Assembly (NCBI GenBank): GCA_009602725.1
Contig: WELB01000117.1
Span: 371,264 to 435,263 of the forward strand
Direction: 5' to 3'
Length of the DNA stretch: 64,000 bases
DNA from: Spirogloea muscicola
Taxonomy: Eukaryota > Streptophyta > Zygnematophyceae > Spirogloeales > Spirogloeaceae
Positions 1-64,000 of this stretch are shown piece by piece. Positions within the stretch are counted from its first letter, which is position 1, and each line of letters opens with the position of its first letter. The notes beneath the pieces were generated by a model. The model did not search any database, was not told the DNA's origin, and saw only the letters and a list, made by a program, of their open reading frames with translations. The position numbers and the translations under genes are program-made.

Positions 1-673
1 GTCCTGACCAGTTCAACTTATACTTGTGCTTATCTTCCGCAACGTAGTACAAATGATTAAGAAGTCAGTGAAGCCAACGACTCTAAGTGCACTTGGTGGT
101 GTGGTGCAGGACATGGTAGAAAATGCAAGTTTGACAGTATTGCAGACAAGATGGCAAAGCTGAAGCAATTGGTAGAGCAGGAGGACAGCCTGCTGGCGAC
201 GTCTCGCAAATGAGCATCGTTGATGTGATTACAAGATGCTTGGAGTGCAGGAGAGAAGTTTGCTTGCAACCAAGTTGTGGCAATTGGTCACTGCATTAGT
301 TGTCTTTGATTTGGATGGCGAGTTTGTGCATGAAAAATTTGAGGACATTTTTTCTGAGGAGCTCTGTCATCTGAAAGCTGTCAGATGACGCAGTTGGGCG
401 CTACGAGATTCCTTGAGTGATCTACTCTAATCAACTATAGTTCACCTCCTACACGGATTATCTATACAACCTCATGTGAGGAGTACTTGGTCAGGTTGCC
501 ATGGGCAGATAAATGCAGAGAAATGGTCACTGCATCCATAGCAGATCAAGGACAACTGACAACATGGTCAATAGCAACATCAGAACTGCCGCACTTTGGC
601 CGGCACCTCTGGCAGCTGCTGTGTGGGAAGGAGTCGGTCGTTGGTGATGGTTTGTCGCACCATCGGCCGTTAG
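1..673. other. No gene recognised
   Basis: AT-balanced sequence with many stops in all frames. I see no splice-consistent coding potential, no RNA gene and no clear repeat. It lies downstream of the 3' end of the CAP-domain gene. Confidence 0.4.
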
Positions 674-2250
674 TCAGAATGGCTGTTGGGGTATGCAGGG
701 ATCACACTGGGCATTCTGACAGTCGCACACGTTGCCTGGTGGAGAGTACTCGCAGGCCACCAACCAAGCTGACCCGCTGTACAATGTCGTCTCACTGCTG
801 AAAACGAAGGGGCAGCTTGCCTGTTGCCAAAACGACACAACAGTAATTTGAGTTAGCAGACACTGACGTTCATCTTTGCCATAATGACACTGTCCGGAGT
901 CGTTTTTACTTGTGCTCAAACTGCTGGTGCCGCCTAATCAGGTAGGCAGTGGGCTATGGTCGGTTGAGGGTAGAGTGTGTGCTGTCAGGCTACTTGGAGC
1001 AGCCTGACAGCAAAAGCATGACCAACATCAGCAGTTTGTACATCAATTCCAGGCCAAAAAGACAGCTCCTACAAGTATAACTGATGAAACTCACTGCACC
1101 GCAACCAAGCTTGACTGATTCATTCCACACCACCTGAGTATAGTGGCCGCAATCTTTGCCAGTCTGCGAGTAATTAGGTAGGTCAACTATGCCCTTTGTT
1201 AGTAAGGTAGAGGTAAGAGACGAGGATGCTCGAGTTGTTTGACTAGTTTTACGCAAATTTTACGCTGCAAATTTGACTTCAGGCAAGCACAGACGCTCAA
1301 GAGCAGCTTGCTTCATAATTGACGTCAGGACGAAGGTGATGCATTGATTACACACAAAGCGGCTGAGCGATCAAAGTTTGTCCAAGTTGTCTAAGAGGCA
1401 TTGTTAAGTGGCCTTCTTGAGAGGCAATTCAGCGGGTTTACACGACAAGACTCAGGCAGTAAGGCATGACAATTCCATACCTGGCAGGTATTAGAAGCAT
1501 AGTCATAGTACTGCTTCTCTGATATCCAGGCTGCCACTGCAGCTGATATGTCAAGTGCCTTAGGAGGAAACGAAGCAGACCAGTACAAATTCTCGCCATA
1601 AGGTCCGCCACTGCAGTGCAAGCTGGCATTTATTGAACAGTCTGGCAGCAAGGCAGATGAGGCGGTAGACAAGGGCAAGAACAACGCTCAATGATGCAGC
1701 TGAGTGTCACGTTTCAGCAGACAGCGAAAGCTCGTACACTTTACAAAACTAACCTGTGCGTAAGTATGCCATTTGCACAATTGCCGTTGGCGACTTGAGA
1801 GTGAGCGTAATCAGAAGCGTAAGTGGCCAAGGTCGTGTTGAAGACCAGAAGGCTATCATTATAAATAGTTTGCCTGGTACATGACATAAGTGTCAGATCA
1901 GACTGTCGAATACGACTCAGAGCAATATTTCTCCACGTAAGAAGAACGAAGCTCCGAGCACTCTGCTGCCCATATAGCAATTCTGCGCTTCACAATGTAA
2001 GGTACTTGCAAGCAAGGGGAGTCTTCACATCTGGAGCATCGAGATTAACGGAAGCTCACCTTTCCATATTATGTAGATCGGTGTACTGCTCTTGTTCTGT
2101 CAGAAGCATCCGTCCAATTCTGTTGGAGAACGAGCTGCGCGCTTCATCAGGCATGGGAGCTTGGGCATTTCCTTCACCAAAAGCAAGGCTCCAGACGGCA
2201 GGCTCTCCTGCCAACGTGCGACTAAGCCCCTCAGCTTGCACTGCACTCAC
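674..2250 (-). CDS. CAP-domain (PR-1/SCP-like) protein, five exons
   Basis: CAP proteins are usually secreted and are found in plants, fungi and animals; the role of this one is unknown. Exons on the minus strand join in phase: 2250-2060, 1873-1754, 1622-1481, 1163-1095 and 820-674. Each junction has GT-AG ends, for example donor GTGAGC after 2060 and acceptor CAG before 820. The joined protein is about 222 residues. It shows the CAP signatures in order: a first helix with [14 protein letters not shown], then [14 protein letters not shown], a helix [13 protein letters not shown], then CGHYTQVVW with the characteristic His-Tyr-Thr-Gln, and GCGA followed by [10 protein letters not shown]. Cysteines typical of the fold are present, with a short Cys-rich tail ([12 protein letters not shown]). 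The start at 2250 is the first in-frame Met of exon 1. No convincing signal peptide is visible there, so an upstream exon may be missing. The family call is solid; the N-terminus and the last acceptor (820 versus 790) are not. Confidence 0.78.
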
Positions 2251-2296
2251 CGTTTTTAAGCAAGACCACGATCAGCACTGGCGGACACAACAATGA

Positions 2297-2899
2297 GAAC
2301 AAAGCTGTTGAGCTCAGTCAGTCATTGGGGCACAAAGCCTTGGCCTATGGTCGGTATGCTGTCCTGCACTCTAATTGACTGCACACTGGGCCTGGTTTCC
2401 GCGTGAGGGAGCCGTTTCCAGCATGTAGTAGGGAGTTTCAGAGCAGAAAGTTCGCAGCTTATGCATGATGTGTATGGACGCAGCTCAGCAGATCAGCGAA
2501 TCGAGTGATGCACGTGCGCACCTGCTGATGACAAGCAAGCGAGGAGAGCCAGCAGCAGCGGCGGCAGCACAAACGCCTGCCAAGCCAACCGCGCAGCGTC
2601 AGGCTCGGCTTGCGAGCACGAGGCCATAAGTGGCCAAATGTCCTCTCTGCATGAGCTCGGTTGGCCTTCACAGCTCCCCTGCATGTCAGCGACCGTCTCC
2701 AAGAGAGAGCTGGCCAGCCTGGCGTGTAGCCGAGCTTCACCAGAGCTGGCTTGGCGGCGACGGAGAGCGCGCGCACGACGGCGTGGCCCATGGCGGCACC
2801 GGCAGAGGCGCGAGGCGTTGGCGCGGCGATAACGGCGGGCCTATCTCAGCAGGCCGCCTTGGCCCGGGGGGAGGGCCGTCTCCCCACCTCCCCCCTCTG
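2297..2899. other. No gene recognised (GC-rich from about 2560)
   Basis: Several short open frames overlap on both strands, but none shows a recognisable domain and they shadow one another. The GC-rich half may be debris from the repeat family that follows. Confidence 0.35.
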
Positions 2900-3115
2900 T
2901 CCTGCCTGCAACCTGTCTGCAACGAGCTCAGGCGTATGCTCTGCATCAGAAAGCTGGTCGAGCCTTAGCTGCTGGCACAAGAGCTAGTCAATTGCCGTCC
3001 GGTATTCGAGCGTCAGCTAGCGACCTCTATGTGCTGACTCGTGGTTACTGAGCGGGTCAGCTTAGCAGCAGGTGACGCACATTTGTCCGATGTGCTTGCC
3101 TTTGTACTTGGCCAC
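2900..3115 (+). mobile_element. Non-LTR retrotransposon family D, 3' end (5'-truncated)
   Basis: A frame reads ALHQKAGRALAAG, then SDLYVLTRGY directly before a TGA stop at about 3048, the C-terminal signature of the elements in this window. The stop codon sits in a hairpin (TGACTCG / CGGGTCA). It is followed by the family D tail GATGTGCTTGCCTTTGTACT, which then runs into unrelated sequence at about 3113. The copy is only a fragment. Confidence 0.7.
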
Positions 3116-3155
3116 ACATGGCCTCCCCATCTCTTAATATACACGCATTTTCCCC
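3113..3155 (+). repeat. Short interspersed repeat ending in CTTAATATACACGCATTT
   Basis: A block of about 40 bp beginning CACACATGGCCTCCCC recurs nearly identically at about 41334-41372, inside the F-type element. Related ends (TCTTAATACACACG) occur near 32335 and 40319. It probably marks the tail of another small mobile element; family and boundaries are unresolved. Confidence 0.5.
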
Positions 3156-3639
3156 TCGCGGCGCAGGGGGGCCCCCGTTCGCCTGGCCCAACCGCCCACC
3201 CTGGCAGGCCCCCGCCACCTGGCAGTGCGCAGCTCCACAGCCCGGAGCTGACCGCAGTGGGAGTTAGCAGCCAAATTATTTGCGGCCTGCCTGCAATGCA
3301 CAGAGAGTGCCTCATTATGCTGGAGCGACAAGGAGAGGTGCATACAAACAAGCTGAGCAAGCGACGTGGTGGCATACAAGCCTGGCTGCTCGCCTATCTG
3401 CCATGAAAGCTATCACGCAGATTAGCATGAGATTGCCTTCACGCGGGCTGGCGCGGGCTGGCTTTTTCCGCCCAACCTCCAACAGCTACTTCTCCTGAAA
3501 AGCGCTACTCATGTACGCGAGAGAAGCAGCTCTTTGGAGGGGGCAAGGAGCTGTGAAAGAGAGAGCGAAATTGGAATAAGAAGCCTGTCCACAAAATGAT
3601 AAGAAGAAGTCTCTTCCCAACGCGGGGTTGTCACCGTTG

Positions 3640-3870
3640 ACCAAACGTCAAGCTGGTGGAGGCTCTTGAGGCTTTGATGTCCACTTTCCGAATACTCTGG
3701 ACGCCAAGGCCAGCACGGTGAGCAGCCCGGCTTCAATGCCACTAAGTCGCTCGCTCAGATTTACGGTATGCGCCTCACATGCGCTCCAGCATTCCTAGGC
3801 TTTTGTGGTGCACTTGCGGGCAAGCCGCGCTCTGGCTGCTGCTTCTGGCTTCCGCCATGGTGACACTTTC
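3640..3870 (+). pseudogene. Degenerate non-LTR element C-terminal fragment
   Basis: A plus-strand frame reads QPGFNATKSLAQIYGMRL, then a worn version of the HLRAGRALAAASG stretch. It matches the GEPADFNAAGSWAQVYRMRL region in intact copies (for example near 39870). No terminal signature follows, so this is an old fragment. Confidence 0.6.
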
Positions 3871-4127
3871 CTGGCCGCAAGCTACACTGGATTGCGGCTG
3901 CTTAATGAGAACTACTGAGCAACGGTGCATTGTAGCCACTTGCATAGGCATAAAATTTGGAGCAATCACCGGAGCCTGCAGACATTGTCAGATCGTTCTT
4001 GGGCTCGCCTCTAACAGCCATCGCCCCCATCTCGTCCCTGTTCCATTTTTTTTTGGACAAGCTTTCCATCTGGACCTTGTCATTTTCTGTGGGCTGGCCC
4101 TTCAAGTTCCGCCAATTTGGGAATATC

Positions 4128-4128
<1 letters not shown>

Positions 4129-4178
<50 letters not shown>

Positions 4179-4228
4179 ACACACACACACTCACACACAC
4201 ACACACACACACACTCACTCACACACAC
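4129..4228 (+). repeat. (CA)n microsatellite
   Basis: About 100 bases of almost pure AC repeat with a few T interruptions. The open frames encoding poly-His-Thr or poly-Cys-Val across it are artefacts of the repeat. Confidence 0.97.
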
Positions 4229-4239
4229 GACCGCCTGCT

Positions 4240-5085
4240 TCATCGCTGGACGCCCGTGTAAAAGGAGCCGTATTACCGGGCGAATCTGCGCGCCCAGCTG
4301 CCCAGGTAGCGCCGCCCTGCAAGCGCGGGCAACCTGTCGGCCGCCATGGCCTCCGTGGCCGAGGGGCTGTATCGCCTGCTGCAGTGCAGCTGGGTGTTGT
4401 GGAAGGCCCGGTGCTTAACGGGGGCCCCCAAAGACGCCCTTGTGAGAAGCCGTTGCCGGGCCTCTGCAGACGGAGGGCAAGAACGCGCGGGGAATTGCGG
4501 AGCTGTGCTATGCTCTTGGGTAGCATGGCGAGCGCCAGCTGCATGTCGTGAAGTTCGGGAAGGTGGGCCGCTGGCTGGAGGTGCGCCTGTAGCCGTGCTC
4601 CGCCAGGAACGATGGTGCACCAAGTGGGACTCCCAAGGGGTGAGCCGCCCAGTAAGAGAGCGAGAGAGAGAGAGAGAGAGAGAGAGACTCTTCCAGTAGT
4701 TGTCGATGCCTGTGATTGGTTCAAAAAGGCCTAACCAAATTGGAGTCCGGCACCTTGGGAGCAGCTGCAAGGGGTCTGGGAGGCCTTGCGGAGACCATGC
4801 GGCACACTTCTCCGCCCGGATGGTCGAGCCATAGGCGGCCAGCTGCTGGAGGGCAGCGAAGACGCCCATCACGTCGCCGGGCTGCCTACCAATTTGGTGT
4901 CGTCGGCGAAGGCTGGCATGAGGACGCTGGATTGCTTCACAATGCGTTCCTCACTGTTGACACTATTGCGCACATTCACAGGCAAGACCATCCAATCAGG
5001 GTGCAGGTCCAGGGTGGCGCATACTCCCATAACAACAGCTTCATCATCGCTCCGCAATTCTGCGTACTGATGGGATGGGCCTGAG
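4240..5085 (-). pseudogene. Dead non-LTR reverse transcriptase fragment, unit 1
   Basis: On the minus strand the frame reads AFADDTKLVGSPA, a variant of the RT catalytic box (Y/F-A-D-D-T), near 4880. It continues downstream into a thumb-like region with LPELHDMQLALAML near 4530, which matches LPTLHDFQLAVAIL in the better copy at 42220. Upstream it has DLHPDWMVLPVNVRNS, matching the first RT palm motif (WMALSIDVK at about 41660). Frameshifts and a (GA)n tract at about 4662-4688 break it. The same fragment lies beside five of the six F-box genes, so it travelled with the duplicated unit. It codes for nothing functional. Confidence 0.72.
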
Positions 5086-5942
5086 CCTGCCTATGCAAGG
5101 CCAGCCAAGTAGACTGAAGGGGCCGGAAAGTGGCAACGCAAGTGGCTCTACAACGAATGGCTGCTCAATGACCCGTGGTCAACAGCCGCAAACCGGAGTA
5201 CTTAGCAGCCGGGAAAAAGTTGCCGAGTTATCAGCACAATATACATATGTAGAAACAAGAACCACTTTGCTTACATCCTGAGAAGGGTGCCACTTTTGTC
5301 TAATATTCTCGGATACACCCACACGGATACAGCTGGGAGCACGGAACGTCATACTTCACAGAAGCTTCAATCAGGTATAATCATTGGGCTCCCCTAGACT
5401 CCTGTCAACGCAGGACAATGAGAATAGGGCACGCTGCTCCATTTATGGAGTCAGATTATTGTAGCAGCCCGAACTGACCCAATATCAGTAGAAGTCAGTG
5501 AAGGACGCTGCATTTGAGAGAACTATGTAGACGCCAAATTTCTTGACACCCAGAAAATTTCCAATATGCCAATCGGGCTGAAGTCTTGTAGAATGAGGAC
5601 AAGCATCTGACATTACTGGCTATACTGTCCTCCTCACAATGGCAATATGTGCAGCAATCTATAACCACTGCTGTGACTCCCGAGCCGGACTGAGTTGACT
5701 CACGACAATTTGCCGCATCAGGCCTCTGCCTGCATTATACCCTGACAGACTGACTACGGGGGCAGCATCACTAGAGCAGAGCTTAGTCACATCGATGCAA
5801 GCTGAGAGATGTGCTTGCCACTCTGACAAGATATTGTTGACTAGCAAAGCAAAGACGGGAGTGGCTGTTCACGTTGCAAATACAGTAGAGACATGTCCAT
5901 CCGCTTCCTGCCAGTAGCTTTCAACGAAGAAATAAAGAGAAC
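5086..5942. repeat. Unit spacer, copy 1
   Basis: Non-coding spacer between the RT fragment and the 3' end of the F-box gene. It shares blocks such as GACCCAATATCAGTAGAAGT with spacers at about 16.24-17.15, 29.1-29.94, 36.1-36.64, 44.1-44.96 and 48.85-49.75 kb. The paralogous spacers are what define the duplicated unit. Confidence 0.75.
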
Positions 5943-5945
5943 AAA

Positions 5946-7939
5946 TCAAATAGCATTCTCACGATGGACTCGAAATTTGTAAAAGTTTTCATGAGATAGA
6001 CCACAGTCGGCCTCCCATCGCTCTTCCATCCTCTCCAGACGAGCTACTCTTGTGATGCTTGCAACATGTTGCGGCAGCCATCTGACCTTTCTACAGGCGA
6101 GGCCGGCCACATGGACATATGCTAGTTGGCTGCAAGTCGCTAGGAGGTCAGCATCACCTGGATAATCAACACACTCTCGGGCCAACGCCCAAAACAGCCA
6201 AAGCGCACAATCTGCAGGCTTGTGCATGGCTTTACCAAGCGAGAGATACTCTGATAGAATCTCTCACGTCTCTCATGTGCATGGCGGTCCACCGCTGTAG
6301 GGCATGGAAGTCTCCCTATTTTATCCTTAGTGCACCATCTATCATCAAAGGGCACATTAAGCTCCAGGCTAACAAGCTTATCGCAATTGGCAAGAATTGT
6401 TGCCCAGTCAAATTTGCCTGGTCGCAGTGAATTGACTTCAGCAAGTCGAAGTGCTGAAAGGCCAGAGCACCAGCCGCCGAGCTTCCAGAAGCCGTGCATA
6501 TTCGTCTGTGGCATAACACTTATCAAGGTCCAGGGAACGGAGCGATGAGAGACTGGTAGGGAAGTACCAGTCTGGCCCACATAAAAATATGGTCTTCAGT
6601 CCAAGGGCCACTAGTTGGGGGGCCTTTGCCAAGAAGGCCCCCAAATGCTGGGCCGTCACCTGCCAACCTCTTAATCTCAGCACCGAAAGGTATGGGAGCT
6701 CGTTGCAAGCGAGCAGCCACGGATCGAGGTATCCTGAGCCACCAATGTGAAGTTCTTGCAACTGCGAGCAAGAGGCAGCTAGGCCCTCGAGAGCATGAGT
6801 ACTGTCACCATTTCCTGAGATTCTCATCTCTACTATCTGCAACTTCGAGAATCTGGCTGCTGACTCCGGCAGCAGCCTGTAGCGAATCCAGGGCCTGTCG
6901 CTGTAGCGAGTCCAGGGCCTGTGGCTTGGCAACCGTGTCAGCGAGCAGCATGATGACATTAGCGCCTCAGAGGAGACTGGCGACAGCCCTGGACAGGCTT
7001 GAAGGCCGACCTGCTGCAGCAGTGGGCAAGCGGAGGCTAGCGCAGCAATCCCGTTGTTCGTGATGTTCCCATGGCCAGGCAAGAGGAGCGATCGTAACTG
7101 CGGCAAATCCTTGGCAATGTATGAAAGTCCTGCGTCTGTGAGAGAAGCGGAGGGCCGTGTTGAGATACCAAGCTCCAGCTCCGTTAGACGCTTGCACGAA
7201 ACAACAATACTTTTGATGTCCGCGTCTGCAGAAGGCAACATCGATCAGACCGGCCCGTCAAATATCCATTCTTTCACAGTGAGGGAAAGCAGATTTGCGC
7301 TGCAGTGACAGGGTATTGACCATCTATGCCAAGCATCTAGGTTAGAGCACGAAGTAGAGAAGAGTGGAGCGGCTTACCAGAGAACTCGGACGGAATCATG
7401 GAAAGGCTCTCGAGGGCCGTGAGCTGGGCAATGATGGGAACCAGAACGGTCGGGGACCAGTGGAGAAGCAGCTCACGCACAATCCGTGCATGGGCAACGA
7501 GGTCGTTTAGGCCCTCAATCAGTTGCTCTGGATGTATGTAAATGTAATCAGGATTTTGGCACTTGGACCGCAGGGTCACCCGCAGTTCTTAAAGTGCAGG
7601 GGCGGCCGTCAGCGAGCGGAGGTTGGAGAAAGTCGCGGAACTGTGGAGGGTGAGGCGTAGCCGCGTGAGGTTTAGGAAGGCTGTGGCCAGCGCCGGGCCG
7701 AGCGGGCCCCCGAGAAGCTCCCAAGGATTCTTGAGCCGCGACGGCGCCTGCCGGTCCCCGAGCTGCCTGCGCTCGCGCAGCGCGAGCTCGGTGACGGAGG
7801 CCTTGACCAGGCCGCGCCAGCGGCGGCAGACGCGCGCGAGCGGGAGCCAGCCGGGGAAGGCGCCGAGCGGGGCGTAGGCGGGCGGCGCCGCGGCGCGGGC
7901 GAGGATCAGCGCCAGGCACTCGTCCGGCAGGGCCTCCAT
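5946..7939 (-). pseudogene. F-box/LRR gene copy 1 (frameshifted)
   Basis: F-box/LRR proteins are substrate receptors of SCF ubiquitin ligases. The protein starts MEALPDECLALILARAAA and continues through an F-box (LARVCRRWRGLVKASVTEL). An intron of about 150 bp follows (donor GTAAGC after 7378, acceptor before 7225). Then come FBXL-type LRRs, e.g. LTDAGLSYIAKDLPQL and CPLLQQVGLQACPGLSPVSS. Compared with the other five copies, the frame breaks near 7580, near 6490 (just before GFWKLGGWCSG) and near 6160 (before DLLATCSQLAYVHVAGL). A duplicated 'RPW' block also occurs near 6890. The terminal motif FRVHRENAI before the stop at 5946 is still readable. Several independent frameshifts make this a pseudogene unless the assembly is wrong. 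Confidence 0.8.
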
Positions 7940-7964
7940 GGAGGATGGGCGCGCACTTTCTTCT

Positions 7965-8455
7965 TTTTCACAGCCCTTGCCCCCATTGAACGGCTCCCCA
8001 CCCTCCCCGCCGCCGTCCGCGGCCGCCGCCGCCGCCGCCGCCGTCCGCTGCCCGCTGACTCGCGTGCGCCAGCGCCCCCGCCGGCCCCGACGCCATGCTG
8101 GGGGCTGCTAAGAGCCGAGGCGGCTCGCGCAGCTCTTCGCTTCGGCGCGCCGCTCGCTCTTACGGCACCCGCAGCACGACTGCTGCGTCGAGGGCCGCCA
8201 CTGCGTCAGGGGCCACCCTGCCCATCCTCCCAGCGGCCCCTCCAGCTCCTCTCCCTCCCCCTGCTCCAGCGGGTGCGGAGGCCGCCGCGAGCGAGGGTCG
8301 CAGCCCTCAGATTGTGCGCACGCCTGTGGCGACCACGACATCAACGTCGACACCGGAGCCCGAGTTCCTTGGCGTCGGAGTGTCTGCGCCTGTCGAGCAA
8401 GCCCAGCTGCTTGCACATCCAAGCTCGGCCACCTCGGATGCAGACTCCGAAACTN
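7965..8455 (+). mobile_element. 5'-end fragment of a non-LTR retrotransposon
   Basis: From ATG 8095 a frame encodes a Ser/Ala/Pro-rich start containing RSYGTRSTTAASRAA. The same start occurs in the element at 40454 (RPYGTRSSTASTRAA). A (CCG)n tract precedes it. The fragment ends at the ambiguous base 8455, after which unrelated AT-richer sequence begins. That is either a truncation or an assembly join. It lies head-to-head with F-box copy 1. A short remnant of the family A tail (CAGCCCTTGCCCCCATTG) is at about 7983. Confidence 0.65.
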
Positions 8456-8711
8456 AGCACAGATTAAATACAATTTATCTGGCACATATATGACAGGTGG
8501 GGTAGGGCCACACAAGCATTCCTGGCTCATATTGGCTTGTCAGTCATTCTGTTAACAGGTCGCAAGACGTGCATCAGTGCAGAAGGCTGAGAGTCTGCAA
8601 CTTTCTGCGTCGTTGATGCAACTGCTATGCGTAGACATTCCACCCAGCGAGATGACTTGCTGAGCGCCCTCCATGTTCCAGCTCATACTGAAATTGCAGC
8701 TGCAAATGCAG

Positions 8712-8812
8712 GAGTTGGGTCTGGGTTCAACCCCCCACGACACCTTGTCCCAGGAGACACAGTGCGCATTCTCATTGAGGGTATTGGGGAGCTCATCAAT
8801 CACGTCAAGTAG
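8712..8812 (+). CDS. Orphan last exon of a fumarylacetoacetate hydrolase (FAH)-fold protein
   Basis: After acceptor ATGCAG the frame reads GVGSGFNPPRHLVPGDTV and then RILIEGIGELINHVK with a TAG stop at 8810-8812. This matches the usual C-terminus of FAH-family enzymes, including FAHD2-type proteins (GTPxGVG..F.PP..L..GD.V...IEGIG.L.N.V). Those enzymes cleave or isomerise acyl-pyruvate-type compounds and bind a divalent metal. A weak candidate for the preceding exon is the frame ending SVILLTG before GTCGCA at about 8562. No further exons are seen. Upstream of 8455 the sequence is transposon, so the gene is probably truncated or its exons lie beyond an assembly join. Confidence 0.55.
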
Positions 8813-10501
<1,689 letters not shown>

Positions 10502-10592
10502 GTCCGGCGGCGGCGGCGGCGGCGGCGGCGGCGAAGGCGAAGGCGGCGGCGGCGGCTGCGGCGGCGGCGAAGGCGGCGGGCGGGCGACAGTA
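10502..10592. promoter_or_regulatory. Putative bidirectional promoter / shared 5' region of RPB10 and mS33
   Basis: Only 91 bp separate the two divergent start codons, so both 5' leaders and the core promoter must fit here or overlap the genes. The interval is almost entirely GGC and GGCGAA repeats with no TATA-like sequence. If the mS33 frame started at the in-frame ATGs further upstream (10494, 10500) it would overlap RPB10 exon 1. The sequence after 10593 matches the family, so I prefer 10593. Confidence 0.6.
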
Positions 10593-11173
10593 ATGAGCCA
10601 CCTGAGGGGAGTGGCGGAGGCGTCGGCGCGCATCTTCGGCGCTGTGGTGGGCAACGGGCTGCGGTCAGGCCACAAGGTGCTGCGCGGCAAGCTGGTAGGG
10701 CCGCACATCGCCGCCTGGTACCCCACGCCGCTCCAGCAGCTCGACCCCATGTACCAGGACCCCGCTGAGAAGGCGTGAGTTTCGCCCAGCTCTTGCTGTC
10801 GCTACCACCACCTCCCTACCACGATGCTCTTGGCGGAGCGCCACTGCTGGCAAAGGGCAGGCTGAAGTCTGCGTCCCTGCCGCCGGTTGCTGTGATTGCT
10901 GCTGCGCGGGAGAAGAATCGGGCGGGCACATCAGTCCTGCGTCGCGGTCATTACCAGCCCCTGCTTTCAGATTCTTTGCAGGAGGAGCAAGAGTCACGGC
11001 CTTCTGTAGCGCATGCGTTCGTGCTTGCGCACAACTGCTGCTTAAAGTGGCCCCCTAATGTCGTGGCGGCGGTGGCGGGCTGCAGGCGCGTGCTTAAGCT
11101 GGAACGGCTCAAGCGCCGCGGCAAGGGCCCGCCAAAGAAGGGCCAGGGCAAGCGAGCCACTAAGCGCAAGTGA
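10593..11173 (+). CDS. MRPS33: Mitochondrial small-subunit ribosomal protein mS33 (MRPS33)
   Basis: A mitoribosomal small-subunit protein. Exon 1 (10593-10774) encodes MSHLRGVAEASARIFGAVVG, then RSGHKVLRGKLVGPHIAAWY and LDPMYQDPAEKA. Exon 2 (11086-11173) encodes RVLKLERLKRRGKGPPKKGQ with a basic tail and a TGA stop. Donor GC|GTGAGT and acceptor CTGCAG|G are phase-compatible. Length is about 89 residues, normal for the family. The GHKVLR and KRRGKGPPKKGQG blocks are the family hallmarks. The 311-bp intron is GC-rich. Divergent from RPB10. Confidence 0.92.
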
Positions 11174-12990
11174 ACCTCTGCCCCAGCCCTAGCCCAGCTT
11201 GCACCTCCTTGACCGGAGCAGGCGGCTGCCCTGAGGCTGGCGGCGTCAGACAAAGCTGCCTGCGCCAGGCTAGTCTTGCTGGAGCTCTGGGGCTCAGGGA
11301 GCTCAAGCCCTCTCCTGGCGATGCAGTGGCTGCTGCTTTCAACTTGCAGGCCTGCGTCCCAATCCATTTCTTGCTGAGCTCGTCCAACCCCAAGCTTCTG
11401 GCAGTCATTAGCTGAACAGCTCCTCTCTCAATGCGCACTGCACAGCCTGGCACCCTTCGCTCAGTATCAAACGCAGCACATCTGCACGCGGACTTGAGGG
11501 CTGCATTTTGAAGTAGTGGCCTTTGCTGAGAGCGCCAACAGCCCTACTTGTAGCTGCCAAGAGAGCCTTGGTGATTTACTGGCAGCTCAGCTGAAGAGCA
11601 TGGCAATTGGTGTCGATGCACAAGAATGACAAGCAGCAAGATACTGCAGAGAGTGTGCAGGACACAGCAAGGCATGGGTGTCTCTCGAGGGCTGGGGGCT
11701 TGGGAGTCGGCCGCTGTCAGGCATGCTTGCAGACCTGCTTGGGCAGCCGGGCTGGCATGCTGGTTCGAGGGACATCAGCGGAGCATCAGAGTGGGGTTCT
11801 TTTGAAGACGATGTCAAAGGCTGGTGGATGCCTAAGTAAAGCGGTAGCTGTGCCGCGATGGAATGCTAAAAGCTGCGGCCAGAAACAGGCGGCTAGAGGA
11901 GAGCAGGCTACGGCAGGCCAATCCTACATTAAAAAGCTGTTGCTTAGTTCTCCTGCAGTAGAACGGCTTGCGGTAGAGGATGGGCAAGGCAGGCAGAGGG
12001 TATGTGGCTGCAGCGAGGGCCAGTGCACAGTAGGGGGCGAGCGGCTCAGTGTTGGCTAAGGGAGCACAGGAAGCAGCAGAGTCTTTCATTGAAAATGAAT
12101 GCAGCTGCTCAGCGAGGAGCACCATGGCTGCCCCCTAGCCAGCCAAACGGCACGCTCAGTGGTTGGTGGCGCCCGAAGGCGCCAGCAGGCGGAGCATGAG
12201 AACAGCCTCGCTGAGGAGCAGCCAACATACTACAGAAAGAGCTGAGGAGCCAACATACTACAGAAAGAGCCAACATACTACAGAAAGAGAGAGAGGTGTG
12301 CAGTACGCATGAATTCAAAAGGCAGGCCAATCCGAGCACAACACAAAGCTCATGTATAAAGGGTAAGGGAGTGCAAGCTATGGGACCACACAACGTGAAC
12401 ATCTCAATTCGCTGGGCCTAAGGATGCTGGGCGGAATCACGGCTGGATGGGCCTTGGTTCCTCGAGTGAGCACAACAAAATCGAGTTAGCCTGTCAGACC
12501 TACATGTGCTCATCCGTGGGTACGAAACGTCCCCATCGCATTGTTACCTTAGCCCGGCTTAGCCCAGGCTCACGCAGGCACTTGCGGGCAGGGTACTTTT
12601 GCTGCGTCTGAGTCTCGTCAAGAATGCGGCTGCTGATATATCATCAGGGTTGGGGTGCCTCGTTTCCAGCTGCAAGTTACTATGACTTGCGGCTGCTGAC
12701 TTGGTGTATCTAAGCTCCTTTTCGATGCAGTTTCTTGCATAGCCTTGTGCACTCCTTTGGGCTGGCCTTTCCCAGCCACCAGTTTATGTGGCCGCGCTTT
12801 CTCTCTTTGTGTGGTTTGGGCGTCATTCGGCCCTGTGGACCTTGTCCCTGTAGCCCGGTCCTTTTGGCACTAGCGTTAGCCTGAACAATGTGTTGGCGAT
12901 AATCGGCCCCCCCCTTTCATCTCATGCCCACTGCGCGCCTGCTCTCTCACTCTCACTCTCTCGTTGCACGAGCGTCGCCCGAAGAAATGC
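11174..12990. other. Intergenic stretch, no gene recognised
   Basis: Begins as the likely 3' UTR of mS33. It holds a short tandem repeat at 12221-12288, a weak family F-like end near 12500 (DLHVLIRGY frame on the plus strand), and sequence with no recognised coding potential. A CTCTC-rich tract occurs near 12945. Confidence 0.4.
12221..12288 (+). repeat. Three copies of a 20-bp unit
   Basis: GCCAACATACTACAGAAAGA occurs at 12221-12240, 12249-12268 and 12269-12288. The first two are separated by GCTGAGGA and the last two are directly adjacent. Confidence 0.95.
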
Positions 12991-12994
12991 GGCT

Positions 12995-13400
12995 GCTAAT
13001 ACAAAAGAATCGGCTGTAAACTGCCAGCCAGATGCATACAGGTGTTGATGACGGAGCCAAAGGCTAGGCAGACAGGGCGCCCTCAATGCCCCCGTGTCAG
13101 CAGTAGGAAGTCAGATGAGCTGAGGGGAGGGAAGAGCAATCCCGCCGCGCAGACCAGAAGCTGCTGCAAGGGCGCGACCAGCCCGGCGATGCAAAGCAAT
13201 CGCCTGGGACCGCTGTAGGCACATAGACAAACGCCCGAAACAGGGCGACGTCTTTCCGCCGCGGCGGCGGCGGCGGCGGCGGCGCGGGGGGCAAGCGCGG
13301 GCGCCCCAACGGTCCAAAGAGAGAGAGAGAGAGAGACCAAATCCATGAGGATGAACGTGGCGCGTGAGGCACGTACTGCGGGCTGCACGTAGCGCGGACC
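12995..13400 (-). mobile_element. Non-LTR family E, 3' end (disrupted)
   Basis: The minus strand carries the family E end: SSSDFLLLTRGH(Y) next to a TGA. Its tail runs toward lower coordinates, past a GGCTGG-type hairpin, to CAGCCGC near 12990. A GC-rich block with (CGG)n near 13258-13285 and a (GA)n tract at 13316-13334 interrupt the region upstream. Two cleaner copies are at 39281-39523 and 60428-60580. Confidence 0.65.
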
Positions 13401-13427
13401 TGACGATTAGACTACAAGTCCAGGGGA

Positions 13428-13510
13428 CTGGCGCGTGCCGCGCGTGACTGCCGCGTGCCGCGCGTGACTGCCGCGTGAATCGCGTGAATTGACGTGTTGC
13501 GCGCGTGAAG
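13428..13510. repeat. Degenerate CGCGTG-rich short tandem repeat
   Basis: Units built on GCCGCGTG and CGCGTGACTG repeat about eight times with variation. No coding meaning seen. Confidence 0.6.
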
Positions 13511-13674
13511 CCGCGAGCGAAGCCGCTTACCGGTACCGTTTTGGTTCCCAGAAAGGGAGACGCTACAAGTGGCGCGACCGGCACAGGTTGAAGCTGGAGT
13601 AGCTTATTGCCGCATTTCCAGGAGCTTGTTGGCCACCTTCGAGTCCGCAGCGAGCGGTTGGTGAACATGCTAGA

Positions 13675-14110
13675 AGAAAGAAAGAAGTGGCACTCCCAAT
13701 GGGGGCAAGGGCTGCGAAAAGCCAGCCCAAAAAGAATTCACAAAGGTTCAGAGGGGCCTAAGAGCGGTGAGCAGCTACAAAGGAGCCTGAGGATGCAATG
13801 GTAAGACAGGGAGAGGATGGGTCACTCAATAAGTACGAGTGAGGAGCCTCAGATCCGACAGACTAGCTGCCGGGAAGCTATCACCCTGACGAAAGCCAGA
13901 GCCCGCAGCGAGAGCACGGCCAGCTCGCAGATGCAGAGCGTGGGCCATGGACCGCTGCAGGGATACAGAGAGGCGCATCCGATATACCTGAGCCCACGAG
14001 CCCGCGGCGTTGAAGTCGGCTGGCTCGCCGCGTCTGCGGGACACAGCCCGCCGCGCAAGCCTAGCCAATTGGTCAAGCCACTGGGACCCAATAGGTCAAG
14101 CCACTGGGTA
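13675..14110 (-). mobile_element. Non-LTR family A, 3' end
   Basis: Minus-strand frame 14068-13826 reads ARLARRAVSRRRGEPADFNA and SLQRSMAHALHLRAGRALAA, ending SDLRLLTRTY before the stop at 13826. The 3' UTR follows with CAGAGGGGCC-type sequence and ends with the hairpin and tail (GGGCTGCGAAAAGCCAGCCC, then GGCACTCCCAATGGG) near 13685. The 5' truncation point is near 14110, where a plus-strand copy begins. Confidence 0.8.
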
Positions 14111-14149
14111 CTTCTGCCAGCTAGAGCCTGAGAAGTACCTTTTCCACCT

Positions 14150-14405
14150 CCTCCTTCATGGCACACGCCTTGCACCTGCGTGCTGGCCGGGCTCTCGCTG
14201 CAGCCTCTGGCTTTCCTCAGGGGCTTTATTTCCGGCAGCTAGTCTGTCGGCTCCTCCTCGTAGCTACTGAGTGGTCCATCCTCCACCCGTTCTGCCAAAG
14301 CGCTTACGTCATTTGGCCCCTTCGAACCTTTTGTCAGTTCTTTACGGGGCTGGCTTTTCACAGCCCTTGCCCCTCTTGGGAGAGCCACTTCCTTCTTCTT
14401 GGGCA
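14150..14405 (+). mobile_element. Non-LTR family A, 3' end, opposite orientation
   Basis: Plus-strand frame ALHLRAGRALAAASGF, then a worn terminal signature near 14260 and the family A tail (GGGCTGGCTTTTCACAGCCC near 14348). With the copy at 13675-14110 it forms a head-to-head pair. Confidence 0.7.
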
Positions 14406-14579
14406 GAGCAAACACTGGTCTGCAAGACTTCACTTTGTGATCGACGCAGATGTTGGCCCCACGATGACTGAGTGGACCCTGAACTACCCAAGGTAGAATC
14501 CTTCTCAGACAAGTGAGTCATTTGACGGACACGTCGAAGAGTAGGAAGTCATAGAAGTGTCTTGGTTTTATCGCGTCAA

Positions 14580-14725
14580 AGCCTGGCAGAGGTTGCCAGG
14601 CATTGACGATGCACCATAGTGGAGGACGCACGGCCGCTCTGGGCCCGAGAGATCCGAGGCTCGCGGTGTACGCGCGGTCTGCGCAGACCTCGGCGGTCCA
14701 AGCTGTGGAAAACGAGAGGAAAAGC
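14580..14725 (-). mobile_element. Possible 5' leader fragment of a non-LTR element
   Basis: On the minus strand the text CCACAGCTTGGACCGCCGAG with GCGCAGA and GCG-rich flanks matches the start of the element at about 40250. It suggests a second copy of the element's 5' end. No ORF remains. Confidence 0.5.
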
Positions 14726-14794
14726 CGTTGACCTGCTTAGATGCCGTCCAGACAGAGAGAGAAGTAGAAAGAAATAAGTAGCACTCCCAAGGAG

Positions 14795-15241
14795 GCAAAT
14801 CGGGGCTACCCTCGTCTCGTCACATCCTCGGGGGAGGGGTGGTGGAACGCTATAAGTAGCGAAAGTCATTAGTCGGACCAGTGGCGCCAAGAGACAGAGG
14901 TACAGCCCTGCTTGCTTGCTGCAGCAGCAGTCGCTACAGCCCTGCTGCTGCCGTCGGCTGCCCAGCCCGTCGCCGCAGCTCGTCGCTGCAGACATCGCCG
15001 GCTCTCCGTTAGTGCCATGGCTGCGCCCCATGTGTGGACAGCTACCAAGGCAGACCCTCAGTAGAGTCGCCGCCTTCTGACGGCGCCTCAGGGTAAGCTT
15101 CCGCTGCGCAATATGCGCGAGTATGCACTATGTCCGCTGGCGTCCCACTATGTAGGGGGGTAGTCCTTAATCCCCCTAGGTCCAAATTTTGATACGGACG
15201 TACTAACCCCTAAGTGCGTGTATAGGTATCAGGAAGTCACA
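14795..15241 (+). mobile_element. LTR fragment related to the solo LTR at 28216
   Basis: This stretch is homologous, in the opposite orientation, to 28216-28680. Shared blocks include GGGGAGGGGTGG, GCTGCCCAGCCCGTCGC and GCTGGCGTCCCACT. It ends GTCACA at 15236-15241, matching the LTR terminus. The following GCTATGCTC continues the host sequence found in unit 1 (about 4506). The other end is lost, so the copy is partial. A TATA-like CTATAAGTAG is at about 14850. Confidence 0.7.
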
Positions 15242-16235
15242 GCTATGCTCTTGCGTCATCGCGAGCGCCAGCTGCATATCGTGCAGTTACAGTTCGGGGA
15301 GGTGGGCCGCTGGCAGGAGGTGCGCCTGTAGCTGTGCTCCGCCACGAACGATGGTGCACCGAGAGGGACTCCAAAGGTGGAACTCCAAAGGGGGTGAGGC
15401 CGCCCAGAAAAAGAAAGAAGAAAGAAAGAAGAAAAGAAGAGGCTCCCAGCAGGGGACGGTGGCTGTGAGAGGCCACCCCAGGAAGAGAGAATGAAGGAAG
15501 ATTCTTCCAGTAGAGGGCGATGGCTGCGAGTGGCCAGCCCAGAAGAAAGGATGGCCAAGCTCGAAGGGGCCAGAAAAGCGTCAGAGGACACAGCGACTCA
15601 AGTGGCATTGCGTGCACAATAGCCCCTGTTGAGCAGCCTAAGGTCAGAGAAACTAGTCTTCAGAAGAAAGAGGAGTCCGGCACCTTGGGAGCAGCTTCAA
15701 GGGGTCTGGGAAGAAAGGACGCTTCCAGGAGAGGGAGGTTTGGGAGGCTTTGCGGAAATTAAGCGGCACAGTTTTCTGCCCGGAAGGTCGAGCTGTGGGC
15801 CCCAGCTGCTGTTTGTCGAGAGCGGCGAAGATGCCCATCACGTCGTCCAGGCTGTCAACCACATTAATGTGGGCGGTGAAGGTCGGCATGAGGACGCCGG
15901 AGAGCGTCAGTGGCCTTCAAGGCTCAGTTGTGAGCCAGCGCAGAGAAGAACCTGCCAGTGGCATCGCTTGGCGCCAATCGTCGTAGATTGCATTTCTCCA
16001 CCTTGCCGCTCCCTGTTCGCCAGAGAAAGTCACCGGGGTGGCCAAACCCGACGGTAGGAAGGAAGGGGAGGCCTCCCGGAGTTCCTCTGCAATGGCGTCG
16101 CTCTCCACATTGTCGGAAGTGTTGCGCACATGCAAAGAAAGACCCTTTCAGGGTGCAGGTCCAGGGTGGCGCAAATTCTGCAAACAACAGCTTCATCACC
16201 ACTCCCCAAATTTGAATTGCATTGATGGGGTAGGC
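15242..16235 (-). pseudogene. Dead non-LTR reverse transcriptase fragment, unit 2
   Basis: Paralogue of 4240-5085 on the minus strand. NTSDNVESDAIAEELREASP corresponds to the palm region, and SLDDVMGIFAALDKQQ to the sequence after the catalytic box. The box itself is eroded. Several short element tails interrupt it: GA-rich tails at about 15400-15520 and a 30-bp tail insertion at 15711-15740. It is non-functional. Confidence 0.7.
15711..15740 (-). mobile_element. 30-bp non-LTR tail insertion with TGGG duplication
   Basis: Unit 1 reads GGGGTCTGGGAGGCCTTGCG at about 4765. Unit 2 reads GGGGTCTGGG, then 30 extra bases (AAGAAAGGACGCTTCCAGGA and 10 more), then TGGGAGGCTTTGCG. The extra piece matches the terminal bases of the third tail subfamily (TCTCCTGGAAGCGTCC on the minus strand). 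The flanking TGGG is duplicated (15707-15710 and 15741-15744). Confidence 0.65.
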
Positions 16236-17155
16236 CTGAGCCTGCCCCAATGTTGCTGCCTATGCATGGCCATCCAATGGATTGAAGGGGCCGGGAAGCA
16301 GCAGAGCAAGTGGGTACTCGGCATAGGTGCTCAATGACCCGTGCTCAACAGCCGCAAGTCGGAGTACCTAGCAGCCGGAAAAGAGTCGCCAAGTGACCAG
16401 CACAATGTATACATACAGAATCACTTTCCCTGTAATCTGAGAAGGGTGCCAGTGTTGTCTAGACAACTTAGACACACCCGCAATGGATGCAGCAGGGAGC
16501 GCGGAACGTCTTACTTCACTTCACAGAAGCCTCAATGTAGGTAGAATCATCGAGCTCTCCTAGACTCCTGTCGACGCAGGACACCGATGATCAGGCACGC
16601 TGCCTTTTTCACGGAGTCAGAGTACTGTAGCAGCCCAAATTGACCCAATATCAGTATAAGTCATTAACGGACGCTGCATTAGGAAGGAATCTGTAGATGT
16701 CAGATATTTGACACCTAGAAAGTCCCAGATATGCCAATTGGCTAAACGTCTTGCAGGTTGCCGGATGTGACAAGCATCCAGAAGTATTGGCTATGCTGCC
16801 TTCCTCACATTGGCATTGAAGCAATCTATAACCACTGCTGTGACTTCCAAACAGGACTGAGTGGACTCACGGAAAATTGCCGCATCAGGGCCTCTGCTTG
16901 CATGATACCTTTGACAAATTGATTTTGGCAGCCGCACCAGAGCGGGGCTTACTTCACATCATTGCAAGCAATGTGATGTGCTTGTGCCATTCTGACGAGA
17001 TATAGTTGACTAGCAAATCGAAGGAGCGAGCGGCTGTCCACGTTGCACACACAGTAGACACACGTGCCATCCTTTTCCTGCCAGTAGCTGTCAACGAAGG
17101 TAATGAGAATATTATGTCAGATAGCAGTGTCACGATGATCGCGAAATTTGGAAGA
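16236..17155. repeat. Unit spacer, copy 2
   Basis: Aligns by eye with the other unit spacers (blocks GACCCAATATCAGTATAAGT and CCAGCACAATGTATACAT). No ORF or RNA gene recognised. Confidence 0.7.
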
Positions 17156-17159
17156 GTGA

Positions 17160-18413
17160 TTATGAGCTAGACCAAAGTCGGCCTCTCATTGTTCTTCCAC
17201 CCTCTCCAGACGAGCTACACTTGCACGATGCAGATTGATGTTTGCAACATCTTGTGGCAGCCGTTTGACCTTCGCATAAGAGAGGCCGGCCACATGGACA
17301 TATGCTACATGCTAGTTGGCTGCAAGTGGTGAGGAGGTCGGCAATGATCTGGATGTAACCACTGTCGAGGAAACGCCACCAACAGCATAAAAGCACAACT
17401 CGCAGGCTTGTGCATGGGCTCACCAAGCGAGAGATACTCTGATTCCTATGCTCACCTTCATACATGTTCGAAACAAAGGCATCTCTTGCCGGTCTTAGCC
17501 TGGATCCGATTGACACCTCTGGAGGGCATGAAAATGCCTGAAACGCCAGTCATCTGTCCTCAGTGGGCCATCTATGGCAAGGCCTAAAAAGGGGCACACT
17601 ACCAAGCTCCAGGTGAACAAGTTTACTGCAGTCGGCAAGGATTGTTGTCCGGTCCCTCCCAAGGTGCAGGTCAAAGTCACCAAGTTGAAGTGCTGATAGG
17701 CCAGAGCACCAGCCGCCGAACGTCCAGAAGCTATGCATAAATTGTTCTGGGCCCAGAATAATTTCAGCAGAGGCTGGTTTCTGGCCTATCAGCACCTCAA
17801 CTTGGTGACTTTGACCTGCACCTTGGGAGGGATTGGACTGGACAATAATCCTTGCCGATTGCAGACAGCTTGTTCACCTGGTGCTTGGTAGTGTGCCCAT
17901 TTTTAGGCCTTGGGATAGATGGCCACTGAGGACAAATCACTGGCGTTTCAGGTATATCCATGCCCTACAGAGGTGTCAACCGGATCCAGGCTAAGATCCA
18001 CAAGAGATGCCTTTGTTCCGAACATGTATGGAGGTGAGCATAAGAATCAGAGTATCTCTCGCTTGGTGAGCCCATGCACAAGCCTGCAAGTTGTGCGCTT
18101 ATGCTGTTGCTGGCGTTTCCTCGACGGAACGGAGCGATTGAAGACTGGCAGGGAAGTCCAAGTTCGGGAAGGCTGTGGCCAGCGGCGGGCCGAGCTCCCG
18201 CTTCTTGAGCACCGATGGCCCCTGCCGTTTACTGACCTGCCTGCGGTCGCGCAGCGCGAGCTCGGTGACGGAGGCCTTGAAGAGGCAGCGCCAGCGGCGG
18301 CAGACGCGCGCGAGCGGAAGCCAGCCGGGGAAGGCGCCGAGCGGGCCGTGGGCGGGCGGCGCCGCGGCGCGGGCGAGGAGCGCCTCCAGCAACTCGTCAT
18401 GCAGGCGGTCCAT
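17160..18413 (-). pseudogene. F-box/LRR gene copy 2, scrambled by an inverted duplication
   Basis: The F-box end (ATG at 18413) encodes MDRLHDELLEALLARAAAPP and LARVCRRWRCLFKASVTELA, then runs through VLKKRELGPPLATAFPNLD. At about 18126 the frame passes into an inverted copy of the LRR 3' region (17782-18125). The non-inverted 3' region follows at 17160-17703. The central LRR exon is missing. The locus cannot encode a normal protein; it is a rearranged pseudogene. Confidence 0.85.
17364..18125. repeat. Large imperfect inverted repeat, arms of about 340 bp
   Basis: Arm 1 at 17364-17703 and arm 2 at 17782-18125 are near-complementary copies of the F-box gene 3' region, separated by 78 bp. Boundary matches: GTCGAGGAAACGCCA at 17364 pairs with the reverse complement ending at 18125, and GAAGTGCTGATAGGCCA at 17687-17703 pairs with 17782 onward. 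A transcript across it could fold into a long hairpin RNA. Confidence 0.85.
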
Positions 18414-18469
18414 GGCGGGCAGAGCGGCGAGAAGAATGAGGGAGGGTGGGAAGGAGGGAGGGGGGCGGC

Positions 18470-18892
18470 GCCCGCACAACTGCAGGCGGAGGGGCGGGGG
18501 CGGGGGCGCTGGCGAAATTAGTCGCCGCTGCGGGAAATCGAAACGACGAGAACGCCACTAATGATATCAAGTGCAATCGCTGGGGCGTGGGCCGCGGGCG
18601 CTGATCGGCTGGGTCGTAGGAGCAAGCGGTGCACCCGCCGATAAATCGCCGCTCAATCACCCCTAGTCTGCAAGTGCAGAGCGGAGTTTGGAGATTCATC
18701 TTCCCTGCTCCCCCTGGCAACCTCGAGGCCGCCCGGGCCTGCCACGTACCGGGTCAGGCGGACCACCGCGCTTAGAACCAAGGAATCGCCCCCCCCCCCG
18801 AGCTCGAAAGGCGCCAAGCCTGTTGCACAAGTATCTGATCTCCCGCGACTTGTGCGTGTTGGCGCTTGATCGCTTGATCAAGAAAGTGAGGG
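18470..18892. other. GC-rich stretch, no gene recognised
   Basis: Upstream flank of F-box copy 2. Contains G-runs, a C-run near 18790 and an inverted GCGCTTGATC / GATCAAG element near 18860. No conserved domain seen. Confidence 0.35.
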
Positions 18893-18965
18893 GGCTCGCC
18901 CATGGAGGATAGAAAGGGCTCGCCCATAGAGAAGAAGGGCTGGCAAAGCCAGCCCAAAAGAATGG
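18893..18965 (-). mobile_element. Non-LTR tail (GGGCGAGCC subfamily)
   Basis: Minus-strand copy of the 3' hairpin and tail: GGGCTGGCAAAGCCAGCCC, preceded by CTCGCCCATAGAGAAG. A second partial tail (CTCGCCCATGGAGGAT) lies directly upstream, so two tails are stacked. Confidence 0.75.
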
Positions 18966-19039
18966 ACAATGTCCAAAGCCAAAGAAAGAGATGCCAAAGA
19001 GGGACTACTCTACCAAACACACCTCTAGGCAGCAAGTAT

Positions 19040-19395
19040 TTCTCTAAATTAAGTGACCCGTAGGATGCAGCAGTGGGACAAATTGGCTTGAAATGGCCTC
19101 CCTTTCAGTCCATGCGCACTGCGCACCTTCTCTTCTGCTCTACGCGTGCTGGCCGTGCTCTCGCTACGGCCTCCGGCTTTCGTCAGGGGGATACTTTTCC
19201 GGCAGCTAGTCTGTCGGATCTGCGGCTCCTCACTCGTACCTACTGAGTGATCCATCCTCCCCCTGTTTTGTCATAGCATCTTCAGGCCCCTTTGTAGCTG
19301 CTCTTCGCTTGACGGCCCCTCCGACCCTTCGTCAATTCTTTGGGCTGGCTGTTCGCAGCCCTTGCCCCCATTGGGAGAGCCACTTCTTCTTTTGC
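19040..19395 (+). mobile_element. Family F tail followed by family A 3' end
   Basis: 19080-19140 carries the family F tail (GGCCTCCCTTTCAGTCCATG, GCGCACTGCGCACC). At 19142 the frame RAGRALATASGFRQGD begins, continuing to a SDLRLLTRTY end with TGA near 19247. The family A 3' UTR and hairpin tail end near 19393. The junction suggests A inserted into an F copy or the reverse. Confidence 0.7.
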
Positions 19396-19529
19396 TCGGT
19401 AGGAGTTTATCACTAAGTAACCTCTACTTGGAGGTCACCTCTTCCAGAGCCGGTCCAGCGCTCGCCCCGGCGTTCTTAGCCGTGCTCTTCTCCCCCTCAT
19501 CTGATTAGCGTCCACCCGTTCATCTCAGG
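19396..19529. repeat. Inverted copy of F-box promoter-side sequence
   Basis: CTACTTGGAGGTCACCTC and AGAGCCGGTCCAGCGCTCG are the reverse complement of the sequence just upstream of F-box copy 6 (about 51780-51819). It is a displaced fragment of a unit boundary. Confidence 0.55.
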
Positions 19530-19534
19530 CCCCT

Positions 19535-19612
19535 CTGTAGATGTGCTTGCCTTTGTACTTGGCCTTTGGCCTTCGTTTGTTTCAAATACTGAAATTTCTC
19601 TGTAGCTGCTAA
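19535..19612 (+). mobile_element. Family D tail fragment
   Basis: Contains GATGTGCTTGCCTTTGTACT and CTTCGTTTGTTTCAAATACT, the 3'-terminal module of family D (fullest at about 34890-34970). Confidence 0.7.
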
Positions 19613-19617
19613 CGAAA

Positions 19618-19942
19618 GAGCTCGCCCATTGAGGATAGGGGCTGGGACAGCCAGCCCAAAAAGAATGGACAAAGTACGAGAAGGGAGCCAGGGGAAGCGC
19701 AAAGAAAAACAAGCACAAGAAGACACAAAGCAGCTACGAATGACTCAGTAATTCCTGCTGAGCAGCCGCAGATCAGAGATGCTAGGGTCCTGGAAGTGGG
19801 TCCCCTGGACAGAGCCAGAGGCAGCAGCTAGGGCTCTTCCGGCACGAAGGTGCAGCGCACGGGCCATGGACCTCTGCAGCGAGACGGCCAAGCGCATGCG
19901 ATACACTTGCGCCAGCGACCCGGCTGCAGGAAAGTCTACCGG
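19618..19942 (-). mobile_element. Non-LTR family B, 3' end, cut by the assembly gap
   Basis: The minus-strand frame entering from the gap reads PVDFPAAGSLAQVYRMRLAV and SLQRSMARALHLRAGRALAA, ending SDLRLLSRNY with TGA at 19745-19747. The 3' UTR follows with CTGGCTCCC and CTCGTACTTTGTCC, then the hairpin GGGCTGGCTGTCCCAGCCCC and ATCCTCAATGGGCGAGC tail. Confidence 0.82.
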
Positions 19943-20934
19943 NNNNNNNNNNNNNNNNNNNNNNNNNNNNNNNNNNNNNNNNNNNNNNNNNNNNNNNNNN
20001 NNNNNNNNNNNNNNNNNNNNNNNNNNNNNNNNNNNNNNNNNNNNNNNNNNNNNNNNNNNNNNNNNNNNNNNNNNNNNNNNNNNNNNNNNNNNNNNNNNNN
20101 NNNNNNNNNNNNNNNNNNNNNNNNNNNNNNNNNNNNNNNNNNNNNNNNNNNNNNNNNNNNNNNNNNNNNNNNNNNNNNNNNNNNNNNNNNNNNNNNNNNN
20201 NNNNNNNNNNNNNNNNNNNNNNNNNNNNNNNNNNNNNNNNNNNNNNNNNNNNNNNNNNNNNNNNNNNNNNNNNNNNNNNNNNNNNNNNNNNNNNNNNNNN
20301 NNNNNNNNNNNNNNNNNNNNNNNNNNNNNNNNNNNNNNNNNNNNNNNNNNNNNNNNNNNNNNNNNNNNNNNNNNNNNNNNNNNNNNNNNNNNNNNNNNNN
20401 NNNNNNNNNNNNNNNNNNNNNNNNNNNNNNNNNNNNNNNNNNNNNNNNNNNNNNNNNNNNNNNNNNNNNNNNNNNNNNNNNNNNNNNNNNNNNNNNNNNN
20501 NNNNNNNNNNNNNNNNNNNNNNNNNNNNNNNNNNNNNNNNNNNNNNNNNNNNNNNNNNNNNNNNNNNNNNNNNNNNNNNNNNNNNNNNNNNNNNNNNNNN
20601 NNNNNNNNNNNNNNNNNNNNNNNNNNNNNNNNNNNNNNNNNNNNNNNNNNNNNNNNNNNNNNNNNNNNNNNNNNNNNNNNNNNNNNNNNNNNNNNNNNNN
20701 NNNNNNNNNNNNNNNNNNNNNNNNNNNNNNNNNNNNNNNNNNNNNNNNNNNNNNNNNNNNNNNNNNNNNNNNNNNNNNNNNNNNNNNNNNNNNNNNNNNN
20801 NNNNNNNNNNNNNNNNNNNNNNNNNNNNNNNNNNNNNNNNNNNNNNNNNNNNNNNNNNNNNNNNNNNNNNNNNNNNNNNNNNNNNNNNNNNNNNNNNNNN
20901 NNNNNNNNNNNNNNNNNNNNNNNNNNNNNNNNNN
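19943..20934. other. Assembly gap (992 N)
   Basis: A run of 992 ambiguous bases. A family B 3' end enters from the left (minus strand) and a family A 3' end from the right (plus strand), so the missing piece is expected to hold the 5' parts of two diverging elements. Confidence 1.
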
Positions 20935-21320
20935 GCTTGCGCGGCGGGCTGTGTCCCGCAGACGCGGCGAGCCAGCCGACTTCAATGCCGCTGGCTCGTG
21001 GGCTCAGGTATACCGGATGCGCCTCTCTGAATCCCTGCAGCGGTCCATGGCCCACGCTCTGCATCTGCGAGCTGGCCGTGCTCTCGCTGCGGGCTCTGGC
21101 TTTCGTCAGGGTGATAGCTTCCCGGCAGCTAGTCTGTCGGATCTGAAGCTCCTCACTCGTAATTACTGAGTGATCCATCCTCCCCATGTTTTACCATAGC
21201 ATCCTCAGGCCCCTTTGTAGCTGCTCACCGCTCTTAGGCCCCTCTGAACCTTTGTGAATTCTTTTTGGGCTGGCTTTTTACAGCCCTTGCCCCCATTTGG
21301 AGTGCCACTTCTTCTTACTT
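20935..21320 (+). mobile_element. Non-LTR family A, 3' end
   Basis: Frame from the gap: LARRAVSRRRGEPADFNAAG, then SLQRSMAHALHLRAGRALAA and SDLKLLTRNY before TGA at 21165-21167. The 3' UTR and hairpin (GGGCTGGCTTTTTACAGCCC) with the TTTGGAGTGCCACTTCTTCTT-like tail end near 21315. Confidence 0.82.
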
Positions 21321-22116
21321 GACGAGTCTCACTTCTTTCTTTCTTTCTTCTCTATGGGCGAGCACTTCTCTCTTTCTTTGGCACCCTGGTGGCGGCGGAC
21401 TGCGGCTGTGACCCTCACCGTCTTGCGACCGTGGGCCGCTAGGCTCCTGGCCGGCGACGCGCGCCTGTGGGAGTGCCGGCAGCTGCCGGGGCATCCAGGC
21501 TCTCGCGGACCTCACCTCATCCAGGACCTCACCTCCGGCGCCTGGGCGCGGCCGCCACCGCCACCGCGCGGCAGAGAGGCCGCGGCGGGGCCTCGGCGCT
21601 GCCCTTGTCCCTGGGGGACGCCCGACGTCCTGTCGTGGCCCGTATGCCGCTCCGTGGCGGCGGTCGCCGCCCAGGCGGCGAGGGTGAGATAAATAGTCCA
21701 CGAGGGAACACCAGCCTAAACTATCTGCAGCTGCCGGCACTTCTGCAGGCGCGCGTCGCCGGCCAGAGCCTGGCGCCCCGGCCGCGCGCATCCTCGGCCT
21801 CTGTTCCAGGGTTGAACAAGGGCTAGAAGGGCTGGATGGGTCCAAAAAACGAAACTCCTCTTTGTGATCTCTGCGAGTGGGAGCTCAACGTCCACTACTC
21901 ACCAAGTGCTAGGATTTCCTGGCAGAGTGCCATCAAGTAGGTACGAATTAGGTTAGCCATCACGTGATGAAGTAGCCATCTCGTCGGATGCCTCTTTTAG
22001 TCTTTATCTCGTCTAGTGTCAAGGCTACCTATGTGAGGAGCGCACCTTAGAATACATGCGGTGTAGACCAAGTAGATTCCATTGACTGTGTCCACTAGGC
22101 GGACTAAGGCAATTTC
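21321..22116. other. No gene recognised
   Basis: A GC-rich half (21380-21830) with overlapping open frames on both strands and an AT-richer half. The direct repeat GCCGGCAGCTGCCGGGG / CTGCCGGCACTTCTGCAGGC suggests low-complexity origin. No domain recognised. Confidence 0.3.
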
Positions 22117-23660
22117 GTGTGGAGACCTTGTATAGGAGCCCGCTGTGGGAGATGCAGACTCCGCAGGTATATACGCATCGTAGCTGGTAAAGCTCTGTGG
22201 CATGTAGTCGATCTATTGACTGTGCGCAGGCAGCAGCGAAATAAGAAGCACTTTGACATCCAGGATGTCCATCAAGTCATGTTGGCGGGAGAGGCTGCGG
22301 AGTTTACTTTGAGAAGCTTGGATGATCGCTTCCCCGATCCTTCAGGTTCCTTCACCAGACCTGATTAACAAGCTGTTGCTTCTGTCATGAAGAAGCCTTT
22401 CACAGGAACTTCTGTAGCGCATGTGGCATTGCCAGACAGAACTCTGGTACAAGGTACTCAACAAGGTCAGTACAAACCTCGTCCTGCTCTTACTTGTCAT
22501 GATTGTTGTAAGGTTGGACACTTTGGGAAGGATTGTACTGCATTGCACCAGACTGCAGGAGCCACTTGTACGTTTTGCGGAAGGATGGGTCATGTTGACA
22601 ACCAATATTGGAAGAAGGATCTTAACAAATGCCCACTCACCTTCGCAATATGAATTTGAGTGGACAAAGATTTCTTCAGATGACGCCGTAAACGGTGGAA
22701 TGTCCAGGATTGATAGATTGGAGAGACTTGTGGAACAGCTAACTAAACAACTTGCTGGCGTGCAGCAGCAGCAAGCAAATAAGGTGGCTTTGTCTGTGTT
22801 TCCAAGCATTGACATGCAGGAAGATGAAGACTACATTCCTGGCAAACATGAAGATTCCGATGACTCGGAGGAATATGGAGCTTACTGTGTTTCTGTTGTT
22901 GCAGCTTTGCTAAGACCAAGCCCGGTAAGCCATCCACTTCTGTGGCTATGGTCGACAACGCCAACGGTACTGTCCAGGTGACAACTCCTTCAGTAACAGC
23001 AAAGCCAACACTTGTGCTTATGGACACAGGTGCGCAGCCTATCTTCATAGGTCAACACTTTGCTAAGTCTCTGAATCTTGGGAAATGGGAGTGTTTGTTG
23101 CAGCAATATTAGGACAAAAATTGCAACAGGTGGCACTGATAGCATTATCGGAGTTACGGAACAACCTCTGACAATTGTCTTGAATGGGAACGATCCTATG
23201 TCCAGAACCACAGTATCGGCTTTTTGCATGATAACCAGAGCTGACAATTATGATAGACTGTTGGGTACTGATGTTCTTGCTTTGGTATTGATTATTATGC
23301 AAATCAAGTTTGGTATAGGCCTCCCAGGCGAAACTCTAACGCGACTAAGATTTTGTTGCCATTACTTCTTCAAGGGCAGCAGTCTGCTGGCATTCCAGCA
23401 TACAGCGGAATGGTTGCAGGTGTTTCTAATGCACCATCCAAACCAAGAAAATTGTCAAACCTTAATACTAACTCCAGAGACAGGTCAACGCATGATGCGG
23501 TCTGACAGACCTCTGGTGCAGAAGCCTGCAGTGCCGCAACCTTGTGCGCAGATATCTGTCAAGAAGGGATGGGGTTCCACACCGATGACTCATCGTCGTC
23601 GTGACTCTGAGGTGAGCAGTCTTACACATTGTGCTGCTCTTTGCACGTCTTTACACTCTG
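22117..23660 (+). pseudogene. LTR-retrotransposon gag-protease remnant
   Basis: A frame near 22487 encodes a CCHC zinc knuckle (CHDCCKVGHFGKDC). A second knuckle (CTFCGRMGHVDNQY) has its last Cys replaced by Tyr. A charged region (IDRLERLVEQLTKQLAG) follows, then an aspartic-protease start (LVLMDTGAQPIFIGQHFAKS near 23012, with the D-T-G-A catalytic triplet). After a frameshift it continues TEQPLTIVLNGND to YDRLLGTDVL near 23250. No reverse transcriptase follows. Order and motifs fit the gag-protease end of an LTR element. Several frame changes make it dead. No LTRs were identified around it. Confidence 0.7.
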
Positions 23661-23889
23661 AGTGTTGTGCTCATTGTTTGAGTGCACGAATCAAATCAAT
23701 TGCTTGAGACTGTTTCTGCATTATCAGGGTTCTAATTTGGACTGTTTTTACTTTCTTCTTGTGTTGTGAGGCTATTAACAATCGTCAATGTTGGCCTCTC
23801 ATCGGACTGTTTTCATTCAGCCGGGCCAACGGTATCGACAATTCCTTTCGGTTTGTTCGTTTGTGGAGTCTGGCACGTCAGCATTTGTT

Positions 23890-23912
23890 GATTGGTCTAT
23901 TCTAGACCAATC
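23890..23912. repeat. Perfect 10-bp inverted repeat with 3-nt loop
   Basis: GATTGGTCTA, TTC, TAGACCAATC. Isolated hairpin in non-coding sequence; no flanking T-run, so not an obvious terminator. Confidence 0.85.
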
Positions 23913-23939
23913 GACGTCATCTTGCATAGACGCCTTCTC

Positions 23940-24040
23940 GCATGACAGCCCCTTGACCAGCTCATTGCCCCGTTACCAGGACTTCTGTAAGGCTCGATTG
24001 ACCTCCCTTTTGTTTCTATGCGCACCGCGCGCCTTCTCAA
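23940..24040 (+). mobile_element. Family F tail fragment
   Basis: Carries the family F 3' sequence: CCAGCTCATTGCCCCGTTAC, then TTGACCTCCC and ATGCGCACCGCGCGCCTTCTC-like end. No coding part remains. Confidence 0.65.
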
Positions 24041-24349
24041 CAATCGCCCCGCCACCGTTTCTGTGGCGCCACCTTAACGGAACATGTGTGTGGCTGAGGT
24101 GCCTTCAGATGGTTCTTCCCTCGTTGCGCTTCGAACGGGCGGCCTCGTGCTTGGGCTTTGGCCCTTGTAGTCACTCGTTGTTATCGTAGTCCGCATTTGG
24201 TGAGCGGTCGCCTCGACCTCGGTGTGGAAGAGGATCCACATCCTTGGCTCGATTCACACCCGAAACTGTGCAACTCAGAGATCCATGTATCAAGCCAGGG
24301 CAGCTGTCCCAGTCAGATCGACATGAATTGTCCATTGACGAAATATAGC

Positions 24350-24671
24350 ACGACAAGGCCGTGCGGAGACCATGCGGCACACTTCTCCGTCCCAGATGGT
24401 CGAGCTGTGGGCGGCTGGCTGCTGCTGGAGGGCGGCGAAGGCGCCCATCACGTTGTCCGGGCTGTCTACCACTTCGATGAGTCGACGAAGGTCGGCATGA
24501 GGACGTCAGGTCGCAGCAGTGGCCTTCGAGGCTCAATGTGAGCCACCGCAAAGATAGAACCTGCCAGTGTCATTGCTTGGCGCATGCCCGTTGTAGATTG
24601 CATTCCACCACGCCGCTGCCTGTTCGCCACAGAGAAGGTCACCGGGTGGCCATACCCTAGACGGTAGGAGG
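24350..24671 (-). pseudogene. Dead reverse transcriptase fragment, unit 3, left part
   Basis: Paralogue of the RT fragments in the other units (minus strand: a DNVMGAFAALQQQPA stretch after the eroded catalytic box). It is cut at 24671 by the copia element and resumes at about 28004. Confidence 0.7.
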
Positions 24672-25097
24672 TGAGAATGTTCTTGCTCTGTCAGCCCTCG
24701 TCTTGGCGCAAATGCGTACATGATCACAAAGAATTGAGAGTATCACAAAGGATTGCCTGATTACACGCAGAGCCGGCGAGCACTCAGCTTCACCTGGCCG
24801 CACACACAGAAGTGTCGCACACACAGCACCGCCTCACCGCACACAGAGCCGCCGCGCACACAGCGCCGCCTCGCCTCGCACAGAGCCGCCGCGCACACAG
24901 CGCTCCACCTAGTTGCACACAGAGCTGCCGCGCACGCAGCGCCGCCTTGCCGCACACAGAGCCGCAAAAGTGTTTGGGCCACTTATGCGCCCAGCCGGGG
25001 CCTCCCCTTATCTAGTGAGTTTCTCATCGGCATAGAAGAATAGGCATAGTGGGTGATTCTACTGACCCACTGATTCACCATATTTCAATATTCAACA
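24672..25097 (-). repeat. Copia 3' LTR
   Basis: 426 bp, TGAGAATGTTC... to ...TATTCAACA as read on the plus strand. Contains many CGCACACAGAGCC repeats. It is the downstream LTR for the minus-strand coding direction. Confidence 0.93.
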
Positions 25098-25103
25098 CTC
25101 CCA

Positions 25104-26471
25104 CTAAATATGTGAATCAGCTAAATCTAGTAGATCTCTACATCTATCGAACTTGGGCTTAGCCAACCCCTTGGTCGGAATATCTGCAGTCATATTAGTA
25201 TCACTGCAGAACTGCATTCTGATGTCTCCTTCTACTTTCTCTCTAACAAAATGAAGTTGTATCTCTATATGCTTGGTACGAGCATGGTAGACAGGATTCT
25301 TGATCAATGCAATACTGCCTTGACTATCACTGAACAGAGTAGTTGCATCAGATGAAGAGAGAAACCCACATTCTTGAAGAAGTCTTCTCAACCAGGTTGC
25401 CTCCTTTGCTGCTCCAGTAGAAGCCATGTACTCTGCCTCCACAGTGGAAGTTGCTACAGTCGGCTGTTTTCGACTACTCCAGCTTACTGCACCTCCTCCT
25501 AGCTGAACACCATAGCCTGTCACTGATTTCCTGTCAACTAAGTTTCCTCCCAAATCAGCATCACAGAAACCCACCAACTCATCACATTTGTCTCCCACTG
25601 CTTGAAATGTCAAACAGACATTCTTGGTTCCCTGCAGATATCTCATGATTCTTTTCACAGCTTGCCAATGTGGTAAACCAGGATCTTCCACAAACTGAGC
25701 AACAACTCCCACTGCTGCTGCTATGTCTGGTCGCGCTGCCACAGCCACATACATCAAGCATCCTACTGCCTCTCTATAAGGTACTTGTGCCATTTGCCTC
25801 TTTTGATGATCACTCTTCGGTCTCTGATCCTTGCTCAAAGTTGGTCTTGCATCCTGAGGAGTTGATATAGGATTGCAGTCTTGCATACCGAATCTGTCTA
25901 GAACTTCAGTAATATACTTCGATAGCCCCAACTGTAGAAGCTTCTTGCCTCTATCTCTCTTCACTTGTATGCCCAAGAAGTATTCCAATGACCCTAAATC
26001 CTTCATCTTCAATCTACCACTCAGCTCTTCCTTCACTCTTTTCACTACAACAGCTGAATCTCACAGAATGATCAAATCATCAACATATATTGCTAGTATT
26101 ACCTTGGCAGGTTGTTCTCTTACATACACACTGTGATCTGCTTCAGATCTCTTGAAATCTTGGTGCAGTAGGAAAGTGTCCATCTGTTGGTACCAAGCTC
26201 TGGGTGCCTGTTTTAGTCCATACAATGATTTCTTGAGCTTGCAAACTTTTCTCTCCTTGCCTTTAACTTCAAATCCTGCAGGTTGCTGCATATATATTTC
26301 CTCTTCTAAATCTCCATTCAGAAAAGCTGTAGTCACATCCATCTGCTCTACTTCCAAGTCATGAATAGCTGCCATGGCCAACAAACTCCTCGCTGCACTA
26401 TTCTTGACTACAGGAGCAAATGTCTCATTATAGTCTATTTCTTCCTTCTGTGCACATCCCTTTAGCCACAA
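25104..26471 (-). pseudogene. Copia reverse transcriptase and RNase H
   Basis: Copies element RNA into DNA. The minus-strand frame shows NETFAPVVK, MDVTTAFLNGDLEEEIYMQQ, YGLKQAPRAWY and the catalytic IYVDDLIIL. An in-frame TGA at 26061-26063 follows immediately. In the same frame come DLGSLEYFLGIQV, VGCLMYVAVAARPDI, the RNase H region (LVGFCDADLGG, VSWSSRKQPTVATSTVEAEY) and the terminal KHIEIQLHFVREKV to stop at 25104. Apart from that single stop the frame is open. A frameshift lies just upstream, between this segment and 26500. Confidence 0.9.
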
Positions 26472-26499
26472 GCGTGCTTTGTGTCTGTCAACAGAGCCA

Positions 26500-26802
26500 T
26501 TACTCCTGAGCTTTAATTTTGAAAACCCATTTACTAGGAATAGCCTTCCTATTAGCTGGTAAGTCTACCAGGTCCCAAGTATTGTTCTCATTGATGGCGT
26601 TGAGTTCTGCTTCAGCAGCTTCTTTCCACTTGACAGCTTCATCACTACTCAAGGCTTCCTGAATAGTGAGAGGTTCATGAAGAGCAACAGCAGCAAAAAC
26701 ACGAGAATCTGTTCTATGACTTGACACTCCCACTGTAGCAGCAGTCTCTCCCATATCCACGCCTGGTGCTCCTACTGGAGTAGCAGTCTCTTCCATATCC
26801 AC
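26500..26802 (-). pseudogene. Copia pol, connector before RT
   Basis: Frame with HEPLTIQEALSSDEAVKWKE, then AELNAINENNTWDLVDLP and PSKWVFKIK, the standard copia block before the RT domain. It ends at a stop at 26500; the reading frame shifts before the next segment (WLKGCAQKEEIDYNETF). Confidence 0.88.
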
Positions 26803-26906
26803 GCCTGTGCTCCCACTGGAGTAGCAGTCCCTTCCATATCCACGGCTGTTGTTCTGGCTTCCACTCCATTCCCAGAATCAGACCCTGTCTCCACATCGAT
26901 CATAAC

Positions 26907-27461
26907 TTAAGTCTCTTGAGATTTAGGCCACAACTGCACAGAGTCAACTGAATCAACTGTCTCCGATGGCCTTAGAGGAAAGGCAGAATAATCTGGACTT
27001 CTCTGCTCGTCAGAAACTACATCTCTGCTGAATACCATCCTGCGCTTCTCAAGGTCGAATAACTTCCATCCTTTTACATGAATACCATAGCCTACCATGA
27101 CACATTGTCGGGCTTTTGGCTGCAGCTTGTGCCGCGTTTCTGTTGGAATGTGCATCCATGCTGCACAACCAAACACCCTAAAATGAGCCACTGTAGGCTG
27201 CTTCCCTGTCCAGAATTCATAAGGAGTCATATCTGTAATAGCACTAGTAGGTAACCTATTCTTGAGATATACTGCCGTGGCTACTGCTTCAGCCCAGATC
27301 TCAGATGGCGTAGAAAATTGAAACAATAAGCACCTGGCAGTCTCCACCACACTTCTGTTCCATCTCTCTGCAACGCCGTTCTGCTGAGGGCGGTACGCTG
27401 CAGTCAGCTGCCTGTGTATACCCTGTTGCTGACAAAAGCTTTTTCGGGCTCCATAAGACAT
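26907..27461 (-). pseudogene. Copia integrase, C-terminal half
   Basis: Inserts element DNA in the host genome. Visible are the catalytic-glutamate block YRPQQNGVAERWNRSVVETA, then NRLPTSAITDMTPYEFWTGK and HFRVFGCAAW, typical of copia integrases. The zinc-binding HHCC domain and the two catalytic Asp residues are missing because an internal deletion joins the start of gag to this point. Confidence 0.9.
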
Positions 27462-27514
27462 CTTCCCAGCCAGGCTGCATTCATGCCCTGCACAGCACGT
27501 TGCTGCTCTGCCAT
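27405..27514 (-). pseudogene. Copia gag start (36 codons)
   Basis: ATG at 27514 begins MAEQQRAVQGMNAAWLGR, a plausible gag N-terminus about 60 bp inside the LTR. The frame soon runs into integrase-region sequence and stops near 27405. Most of gag, protease and half of integrase are deleted. Confidence 0.6.
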
Positions 27515-27557
27515 TTCTCTTAATAAGTTGGGGCTAAGAGCAGGAAGTGAGCCGCCC

Positions 27558-27572
27558 GGTGGGCCCATAACC
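27558..27572 (-). promoter_or_regulatory. Primer-binding site matching the initiator tRNA-Met anticodon arm
   Basis: Immediately inside the 5' LTR the plus strand reads GGTGGGCCCATAACC. As I recall plant initiator tRNA-Met, this is its anticodon stem-loop with the CAU anticodon inside. The element would therefore be primed by an internal (half) tRNA fragment, as described for Drosophila copia, rather than by the usual tRNA 3' end. Confidence 0.75.
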
Positions 27573-27998
27573 TGAAGATGTTCTTGCTCTGTCAGCCCTC
27601 GTCTTGGCGCAAATGCGTACATGATCACAAAGAATTGAGAGTATCACAAAGGATTGCCTGATTACACGCAGAGCCGGCGAGCACTCAGCTTCACCTGGCC
27701 GCACACACAGAAGTGTCGCACACACAGCACCGCCTCACCGCACACAGAGCCGCCGCGCACACAGCGCCGCCTCGCCTCACACAGAGCCGCCGCGCACACA
27801 GCTATCCACCTAGTCGCACTCAGAGCTGCCGCGCACACAGCGCCGCCTTGCCGCACACAGAGCCGCAAGATTGTTTGGGCCACTTATGCGCCCAGCCGGG
27901 GCCTCCCCTTATCTAGGGAGTTTCTCATCGGCATAGAAGAATAGGCATCGTGGGTGATTCTACTGACCCACTGATTCACCATATTTCTATATTCAACA
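27573..27998 (-). repeat. Copia 5' LTR
   Basis: 426 bp, the same length as the other LTR, differing by about 13 substitutions counted by eye, including AG/GA at positions 4-5. Confidence 0.93.
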
Positions 27999-28003
27999 GG
28001 AGG

Positions 28004-28215
28004 GAGGGAAAGGCCCCCTGGACCTCCTTTGCAATGGCGCCGCGCTCATGCTGTTGAATCTGTTGCGCACATCCACAGGCAAGACCATCCAATCAGGGTA
28101 CAGGTCCAGGGTGGCGCATACATTGTGAACAAGAGCTTCCTCACCGCTTCGCAACCCTACGCCGCACTGATGGGGTGGGCCTGAGCCTGCCCCATATGTT
28201 TCTGCCTATGCAAGG
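28004..28215 (-). pseudogene. Dead reverse transcriptase fragment, unit 3, right part
   Basis: Continues the fragment interrupted at 24671: GGCAAGACCATCCAATCAGG and GGTCCAGGGTGGCGCATAC match unit 1 at 4980-5022. It is cut again at 28215 by a solo LTR. Confidence 0.7.
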
Positions 28216-29094
28216 TGTGACATCTCTGTTCCTAATCACACAGTTAGGGTCAGAATGTCCTGTTTGGGTTTCGGACATAGGGTGTTTTGGAGACAACCCC
28301 CTTACAGAGTGGAACGCCAGCGCACACAGCGCACACGTACGCGCACAGAGCGCAGCGGAAGTCTTATCCTGAGGCACCGCCGGAAAGCGGCGACTCACCG
28401 AGGGTCAGCGGCTGTCCCCGCAAGGGGCGCAGGCATGGTACTTACAGAGAGCCGTCGAGGCCCGCAGCGACAGGCCCGCAGCGACGAGCTGCAGCGACGG
28501 GCTGGGCAGCAGGCGGCAGCAGCAGAGCTGTGGCGGCGGCTGCGGCAGCAGGCAGCAGCAGGGCTGTGCCTCTCTTGGCGTCACGGGTCCGACCCCGAAG
28601 TCTGGCCTCTGCCTACTACTGATAAGCGTTCCATCTGCCACCCCTCCCCTGAGGGTGTGACGAGGGTCGCCCCCAAGGTCCTCCCCGGAGGGGCGGACCT
28701 GACTAGGGGACACGACGGGCGCACAGGGCCAGAGGCCTGTAGCACGAGTCCAAGGGACTAGCGCCAAGGAGGTGGCGTGCCAGGCCAAGAGCCTGGCTCA
28801 CGGGGCCAAGGGGCTGAGGACATGAGGACTGTGGCCATGTGGCCATGAGGCCAGGCTGGCTCACAGCCCGCAGGACGTTGGCCCGAGGGAGAGCTGGCCC
28901 ACCCGGCCAGCCCACAGGGCGTGGGCCCGGGGCGTGCGCACGTGGTACGGAGCCCGGGACCCTCGAGCCATACTTAGCTACATACAGTGGAGCAAAGCTA
29001 CAGGTACCGTTTGGGGCTTCCAAAAGGGTAGATACGATACAAACATGTAATGTTACCGGCACCGTTGGCACTCTTAAACGGAGGGAACGTTACA
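28216..29094. mobile_element. Solo LTR with 5-bp target duplication
   Basis: 879 bp beginning TGTGACATCT and ending GAACGTTACA, so the ends are TG...CA with short inverted repeats (TGTGAC / GTTACA). CAAGG is duplicated at 28211-28215 and 29095-29099. Unit 1 has the empty site (CTATGCAAGGCCAGCC at about 5092). No coding sequence. A partial relative is at 14795-15241. Direction of transcription is not certain. It is the product expected from recombination between two LTRs. Confidence 0.9.
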
Positions 29095-29099
29095 CAAGG

Positions 29100-29942
29100 C
29101 CAGCCCAAGTAGAATATAAAGGCGCCGGGAAGTAGCAACGCAAGTGGCTCTACGATGTATGGGTGCTCAATGACCCCTGGTCAACAGCCGCAGACCGGAG
29201 TACCTAGCAGCCGGAAAAGAGTCGCCAAGTAACCAGCACAATATACATGTAAAGAACCACTTTGCCTATATCCTGAAAAGGGTGTCAGTGTTGTCTAGCC
29301 ATCTCGGACACACCCGCAGCAGATGCAGCAGGGAGCACGGAAAATCTTACTTAACATAAGCCTCCATACAGGTAGAATCATTGGGCTCCCGTAGACTCCT
29401 GTGGACGCAGGACAACGGTAATCAGGCACTCTCCTCCATTCATGGAGTCAGAGTAGTTTAGCAGCCCAAGTTGACCCAATATCAGTAGAAGTCAGTCAAG
29501 GACGCTGCATTTGGAAGAAATCTGTAGATAATATATGACACCAGAAAACCACCAATATGTCAATCGGGCTGAATGTCTTGCATGTTGCAGGATGAGGCCA
29601 TGCATCCGAAATATTGGCTATGCTGTCCACCTCACATTGGCAATATGTGCAGCAATCATCAACCACTTCTGTGACTCACGAGCAGAACTTAGTCAACTTA
29701 CAACGAATTGCCGCATCAGGGCCTCTGCCTGCGTGATACCATGACAGACTGATTTCTGGAGCAGCATACGAGAGCAGGTCTATGTTCACATCAATGCAAG
29801 CTGAGAGATGTGCTTGTGCCATTCTAACGATATATTGTTGAGTATCAAAGCAAAGGCGAGTGACTGTTCACATTGTGGACACAGTAGAGACGTGCCATCC
29901 GCTTCCAGCCAGTAGCTTTCAACAAAGAACATTAGAGACCTA
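29100..29942. repeat. Unit spacer, copy 3
   Basis: Same spacer family as at 5.1-5.9 kb (GACCCAATATCAGTAGAAGT near 29474). No gene recognised. Confidence 0.7.
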
Positions 29943-30016
29943 TCAAATAGCAGTCTCATGATGAACACGAAATTTGAAAAAGTAATCATGAGCTAGACCA
30001 TAGTCAGCCTCCCATC

Positions 30017-30084
30017 AAAAAGAAAGAAAGAAGGCTCGCCCATAGAGAAAGAGGGGCTGGCAAAGCCAGCCCAAAAAGAATGGA
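30017..30084 (-). mobile_element. 68-bp non-LTR tail insertion with 8-bp duplication
   Basis: CTCCCATC is duplicated at 30009-30016 and 30085-30092. The insert reads, on the minus strand, TCCATTCTTTTTGGGCTGGC, hairpin to CCAGCCCC, CTATGGGCGAGCC and a (TTTC)n tail. Uninterrupted sites are at about 6009, 36696 and 45029. Confidence 0.9.
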
Positions 30085-31923
30085 CTCCCATCGCTCTTCC
30101 ACCCTCTCCAAACGAGGTACTCGTGCACAATGCACAGTGATGTTTGCAACATCTTGCGGCAACTGTTTGACCTTCCTATAAGAGAGGCCGGCCACATGCA
30201 CATATGCTAGTTGGCTGCAATTAGCTAGGAGATCAGCAATCATCTGGATGTATACACCCTCAGGCCAGCGCCCAAAACAGCATAAGCGCACAATGCAGGC
30301 TTGTGCATGGGCTCACCAGAGAGATACTTTGATAGGATTTCTCACCTGCAAAGATATCTGAGTCCATTGCCACTTCTGCAGGGCATGGAAGTGCCAGTAT
30401 TCTATCCTCGGTGCACCATCTTCTCTCAGTCCTTGAAAAGGGCACATTGCCAAGCTCCAGGCTGACAATCTTACTGCAATCGGCAAAAAATGTTGCCCAG
30501 TCCACCTCGCTTGATTGCAGAATAGAAAGTTCAGCAAGTCGAAGTGCTGAAAGGCCAGAGCACCAGCCGCCGAGCTTCCAGAAGCCATTCACACTATCGT
30601 CTGTGGCCCAACACTTATCAAGGTCGAGGGAACGGAGCGATGAAAGACTGGTAGGGAAGCACAAGTCTGCCCCCAAGAAGTGAATGCTCTTCACATGAAG
30701 GGCCTCTAATTGGGGGGCTTTGCGAAGAAGGCACCCAAATGCAGGGCTGTCACTTTCCACCATGTTAACTTCAGCACCGTAATGCATGGGAGCTCGTTAC
30801 AAACGAGCAGCCACGGATCGAGGGCACCACCTGCGCCATAGATGTGAAGTTCTTGCAACTGCGAGCAAGAGGCAGCTAGGTCCTTGATAGCATCAGTGCT
30901 TTCGTCATCTTCTGAGATTCTTATTTCTACTATCTTCAACCTCGAGAACTTGGCTGCAGCTGACTCCGGCAGCAGCCCGTGGCAAATCCAGGGCCTGTCT
31001 GCAGCTGACTCCGGCAGCAGCCCGTGGCAAATCCAGGGCCTGTGGCTGTGCAACCGCGTCAGCGAGCAGCATGATGACAATAGCGCCTCAGAGGAGACTG
31101 GCGACAGCCCTGGACAGGCTTGGAAGCCGACCTGCTGCAGCAGCGGGCAAGCGGAGGCTAGCAAGATGATGCCGGTGTCCGTGATATATGCACAGCCAGT
31201 CAGAAGGAGTGATCGTAGCTGCGGCAAATTTTCGGCAATGTATTTGAGTCCTGCGTCTGTGAGAGAACTAGAGGGCCCCGTGGAGATGCAAGCTCTAGCT
31301 CCGTGAGACGCTTGCACGAGACAACGATAGTCTGGATGTCCGCGTCTGCAGAGGGCGTTTCGATCAGAGCAGCCCGTCAAATTCCCATCACTTTAAAAGA
31401 AGGGAAGGCAAAATTGCGCTGCAGTGACAGGGTATTGACCATCTATACCAGGCATCTAGGTCAGAGCACGAAGCACAGAACAGTGCAGCGGCTTACCAGA
31501 GAAATCGCACGAAATCGTGGAGAGGCTCTCGAGGACCGTGAGCTGAGCAATGATGGGAACCAGAACGGCCGGGGGCCACTGGAGAACCAGCCCCCGCATA
31601 ATCCGTGCATGGGCAACGAGGTCGTTTAGGCCCTCAGTCAGTCGCTCTTGCTGTATGTGATGGTGCTCAAACTCTTGGCACGCGGACCGCAAAGTCACCC
31701 GCAGGTCAGTGCAGTGGCGGGCGTCAGCGAGCGGAAGTCGGAGAGAGTCGCGGAGAAGTGGACGGTGAGGCGTAGCCGCGCGAGGTTCGGGAAGGCCGTG
31801 GCCAGCGCTGGGCCGAGCTCCCGCTTCTGGAGCACCGACGGCGCCTGCCGGTCCCCGAGCTGCCTGCGCTCGCGCAGCGCGAGCTCGGTGACGGAGGCCT
31901 TGACCAGGTGGCGCCAGCGGCGG

Positions 31924-32005
31924 AAAAATTTCGTGTATTTGAAACAAACATAGGCCAATGGCCAAGTACAAAGGCAAGCAAGCACATCAAAATATCTACA
32001 TAAAT
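31924..32005 (-). mobile_element. 82-bp family D tail insertion with 9-bp duplication
   Basis: CAGCGGCGG is duplicated at 31915-31923 and 32006-32014. Inside is the family D terminal module in reverse orientation (starting AAAAATTTCGTGTATTTG on the plus strand). Empty sites occur in F-box copies 4 to 6, for example near 46827. Confidence 0.9.
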
Positions 32006-32224
32006 CAGCGGCGGCAGACGCGCGCGAGCGGGAGCCAGCCGGAGGCGCCGAGCGGGGCGCGGGCGGGCGGCGCGGCGGCGCGGGCGAGGATCGCCGCCAG
32101 GCACTTGTCCGGCAGGCCGTCCATGGCGGGCAGAGCGGCGAGAAGAATGTGGATAAGACGCCGGGGCGAGCCGGGGCGAGCGCTGACGAGCTACTCCGAC
32201 CTGATGTTGCTCACTCGCGGGTGT

Positions 32225-32401
32225 TGAGCTTCCCTAGTGCGGTGTCGTGTTTGGTAGCGTTGTCCTTTTTCGGCACCTCTTTCTTTGGCTCTGAACATTC
32301 TCCTTTTTGGGCTGGCTTTGCCAGCCCCTCTTCTCTTAATACACACGTCTTCCTTTCTTCTCTATGGCGAGCACTTCTGCTGGACCGGCTCTGGAGAGCA
32401 G
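32225..32401. repeat. Mixed tail debris
   Basis: Contains a plus-strand tail (TTTTTGGGCTGGCTTTGCC near 32307), the TCTTAATACACACG block and the F-box upstream motif GGACCGGCTCTGG. No gene. Confidence 0.5.
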
Positions 32402-32566
32402 AAGGGCTCGCCCATTGAGGAGAGGGGCTGGACAAGCCAGCCCTAAAAAGAATGAACAAAGTATGAGTAGGGGGCCAGGGGAAGCGCCAAGGAAAGCAAG
32501 CACAAAACGAAGCATAGCTGCTACGAATCACTCAGTAACCCCTGCTAAGCAGCCGCAGATCAGACT
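32402..32566 (-). mobile_element. Family B 3' UTR copy
   Basis: Minus strand from the stop region (LISGCSAGVTE frame) through CTGGCCCCC and the hairpin GGGCTGGCTTGTCCAGCCCC to the CAATGGGCGAGCC tail. The coding part is truncated. Confidence 0.75.
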
Positions 32567-32577
32567 TTGTCCATTAA

Positions 32578-32650
32578 TTTTTGGGCTGGCTGTTCCAGCA
32601 GTTCCAGCAGCAGTTCTCTAGCCCCTATCCTCATGGGCGAGCTCTTTCTT
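32578..32650 (+). mobile_element. Plus-strand non-LTR tail joined to a minus-strand copy
   Basis: TTTTTGGGCTGGCTGTTCC with a short duplication (CAGTTCCAGCAG), then CTAGCCCCTATCCTCATGGG. It faces the minus-strand ORF that begins right after, forming an inverted junction. Confidence 0.6.
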
Positions 32651-33665
32651 CCTGGAAGGGGGTCCCCTGGCCAGAGCCAGAGGCAGCAGCGAGTGCGCGG
32701 CCGGCACGAAGGTGTAGCGCGCGGGCCATAGACCGCTGCGAGATGGCCAGGCGCATACGGTAGACCTGCGCTAGCGACCCAGCTGCAGGGAAGTCCACCG
32801 GCTCCCCATGGAAGCGACGGGCGATGGCGTGGCGGGCGAGCTGGTTGAGCAGCTCGAGCCACCGAGCGCCCAGCGCCCCGTGGGTGTCAATTGCCAACGG
32901 GAAGAACTCGTCTTCCCGCGGATGGTCGGCGTACTTTAGCTCTTTTGCCCGAGCGGCGCAGGCGCCCGCATACCCAGCCTTGGTGGCACATTGGACTGGG
33001 TGGGAACGGTCGTATGCGTCGGTGGTCACCACGTCCAGGAGAAGACGTGGCCCGCCGGCCGGCGGGATGGCCACCAGGTCAACGCGTCGAGCGTGGAGAC
33101 CGTCGGCCCTTTCCTGGAGCGGCATGACGCCGGAGTGCTCCGCTGCCACCACGAAGCCAGCCTCCACCAGGATGCCATGCAAAGCATCCCGGAGGCGGTC
33201 GTGCGCCGCCGTCCGCTCGCCGCTGTGGGAACAGCGCAGGACATGTGCAGCCAGCTCGCCAGGCCCGGCCCCTCGCTCGCCATACTCGCATTGCCGCACG
33301 CCCTGGAGGCATGGAGGCGGCAGCCCCAGGAGCCGGTGGACGGCAGTGCGAAAGACCTCATCGGGGAGTGTGAGGACGTCATTGATGGGGAGGGCCTGGA
33401 GCCACGCCGCTGCCCCCGAAGAGGAGGCCGATTGAAGTCTCGCGCGCCCGCGCAGGTCGGCCTCTGGGAGCTGCAGCACGGCGGTGGTGTAGGCGGCCTT
33501 GTCGACCACGGCCGCGAAGCGCGCTTGGACGCGCAGGTCAGCGGTGTGCGCGAGGTGCGCAAAGGAGACCGCCTGGCCTGCCAGGTCCGGGTGCGCCGCG
33601 AGCAGCTCCTGGTGGGCGGAGCGAAGCGACACCTGGAACGGCAGCGTTCTGGAAAGGAAGTAGAT
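32631..33665 (-). pseudogene. Non-LTR family B, C-terminal zinc-knuckle and nuclease region
   Basis: A long open minus-strand frame of about 340 element-derived residues. In order: FAHLAHTADLRVQARFAAVV, a conserved LPDEVFRTAVHRLLGLPPPC, and the knuckle (QCEYGERG...HVLRC), where the second Cys of CxC is Tyr. Next are RRVDLVAIPPAGG and LLLDVVTTDAYDRS with a conserved Asp, AKELKYADHP with Lys, and FFPLAIDTHGALGARWLELL. It ends with YRMRLAI and ALHLRAGRALAAASGSG. The D...D...K arrangement after a Cys-His knuckle resembles the C-terminal restriction-like endonuclease of R2-type non-LTR elements; that assignment is inference. The normal terminal signature is replaced by an abrupt end (GTPFQEERARP), so the 3' end is rearranged. 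The first ~35 codons of the frame are family D tail sequence, not protein. Confidence 0.8.
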
Positions 33666-33669
33666 AGAC

Positions 33670-33870
33670 TGTCCAGTTGGAGGGACAATTCGTGTGCTCA
33701 AAACAAACGAAGGCCAAATGGCCAAGTACGAAGGCAAGCACATCTACATGACCTACAGCAGATTGACCCGCTCAGTAAGCACGGGTCAAAACATGAAGGT
33801 TGGTACTCGATGCCTGAATACTAGATGGCAGAAAGGAAGCCCTTCCTTCTGCCACCAACTAGAGCTCGCC
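33670..33870 (-). mobile_element. Family D, 3' end fragment
   Basis: Minus strand: ALHQKAGRALVGGRRKG frame, the stop-codon hairpin (TTGACCCG / CGGGTCAA near 33763-33789) and the D tail with GAAGGCCAAATGGCCAAGT near 33706. It abuts the family B copy. Confidence 0.75.
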
Positions 33871-34024
33871 CAGCTTTCTGGTGCAAAGCATTACGAAAGC
33901 GCGGCCAAATTGACTGGTGGCTGTGAGAGGCCAGCCCACAGGAATGGACAAGGTCTGAACGAGCCGGATGGCGCAGAGATAGAGAAGAAAGTGCTCGCCC
34001 ATAGAGGAAAGCAGCAGAAAGAGA

Positions 34025-34163
34025 AGGGCTCGCCCATTGAGAATAGGGTGGGAAAAGCCAGCCCAAAAAGGAATGAACAATTTACGAGAAGGGGCCAGGG
34101 GAAGCACTAAGAGAAACAAGCACAAGATGAAACTAAGCAGCTACGAAGCACTCAGTAACCCCT
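34025..34163 (-). mobile_element. Family B 3' UTR copy
   Basis: Stop region near 34155, then minus-strand CTGGCCCC, hairpin GGGCTGGCTTTTCCCACCC-like and the CAATGGGCGAGCC tail. A second tail piece (CTCGCCCATAGAGG) precedes it at 33994. It adjoins the interior of a family D copy at 34164. Confidence 0.7.
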
Positions 34164-34970
34164 TCCAGGCAGAGGGTGCTGAGCTCGCCACTCACATGCT
34201 GAGATGCCCCACTGGACCAGAAGTGGTGGGCAATCACAACCTCCTCCGCGATTCCCTGGCGGGCTTGATGCGCGACGCCGGCTACTGTGCGGTCGTGGAA
34301 GTCAACGATATCATGCCTATCACCACGGACGCCCAGGGACGTCATCATCGCTACACACTTGACATTGTGGGCGTGCAACCTGGTGGAGGACCACGAGCCC
34401 TGGTCGACGTTGTTGTTACGGAGGCGTATAAAGGTCCAGCATTGACACACATCGCTGGTCACGCAGTAGGCGGTGCAGAACAAAGAAAGCTGCAGGATTC
34501 CTCCGAATACCCCCAATGCGATCAGCTCCTGCCAGCGGCAATCGACAGCTTTGGCTGTGACGTGTAATTCTCACAGTCAGGCAGGCTTGTACCAGTGCGC
34601 TCAGGTCTGGGCTCACGCTTCCACACTCTCCTTCAAAACATTGCCAATCTAGGCTACACACGTCGTGCAGATGTGTTTCCGGCTGAGATGGGCTTGCCAG
34701 CTGCATATCTGTCGTTCTTGGACGCCAAGTTTCGGCCTGTTTGCAGCGTGCTCGGGCTAATGCCTTGCACCAGAAAGCTGGACGAGCTCTACTTGGTGGC
34801 AGAAGGGCTTTGTATCTGATATCAACTATTCAGGCATCAATAAGCGACCTTTACGTTTTGACCCGTGGTTACTGAGCGGGTCAATCTGTTATAGGTTATG
34901 TAGGTCTTTAGATGTGCTTGCCTTCGTACTTGGCCATTTGGCCTTCGTGTGTTTCAAATACACGAAATAA
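34164..34970 (+). pseudogene. Non-LTR family D, C-terminal region and 3' end
   Basis: Frame at 34164: ELATHMLRCPTGPE (knuckle end), LLRDSLAGLMRDAGYCAVVE, then LDIVGVQPGGGPRALVDVVV (nuclease-like Asp strand) and LLPAAIDSFG. A TAA stop at 34564 comes early. A shifted frame continues SDLYVLTRGY-type sequence to TGA near 34875. The stop lies in a perfect 7-bp hairpin (TGACCCG / CGGGTCA). The tail ends CAAATACACGAAAT at about 34968. This copy shows the full 3' end of family D. Confidence 0.78.
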
Positions 34971-34974
34971 TTCC

Positions 34975-35255
34975 TGCTAAGCAGCCTCAGGTCAGAGAAG
35001 CTTGGCTCCTGGAAGCGAATCCCCTGGCCAGAGCCAGCAGCAGCGAGGGCTCTGCCGGCACGCAGGTGCAGCGCGCGGGCCATAGACCTCTGCAGCGAGA
35101 CGGCCAAGCGCATCCGGTACACCTGCCCTAGCGACCCGGCTGCATGAGAGTCCAACGGCTTCTCATGGAAGCGGCGGACGCTGGCGTGGCGTAAGAGCTG
35201 GTTGAGCAGCTCGAGCCACCGAGCGCCCAACAGCAGCAGAAAACAAGGCACTAAG
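34975..35255 (-). mobile_element. Non-LTR family B, 3' end
   Basis: Minus frame 35251 to about 34980: GARWLELLNQLLRHASVRRF, AAGSLGQVYRMRLAVSLQRS, HLRAGRALAAAGSG and SDLRLLSRNY. The expected stop is displaced because family D tail sequence is joined directly after the Tyr codon. Confidence 0.78.
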
Positions 35256-35289
35256 TGCTAAGACGGCAGCAGGGGGACGCTCAGTAACC

Positions 35290-35645
35290 TCGAGTCAGTA
35301 GATGCAAATCGGAATAGCGAGGAGGCGGATAGACGTCGCCTGACGGAAGCCGGAGGCCGCAGCCGAACCGCGGCCTGCGCGCAAGTGAACCGCAAAGGCA
35401 AAGGACCGCTGCAAGGAAATGGCCAAGCGCATCCGGAAAACATGAGCGAGGGACCCGGCGGCATTAAGCCGGGCTGCTCGCCCTGCTGCCCGCGGCGGCG
35501 GGCCACTGCACGCCGCGCAAGGCGGTGAAGAAGAAGTGGCACTCCCAATGGGGGCAAGGGCTGCGAAAAGCCAGCCCAAAAAGAATTCACAAAGGTTCAG
35601 AGGGGCCTAAGAGCGGTGAGCAGCTACAAAGGGGCCTGAGGAGGA
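35290..35645 (-). mobile_element. Family A-like 3' end plus separate A tail
   Basis: Minus frame with AAGSLAHVFRMRLAISLQRS and VHLRAGRGSAAASGFRQA but a worn C-terminus near 35297. Upstream (35527-35642) lies a family A 3' UTR with the hairpin GGGCTGCGAAAAGCCAGCCC. Two truncated copies are stacked. Confidence 0.65.
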
Positions 35646-36120
35646 GGTGAAGAAGGTGAAGCATTTGCCTGAGCACCCTGCAAACAGGCCGAAACTCGTA
35701 AAGTGGAGGGCGATGGCTGTGATTAGCCAGCCCAGAACTGAATACTGAGAAGGCTTGCAGGCCGAGCCGGTACAATACCCGGGCGGCTTTTAACTGGGAT
35801 CGAGCACTAACGACCGGGGCAGATGGAGCCGGAGTCCGGAGAGACGGTGCCCGGTGTCCGTGACATCGAGGAAGAGACAGGGTAGACGCTTCCAGTAGAG
35901 GGCGATGGCTGTGAGGAGGAGGCTCAGCCGAGCCAGTCTTATGTCCAGTCACATTGCAGACTGAAGTAAGCAAGCAAGTGCAGACAGAGGGCGCAGATGG
36001 GATCGCGATTGTGTGTGCAACTGCTGGGCGACACTCTGTTAGTAAGAATGCGGCTGCTGATAAGCATAGCGGCCACCCGAGTGCACACAGAGGGAATTCG
36101 AAGATACACTACACGGAACC
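35646..36120. repeat. Tail debris before unit 4
   Basis: Holds two pieces of the third tail subfamily (AGAGGGCGATGGCTGTGA at 35707 and 35899) and a family E-like tail near 36050 (GCGGCTGCTGATAAGC). No gene recognised. Confidence 0.5.
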
Positions 36121-36643
36121 GTCATGGAGTCAGGGTAGTGTAGCAGCCCAGACTGACCCAATAGCAGTAGAAGTCAGCAAAGGACACTGCATTTGGAATA
36201 AGTATGTAGATGCCAGAATTCTTGGCACCCAGAAAACCTCCGATATGCCGATTGGGCTGAACGTCTTGCAGGATGAAGACAAGCATCTGACATTACTGGC
36301 TATGCTGTCCTCCTCACAATGGCAATATCTGCAGCAATCTATAACCACTGCTGTGACTCCTGAGCCGAACTGAGTTGACTCACGACAATCTGCCGCATTA
36401 GGCCTCTGCCTGCGTTATACCCTGACAGACTGACTACGGGAGCAGCATCACTAGAGCAGGGCTTAGTCACATTGATGCAAGCTGAGAGATGTGCCTGTGC
36501 CATTCTGACGAGATATTGTTGACTAGCAAAGCAAAGAAGGGAGTGGCTGTTCACGTTGCGAACTCAGTAGAGACATGTGCCATCCGCTTCCTGCCAGCAG
36601 CTTTCAACGAAGAAATGAATAGAACATATCATATACCATTCTC
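36121..36643. repeat. Unit spacer, copy 4 (truncated)
   Basis: Spacer from GTAGCAGCCCAGACTGACCC onward, matching 5454-5942. Unlike in the other units, no RT fragment is attached on its left. Confidence 0.7.
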
Positions 36644-36804
36644 ACGATGGACTCGAAATTTGTAAGAGTATTTATGAGCTAGACCACAGTCGGCCTCCCA
36701 TCGCTCTTCCACCCTCTCCAGACGAGCTACTCTTGTGATGCTTGCAACATCTTGCGGGAGCTGTTTGACCTTTCTATAAGCGAGGCCAGCCACATGCACA
36801 TATG

Positions 36805-38623
36805 CTAGTTGGCTGCAAGCGCTAAGAGGTCCGCAATCATCTGGATGATGATTACTTTTTCGGGGCCCCGCCTAAAACAGCATAAGCGCACAATCTGCAG
36901 GCTTGTGCATGGGCTTACCAAGCGAGAGATACTCTGATATAGACTCTCACCTCCATATATATGGCCGTCCATTGCCACCTCTGAAGGGCATGGAAGTCTC
37001 AGTAATCTGTCCTCAGTGCACCATCTATCCTCAGTCCTTGAAAAGGGCACTTTATCAAGCTCCAGGCTAACAAGCTTACTGCAATTGGCAAGAACTGTTG
37101 ACCAGTCCAACTCGCTTGTTTGCAGAAGAAAGTCTTCAGCAAGTCGAAGTTTTGAAAGGCCAGAGCACCAGCCGCCGAGTTTCCAGAAGCCGAGCATACT
37201 ATTCCAGAAGCCGGGCATACTATCGTCTGTGGCCCAACAGTGATCAAGGTCCAGGGAACGGAGCGATGAAAGACTGGTAGGGAAGTACAAGTCCGTCCCA
37301 CAGAAGAAAATGTTCTTCAGACGAAGAGCCACCAAGTGGGGGGTCTTGGCCAAGAAGGCACCCAAATGCAGGGCTGTCACTTTCCACTCTTCCATACTCA
37401 GCACCGAAAGGGATGAGAGCTCGTCGCAAGCGAGCAGCCACGGATCGAGGGCACCACGTGAGCCATAAATGTGAAGTTCTTGCAACTGCGAGCAAGAGGC
37501 AGCTAGGCCCTTGATAGCATCAGTCGTGTCATCGTCTTCTGAGATTCTTATCTCTACTATCTGCAATTTCGAGAGTTTGGCTGCAGCTGACTCTGACAGC
37601 AGCCCGTGGCGAATCCAGGGCCTGCAGCTGTGCAACCGCGTCAGCGAGCTGCATGATGACATTAGCGCCTCGGAGGAGACTGGCAACAGCCTTGGACAGG
37701 CTTGAAGGCCGACCTGCTGCAGCAGCGGGCAAGCGGAGGCCAGCGCAATAATCCCGGCGTCTGTGATGTTCCCACAGCCAGTCAAGCGGAGCGATTGTAG
37801 CTGCGGCAAATTGCTGGCGATGTATAGAAGTCCTGCATCTGTGAAAGATCTAGAGGGCCGCGTGAAGATATCAAGCTCCAGCTCCGTGAGACGCTTGCAA
37901 GAAACAACGATACTTTGGATGTCCGCGTCTGCAGAAGGCGTTATCGATCAGACCGGCCCAACAAATGCCCACTATTTACAAGAAGGGTAGGCGGATTTGC
38001 GCTGCAGTAACAAGGTATCGAACACATCATAATGCAAGCATCTAGGTCATAGCATGGAGTACAGAGTAGTGTAGCAGCTTACCAGAGAAGTCGCACGAAA
38101 TCATGGAGAGGCTCTCAAGAACCGTGAGCTGGGCAATGACGGGAACCAGAACGGCCGGGGGGTGCTGGAGAACCAGCCCCCGCACGATCCGTGCATGGGC
38201 AACGCGATCGTTTAGGCCCTCAATCAGCTGCTCTTCCTGTACGTGAATGTGTTCATGATGTTGGCACTTGGACCGCAGGGTGACCCGCAGGTCTGATAGT
38301 GCAGTGGCGGCCGTCAGCGAGCGGAGGTCGGAGAACGTCGCGAAAAAGTGGACGGTGAGGCGCAGCCGCGCGAGATTCGGGAAGGCTGTGGCCAGCGCCG
38401 GGCCGAGCTCCCGCTTCTTGAGCACCGACGGCACCTGCCGTGCCCGGAGCTGCCTGCGCTCGCGCAGTGCGAGCTCGGTGACGGAGGCCTTGACCAGGCG
38501 GCGCCAGCGGCGGCAGACGTGCGCGAGCGGGTGCCAGCCGGAGGCGCCGAGCGGGGCGTGGGCGGGCGGCGAGGCGGCGCGGGCGAGGATCGCCGCCAGG
38601 CACTCGTCCGGCAGGCCCTCCAT
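36805..38623 (-). CDS. F-box/LRR protein, best-preserved copy of the array
   Basis: Likely substrate receptor of an SCF ubiquitin ligase, binding Skp1 through the F-box and the target through LRRs. Exon 1 (38623-38083) encodes MEGLPDECLAAILARAASPP, LAHVCRRWRRLVKASVTELA and an N-terminal LRR block to SMISCDFS. A 154-bp intron (donor GTAAGC, acceptor CTGCAG) leads in phase to exon 2 from 37928: DADIQSIVVSCKRLTELELD, LPQLQSLRLTGCGNITDAGI, CPLLQQVGLQACPRLLPVSS and further repeats to IIIQMIADLLALAAN. About 550 residues. Relative to copies 5 and 6, a one-base deletion near 36815 cuts off the last ~60 residues (LAYVHVAGL to the ENGI-type end), so the C-terminus is truncated or the assembly has an error. 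A small in-frame duplication (FWNSMLGFWKLGG) is near 37195. The only copy open through the F-box and nearly all LRRs. Confidence 0.72.
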
Positions 38624-38779
38624 GGAGGGCGAGCGTCGGGGCGAGCGCTGGCCGGCTCTGGAAGGGGAAGGGGTCGCGCGGTACGCATTGACATGAGAAG
38701 GCGGCCTGGCCGAGCCAATATTATGTCACTCGGGCGAAGCCAATCCAAGCCAAAAGCGCCGTCTCAGATGTGGGGTAAT

Positions 38780-40205
38780 GAACCACTCAATAAGCACGAG
38801 AGCATTGGGAGAGCTGTTCCTTCTTCTTCACCTGCGACGGCGTCTGGCGGGTCAACGGCTTTTCTTTCCTTTTTCCTCCGACTCGCAGGCGCAGGCGCGA
38901 TACATGGCTGCTGTGGACAAAGCGGCGTTCACGGACACGCTGCAGCTCCTCCCCGCAAGCGACGTGCGCGGCCGTGCTCGGCTACTGTCGGCCGCCTCCC
39001 CCGGCGCGGCAGCCTGGCTCTCTGCGCTCCCACTGTTTGATGCGCTCAGGCTGCCGGACGAGCTGTTCCGCACGGCCACGCATCGCCTGCTGGGCCTCCC
39101 CCCGCCCTGCCTGCTGGGCGTGCTGCAGTGCGAATGTGGGGAGCGGTCGACGGACCCGGCGGAGCTGGCGGCGCATCTCCTCCGCTGCGCCACTGGAGGC
39201 GAACGAACAGCTGCGCACGACCTCTTGCGTGATGCTATGTTCGGGATCTTTCAGGAGGCGGGCTACACGGTGGCGATGGAAGCGGCTGCTGTTATGAAAG
39301 AATCGGCTGTGAAATGCCAGCCAGATGCATACAGGTGTTCATGACGGAGCCAAAGGCTAGGCAGACAGGGCGCCCTCAATACCCCCGTGTCAGCAGTAGG
39401 AAGTCAGATGAGCTGAGGGGAGGAAGAGCAACCCCGCTGCGCAAGCCAGAGGCTGCTGCAAGGGCGCGACCAGCGCGGCGGTGCAAAGCAAGCGCTTTGG
39501 AGCGCTGCAGGGACATAGGATGAGATGGAGAACGCCTCGGTCATGCCCATCCTCGAGAGGGCTGACGAACACCATACGCGTCGTGTGGACCTGGTGGCGT
39601 CCACGCCGGGAGGTGGCGCGCGGATCATAGCCGATGTAGTCACCACCGATGTGGTCGACCGCTCCAACCTGGGGCTCTCTGCCTCCCGGGCCGGCCACGC
39701 TGCCTCGAAGGCCGCTCGCTGCAAGGCGGCCAAGCACTCCGACCACCCACCTGCCGACGAGTTCGTCCCCTTGGCGGTGGACGTGCACGGGGCTCTTGGG
39801 TCCCAGTGGCTTGACCTATTGGCTAGGCTTGCGCGGCGGGCTGTGTCCCGCAGACGCGGCGAGCCAGCCGACTTCAACGCCGCGGGCTCGTGGGCTCAGG
39901 TATATCGGATGCGCCTCTCTGTATCCCTGCAGCGGTCCATGGCCCACGCTCTGTATCTGCGAGCTGGCCGTGCTCTCGCTGCGGGCTCTGGCTTTCGTCA
40001 GGGTGATAGCTTCCCGGCAGCTAGTCTGTCGGATCTGAGGCTCCTCACTCGTACGTACTGAGTGATCTATCCTCCCCCTGTTTTACCATAGCATCCTCAG
40101 GCCCCATAGTAGCTGCTCACCGCTCTTAGGCCCCTCTGAACCTTTGTGAATTCTTTTTGGGCTGGCTTTTCGCAGCCCTTGCCCCCATTGGGAGTGCCAC
40201 TTCTC
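38780..40205 (+). mobile_element. Non-LTR family A, longest C-terminal copy
   Basis: Plus-strand frame from about 38895: TLQLLPASDVRGRARLLSAA, LPDELFRTATHRLLGLPPPC, the intact knuckle CECGERSTDP...HLLRC, AHDLLRDAMFGIFQEAGYTV. A family E fragment (39281-39523) interrupts it. It resumes MENASVMPILERADEHHTRR, VDLVASTPGGGARIIADVVT, PLAVDVHGALGSQWLDLLAR, GEPADFNAAGSWAQVYRMRL and SDLRLLTRTY, stop at 40059-40061. The 3' UTR and hairpin tail end near 40205. This copy is the reference here for family A: knuckle, nuclease-like region, terminal signature. RT is not included. Confidence 0.85.
39281..39523 (-). mobile_element. Family E fragment nested in family A
   Basis: 243 bp flanked by GATGGA (39275-39280 and 39524-39529), interrupting the family A frame at VAME|ENAS. 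On the minus strand it encodes SLQRSKALALHRRAGRALAA and SSSDFLLLTRGY with stop. The tail contains GGCTGGCATTTCACAGCC and ends AGCAGCCGCT. The sister A copy at 53385 shows the uninterrupted sequence. Confidence 0.85.
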
Positions 40206-40244
40206 TCTTTTTCCCTTGCCCCCATTCGGAGTACCACTTCTTCT

Positions 40245-43200
40245 TCTTTTCCACAGCTTGGACCGCCGAGGTCCGCGCAGAGGGCACTTACCGCGTGCGT
40301 TCCTTCGCGGCCCCTTCTCTTAATACACACGCATTCTTCTTCCACTTCTCCCTCGCAGCCGCTTGTCCTTCACGGCTTCACACAACCCCCCCTNCCCTCT
40401 CCGCCCCGGCCCCCGCCGTTGCCGCCGCCCACCGCTGGCCCGACCCCATCGCCATGGCGGCGTCTGCCGAAGGGCGAAACGCGGCGCGCAGCCCGCCGCG
40501 GCGTGCCACTCGCCCTTACGGCACCCGCAGCTCAACGGCTTCGACGAGGGCTGCCGTTGCCCCAGGGGCCGACCTTCTCACTCCTTCAACGGCCCCTTCA
40601 GCTTCTTCACGCTCCTCCCCAACGACGGCCGTGGAGCCCGAGCCCCTCCCTGCCGTCCCTGCTTCTGATGAGAACGCTCGGCTTGCTGACCCCGGCTTGG
40701 CCTCCTCGACCAATCCCCTCATCCCTCCCGCCTTTGCTGCTGCCTCCCATTCCTCCAGCAGCTCCTCCGGGAATGGCCGCAGGATGTGTCGTCAAGGCCC
40801 CCATCGGCGAGCCCCTCTCCCCCCCGCTTGGGGCAACCCTGGCTGCAGATCCTGCCCCTTCGGCCACCCAGCCCTTAATGGCCCCGGCCCTCCCGCCTCT
40901 CCTTCCTACTCCGGCCATTCCTGCAGCTGCAGCAGCTCCGTCCACAAGCCCTGCTGCAACAGCTGTCCCCCAGACCTGCCGGTACAGCCAGCAGCCCTGG
41001 CCTAGCCGGCGGGGCGTTTTCCTCCACGAGCACCACTGCTCCAAGAAGGCCAATCGCGCCTCGCTGCAGGCCCAAGCCCGTGCTGTGGCCTCTACCCCAC
41101 GATGGCAGCCTGGCACCCCAGTGCTGGCACCCCCTCCCCCAGCTCCCTCGCCGGCTCAGTGGCGTTGGGCGCAGCTCCTAGACCTGGATGCAGCTCTTCG
41201 CGAGCCCAGCCTACCACCCTTGGGGCGCACTCCACATTGGGCACGGCCCCACCTGCAGCGTGCAGCCCGGCCCATCCTCACCAGCATGGCATGCAGCAGC
41301 CTTGATGACGCTGCGTGGACGGTCTTCCAGCTCCACACATGGCCTCCCCATCTCTTAATATACACGCATTTCCTTTTACACAAAGTGTGCCAGGCGGTGG
41401 CGCGTGGCCTCCTCCCCCCCCCCCAAGGCTAGGGCGGCTCTGACTTGCAGCACTCTTCTCGCCCTTTCCAAACCTACAGGGGGCGTGCGCCCAATCGCCA
41501 TGGGCGAGGTGCTCACGCGCCTGGTCTCCAAGACACTCTTCCAGCAGCATAGGGAAGCGGCCCAGCTTCACTTCCCCACACCAGTTCGGCGCGGGGCTCT
41601 CTGCAGGAGCAGAAGCACTTGTCCATGGCCTGCCGGTTGGCCACGGACTCCAACCCTAGCTGGATGGCCCTCTCCATCGACGTCAAAAAGCTTTCAACTG
41701 CGTCGACCGCAGAGCAATTGCAGAGGAGCTCCGCTCTTTCTTCCCCTCGCTTGTCCCGTTCTTTCGTTGCACGTATGGGGCTGCATCTAGTTTACTATGG
41801 GCAGCGGGCACCTCGCGGGTTGTCCTAACATCATGCACGGGCACCCGACAGGGCGACCCTCTCGGCGGTGTCCTTTTTGATTTGGCTCATATACGTGCAC
41901 TGCGCACCACGGCGGCGGCCCACCCAGAGGTACTTCTGCCTAGCTATGCAGATGACACAACTTTGGTGGGCCCCCCTGCAGATGTCACCCGAGCCTTAAG
42001 CACCTTGGAGTGTGAGCTACAGTCTCTCGGCCTCAGAGTCCGCCCCGACAAATGTATGGCATGGTCGCCAGTCGGCATCCCTCCCACCCCTCAGCTTCCG
42101 GTAGGGTGCCAGAAACCCCCCAAGGGCATGGTGCTGCTTGGAGTCCCCCTGGGCGAGGCAGCATATGTGGGGCAGGAGGTGCAGGCTACCATCGAGCGAC
42201 AGTTTAAGACTCTCCCAGCCCTCCCCACATTGCATGACTTTCAGCTGGCTGTTGCTATCCTAACCTGGTGCGTGGTCCAACGCCCAACCTACCTGCAGCA
42301 GGCAGTTCCTCCCACCACCGCTCTGGATAACATCAATGCCGCTGCGGATGTCAGCCTCCAACAGGCTCTGCTCGGCCTGCTGGACCACCCAGCACTGCCT
42401 ACGACGCCTGCCGCCTCCTCCAAATTACACTACCCAAAGGCAAGGGCGGCCTTGGCTGCCGCACTCCGGCTCACCCTGGCTCGTGCGGCACACCTGGGGT
42501 TTTGGGCGCAAGTGGCCTCCACAACCTCAACGCGCTTCATCAGGAGGGGTCAGCCAGTACTGGCACCAGCAATAGCTGGAGTGGCACTTCCAGACCTCCC
42601 TCTCTGACGTTCGCAGAGACCTTCTCCGCTTCTTCCCATTACTTGCGGCAATCAGGTCGACTTTGCGACGTGGGCAAGATGCTCTGACCTGAACGCTCAA
42701 GCTCGTTCATCACGCGCAGCCATTGAGCAAGCCATGAGCCGCCTCCAAGCTCTGTTCAAGGAGGATGGGCGTGGGCTCTCTCGTCTCCACTCCATCAGCT
42801 CTCCGGGGGCGTCGGAGTGGCTCAACGCTTTTGCCGATTGACGAATCCCTCCGGCTCTCCGACGACCTCTTTGGGACGGCTGTCCATCACCATTTCGGCC
42901 TCCCTCCACTTTGTTTAGCTGGCATTCGACAGTGTGAATGTGGCCATCGTTTGGAGGATGAGATCTCTTTGGCAGCTCACATGCTTCTATGTGTTGCGGG
43001 AAGTGAACGTAATGCCTCCCACAATCTTCTCAAAGACGCTATGTATGGCTTGGTGCGCGAGGCAGGTTATCATGCGGCCATGGAGGTGCCAGGCATCATG
43101 CCATGGACATATACAGCGGCTACGGAACGAAGTGGTCTTCTCTCCTCCATTGCCTGGCACTGCATGTCGATGCCCGCCGACGTAGTCGGGCGGGTAGCTT

Positions 43201-43500
43201 AGGACATTCTAGCATCCCGCAAGCAATCGGTGCTTGCTGTAGAATGCGGCTATCATTGAGTCTGCAGCGCTCCCAAGCACTCGCAATTCACCAGCATGCT
43301 GGTCGTGCATTAGCCGGGGTTTTATGGCTTCCGTGGTGGTGGTTTGATTTCTCAGTATAGCTTGTCAGATATGCATGTGCTCACTCGGGGATATTAGTGT
43401 CCCCCTTAGCCAGCTCATACCCAGTTAACAGGACATTTGTAAAGCTAGATTTGGCCTCCCTTTCAATGTCATGCGCACCGCGCGCCTTCCCTCTTTCAGG
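40245..43500 (+). mobile_element. Near-full-length non-LTR retrotransposon (F-type end), frameshifted
   Basis: The most complete element here, about 3.25 kb. ATG 40454 starts an Ala/Pro-rich region with RPYGTRSSTASTRAA. Near 41015 a finger-like WPSRRGVFLHEHHC resembles the N-terminal fingers of R2-type elements. The RT follows: PTGGVRPIAMGEVLTRLVSK (41475), WMALSIDVK (41662), GTRQGDPLGGVLF (41838), SYADDTTLVG (41940) and a thumb with LHDFQLAVAIL. The frame closes at 42607. Further on are the knuckle CECGHRLEDE...MLLC (42928), EAGYHAAMEVPGIMP, then a deletion of most of the nuclease region, QRSQALAIHQHAGRAL (43265) and SDMHVLTRGY with TAG at 43395. The 3' UTR ends with ATGCGCACCGCGCGCC near 43490. 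Frameshifts near 41590, 41700 and 42600 and the deletion make it inactive. Confidence 0.85.
41334..41380 (+). repeat. Short repeat inserted in the RT element
   Basis: CACACATGGCCTCCCCATCT and TTAATATACACGCATTTCC interrupt the coding region between the Pro-rich part and the RT. The same block is at 3113-3155. Confidence 0.6.
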
Positions 43501-43539
43501 ACTTGCGATACACCACCGTGCTGGGCGTGATAGAGGATT

Positions 43540-44105
43540 CCGGCACCTTGGGAGCAGATCATGGGGTCTGGGAGGCCTTGCGGAGACCAAAGCACAGTAC
43601 TCCGCCTGGAAAGTCGAGCTTTGGGCGGCCAGCTGCTGTTTGTGGAGGGTGACGAAGACGCCCCTCACGTCGTCCAGGCTGCCAACTACTTTGTTGTCGT
43701 CGGCGAACGTCGGCATGACGACGCTGGAGTGTGGCAGTGGGCTTCAAGGCTCAGTTGTGAGTCAGCGCAAAAGAGTCCTGCCAGTGGCATCGCTTGGCGC
43801 ACGCCTGTCGTAGATTGCACTTCTCCACCTTGCCGCTCCCTGTTCGCCAGAGAAGGTCACCAGGGTGGCCGTACCCGACGGTAGGAGGGAGAGGGAGGCC
43901 TCCCGGAGCTCCTCTGCAATAGCGCCGCGCTCCACACTGTCGGAAGTGTTGCGCACAATTAAAGCCAAGACCTTCGATCAGGGTGCAGGTCCAGGGTGGC
44001 AAATGCTCTGCAAACAACAGCTTCATCACACTCCCCAACCCTGCATTGTACTGATGGGTCGGCCTGAGCCGGCCCCAAATGTTGCTGCCTATGCAAGGCA
44101 AGCCC
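43540..44105 (-). pseudogene. Dead non-LTR reverse transcriptase fragment, unit 5
   Basis: Minus strand: NTSDSVERGAIAEELREASL (palm), TFSGEQGAARWRSAIYD, then TFADDNKVVGSLDDVRGVFV (catalytic box with the last residue Asn) and LHKQQLAAQSSTFQAEYCAL. Frames break between these blocks. This copy gives the clean empty sites for the MITE and the family B insertion found in unit 6. Confidence 0.78.
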
Positions 44106-44961
44106 AAATGGATAGAGGGGGCCGGGAAGCAGCACCGCAAGTGGCTACTCCGAATGGGTGCCCAATAATCCGTGCTCAAGTCGCAAGTCGGAGTAACTCG
44201 CAGCCGGAAAAGAGTCACCAAGTGACCAGCACAATATGCATGTGTAGAACCCCGTTGCCTTTACTGTGAGAAGGGTGCCAGTGTTGTCTAGCCATCTCGG
44301 ACACACCCGCAATGGATGCAGCGGGGAGCACATAAATTCTTAAATCACAGGAGCCTCAATAGAGGTGGAATTATCGGGCTCCCCTAGACCCCTGTCGACG
44401 CAGGACAACGTAACCAGGCACGCTGCTCCGTTCACGGACTCATTGTATTGTAGCAGCCCAAACTGACCCAATATCAGTAGAAGTCAGCAAAGGACTATGC
44501 ATTTAGAGGAATTCTGTAGATGTCAGAATATGTGACACTCAGTAAACCTCCAATATGCCAATTGGGCTGAGCGTCTTGCAGGTTGCAGGATGAAGGACAG
44601 GTATCCAAAATTGTGGCTTTGCTGTCCTCCTCACATTAGCAACATTTACAGCAACCTACAGCCCTGCTGTGACTCCCGAGCTGAACTGAGTTGACTCACA
44701 AAAAACCTGGCAATCGGGGCCTCTGCCTGCGTAATACCCTGACAGAATGACTGCGGAAGCAGCAATTCTAGAGCAGCGTTACTGGAGCAGGGCTTAGTTG
44801 ACATCAATGCAAGCTGAGAGATGTGCTTGTGCCATTCTGACGAGATATTGTTGACTAGCAAAGCAAAGGAGCGACTGGCTATGCACGTTGCGGACACAGT
44901 AGAGACATGTGCCATCGGCTTCCTGCCCGTAGCTGTCAGAGAAGATATTGAATTGAACATA
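44106..44961. repeat. Unit spacer, copy 5
   Basis: Closest to copy 6 (48.85-49.75 kb), sharing GATGGGTCGGCCTGAGCCGG and long following stretches. No gene recognised. Confidence 0.75.
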
Positions 44962-46943
44962 TCAGATAGCAGTCTCATGATGAATGCGAAATTTGAAAAA
45001 GTATTCATGAGCTAGACCACAGTCGGCCTCCCATCGCTCTTCCACCCTCTCCAGACGAGCTACTCTTGCACAATGCTCTGCAACATTTTGCGGCAGCCGT
45101 TTGACTTGTCTATATGAAAGGCCGGCCACATGCACATATGCTAGTTGGCTGCAAGTAGCTAGGAGGTCGGCAATCATCTGGACGTATACTCTCTCGGGGC
45201 AACGCCCAGAATAGCATAAGCGCGCAATGTGCAGGCTTGTGCATGGGCTCACCAAGTGAGAGATAGTCTGATGAACATCCTTACCTCCATATATACGTGA
45301 GTCCATTGCCACCTCGGTAGGGCATGGAAGTGCCAGTAACCTATCCTTAGTGCGCCATCTACTTTAAAAGGGCACATTACCAAGCTCCAGGCTAACAAGC
45401 TTACCGCAATGGCAAGAATTGTTGCCCAGTCCTTGCTAGGTGGCAGATAAAAGACCTCAGCAAGTCGAAGTGCAGAAAGGCCAGAGCACCAGCCGCCGAG
45501 CTTCCAGAAGCCATGCATAATATCGTCTTCGGCTGAACAAAACTCAACGTCGAGGGACCGGAGCGATGAAACACTGGTAGGGAAGTACAAGGCCGGCCCA
45601 CAGAAGTGAATCATCTTCAGACGAAGGGCCACCAAGTGGGGGGCCTTGGCCAAGAAGGCATCCAAATGCAGGGCTGTCACCTTCCACCCTTTTAAACTCA
45701 GCACCGAAAGGGATGGGAGCTCGTTGCAAGCGAGCAGCCACGGATCGAGGGCACCATCTGAACTACCATCAATGTGAAGTTCTTGCAACTGCGAGCAAGA
45801 GGCAGCTAGGCCCTTGATTGCATCAGTGTTGTCATCATTTTCTGAGATGCGTATGTCTACTACCTGTAACCTTGAGAACTTGGCTGCAGCTGACTCCGGC
45901 GGCAGCCCGCGGCAAATCCAGGGCCTATCGCTGAGCAACCGCGTCAGCGAGCAGCATGATGACGTTAGCGCCTCAGAGGAGACTGGCGACAGCCTTGGAC
46001 AGGCTTGAAGGCCGACCTGCTGCAGCAGCGGGCAAGCGGAGGCCAGCGCAATAATCCCGTCGTCCGTGATGTTCTCCCAGCCAGTCAAGAGGAGCGATCG
46101 TAGCTGCGGCAGCAAATTGTTGGCAATGTATAGAAGTCCTGCGTCTGTGAGAGAACCAGAGGGCCGCTTGGAAATGCTAAGCTCTAGCTCCGTGAGACGC
46201 TTGCACGAGACGACGATAGCTTGGATGTCCTCGTCTGCAGAAGGCGTTGTCGATCATACCGGCCCGTCAGTTCCCATCGTTTAACATGAAGGGAAGGCGG
46301 ATTTTCGCTGCAGTGACAGGGCATTGACCATCTATATCGAGCATCTAGATCAGAGCACGTACTACAGAATAGGTTAGCAGCTCACCAGAGAGGTCGCACG
46401 AAATCATGGAGAGGCTCTCGAGGACCTTGAGCTCGGCAATGACGGAATCAGAACGGCTGGGGGGCGCTCGAGAACCAGCCCCCGCAGAATCCGTGCATGG
46501 GCGACGAGAGCACTTAGACCGTCAATTAGCCGCTCTGTCGGTACCTTAACGTGTTTCCAGCATTGGCACTTGGACCCCAGGGTCACCCGCAGGTCTGAGA
46601 GTGCAGTGGTGGCCGCCAGCGAGCGGAAGTCGGGGAGAAGTGGACCCCGACTTCCGCTCGCGGAGTAGTGGACGGTGAGGCGTAGCCGGGCGAGGTTCGG
46701 GAAGGCTGTGGCCAGCGCCGGGCCGAGCTGCCGCTTCTTGAGCACCGACGGCGGCTGCCATTCCCCGAGCTGCCTGCGCTCGCGCAGCGCGAGCTCGGTG
46801 ATGGAGGCCTTGACCAGGCGGCGCCAGCGGCGGCAGACGCGCGCGAGCGGGAGCCAGCCGGAGGCGCCGTGCGGGGCGTGGGCGGGCGGCGCGGCGGCGC
46901 GGGCGAGGATCGACGCCAGGCACTCGTCCGGGAGGCCGTCCAT
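44962..46943 (-). pseudogene. F-box/LRR gene copy 5
   Basis: ATG 46943: MDGLPDECLASILARAAAPP, LARVCRRWRRLVKASITELA, VLKKRQLGPALATAFPNLAR, DLRVTLGSKCQCWKHVKVPT, RGLVLERPPAVLI. A frameshift near 46455 then breaks exon 1. Exon 2 is open from LPQLRSLLLTGWENITDDGI to about 45410, where another frameshift occurs. The C-terminal LAYVHVAGLSYRQVKRLPQN to FRIHHETAI is intact and ends at 44962. Two frameshifts relative to copies 4 and 6. Near 46630 a short inverted repeat of the sequence GGAAGTCGGGG...CCCCGACTTCC is present. Confidence 0.82.
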
Positions 46944-47034
46944 GGCGGGCAGAGCGGCGAGAAGACTGCGGCTGAGATGAGCGCGCCGGAGCGAGAGCTG
47001 GACCGGCTCTGGAAGAAGAAAAAAAGAGAAAGCG

Positions 47035-47275
47035 GCTGCTGATATGGAAGAAAGAGGGAGAGACACTTTCAGAACTTACGATACACCACCGTGCTGGGCG
47101 TGAAAGAAGAATTGCTCGCCAATCGAGGATAAAGAAGAAGGCTCGCCCATAGAGAAAGAGGGGCTGACAAAGCCAGCCCAAAAAGAATGAACAAAGTACT
47201 AGAAGGGGGCCAGGGGAAGCAAAATAAGCACAAAAAGAAACAAAGCAACTACGAATCACTCAGTGACCAGAAAGT
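47035..47275 (-). mobile_element. Family E tail piece and family B 3' UTR
   Basis: 47030-47050 carries the family E tail end (AAAGCGGCTGCTGATATGGA). 47143-47270 is a minus-strand family B 3' UTR with GGGCTGACAAAGCCAGCCC and CTCGCCCATAGAGAAAG. Both are non-coding. Confidence 0.65.
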
Positions 47276-47371
47276 GGAGTCCGGCACCTTGGGGGCAGAT
47301 TCTGGGAGGCCTTGCGGACAGTACTCCGCCCGCAAGTTCGAGCTTTGGGCGCCAGCTGCTGTTTGTGGAGG

Positions 47372-47440
47372 GTGGCACTCCCAATGAAGAAAATGCCCCA
47401 ATGGGGGAGTGCCACTTTTTTTTTTTTGGGGGCAAGGGCG
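47372..47440. mobile_element. Palindromic tail insertion
   Basis: Unit 5 reads GGAGGGTGACGAAGACGCCC. Unit 6 has about 65 extra bases here: GTGGCACTCCCAATG, a short spacer, then CAATGGGGGAGTGCCAC followed by a 12-T run and GGGGGCAAGGGC. It looks like two opposed copies of the family A terminal tail. Confidence 0.75.
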
Positions 47441-47475
47441 AAGACGCCCCTCACGTCGTCCGGGCTTGCCAACTA

Positions 47476-47859
47476 CAGTAAAACCTGTCTAAGCTTATCC
47501 TCCATAAGCTTATATCCTGTCTAAGGTTATCAAATTCTGGCCAACCGAGTCGGTTTAGTGGCGTAAGCTTATATCCTCTCTACTTCCATACTTTATAAGT
47601 TTTTCTCAAATGTAAGCCTATACCTATACCATGCGACGGCGTGCGACCGTGCGACGGTCGTGCGACGGCCGTGCGACCAACCGTGCGACCTGTGTCACGT
47701 GACGTCACGCTAAAACTTAACCCCCTAACCCTTAACCCTACCCCTAACCCCTTAACCCTAGGGGTCAGGGGTTAAGCAGTACCCTGTTTATAGCTATAAC
47801 CTGTGTATCGTGATACAAATCTTCCCAACCGACCGCATAAGCTTAGACAGGTTTTACTG
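47476..47859. mobile_element. MITE with TA target duplication
   Basis: 384 bp with perfect 23-bp terminal inverted repeats beginning CAGTAAAACCTGTCTAAG. Flanking TA lies at 47474-47475 and 47860-47861. The empty site is intact in unit 5 (GCCAACTACTTTGTTGTCG at 43681). TA target and CAGT-type ends fit the Tc1/mariner-pogo superfamily (inference). No transposase. Internally there are sub-terminal repeats of the TAAGCTTATATCCT motif, a GTGCGACCGTGCGACGG tract and telomere-like CCCTAACCC repeats. Confidence 0.95.
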
Positions 47860-47971
47860 TACTTTGTTGTCGTCGGCGAACGTCGGCATGACGACGCCGG
47901 AGTGCGGCAGTGGCCTTCAAGGCTCAGTTGTGAGTCAGCGCAAAAGAGTCCTGCCAGTGGCAACACTTGGC

Positions 47972-48570
47972 CACCCCACAGGCCGGCGGGCCACGTCTTC
48001 TCCTGGACGTGGTGACCACCGACGCCTTCGACCGCTCCCACCCAGCCCAGTGTGCCACCCAGGCTGGGTATGCGGTCGCCGGCGCCGCTCGCGCCAAGGA
48101 GCTCAAGTACGCTGACCATCCGCCGGCAGACAAGTTCTTCCCGTTGGCCATAGACACCCATGGGGCGCTGGGCGCTCGGTGGCTCGAGCTGCTCACCCAG
48201 CTCGCCCGCCACACCATCGCCCGTCGCTTCCATGGGGAGCCTGTAAACTTCCCTGCAGCAGGGTCGCTGGCGCAATTCTATCGCATGCGCCTGGCCGTCT
48301 CGCTGCAGCGGTCGATGGCCCGTGCGCTGCACCTTCGTGCCGGCCGGGCTCTTGCTGCTGCCTCTGGCTCTGGCCAGGGGACCCACTTTCAGGACCCTAG
48401 CCTCTCTGATTTGCGGCGGCTTAGCAGGGATTACTGATATTTGCAGCTGCTTTCTTTCTTTCTGTGCTTTGTTTTCTTAGCGCTTCCTCTGGCCCCCCTT
48501 CTCGTACTTTGTTCATTCATTTTTGGGCTGGCTTTTCCAGCCCCTATCCTCAATGGGCGAGCCCTTCTCT
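47972..48570 (+). mobile_element. Non-LTR family B, young 5'-truncated copy
   Basis: 599 bp with CTTGGC duplicated at 47966-47971 and 48571-48576; the empty site is in unit 5 near 43789. The frame is open from the truncation to the stop at 48435-48437: GGPRLLLDVVTTDAFDRSHP, AKELKYADHPPADKFFPLAI, HGALGARWLELLTQLARHTI, RMRLAVSLQRSMARALHLRA and SDLRRLSRDY. The 3' UTR has GGGCTGGCTTTTCCAGCCCC and ends CAATGGGCGAGCCCTTCTCT. No internal damage in the remaining part. Confidence 0.93.
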
Positions 48571-48850
48571 CTTGGCGCACGCCTGTCGTAGATAGCACTT
48601 CTCCACCCTGCCGCTCCCTCTTCGCCTGAGAAGGTCACCCAGGTGGCCATACCTGACGGTAGGAGGGAGAGGGAGGCCTCCCGGAGCTCCTCTGCAATAG
48701 CACCGCGCTCCACACTGTCGAAACTGTTGCGCACATTATTAATTTTTGAAAAAGCTAAGACCTTCGATCAGGGTGCAGGTCCAGGGTGGCAAATACTCTG
48801 CAAACAACAGCTTCTTCACACTCCCTAACCCTGCATTGTACTGATGGGTC

Positions 48851-49750
48851 GGCCTGAGCCGGCCCCAAATGTTGCTGCCTGTGCAAGGCAAGCCCAAGTG
48901 GATAGAAGGGGCCGGGAAGCAGCACCGCAAGTGGCTACTCCGAATGGGTGCTCAATGACCCGTGCTCAACAGTCGCAAGTCGGAGTAACTAGCAGCCGGA
49001 AAAGAGTCACCAAGTGACCAGCACAATATGCATGTTTTGAACCCCTTTGCCTACACTGTGAGAAGGGTGCCAGTGTTGGTCAGCTATGTCGGACACACCC
49101 GCAACGGATGCAGCGGGGAGCACAAAAAGTCTTACATCACAGGAGCCTCAATATAGGTGGAATCATCGGGTTACTCTAGACCCCTGTCGACGTAGGACAA
49201 CGTAACAACGTTGCTCCGTTCACGGATCCAGAATACAGTAGCAGCCCAAACTGACCCTATATCAGTAGAAGTCAGCAAAGGATTCTGCATTTAGAGGAAT
49301 CCTGTAGATGTCAGAATATGTGACACCCAGAAAACCTCCGATATGCCAATTGGGCAGAACGTCTGGCAGGTTGCAGGATGAAGGACAATCATTCAAATTT
49401 GTGGCTATGCTGTCCTCCTCACATCAGCAACATTTACAGCAACCTATAGCCACTGCTGTGACTCCCGAGCAGAACTGAGTTGACTCACCAAAAACCTGCC
49501 AATCAGGGCCTCTGCCTGCGTATACCCTGACAGACTGACTTCGGGAGCAGCAATTCTAGAGTAGCACAACTGGAGCAGGGCTTAGTTCACATCAATGGCA
49601 AGCTGAGAGATGTGCTTGTGCCATTCTGACGAGATATTGTTGACTAGCAAAACAAAGGAGCGACTGGCTATTCACGTTGCGGACACAGTAGAGGCATGTG
49701 CCATCGGCTTCCTGCCCGTAGCTGTCAGCGAAGATATTGAATTGAACATA
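48851..49750. repeat. Unit spacer, copy 6
   Basis: Near-duplicate of copy 5 spacer. No gene recognised. Confidence 0.75.
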
Positions 49751-51730
49751 TCAAATAGCAGTCTCATGATGAATGCGGAATTTGAAAAAGTATTCATGAG
49801 CTAGACCACGGTCGGCCTCCCATCGCTCTTCCACCCTCTCCAGACGAGCTACTCCTGCACAATGCTCTGCAAGATCTTGCGGCAGCCGTTTGACTTGTCT
49901 ATATGAAAGGCCGGCCACATGCACGTATGCTAGTTGGCTGCAAGTAGCTAGGAGGTCGGCAATAATCTGGACGTATACTCTCTCGGGGCAACGCCCAGAA
50001 TAGCATAAGCGCACAATGTGCAGGCTTATGCATGGGCTCACCAAGTGAGAGATAGTCTGATGAACATCCTTACCTCCATATATACGTGAGTCCATTGCCA
50101 CATCTGTAGAGCATGGAAGTGCCAGTGACCTATCCTCAGTGCACCATCTGTCTTCAGTCATTGAATAGGGCACATCACCAAGCTCCAGGCTAACAAGCTT
50201 ACTGCAGCCGGCAAGCAGTGTTGCCCAGTCCTTGCTTGGTAAGACCTTAGCAAGTCGAAGTGCTGAAAGGCCAGAGCACCAGCCGCCGAGCTTCCAGAAG
50301 CCATGCATACTATCGTTGTCAAATCTGGCCGAACAAAGTTCAACGTCGAGGGACCGGAGCGATGGAAGTCTGGTAGGGAAGTACAATTCCGGCCCACAGA
50401 AGTGAAGCCTCTTCAGACGAAGGGCCACTAAGCGGGGGGCCTTGGCCAAGAAGGCATCCAAATGCAGGGCTGTCACCTTCCACCAACCTTCTAAACTCAG
50501 CACCGAAAGGGATGGGAGCTCGTTGCAAACAAGCAGCCACGGATCGAGGGCACCTGAGCCATCAATGTGAAGTCCTCCCAACTGCGAGCAAAAGGCAGCT
50601 AGGCACTTGATTGCATCAGTGTTGTCATCATCTTCTGAAATGCGTATGTCTACTACCTGCAAACTTGAGAACTTGGCTGCAGCTGACTCCGGCGGCAGCC
50701 CGTGGCAAATCCAGGGCCCGTCACTGATCAACCGCGTCAGCGAGCAGCATGATGACATTAGCGCCTCGAAGGAGACTGGCGACAGCCTTGGACAGGCTTG
50801 AAGGCCGAACTGCTGCAGCAGCGGGCAAGCGGAGGCTAGCGCAATAATCCCGGCGTCTGTGATGTTCCCACAGCCAGTCAAGCGGAGCGATTGTAGCTGC
50901 AGCAAATTGCTGGCGATGTATAGAAGTCCTGCATCTGTGAAAGATCTGGAGGGCCGCGTGAAGATATCAAGCTCCAGCTTCGTGAGACGCTTGCAAGAAA
51001 CAACGATACTTTGGACGTCCGCGTCTGCAGAAGGCGTGATCGACCAGAAAGACACCTCAATATCCCCTATTCTTACAGCGAAGGCGGAGTTTCGCTGCAG
51101 TGACAGGGTATTGACCATCTATATCAAGCATCTAGATCAGAGCACGAAGCACAGAAGAGTGTAGCGGCTTACCAGAGAAGTCGCACGAAGTCATGGAGAG
51201 GCTCTCGAGGACCGTGAGCTGGGCAATGACGGGAACCAGAACGGCTGGGGGCCACTGGAGACTCAGCCCCCGCAGTATCCGTGCGTGGGCAACGAGAGCA
51301 TTTAGACCGTTATTAGCCGCTCTGTCGGCACGTCAACGTCTTTCCAGCATCGGCACTTGGACCCCAGGGTCACCCACAGGTCTGAGAGAGCAGTGGCGGC
51401 CGCCAGCGAGCGGAAGTCGGGGAGAAGTGGACCCCGATCTCCGTCCGCGGAGTAGTGCACGGTGAGGCGTAGCCGCGCGAGGTTCGGGAAAGCTGTGGCC
51501 AGCGCCGGGCCGAGCTGCCGCTTCTTGAGCACCGACGGCGGCTACCATTCCCTGAACTGCCTGCGCTAGCGCAGGGCGAGCTCGGTGACGGAGCCCTTGA
51601 CCAGGCGGCGCCAGCGGCGGCAGACGCGCGCGAGCGGCAGCCAGCCGGAGGCGCCGAGCGGGGCGTGGGCGGGCGGCGCGGCGGCGCGGGCGAGGATCGC
51701 CGCCAGGCACTCGTCCGGGAGGCCGTCCAT
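49751..51730 (-). pseudogene. F-box/LRR gene copy 6 (nonsense in F-box exon)
   Basis: ATG 51730: MDGLPDECLAAILARAAAPP, LARVCRRWRRLVKGSVTELA, LR, then TAG near 51567 where the other copies have GAG (Glu). After this the frame is VLKKRQLGPALATAFPNLAR-like (MLKKRQ...) with a further break near 51305. Exon 2, by contrast, is fully open from about 51026 to the stop at 49751: DADVQSIVVSCKRLTKLELD, LRLTGCGNITDAGIIALASA and on to LAYVHVAGLSYRQVKRLPQD and FRIHHETAI. It gives the full-length C-terminus that copy 4 lacks. Confidence 0.85.
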
Positions 51731-51819
51731 GGCGGGCAGAGCGGCGATAAGAATGCGGCTGAGAAGAAGCGCCCGGGCGAGCGCTGGACCGGCTCTGGAA
51801 GAGGTAACCTCCAAGTAGA

Positions 51820-52001
51820 GAGAGAGAAGGCGCGCGGGGCGCATGAATTGAAAGGGAGGCCAATTCAAGCCAATACATTGTTCAGGCAGAGTCGAGTGCA
51901 GACTAAACAATGCTACATAATACGGAGACCTAATCTAAGGTACCTAAGATGACATTAGTACCCACGGGTGAGCACAAACAAATCTGACAAGCTAACTTGG
52001 G
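51820..52001 (-). mobile_element. Family F 3' end with 19-bp flanking direct repeat
   Basis: GAGGTAACCTCCAAGTAGA is present at 51801-51819 and 52002-52020. Between them the minus strand reads SLSDLFVLTRGY with stop, then a 3' UTR ending GGCCTCCCTTTCAATTCATG, GCGCCCCGCGCGCCTTCTC. Longer duplication than for the A, B and D insertions. Confidence 0.78.
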
Positions 52002-52020
52002 GAGGTAACCTCCAAGTAGA

Positions 52021-52115
52021 AAGAAAGTGCTCGCCCATAGAGAAAAGAAGTGGCACTCCCAATGTGGGCAAGGGCTGCGAAAAGCCAGCCCAAAAAGAAT
52101 TGACAGGTTCGAAGG
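52021..52115 (-). mobile_element. Family A tail (two stacked tails)
   Basis: GTGCTCGCCCATAGAG (one tail type) is followed by GGCACTCCCAATGTGGGC and GGGCTGCGAAAAGCCAGCCC (family A tail). Confidence 0.7.
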
Positions 52116-52690
52116 GGCCGAAAAAGCGTGGAGCAGCTACAAAAGGCCCATAGAGAAGGGGGCCTCGGAAAAGCCTCGAAGCCAGCCCAAGAATGGACAA
52201 GATTCAAAGAGCCAAAAAGTTGCTGAAAAGAATTAGAGGTTACCGAACGATTAAGAATGAATGATTAGTTCCTGCCGATCAGAAGAGAAGGCGCGCGCGG
52301 TGCGCATGAATCAAAAGGGAGGCCATATCAAGCCAAATTATCCCACTAGCTGCGTCCTGTGGGTCATGGATTTCGATCAGTACTTGCTGTTCAGAGATAA
52401 TGAAGCGCCAACTCGCACAAGACGCGGTAGATGAATATTTGAAAGGCTTGGCGCCTTACGGGCCGGGGCAGAAAGCAAGCGCGCCCGCCACCGCCGCGTC
52501 AGAGAGCAAGCGCGGCCAGATTGACTGGTGGCTGAATGGAGGGGCCCACGCGCGATGGCCCAACACGTGGCAGGCACGGGGCGGCCTCGACAGTGCCCGA
52601 GGGAGCAGGGAAATTGAACATTGAAACTGATGGGGGTGAATAGAGATTCCGGGCTGGCTTTTCGCAGCCCTTGCCCCCATTGGGCGGGTC
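52116..52690. other. Tail debris and unrecognised sequence
   Basis: A family F tail (GGCGCGCGCGGTGCGCATGA near 52290) in reverse orientation, other tail fragments (GGGCTGGCTTTTCGCAGCCC near 52652) and GC-rich non-coding sequence. No gene recognised. Confidence 0.4.
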
Positions 52691-52792
52691 ACTGAGCGGG
52701 TCACTTTGCTGTAGATTATGTAGGTCTTTAGATGTGCTTGCCTTTGTACTTGGCCTTTGGCCTTCGTTTGTTACAAATACACGAAATTCTTC
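52688..52792 (+). mobile_element. Family D tail fragment
   Basis: Begins at CACTGAGCGGGTCAC (right half of the stop hairpin) and runs through GATGTGCTTGCCTTTGTACT to AATACACGAAAT. Confidence 0.8.
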
Positions 52793-52849
52793 TCATTGGG
52801 AGTGCCACTTTTTCTTCAATAGAGATGGGAGGAGTTTTCCCAGCAGCTA

Positions 52850-53020
52850 GTCTGTCGGAATTGAGCCTGTCCGTCTCGCTGCACACAAGTCCATGGCTCG
52901 CGCGCTGCAACTGCGTGCCGGTCGTGCCCTAGCTGCAGCCTCTGGCCCTGGCCAGGGGACCCGCTACCAGGAGCCCAGTTTCTCCGACCTGCGGCTGCTC
53001 AGCAGGGGTTACTGAGTGAT
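52850..53020 (+). mobile_element. Family B 3' end fragment
   Basis: Frame ARALQLRAGRALAAASG, then SDLRLLSRGY with TGA at 53012-53014. Truncated at both sides. A family A copy follows directly. Confidence 0.75.
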
Positions 53021-53035
53021 TCGTAGCTGCTAGAC

Positions 53036-54010
53036 AAGGTGTCCTTCTTGGCCACGCTGCAGCTCCTCCCTGCAACCGACGTGCGCGGCCATGCTCGGCT
53101 GCTGTCGGCCGCCTCCCCCGGCGCGGCAGCCTGGCTCTCCGCGCTCCCCCTGTACGATGCCCTCCGGATGCCGGATGAGCTGTTCCGAACGGCCACCCAT
53201 CGTCTGCGGGGCCTCCCCCCGCCCTGCCTGCTAGGCGTGCTGCAGTGTGAATGTGGGGAGCGGTTGACGGACCCGGCGGAGCTGGCGGCGCATATCCTTC
53301 GCTGCGCCACTGGAGGCGAAGGCACAGCTGCTCACGATCTCTTGCCTGATGCAATGTTCGGCATCTTTCAGGAGGCCGGCTACACATGGCGATGGAGAAC
53401 TCTTCCGTCATGCCAATCCTCCGGAGGGCCGACGGACTTCACACGCGCCGTGTCGACCTGGTGACGTCCACGCCGGGCGGCGGCGCGCGCATCATCGCCG
53501 ACGTGATCACCACTGATGTGGTCGACCGCTCCAACCCGGGGGCTCTCTGCCTCGCGGGCTGGCCAAGTTGCGGCGAAGGCTGCTTGCAGCAAGGCGGCCA
53601 AACACGCCGACCACCCGGCTGCAGATGACTTCGTCCCCCCCTGGCTGTGGACGTGCACGGGGCTCTCGGGTCCCAGTGGCTCGACCTGCTGGCCAGGCTT
53701 GCGCGCGCGCTGTGTCCCGCAGGCGCGGTGAGCCGGCTGGCTTCAACGCCGCTGGCTCGTGGGCTCAAGTCTATCGTAGAATTTATCAGTATCCCTTCAG
53801 CGGTCCATGGCCCACGCTCTGCACCTGCGTGCTGGCTGTTCTTGTTGCGGCCTCCGGCTTTCATCAGGGGGATAGTTTTCCGGCAGCTAGTCTGTCGGAT
53901 CTGAGGCTCCTCACTCGTAACTACCGAGTGATCCATCCTCCCCCTGTTCTGACATTCTTTTTGGGCTGGCTTTGCAGCCCTTGACCCCATTTGGAGTGCC
54001 ACTTCTTCTG
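53036..54010 (+). pseudogene. Non-LTR family A, C-terminal copy with frameshifts
   Basis: TLQLLPATDVRGHARLLSAA, MPDELFRTATHRLRGLPPPC, knuckle CECGERLTDP...HILRC, MFGIFQEAGYT. A two-base loss near 53388 shifts the frame. It continues MENSSVMPILRRADGLHTRR, VDLVTSTPGGGARIIADVIT with further shifts near 53545 and 53705. It ends in a SDLRLLTRNY-type end near 53925 and the hairpin GGGCTGGCTTTGCAGCCC with the A tail. Confidence 0.82.
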
Positions 54011-54930
54011 ATTTCGTATGTGCTAGCTTCAGCGCTTTCCCATGGCCCCTTCACCCTTTTTCCATTCTTTTTCCTGGGCTGGCCTCTCCCACCCACCGCC
54101 CTGTCATGGAAGCGTCTCTCTTCTTCTGATTTGAGGTTCGTCATTCGTACTTTTTGAGTGGTTCATCCTACACCCGTTCTGAGATAGCGCTCGCCCCTTC
54201 GTAGTTTGGCCCCTTCGAAGCTTGTCGACGTTTTGTGGGCTGGCTTAGCACAGCCCTTGCCTCCATGGGGAGAGCCACTTCCTCAGGGCTTGGCTATGAG
54301 AGGCCACCCCAGCCCAAAGGCATGTACAAGGTCTAAAAAATAGAGAGAAGGCGCGCGAAAAGAAGAGGCTTGCCCAATGAAAGGGCTGGATCGAGAAGAT
54401 TGCGGCTGCTGATACTTGGGGGCGGCTTTGAAGCCAGCCGAGTGCATACACAGAGAATTCGGAGTAACAACATGCGGAGCCGTGAGGCTGAGCCACATGG
54501 CCCTCTTAGAAAAGCCCGTGTCACAGTGTTCAGCAACAGCATCCTGTGTCACAGGGAAAGTGTAACGGCAAGCAGTCCAAGGCGAACAGGGTACCTCGTA
54601 GGATGTGACACCCGTCCGATACCCGGTACATATGGTCAGTTGAAGGTTACATCATCCGCTAACCGCTTTCTACTAATTGTCGGTTAGCTCGATCCGCTAC
54701 AGAAGCGAAGCTTCTTACATAGAGAAAAGGACGCTTTCAGGAGAGGGCGGTGGCTGTGAGAGGCCAGCCCAGAGAAAATTCGAAGTAAGCTCAAAGGGGC
54801 CAGGGAAAGCGCTAACTCAGGGCCTCGGGGCAATTGCCTAAGATTGGGAGAGCTGTTCTTTTCTTCTTCAATTATTCTTCCGGGACGGCATCTAAGCGGG
54901 TCAACGGCGACTCTTTCATTTTTCCCTGTA
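54011..54930. repeat. Tail debris, including a family E variant
   Basis: Multiple truncated 3' tails: an A-type tail near 54235-54285, GAAGGCGCGCG (F tail) near 54350, and a reverse E-like tail near 54405-54470 with CGGCTGGCTTCAAAGCCG on the minus strand. A third-subfamily tail (GAGGGCGGTGGCTGTGAGAG) is near 54737. A stretch with GTGTCACAGTGTTCAG and GTGACACCCGTCC near 54520-54620 is unassigned. Confidence 0.5.
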
Positions 54931-55385
54931 GGAGAGGCACTATAATGACCACCCCCGGGGCGACCACTTCTTTCCATGCGCCATGGACATATATGGCGGC
55001 TACGGGACGAAGTGGTCTTCCCTCCTCCATCGCCTGGCACTGCATGTCGATGCCCGCCGACATAGTCGGGCGGGTAGCTTAGGCCATTCAAACGTCCCAC
55101 AAGCCATAGTTGCATGCTATAGAATGCGGTTATCGTTGATTCTGCAGCGCTCCCAGGCACTCGCGATCCACCAGCGTGCTGGTCGTGCATTAGCCCAGGC
55201 TAATGGCTTCCGTGTGGTTTGGCTCCTCAGTATAGCTTGTCAGATATGCATGTGCTCAATCGGGGATATTTAGTGTCCCCCTTAGCCAGCTCATTACCCA
55301 GTCAAGAGGACATTTGTAGGGCTAGAATTGGCCTCCCTTTTAATTTCATGCGCACCGCGTGCCTTTCTCTCCGCAATGGTGTAAA
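54930..55385 (+). mobile_element. Non-LTR family F, 3' end
   Basis: Frame GYGTKWSSLLHRLALHVDAR, CYRMRLSLILQRSQALAIHQ, RAGRALAQANGFR, then a worn SDMHVLNRGY-like end near 55245. The 3' UTR has CCCTTAGCCAGCTCATTACC and ends GCGCACCGCGTGCC. It matches the 3' end of the 40.25-43.5 kb element. Confidence 0.78.
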
Positions 55386-55404
55386 TTGCCCTGCTTGCAC
55401 GTAG

Positions 55405-55915
55405 TTGCCCAGTCATTGTGCAGCTCGGTGGCGCCTGTTAGTCGCAAAGTTGACAGGCCAGGGCTGCTGAGGCTCCAGAAGGCATGCATAGCAACGTTTG
55501 TGCCCCAACAATGATCACCATCGAGGGAATGGAGGGATGGAAGACAGGTCCATTCCTATGAAGCGAGTTTTATGGAGGCCAAGAGTCGCCAAAGTAGGGG
55601 CCTTTGCCAAAGAGGCGAATAAGTTGTCAGCATTTAGTCTCCATGCCACCAGCCTGAGCACCGTAAGGGAAGAGAAACTTCTGCAAGCGTGCAGCCACTC
55701 ATCGAGGTGGGCACACCGGCCTAGGAGCCAAGAATGTGAACTATTGCAACTGCGAGCAGTAGGCAGCTATGTCTCTAATAGCGTCAGCACTATCGTCACC
55801 CTCTGGGAGGTCTATGCTCTGGGAGGTCTATGCTCACGACTGCAATTGTGCAAAAACGGCTGTAGCTGACATTGGCCGCAGACTATGGCAAGGGCCTCTA
55901 ATACAGTCACGGAGA
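55405..55915 (-). pseudogene. Old F-box/LRR fragment (seventh, diverged copy)
   Basis: Minus-strand sequence recalls the LRR exon of the array: TTGCCAAAGAGGCGAATAAG and TGAACTATTGCAACTGCGAGC on the plus strand correspond to TTGCCAAGAAGGCACCC and TGCAACTGCGAGCAAG in copies 1-6. It is far more diverged, lacks an F-box and is full of stops. Confidence 0.6.
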
Positions 55916-55939
55916 GTAGATTTTGTTTCACCGTCTGGC

Positions 55940-56135
55940 CCTTTCGGGCCTTCTTCGGGCTTGGCTTCCGTGATGGTGGTCTGGCTCCTCAGCTTGTCAG
56001 AAACGTATGTATGTGCTTATTCGTGGATACTGAAGTGTCCCCCTTAGCCAGCTTATTGCCCCGCCCCGTTCCCAGGACTATTGTAAGGCTTGATTGGCCT
56101 CCGTTTGAAATTCATGCGCACCGCACTTTTGAGAG
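55940..56135 (+). mobile_element. Family F 3' end fragment
   Basis: Worn terminal region, CCCCCTTAGCCAGCTTATTG, then TTGGCCTCCG and ATTCATGCGCACCGCAC. No ORF. Confidence 0.6.
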
Positions 56136-56429
56136 GCCTCTCGCACACATTGCCTTACTTTGACAGATGCTAATACTTCTGTAGCCACTTGCATAGCTGT
56201 GTGCTGTTCATTCCGATCTGCACTTGCTGACTAGAGTTTGTTGAGCGTCCATCCACAGAAGTCGCGGAGAGTAGTTTCGTGTTTTTTGACGGGTTCCGGC
56301 CCTTTCTTCAATTTTCCAGACCTCGTTCATTCCCCTTGGGTGGCCGCTCACAGCCATTTCCTTACTTTGAAAGAGCTCTGTTTCGAACTTTTGTACAGTG
56401 TTATTCATTAGGCTGGCCAATACCAGCGT

Positions 56430-56645
56430 CGCCCTCTAATTTCCGGCTGAGATGGGCTTACCAGCATACCTGTCTTTCTTGCGACGACGACTTTCGGCCT
56501 GTTTGCAGCGTGCTCAGGCTAATGCCTTGCACCAGAAAGCTGGACGAGCTCGTGCCCCCCATTGGAAGTGCCACTTCTCGACGAGCTCTAGTTGGTGGTA
56601 GAAGGGCTTCATATCTGAAATTCTTCTTTGGAAGAGCCATTCGCT
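56430..56645 (+). mobile_element. Family D C-terminal fragment with a 28-bp insertion
   Basis: TTTCGGCCTGTTTGCAGCGT and CACCAGAAAGCTGGACGAGC match 34729-34789. At 56552 a 28-bp piece of family A tail is inserted. Confidence 0.8.
56552..56579 (+). mobile_element. 28-bp family A tail insertion with 9-bp duplication
   Basis: GACGAGCTC is duplicated at 56543-56551 and 56580-56588. The insert is GTGCCCCCCATTGGAAGTGC plus CACTTCTC, the terminal bases of family A. The empty site is at 34781-34789. Confidence 0.9.
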
Positions 56646-56689
56646 TTATATTGAGCGAATCGGTCGAACATCACGTCTGTCGTAAGAGA

Positions 56690-56750
56690 AGAAGTGGCAC
56701 TCCCAATGGGGGCAAGGGCTGCAGAAAGCCAGCCCAAAAAGAATGAACAA
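56690..56750 (-). mobile_element. Family A tail
   Basis: AGAAGAAGTGGCACTCCC, AATGGGGGCAAGGGCTGC, AGAAAGCCAGCCC, AAAAAGAATGAAC. A truncated 3' end with no coding part, about 270 bp before the RPL4 start codon. Confidence 0.85.
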
Positions 56751-56931
56751 CGGCGTAAAGACATACAGCGCAGTGGACGCTCCCCCGACCATCCGACGAC
56801 TGCGGTAACCCGGCGCGGCCGGATCGGACGGCCGTTGGCGGCTCGGCAAGCCGAGGTTTCGGGGTGCTCAAAGATAGCGGGGAACCTTAAACCCCGCAAA
56901 ACCCCCACGACAGGCGGACCTCCCCTCTCCT

Positions 56932-56974
<43 letters not shown>

Positions 56975-57019
56975 CGTGAGCCGCGGCAAGACCTGCGCGC
57001 TGTGACAGAGGCCCGCGGG
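56751..57019 (+). promoter_or_regulatory. 5' flank of RPL4
   Basis: The interval between the transposon tail and the RPL4 start must hold promoter and leader. It has a (CCG)n tract at about 56937-56976 and an in-frame upstream ATG at 57002. No TATA box seen. Confidence 0.45.
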
Positions 57020-59156
57020 ATGGCGACGGCGGCGGCGCGGCCGCTGGTGAACGTGCAGGCGGCGGAGGGCCACGGCGGCGACGCCGAGCAGACGGCGCTG
57101 CCGGCGGTGCTGGTGTCGCCGATCCGGCCGGACATCGTGGCGGCGGTGCACACGGGGCTGGCGAAGAACCGGCGCCAGGCGTACGCCGTAAGCCCCAAGG
57201 CGGGCCACCAGACGTCCGCCGAGTCGTGGGGGACGGGGCGCGCCGTCTCGCGTATCCCGCGAGTGCCCGGCGGCGGCACCCACCGGGCCGGCCAGGGCGC
57301 CTTCGGCAACATGTGCCGCGGCGGGCGCATGTTCGCGCCCACCAAGACGTGGCGCCGCTGGCACCGCCGCGTCGGCCTCAACCAGAAGCGCTACGCCGTG
57401 GCGTCCGCGCTCGCTGCCTCCGCGGTGCCGGCGCTGGTCGCCGCCCGCGGCCACCGCATCGACGCCGTCCCCGAGCTCCCGCTCGTCGTCGCCGACGCCG
57501 CCGAGGCGCTCGAGAAGACCTCCTCCGCCGTCAAGCTGCTCAAGCGCCTCGGCGCCTACGACGACGTGCTCAAGGCCAAGGCCAGCCACAACGTGCGCGC
57601 CGGCAAGGGCAAGATGCGCAACCGCCGCTACGTGTCGCGCCGCGGCCCCCTCATCGTGTTCGGCACCGAAGGCTCGAAGATCTCCAAGGCTTTCCGCAAC
57701 ATCCCGGGAGTCGAGGTCTGCACCTTCCATGCAGTTTCTGCTTGACAGACAGCAGTTTGCCATGGGCCAGGCTAAGCTGGCTTTTTATTGTTATCTTGTT
57801 GTTCGTTGCTGTGATGAGTATTGCGAGCCTACTCATTGTCATCGCTTCCTCTTGAGGTCGTGGACAAGTCGCATAGACTGGCCGCTGCTGGCACTCCGGT
57901 AACAAGGAGGCCCGAGCATGGGCGTCAGTAGCGCGTCTTGGGACTTTGGCTGCTCGCAGCACGCAGCCCAAGTGACCTGCACAGAGAAGCGGTAGAAGAG
58001 GCTGCGAATGCTGCGGGTCGCTGCCGGGAGGCTTTGTTATTGATAAGGCGGTTTGGCGTGCTCGCAGGTTGCATGTGTCGACAGGCTCAACCTCCTCCAG
58101 CTCGCACCTGGTGGCCACCTCGGCCGATTCATAGTGTGGACCAAGGTGCACAATTCAGGCCGCTTAAGCTGACAAGGGGGACCGTTTGGGCATGCTGTAG
58201 CGGCCCATGTCATATTGGGCTTGGGCCAAGGCGCGTGCATTGCAGGCTTGCTGCAGTCTGCAAGCAAGCTGAAGCCAGGAGTACTGTTTTGGCTGGTTTA
58301 CTATATATGCTTGGGCTCACTGGATGTTCATCTTTCAGTGCGCGTTTGAGAAGCTGGACACCATTTTCGGCACAGTTGACACGCCGTCCGCCGTCAAGAA
58401 GGGTTTCACGCTTCCGCGGCCTGTGATTGGCAACTCGGACCTTGCCCGCATCATCAACTCCGACGAAATTCAGGTGCACCAAATAGCGCGTGTTCTGCGT
58501 CCCAGTGCTATACAGCCTGTTCTGCCGTCTCTAGCCCGGCCTCCCTCAAGCCACAGGGTTACGACCTTACTTTGAGGTCTAGATTGTGCCTGGTCTGCGC
58601 GCCTTTTCCAGTGCCAGGCTGACTCAAAGGAGCTGCAGGATACGCTGTCCGTGGCTCAGTCTGAGCTTCGAATATGTCACTGTTTGCAGAGCATCGTGCG
58701 ACCCACAAAGGTCAGCAACCAGCGGCGCGTGCTCAAGAAGAACCCACTCAAGAATCTTGGCGCTATGCTGAAGCTCAACCCGTATGCAAAGTCGGCAAGA
58801 AGAATGGAGCTGCTCGCGTCGGAGCGGCAAGCAAAGGCCAAGGCTGAGAAGATTGACGCCAAGAGGAAGGTTTCTAAGGTACGGTACTAGCAGTGCGGTT
58901 CCTTTCCTGTCGAAATCGTAAAGTAGTGCTCAGTGAATACAGCCTGGTGAGGCAATAGATCATGAAGTGTGAAACTACTTTTGCCAATGGGTTGAGCATC
59001 TCACACTGTGTTTATTTCTGCCGGCAGATTGGGCCGGAGGTGGACAAAGAGACTCGATTGGCGGCTGGCAAGGCGTGGTACAAAACGATGGTGTCCGATA
59101 GTGACTACTACGAGTTCGAGGTCTTCTCCAAATGGCTTGGTGTCACTCAAGTATAG
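57020..59156 (+). CDS. RPL4: 60S ribosomal protein uL4 (RPL4), five exons
   Basis: Structural protein of the large cytosolic ribosomal subunit, lining the exit tunnel. Exons 57020-57715, 58068-58145, 58339-58473, 58690-58878 and 59028-59156 all join in phase 0 with GT-AG ends, giving 408 residues, the usual length in plants. Hallmarks: [53 protein letters not shown] (the tunnel loop), [40 protein letters not shown], then exon 2 [20 protein letters not shown], exon 3 [11 protein letters not shown] to [11 protein letters not shown], exon 4 [20 protein letters not shown], exon 5 [20 protein letters not shown] and [10 protein letters not shown]. The last segment is the C-terminal piece I know from plant homologues. 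ATG 57020 is preferred over the in-frame 57002 because the family N-terminus starts there. Confidence 0.97.
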
Positions 59157-59693
59157 AGCTCTGTGAGGGGCACAAGCCATAGCCTCCTCCTGCCACGATG
59201 GCCCACCTTGCTGCCAGTGCAGGACTCAATGCGGCAGAGGGGTTAGAGTGCAATGCAATGGTGCAAACGGCAAACGGCAAACGGCAAGAGGGCCAAACGT
59301 CTTTCTGGGGTTCTGGTGAAAGTCCGTGCGCAGCTTTGAAGCAGCAACTATTCCAGCCAAGGGCAAGTATTGAGGCAGCTTGCCCCTGGCAGCGAGGCAC
59401 AGGGGGTGCCATAGAAGGTTTTTACAAAAGAATGTGCAGCCCTCCTTGTAGAGCTTTGGTCGTTTCACTGCCACTAGCCCCTTGGTGAGGGCATGGCCGC
59501 TGCACCTTAGCATGAATGGTGGCGTATCCAGTCCACCGTATGACAGGAGTTCTGCAGCTATATTTTATCAGGAACTCTGTGGCGGCAAGTGCTGTTGGGT
59601 TGTGCTTGTTGATTGGCCAGGCTTTTGCGATTGAGGGCCTGACTGGTGGACCTGCGATGGCTTGCAATTGAGAGGATAGCCATGCAAACACCA
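59157..59693. other. Convergent 3' intergenic region
   Basis: Holds the 3' UTRs of RPL4 (plus) and the DUF2256 gene (minus). A small tandem repeat (GGCAAACGGCAAACGGCAA near 59270) is present. No gene seen. Confidence 0.6.
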
Positions 59694-60330
59694 TCACGAG
59701 CTTAGGCAGATAGCGTTGGCATCCGGAGCAGCGTCACCTTTGCGTCTGCGGCACCTCTCGCTGCAATACCTGCAACAGAGGCATCCGTCAGCGACGCAAA
59801 GCACCACATGGCAACTGTCCTTCTCGCAAATCATCACCTAACAGCGTCAGTCGCCTGTCCGCAGGAGAGTTGCAGGGCCTCGTGGCGCCCTCACTTGACG
59901 TCGTCCCAGACTGCGGCCCACTTCTTGCGCCTGTCGAAAAAGAAGGGGCATGCCACTGTGATGCTTGTAAGAGCTGGCGCTTGACTGGTGAAGCCGGCTG
60001 ATTGGGTCTGAAGCCAGCAAAGGCGGCGTTGTTAATGGCGGCGGAGGTGGCGGCGGCTCACCACTCGAACGGCCGCTGGCAAACGGGGCAGGTCTTGACG
60101 GGCAGGTGGGACTTGCCACGCCGGCCCTCGCTGCCCTTGCCGGGGCCCGCATGCGGCAGCAGCCGCCAGCCCAGGCCGCCACCGGCTGCCGCCACTGCCG
60201 CGACAGCGGCCAAGGCGGCGCCGAACGCGGCTCGCGGGCCAAACGCCGGCGCCGGCTTCACGGCAGCGATTGTGGCCGTGGCGGCAGCGGCGGCAGGCGC
60301 GGCGACGGCAGCGGCGGCGGTGGCGATCAT
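59694..60330 (-). CDS. DUF2256 small zinc-finger-like protein, three exons
   Basis: Function of the family is unknown. Exons on the minus strand: 60330-60062, 59930-59895 and 59769-59694, about 126 residues. Junctions are in phase (TG|G, AA|G) with GT-AG ends. The DUF2256 motif is complete only after joining: exon 1 ends KTCPVCQRPFEW, exon 2 is RKKWAAVWDDVK, exon 3 starts YCSERCRRRK. It therefore has the CPVC...YCSxRC four-cysteine pattern and the conserved W-R-K-K-W. The N-terminal ~75 residues are Ala-rich with Arg/Lys and few acids (MIATAAAAVAAPAAAAATAT), consistent with an organelle transit peptide (inference). The same domain is common as a short stand-alone protein in bacteria. Neighbours: convergent with RPL4, divergent from EMC6. 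Confidence 0.88.
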
Positions 60331-60427
60331 CTGGCGGCGAGCTCCGCCCGCTGCAGCTCGGGGCTTCAGGGGTGCAGCGATGGTGCAGGCAATGAAGCTC
60401 GGGGTTAGGGGTCTAAAAAAAAAAAAA

Positions 60428-60580
60428 GAAAGCGGCTGCTGATATGAAAGAATCGGCTGTGAAATGCCAGCCAGATGCATACAGGTGTTCATGACGGAGC
60501 CAAAGGCTAGGCAGACAGGGCGCCCTCAATACCCCCGTGTCAGCAGTAAGAAGTCAGATGAGCTGAGGGGAGGAAGAGCA
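60428..60580 (-). mobile_element. Family E 3' end in the DUF2256-EMC6 intergenic region
   Basis: Minus strand: SSSDFLLLTxG-type end with stop near 60530, then CCGTCATGAACACCTGTATG, the hairpin GGCTGGCATTTCACAGCC and a tail ending CAGCAGCCGCTTTC. A run of A (60414-60426) lies next to the tail. It is nearly identical to 39290-39430. Confidence 0.85.
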
Positions 60581-60775
60581 AAAGGAGAGAGAGGGTGGGG
60601 GGAAGAAAGGAAGGGGAGAGGGGAGAGGCCGAGACGGTGACTGGAGCGGCGCCAGGTGAGGGGAGGAGTNGGCGGCGGCGGAGCGGGACTTTCGGCGAGG
60701 GCGCGAGGCGAGGCGCTGCCGCCTACGGGGAGGAGGCTGGGGCACGTCGTTGTCGGAGCCTAAGGGCACGATGGC

Positions 60776-62321
60776 TTGAGGAGGCACCGCCTTGGGGGAG
60801 TCGGCCAGCCATGGCGTCCAAGCAGCGCGCCCCGCGAGGTGCGCAACTGGCGACGGCGCCGGCCCTCGCGTCGCCTGGCCGATCGCCTGGCAGCGACTGC
60901 CCGGGCTGCCCGAGGAGAGAGCCCCGGCTCCAACAGCGCTCTCAATTGCCGCAGTCGGCGCTCGTCTGACCGAGGCCCTGCGCTCTCGATCGATGCCGCT
61001 GCTGCAGCCGACGTTGTCACCAGGAGGCCCGAGAAGCCCGAGGAGGGCGCCTCCTCAGGCGCCGCTGCCGCCACTGCCGCGCTACCCCTTGGGCTGGAGC
61101 ACGTGCAGGAGAATGTACAGAACAACGTCCGCATCCTGTACTACAGGTGAAGGCAAGGCCGGCCGGTCCAGGCCTCCAGTCCTGGCGGTCGCGGTCGGGA
61201 GTCCAGCTGTCCTTCTGCCTCGTCGTTTGTGACAGCCTTGGCGCCGCCCTTGGGCCCCGCGCAGGCTGTCAGCAATGAGCACCAGGGTGTGCTGGATGTA
61301 TTCTTTCATCAAGGTCTGCAGATATGTGGCACTTGTCCTAGTCACTGTCAGGGCTTAGAGCATTGATGGTGGGAGGGCCTGGCAATCAGTTTGGCGCACT
61401 GTCAGGGGTGTCAACAGCAACCTTGTAGAAGTTGCCAAAAAAAAAAAATGCTGGCTTGCTGGAGCTTTGTGACCAGCGCCGAGCTGTCTGCAGGCTGCAG
61501 AAGCCGAGCAGGCTGCAGTCTGCCCGACAGATGTTGAGTGCAACTTACAGCGGGACTGACGGTGTTTGCTGCTGCTGATCGCTGGTGTCCTTTGCAGCCG
61601 GACGTTTCTGTCCATATTTGGTGGGGTTGCAGCCGGCATCCTGGGCCTCACTGGGCTGGCGGGCTTCTTCTTCTACATCCTCGTCATGCTGCTATCGTCC
61701 GTCGCGGTCCTGCTCAAGGCACGGCTTGACGTTGGCGCCTACTTCCCTTCATGGCAACAACTCGTCCTTGATGGCATCGGTCAGGGCATGATGGTGAACA
61801 ATCTAGCCCTGCGTTCCTATCTGAAGCAAGCAATTGTTAGACTTCAATGGCTGGCGCCAGGCCAAAGCATAGATACACCTGCAGGCTCTTGGACATGCTG
61901 TTCCTTAGCATTGCCGAGACCACTGCAGCTGCTGCTGCTAATCCAACTCTATCTCTGTGCTGCTCGTTTGTACCAAGCAGTCGTACGTGCTCTTCTGGAC
62001 GTATCCTTGCTTTCTACTGCCTCCTTGCCAAGCAACCCCCACACACAGTCTGCTTTGCAGGATGACTTGAGCCCCTCATGTCTATTCCTGTCCTCCTTAC
62101 CCTACTCGCTGTGCCGCAAACCTCGCGCTATTGGCTGCATGTAGTCGTTGCTTGCAAAGTTGCATCACTGCTGCGCCACCTTTGTCCTGCTATGCTTCAC
62201 TGTGCCCTGCTTGGCTTTTCGTTGTTGGATACCCCTCAGTCTACCTTTCTATGCTCGCCCTTCTGCCGCCTCCTTGACTTGCTATGCCAGCCTTGCGTAC
62301 GACATTGTCCACATCTTTTGA
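60776..62321 (+). CDS. EMC6: ER membrane protein complex subunit 6 (EMC6), four exons
   Basis: Small subunit of the EMC, which inserts transmembrane segments at the ER. Exons 60776-61146, 61598-61793, 61981-62000 (20 nt) and 62291-62321 join in phase. The conserved protein reads EHVQENVQNNVRILYYSRTF, then LSIFGGVAAGILGLTGLAGF, FFYILVMLLSSVAVLLKARL, GAYFPSWQQLVLDGIGQGMM, SYVLFWTLAYDIVHIF and stop. Hydrophobic segments and the YDIVHIF end are typical of EMC6. The family is about 110-120 residues; from ATG 60776 this copy would be 205, with an Arg-rich N-terminus that looks unnatural. A start at ATG 60811 (MASKQRAPR) with a small extra intron before the acidic region is an alternative I could not settle. 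Confidence 0.93.
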
Positions 62322-63513
62322 TGCGGCGCTGCTCCTGGACAGGGGCATAGCCCTAGTAATACTAGCTCCACTGTTGCCTCCTGTGCTTACATCACTCTAG
62401 CATGCCACCTGGTTGAGGGCATTGGCATGCTGACGCTCCATCCTCTGTCAGGATGCTTGCACACTGACAGCTCATCCTCGCTGCTACCCATGCTCCGCAG
62501 TACTTCACCCTTCGCCCATTCTGATAGGCCTGCATTTATGCAGCTTTGGACAGCAGGTGCCACCTGCCACGCCAGGCGGGTGCTCCTTGCAATTGCCACA
62601 TTGACCAGCAAACATTGGTCACTCTAAGACTGCTACGGTGCTTGCAGGCCAGGCAGCTTTCCCAGAGTCCGCTTGCTACCTACACGAGATTTTAATTGCG
62701 TGCCCCTGCAAGCTTGGGGGTTACTGGTACATTTGTGACCTCGGTTGTGCTCTGCTTGCAACGGCATCTGAGTTCACATCCTCAACAAAGCACGCAATGG
62801 TTGACGACTGCATCTGGAAGGGTTGCTAGCGAGCCTAGTCGCTGCCAGTGCCTCGCCAGACTTGCTGGCAATGACCATGGCTGCTAACAGCAAGTCGTGG
62901 ACATGTGGCCAATAGAGTTGAGGTACGGTCATCACCAGCCCCTTGCCTGCAGGAGGTAGCAAGCCTGCAGAAGGTAGCAGGGCAGACGTGGGCTTGGCAC
63001 CAGATGGTCTTATAGAAATTGCTCAGGTGAGTGCTTGGAAATGACCATCAAGCAAGGTGTGAACAAAGCAATTAGGGGAGCTGCAGCAGCTCCAGGTTGC
63101 AAAAGATTTGCAGCGTGCCAGAAAAGCTGAACAAGCTGAGCCCAGTTGGAGATGCAATTCTGCTGGCGGCGAGTATGACGTGCATGTCAGGTTGACATTC
63201 AGCGCGTGACTGTGGCAAGCCGCATCCTGCAACGCTGCAAAGGCCGTTGGTCTAGGAGTGCCTTCTAGTCTGCAAAATTGTGGTGCTTCCAGCACCCAAA
63301 CTTGGCCAGTGGTGGAAGCACCCAGAATTGGTCAATGGGAGGTGCAGCGTGCAGGGGGAATGACCACTAAATGCCTAATCATCTCAAGCTAGCACGCAAC
63401 TGGCCCTCTCCACAGCTTGCTACTTGAATGTCGAGGAAGAAGGGCACTTGCTTGCACTGGTGCCGGCTCAAAGGCCGTCACACTGCTGCTGCGGAGGTGG
63501 TGGCAGCGCTGCG
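62322..63513. other. 3' region of EMC6 and intergenic, no gene recognised
   Basis: No domain or RNA gene recognised. A GCAGGAGGTAGCAAGCCTGC inverted repeat is near 62951. It ends at the 3' side of the glycine-rich gene. Confidence 0.5.
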
Positions 63514-64000
63514 TCAGAGCTCGAGCACGAAGCGCTTGGGCTCCTCCCTGCGGGGCTGGCGCACGCGGCGGTCGAGGCGGGCGCCGAGCCCGAAGCCGTA
63601 GCCGAAGCCGACGCCGAGGCCGCAGCCGGCGCCGACGCCAAAGACGAGGCGCAGGGAGCTCCAGGGCGTCGTGTGGAAGCCCGCGCCGCCGGTCAGCGCC
63701 AGGCCTGCCACCACATTTATCCCACCAGCACCGCATATAATCATTAGCGACGCTGGCGGCTGGCAGTGCCAGAGCCGCCGCCCTGATACCAGACCCTTAT
63801 TTCTAGGCCTTGCTGAGCGGGGGCCAGCGCGGCCGTACCAATGCCGGCGCCGCAGCCGATGCCGACAACGCCGGCGGGGCCGGGGTTGAGCGGCGGCGCG
63901 CTCTCGCCGGGCTGCTCCGTGTACAGCCGCGGCAGCGGCAGCGGGAAGCGGCCGCCTCCGCCGCCGCCGCCGCCGCTGCGCTCCGGCGGCCGCTTCTGGC
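63514..64000 (-). CDS. Glycine-rich membrane-type protein, 3' part (gene runs off the window)
   Basis: Two exons visible on the minus strand: from the window edge to 63839, and 63704-63514. They join in phase (GGCATTG|GC). The protein reads FPLPLPRLYTEQPGESAPPL, NPGPAGVVGIGCGAGIG, LALTGGAGFHTTPWSSL and LVFGVGAGCGLGVGFGYGFG, then a basic tail ARLDRRVRQPRREEPKRFVL. The alternating Gly pattern resembles a family of small conserved plant proteins with one or two Gly-rich hydrophobic segments; I cannot name a function. The N-terminus lies beyond 64000. Confidence 0.68.
   Translation of the reverse strand, partial: PEAAAGAQRRRRRRRRPLPAAAAAAVHGAARRERAAAQPRPRRRCRHRLRRRHWYGRAGPRSARPRNKGLVSGRRLWHCQPPASLMIICGAGGINVVAGLALTGGAGFHTTPWSSLRLVFGVGAGCGLGVGFGYGFGLGARLDRRVRQPRREEPKRFVLEL

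Follow-up and report, generated by a model that had tools for sequence, protein, structure and literature searches.

R2 retrotransposons are under development for transgene insertion (excerpt of PMC12222951). The parts of R2 that bind the 3′ RNA are, as described in the excerpted parts of two papers, NTE -1, the N-terminal zinc fingers, the thumb and the linker, and not the C-terminal end (PMC10499050, PMC12180492). The excerpted R2 literature likewise describes no function for the residues behind the nuclease. Dispersed R2-like elements are known (excerpt of PMC7650587). Utopia has been reported from Amoebozoa, SAR and Opisthokonta, with a U2 preference that varies in strength between families (excerpt of PMC4640811), and Dualen occurs in Chlamydomonas and relatives (excerpt of PMC8226300). 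Among the matches listed by one literature library, no title or abstract dealt with elements of green algae that have a restriction-like endonuclease (RLE) only; Dualen in Chlamydomonas was found.

Terminal motif and element copies in the window

The window (the whole stretch of 64,000 nucleotides of Spirogloea muscicola DNA that was analysed) was translated in six frames and contains 17 matches to SD....[TS]R.Y, 15 of which lie directly before a stop codon. The chance level, from 100 dinucleotide shuffles with N removed, was a mean of 0.04 matches, and none before a stop. The two matches without an adjoining stop are at 34967, where another element follows and the frame therefore runs on, and at 53895, where the next codon is CGA. 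All the family ends (A, B, D, E and F) named in a preliminary description were recovered (Table 1), that of family B as SDLRLLSR[N/G]Y with one SDLRRLSRDY, and two further families are present, one J-type and the other H-type. The range of 32631–54010 originally given for the motif does contain it, but matches also lie outside, at 3019, 13829, 19214, 19748, 21137 and 60529.

Table 1. Coordinates of element copies, terminal motifs and 3′ hairpins in the window.
Feature	Position	Strand	Details
Family D tail	2902..3048	+	motif SDLYVLTRGY 3019-3048
Family A tail	13829..14095	-	motif SDLRLLTRTY
Motif, A	19214..19243	+	SDLRLLTRTY
Motif, B	19748..19777	-	SDLRLLSRNY
Motif, A-like	21137..21166	+	SDLKLLTRNY
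Motif of B copy 32631..33743	32535..32564	-	SDLRLLSRGY; separated from ORF by inserted stretch
Family B copy	32631..33743	-	linker, knuckle (second Cys to Tyr), RLE, C-terminal helix; ORF departs before motif
Family D copy	34151..34564	+	knuckle end and RLE
Family D tail	34687..34872	+	motif SDLYVLTRGY 34843-34872
Family B tail	34967..35239	-	motif SDLRLLSRNY, without stop
Motif, H-type	35284..35313	-	SDLHLLTRGY
Family A copy, upstream half	38862..39308	+	linker, CxCG..H..C knuckle, first RLE helix
Family E tail	39379..39540	-	between two halves of A copy; motif SDFLLLTRGY
Family A copy	39519..40058	+	RLE beta strands to C-terminal helix, 17-residue linker, motif SDLRLLTRTY 40029-40058, stop TGA
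A copy 3′ hairpin	40159..40178	+	GGGCTG-GCTTTTCG-CAGCCC
Family F copy	40965..43394	+	N-terminal part, RT 41660-42607, broken C-terminal part, motif SDMHVLTRGY 43365-43394, stop TAG
Family B copy	47934..48434	+	RLE part and tail, motif SDLRRLSRDY 48405-48434
B copy 3′ hairpin	48525..48543	+	GGGCTGG-CTTTT-CCAGCCC
Motif, J-type	51958..51987	-	SDLFVLTRGY
Motif, B	52983..53012	+	SDLRLLSRGY
Family A copy, broken	53027..53924	+	knuckle, RLE, tail; A-like motif 53895-53924, without stop
Family F fragment	54932..55270	+	end of RLE and C-terminal helix
Motif, E	60529..60558	-	SDFLLLTRGY

Some individual copies required correction. The family B copy at 32631–33743 has an ORF that stops short of the motif, and the inverted piece lying between the two resembles, read by eye, a related 3′ end. 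The family A copy placed at 53039–53924 has its motif, but no stop behind it. The CxCG knuckle ascribed to families A, B and D is absent from the D copy of the window, although it is seen in a D copy elsewhere in the genome (L069), and is altered in the B copy at 32631. The D...D...K region is present in the window copies of all three families, and in E and F it was found in copies elsewhere in the genome (E: L050; F: L030, L031 and L047). The Kx2KY position of the A copy ending at 40058 reads KAAKH. When four window fragments were searched against Pfam, RVT_1 was found on the fourth and no family on the other three; an Rfam scan of the window gave no match. An RPL4 gene, closest to plant ribosomes, lies at about 57 kb.

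Organisation of the encoded protein

Intact copies were taken from elsewhere in the sampled genome (153 Mb). They carry one ORF, whose product begins with one or two N-terminal zinc fingers and continues with a reverse transcriptase (RT), a zinc knuckle and an endonuclease, followed by the motif; the full C-terminal order is RLE, C-terminal helix, a 17-residue linker and the strictly terminal S-D-x3-L-[T/S]-R-x-Y. Judged from sequence, the elements are RLE-type non-LTR retrotransposons with a single protein, for which both enzyme activities are predicted. RVT_1 was detected in the long frames tested (Pfam, 2.3e-10 to 4.7e-18), and a profile of the RT matched R2 best among PDB entries. With L033 as the sole query no R2 chain was matched, and the best matches, which were weak, were group II-type RTs (E 0.1 and above).

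The presumed endonuclease carries a LINE signature (D, D, Kx2[K/H]Y), and the arrangement RRxD, +15 D, +28–30 Kx2[K/H]Y, +25 GxxW is found in eight of eight rows measured, which represent families B, G, H, I, J and E. Family D departs from it (RTLD, GPRF). The second K of Kx2KY is replaced by H in J, F and D, and is the less conserved one of the motif (PMC5678591). The arrangement of R2-group RLE elements, in which one ORF has an RT and behind it a PD-(D/E)XK-type endonuclease carrying Kx2KY, is present here, and the proposal of an R2-like C-terminal endonuclease is supported by the signature and the profile match. Knuckle spacing is CxC-x12-H-x3-C in all eight rows and x11 in D.

The order of elements in the predicted fold fits the RLE-type R2 group, at pLDDT 44–64 in that region, and the top Foldseek match was R2, but this was weak and not significant (E 0.034), and the two models were both poor (mean pLDDT 46.2 and 45.5). 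The RT and RLE blocks are reminiscent of unnamed RT proteins that are widespread among invertebrates.

Genomic copies and relatives

The elements are young and dispersed, with varied 5′ truncations and a common 3′ end. Among family B copies drawn from the 20 best matches, rather than from a random sample, 13 of 18 are 99.3–100% identical to L017, and nine of those 13 share the end base. The 3′ flanks of 12 copies were compared, and all 12 were different. Insertion into 28S rDNA or a U2 snRNA gene was not seen at the copies examined (Rfam on 20 loci, with no RNA found; 3′ flanks of 12 copies). Being both young and abundant, these elements would also offer a model for RLE elements free of a fixed target.

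Searches of viral contigs with the A1 query gave 29 stretches matching the pattern, none of them confirmed, and a degenerate RT pattern gave no matches there. The same degenerate pattern found ten stretches in genome contigs, including one clear relative (L055), with about 29–33% identity over some 390–408 residues; it belongs to a MAG named Cyanobium and is probably a eukaryotic contaminant. An RT tree was limited to nine rows: five from this genome, none of them family D, together with L055, two R2s and a group II RT. The rows of this genome and L055 were separated from the other three (98/93), with long branches and four of six inner branches open.

Conservation and possible role of the last ten residues

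The families compared come from one genome, L055, the sole outside relative, having no C-terminus. Between D, the most distant family, and B, G, H, I and J, identity is 39–43% in the RLE and 6–12% in the linker, but 70–90% in the last ten residues. In conservation the terminal segment ranks 13th of 703, with only RT and knuckle segments above it. Its ten codons have a pN/pS of 0.29, compared to 0.63 for the linker (pS 0.72 and 0.70, respectively). The motif is not unique in its constraint, since the helix that precedes the linker shows much the same constraint (pN/pS 0.31 across nine families). Synonymous sites are near saturation among the nine families, and three stop codons are used behind the same Tyr (TGA, TAA in J and TAG in F), so selection acts on the protein. 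A strictly terminal motif maintained between families so diverged is therefore likely to be functional, as the preliminary description had suggested, and since it is conserved nearly as well as the RT core, it may be a regulatory or structural element, whose role is testable by single changes.

With moderate confidence, we interpret the window as holding the remains of young, dispersed non-LTR retrotransposons with one protein, in which the terminal peptide is most likely a C-terminal latch on that same protein. The helix and the linker, which measures 17 residues in all but one of 57 tails, would place the peptide in a groove of the RLE, the knuckle or the thumb, and the docking face may be formed by the Leu/Val/Leu of the peptide and the terminal Tyr. 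Both fold models are poor, however, with pLDDT 35–42 across the last 20 residues of the one containing the motif, and no structure shows docking; a fixed linker length may have other reasons, and the preceding helix is nearly as constrained as the motif. A wider proposal, which we put forward tentatively, is that these RLE-only, dispersed non-LTR elements of green algae form an undescribed clade, with a latch on the endonuclease made up of the helix, the linker of fixed length and a free C-terminal decapeptide on which nicking or reverse transcription would depend.

That the peptide serves as a short linear motif, its carboxylate free, to bind a host protein such as an import or repair factor seems unlikely, although a short, hydrophobic and strictly terminal peptide, conserved between families whose linkers have diverged, would suit such a role. 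Host-binding tails usually tolerate changes in linker length, whereas here that length is fixed in all tails but one. It is improbable that the motif lacks a function and was simply inherited from the common ancestor of closely related families: identity among B, G, H and I is indeed 62–89% in the thumb/linker and RT, but D has only 48–60% RT identity to the other families and a largely dissimilar linker, yet keeps the same last ten residues, and synonymous sites offer little residual similarity. Slightly less probable again is the first proposal, in which the peptide binds the 3′ RNA hairpin of the element that encodes it. A GGCTG-type 3′ hairpin is present in six families (A, B and H folded; E, G and I by eye), but D, F and J have different 3′ ends and the same terminal peptide, which is mostly hydrophobic, with one Arg and one Asp as its conserved charged residues, and in the excerpted accounts R2 binds its 3′ RNA with other parts of the protein. 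That the peptide is the by-product of a conserved RNA element spanning the ORF end is very improbable, for all that the motif adjoins the 3′ UTR used for recognition by RLE elements, as the Ser codon is AGC in D but TCN in the other families, the Arg codon is CGN or AGA, and RNA-level conservation was rejected because pS in the last ten codons equals that upstream.

Comparison with known systems

If the latch reading is true, it would add a part that the excerpted accounts of R2 do not describe. Dualen/RandI of green algae share a PD-(D/E)XK-type endonuclease with these elements (excerpt of PMC3636483). The APE that is a trait of that group was not found by Pfam, where RVT_1 was the sole family above the cut-off in L033, L017 and five long ORFs, in a search that a diverged APE may escape and in which the end of the locus truncates some frames. 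The Utopia/NeSL clade resembles them in having one to three N-terminal zinc fingers, an RT, a C-terminal zinc finger and an RLE (Kojima and Jurka 2015, excerpt of PMC4640811), but differs in that the scanned copies here have no U2 gene and that Pfam found neither Ulp1 protease nor RNase H in the same set of frames. BLAG and R2NS are, like these, R2-like elements without a fixed rDNA target, but they are animal elements and are likened here by description only (excerpt of PMC7650587).

The R2 superclade (R2Bm, R2Tg, R2 of Platysternon) shares the single ORF, N-terminal zinc finger(s), RT, linker, knuckle and RLE with KX2KY, and is what the RT profile matches best in the PDB. The Spirogloea elements differ from it in showing no 28S site at the copies examined, in a weak RT similarity (8.1e-9 by profile, none for L033 alone), in a knuckle of the form CxC-x11/12-H-x3-C rather than CX2-3CX7-8HX4C, in GX2W (GPRF in D) rather than GXW after the fourth strand (PMC5678591), and in carrying the terminal decapeptide.

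The terminal motif in the window

A six-frame scan for SD....[TS]R.Y, the peptide that ends the ORFs of several non-LTR families, found 17 matches in 64 kb, of which 15 lie directly before a stop codon. Shuffled versions of the window (100 dinucleotide shuffles) averaged 0.04 matches, never followed by a stop, bearing out the position ascribed to the motif in the preliminary description. The two internal matches are listed in the table together with genes of the window.

Features of the window
Feature	Position	Strand	Remark
Motif without stop	34967		second element comes next
Motif without stop	53895		following codon CGA
Ribosomal protein L4 gene	56891-57745	+	plant uL4 is closest in PDB
LRR-like genes, repeated	6438-7244, 30706-31392, 36805-37947, 38042-38725, 45249-46253, 46404-47075, 49751-51118	-	by eye

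Judged by the L4 gene, the host probably belongs to the green lineage. The LRR-like genes are interleaved with the elements, and some begin with an F-box-like sequence (MEGLPDECLAAILARAA) as judged by eye. Copia-type remains with RNase H and integrase-like ORFs, also seen by eye, lie on the minus strand within 24764-27866, flanked by copies of a 37/76-base minisatellite (24764-24965 and 27665-27866) that perhaps lie inside the LTRs. Element tails in opposite orientation (19748, 21137) are found either side of a run of N at about 19940-20936 (995 N in the whole window).

Domain organisation and relationships

The elements are RLE-type non-LTR retrotransposons. Elsewhere in this eukaryotic genome of 153 Mb they have open frames of 1338 (L049), 1410 (L051), 1510 (L052) and 1490 codons (L053), lengths that run stop to stop or, in L052 and L053, from the limit of the retrieved sequence. 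Three of these frames end in the motif and that of L051 in SDLILLTCGY, while a further copy, L050, loses its frame before the end. The order in long copies is zinc finger(s), RT, knuckle, RLE, helix, linker and motif. The N-terminal zinc fingers have the form C-x2-C-x11/12-H-x3-C, with one in L050 and in L037 (a piece cut at its edge), and two in L049, L051, L052 and L053. In five long ORFs, and likewise in L033 and L017, Pfam placed RVT_1 above cut-off and gave no hit to an APE, an RNase H or a protease. The domains found set the elements apart from Dualen, and their target, for the copies examined, from Utopia.

An RT tree of nine rows (26 RT stretches thinned to six at 88% identity, plus three references from R2 proteins and group II RT; family D left out) set L055 and five rows from this genome apart from R2 (98/93), in a topology with long branches, four of six inner branches open and few references. 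L055, from a MAG contig labelled Cyanobium, is the one distant relative found beyond this genome; a relative of the RT lies in one 1147-codon open frame (L055:2-3442, + strand), with FIDD for YADD and without the C-terminus. The proline-rich single ORF suggests that this contig is a eukaryotic contaminant of the bin.

The preliminary description had also proposed an R2-like C-terminal nuclease. Eight RLE rows (two B, two J, and a single row from each of G, H, I and E) carry RRxD followed, each distance counted from the preceding block, by a second Asp at +15, K-x2-[K/H]-Y at +28-30 and GxxW at +25. Family F (L030, L031 and L047) has the same blocks with single departures. In family D the two Asp and K-x2-H-Y are retained, with departures at RTLD and GPRF, and the window's A copy reads KAAKH at the Lys motif. 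The putative nuclease is assigned from these motifs, and the predicted fold is no more than consistent with it: its top match among PDB chains was an R2 protein, but at a Foldseek E of only 0.034. PMC5678591 characterises the LINE RLE by a KX2KY motif that contains the catalytic Lys and whose second Lys is less conserved, by a GXW motif, and by a CX2-3CX7-8HX4C knuckle lying upstream. The Lys motif here fits that pattern, whereas the knuckle is CxC-x12-H-x3-C and the last RLE motif GX2W.

Copies and insertion sites

Three queries returned at least 111, 129 and 150 matches in the genome. Among 18 B copies compared with L017, drawn from the best 20 matches and not randomly, 13 were 99.3-100% identical over the aligned part and the remaining five 87-98.6%. 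In nine of the 13 the 3′ end falls at base 2691 of L017. For eight of these nine the retrieved sequence includes the 5′ end, and its position differs in every one. A single 3′ end with varied 5′ truncation is the established mark of target-primed reverse transcription in LINEs, and points here to recent movement of the B copies.

All 12 copies examined at both ends have different 3′ flanks, and Rfam detected no RNA in 20 loci (83,700 bases); these copies therefore point to no fixed target, 28S and U2 included. The longest word common to both flanks was seven or eight bases in five of the 12 (L010, L011, L012, L019 and L020); in L011, L019 and L020 it lies at both junctions, and it may be a short target duplication. 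In the B copies L014 and L019, which differ in 3′ flank and 5′ truncation point, the 136 bases preceding the 5′ junction are identical; perhaps one repeat was struck twice, or one copy is chimeric. A long I-type element interrupts the codons for the terminal motif of a B-type element (L053:1-250 and 4560-4620).

Conservation of the last ten residues

Across nine families, pN/pS was 0.29 for the last ten codons, 0.63 for the preceding 13 and 0.31 for the 22 before those (the helix), so that the helix and the motif are similarly constrained; pS was 0.72, 0.70 and 0.72, respectively. The motif Ser is AGC in D and TCN in other families, and the stop is TGA, replaced by TAA in J and TAG in F. Since pN/pS is low at the last ten codons, pS is alike upstream, and Ser codons and stops differ, selection, as read from these codons, acts on the protein, its end included.

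The motif is present in 38 of 53 distinct ORF ends carrying the helix word (one with Cys for Arg). Among the 15 that lack it are two in which a stop falls within the motif, the B copy interrupted in the window, and frames that are broken, degenerate or unrelated. When the motif was required and the length left free, all but one of 57 tails had 17 residues between AGRA[LV] and SD, as did 32 of the 33 distinct tails (L009 and L029 duplicate window copies).

Family D (at least 150 matches in the genome) is the strongest comparison for the terminal peptide. Compared with B, G, H, I and J, its identity is 48-60% (RT), 41-44% (thumb and linker), 52-70% (knuckle), 39-43% (RLE) and 39-61% (helix); it falls to 6-12% over the 17-residue linker and reaches 70-90% over the last ten residues. 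Among 703 sliding windows of ten columns, the terminal block ranked 13th, tied with four others; the 12 above it fall in the RT blocks GGVRPI, FPSL and QGDPL and the zinc knuckle. Six of the best eight D loci have ORFs ending SDLYVLTRGY or SDLYVVTRGY; the others are the window copy and a broken one.

Possible role of the terminal peptide

The last ten residues had been proposed to bind the element's own 3′ RNA hairpin. Folding gave a GGCTG-type hairpin close to the 3′ end of A, B and H, and the word pair was seen by eye in E, G and I (the folded stretch of E did not reach the hairpin). Families D, F and J combine other 3′ ends with the same peptide, which speaks against the proposal. In whole-stretch folds only D was clearly better than shuffles (z -3.52, over a stretch possibly extending past the element), the other six ranging from -1.15 to 0.63.

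In R2, the portions of PMC10499050 and PMC12180492 on RNA binding assign the 3′ RNA to NTE -1, the N-terminal zinc fingers, the thumb and the linker. As R2 uses these other parts, and as the peptide stays the same where the 3′ RNA differs, we prefer to see the peptide as a latch, a role to which its conservation, composition and length point: short and hydrophobic, and kept at a constant distance from the helix, it would dock on the same protein. Vertebrate R2 proteins have been used with C-terminal tags, according to the constructs described in PMC12180492, and so a free C-terminal end, if it matters here, would be a difference from R2.
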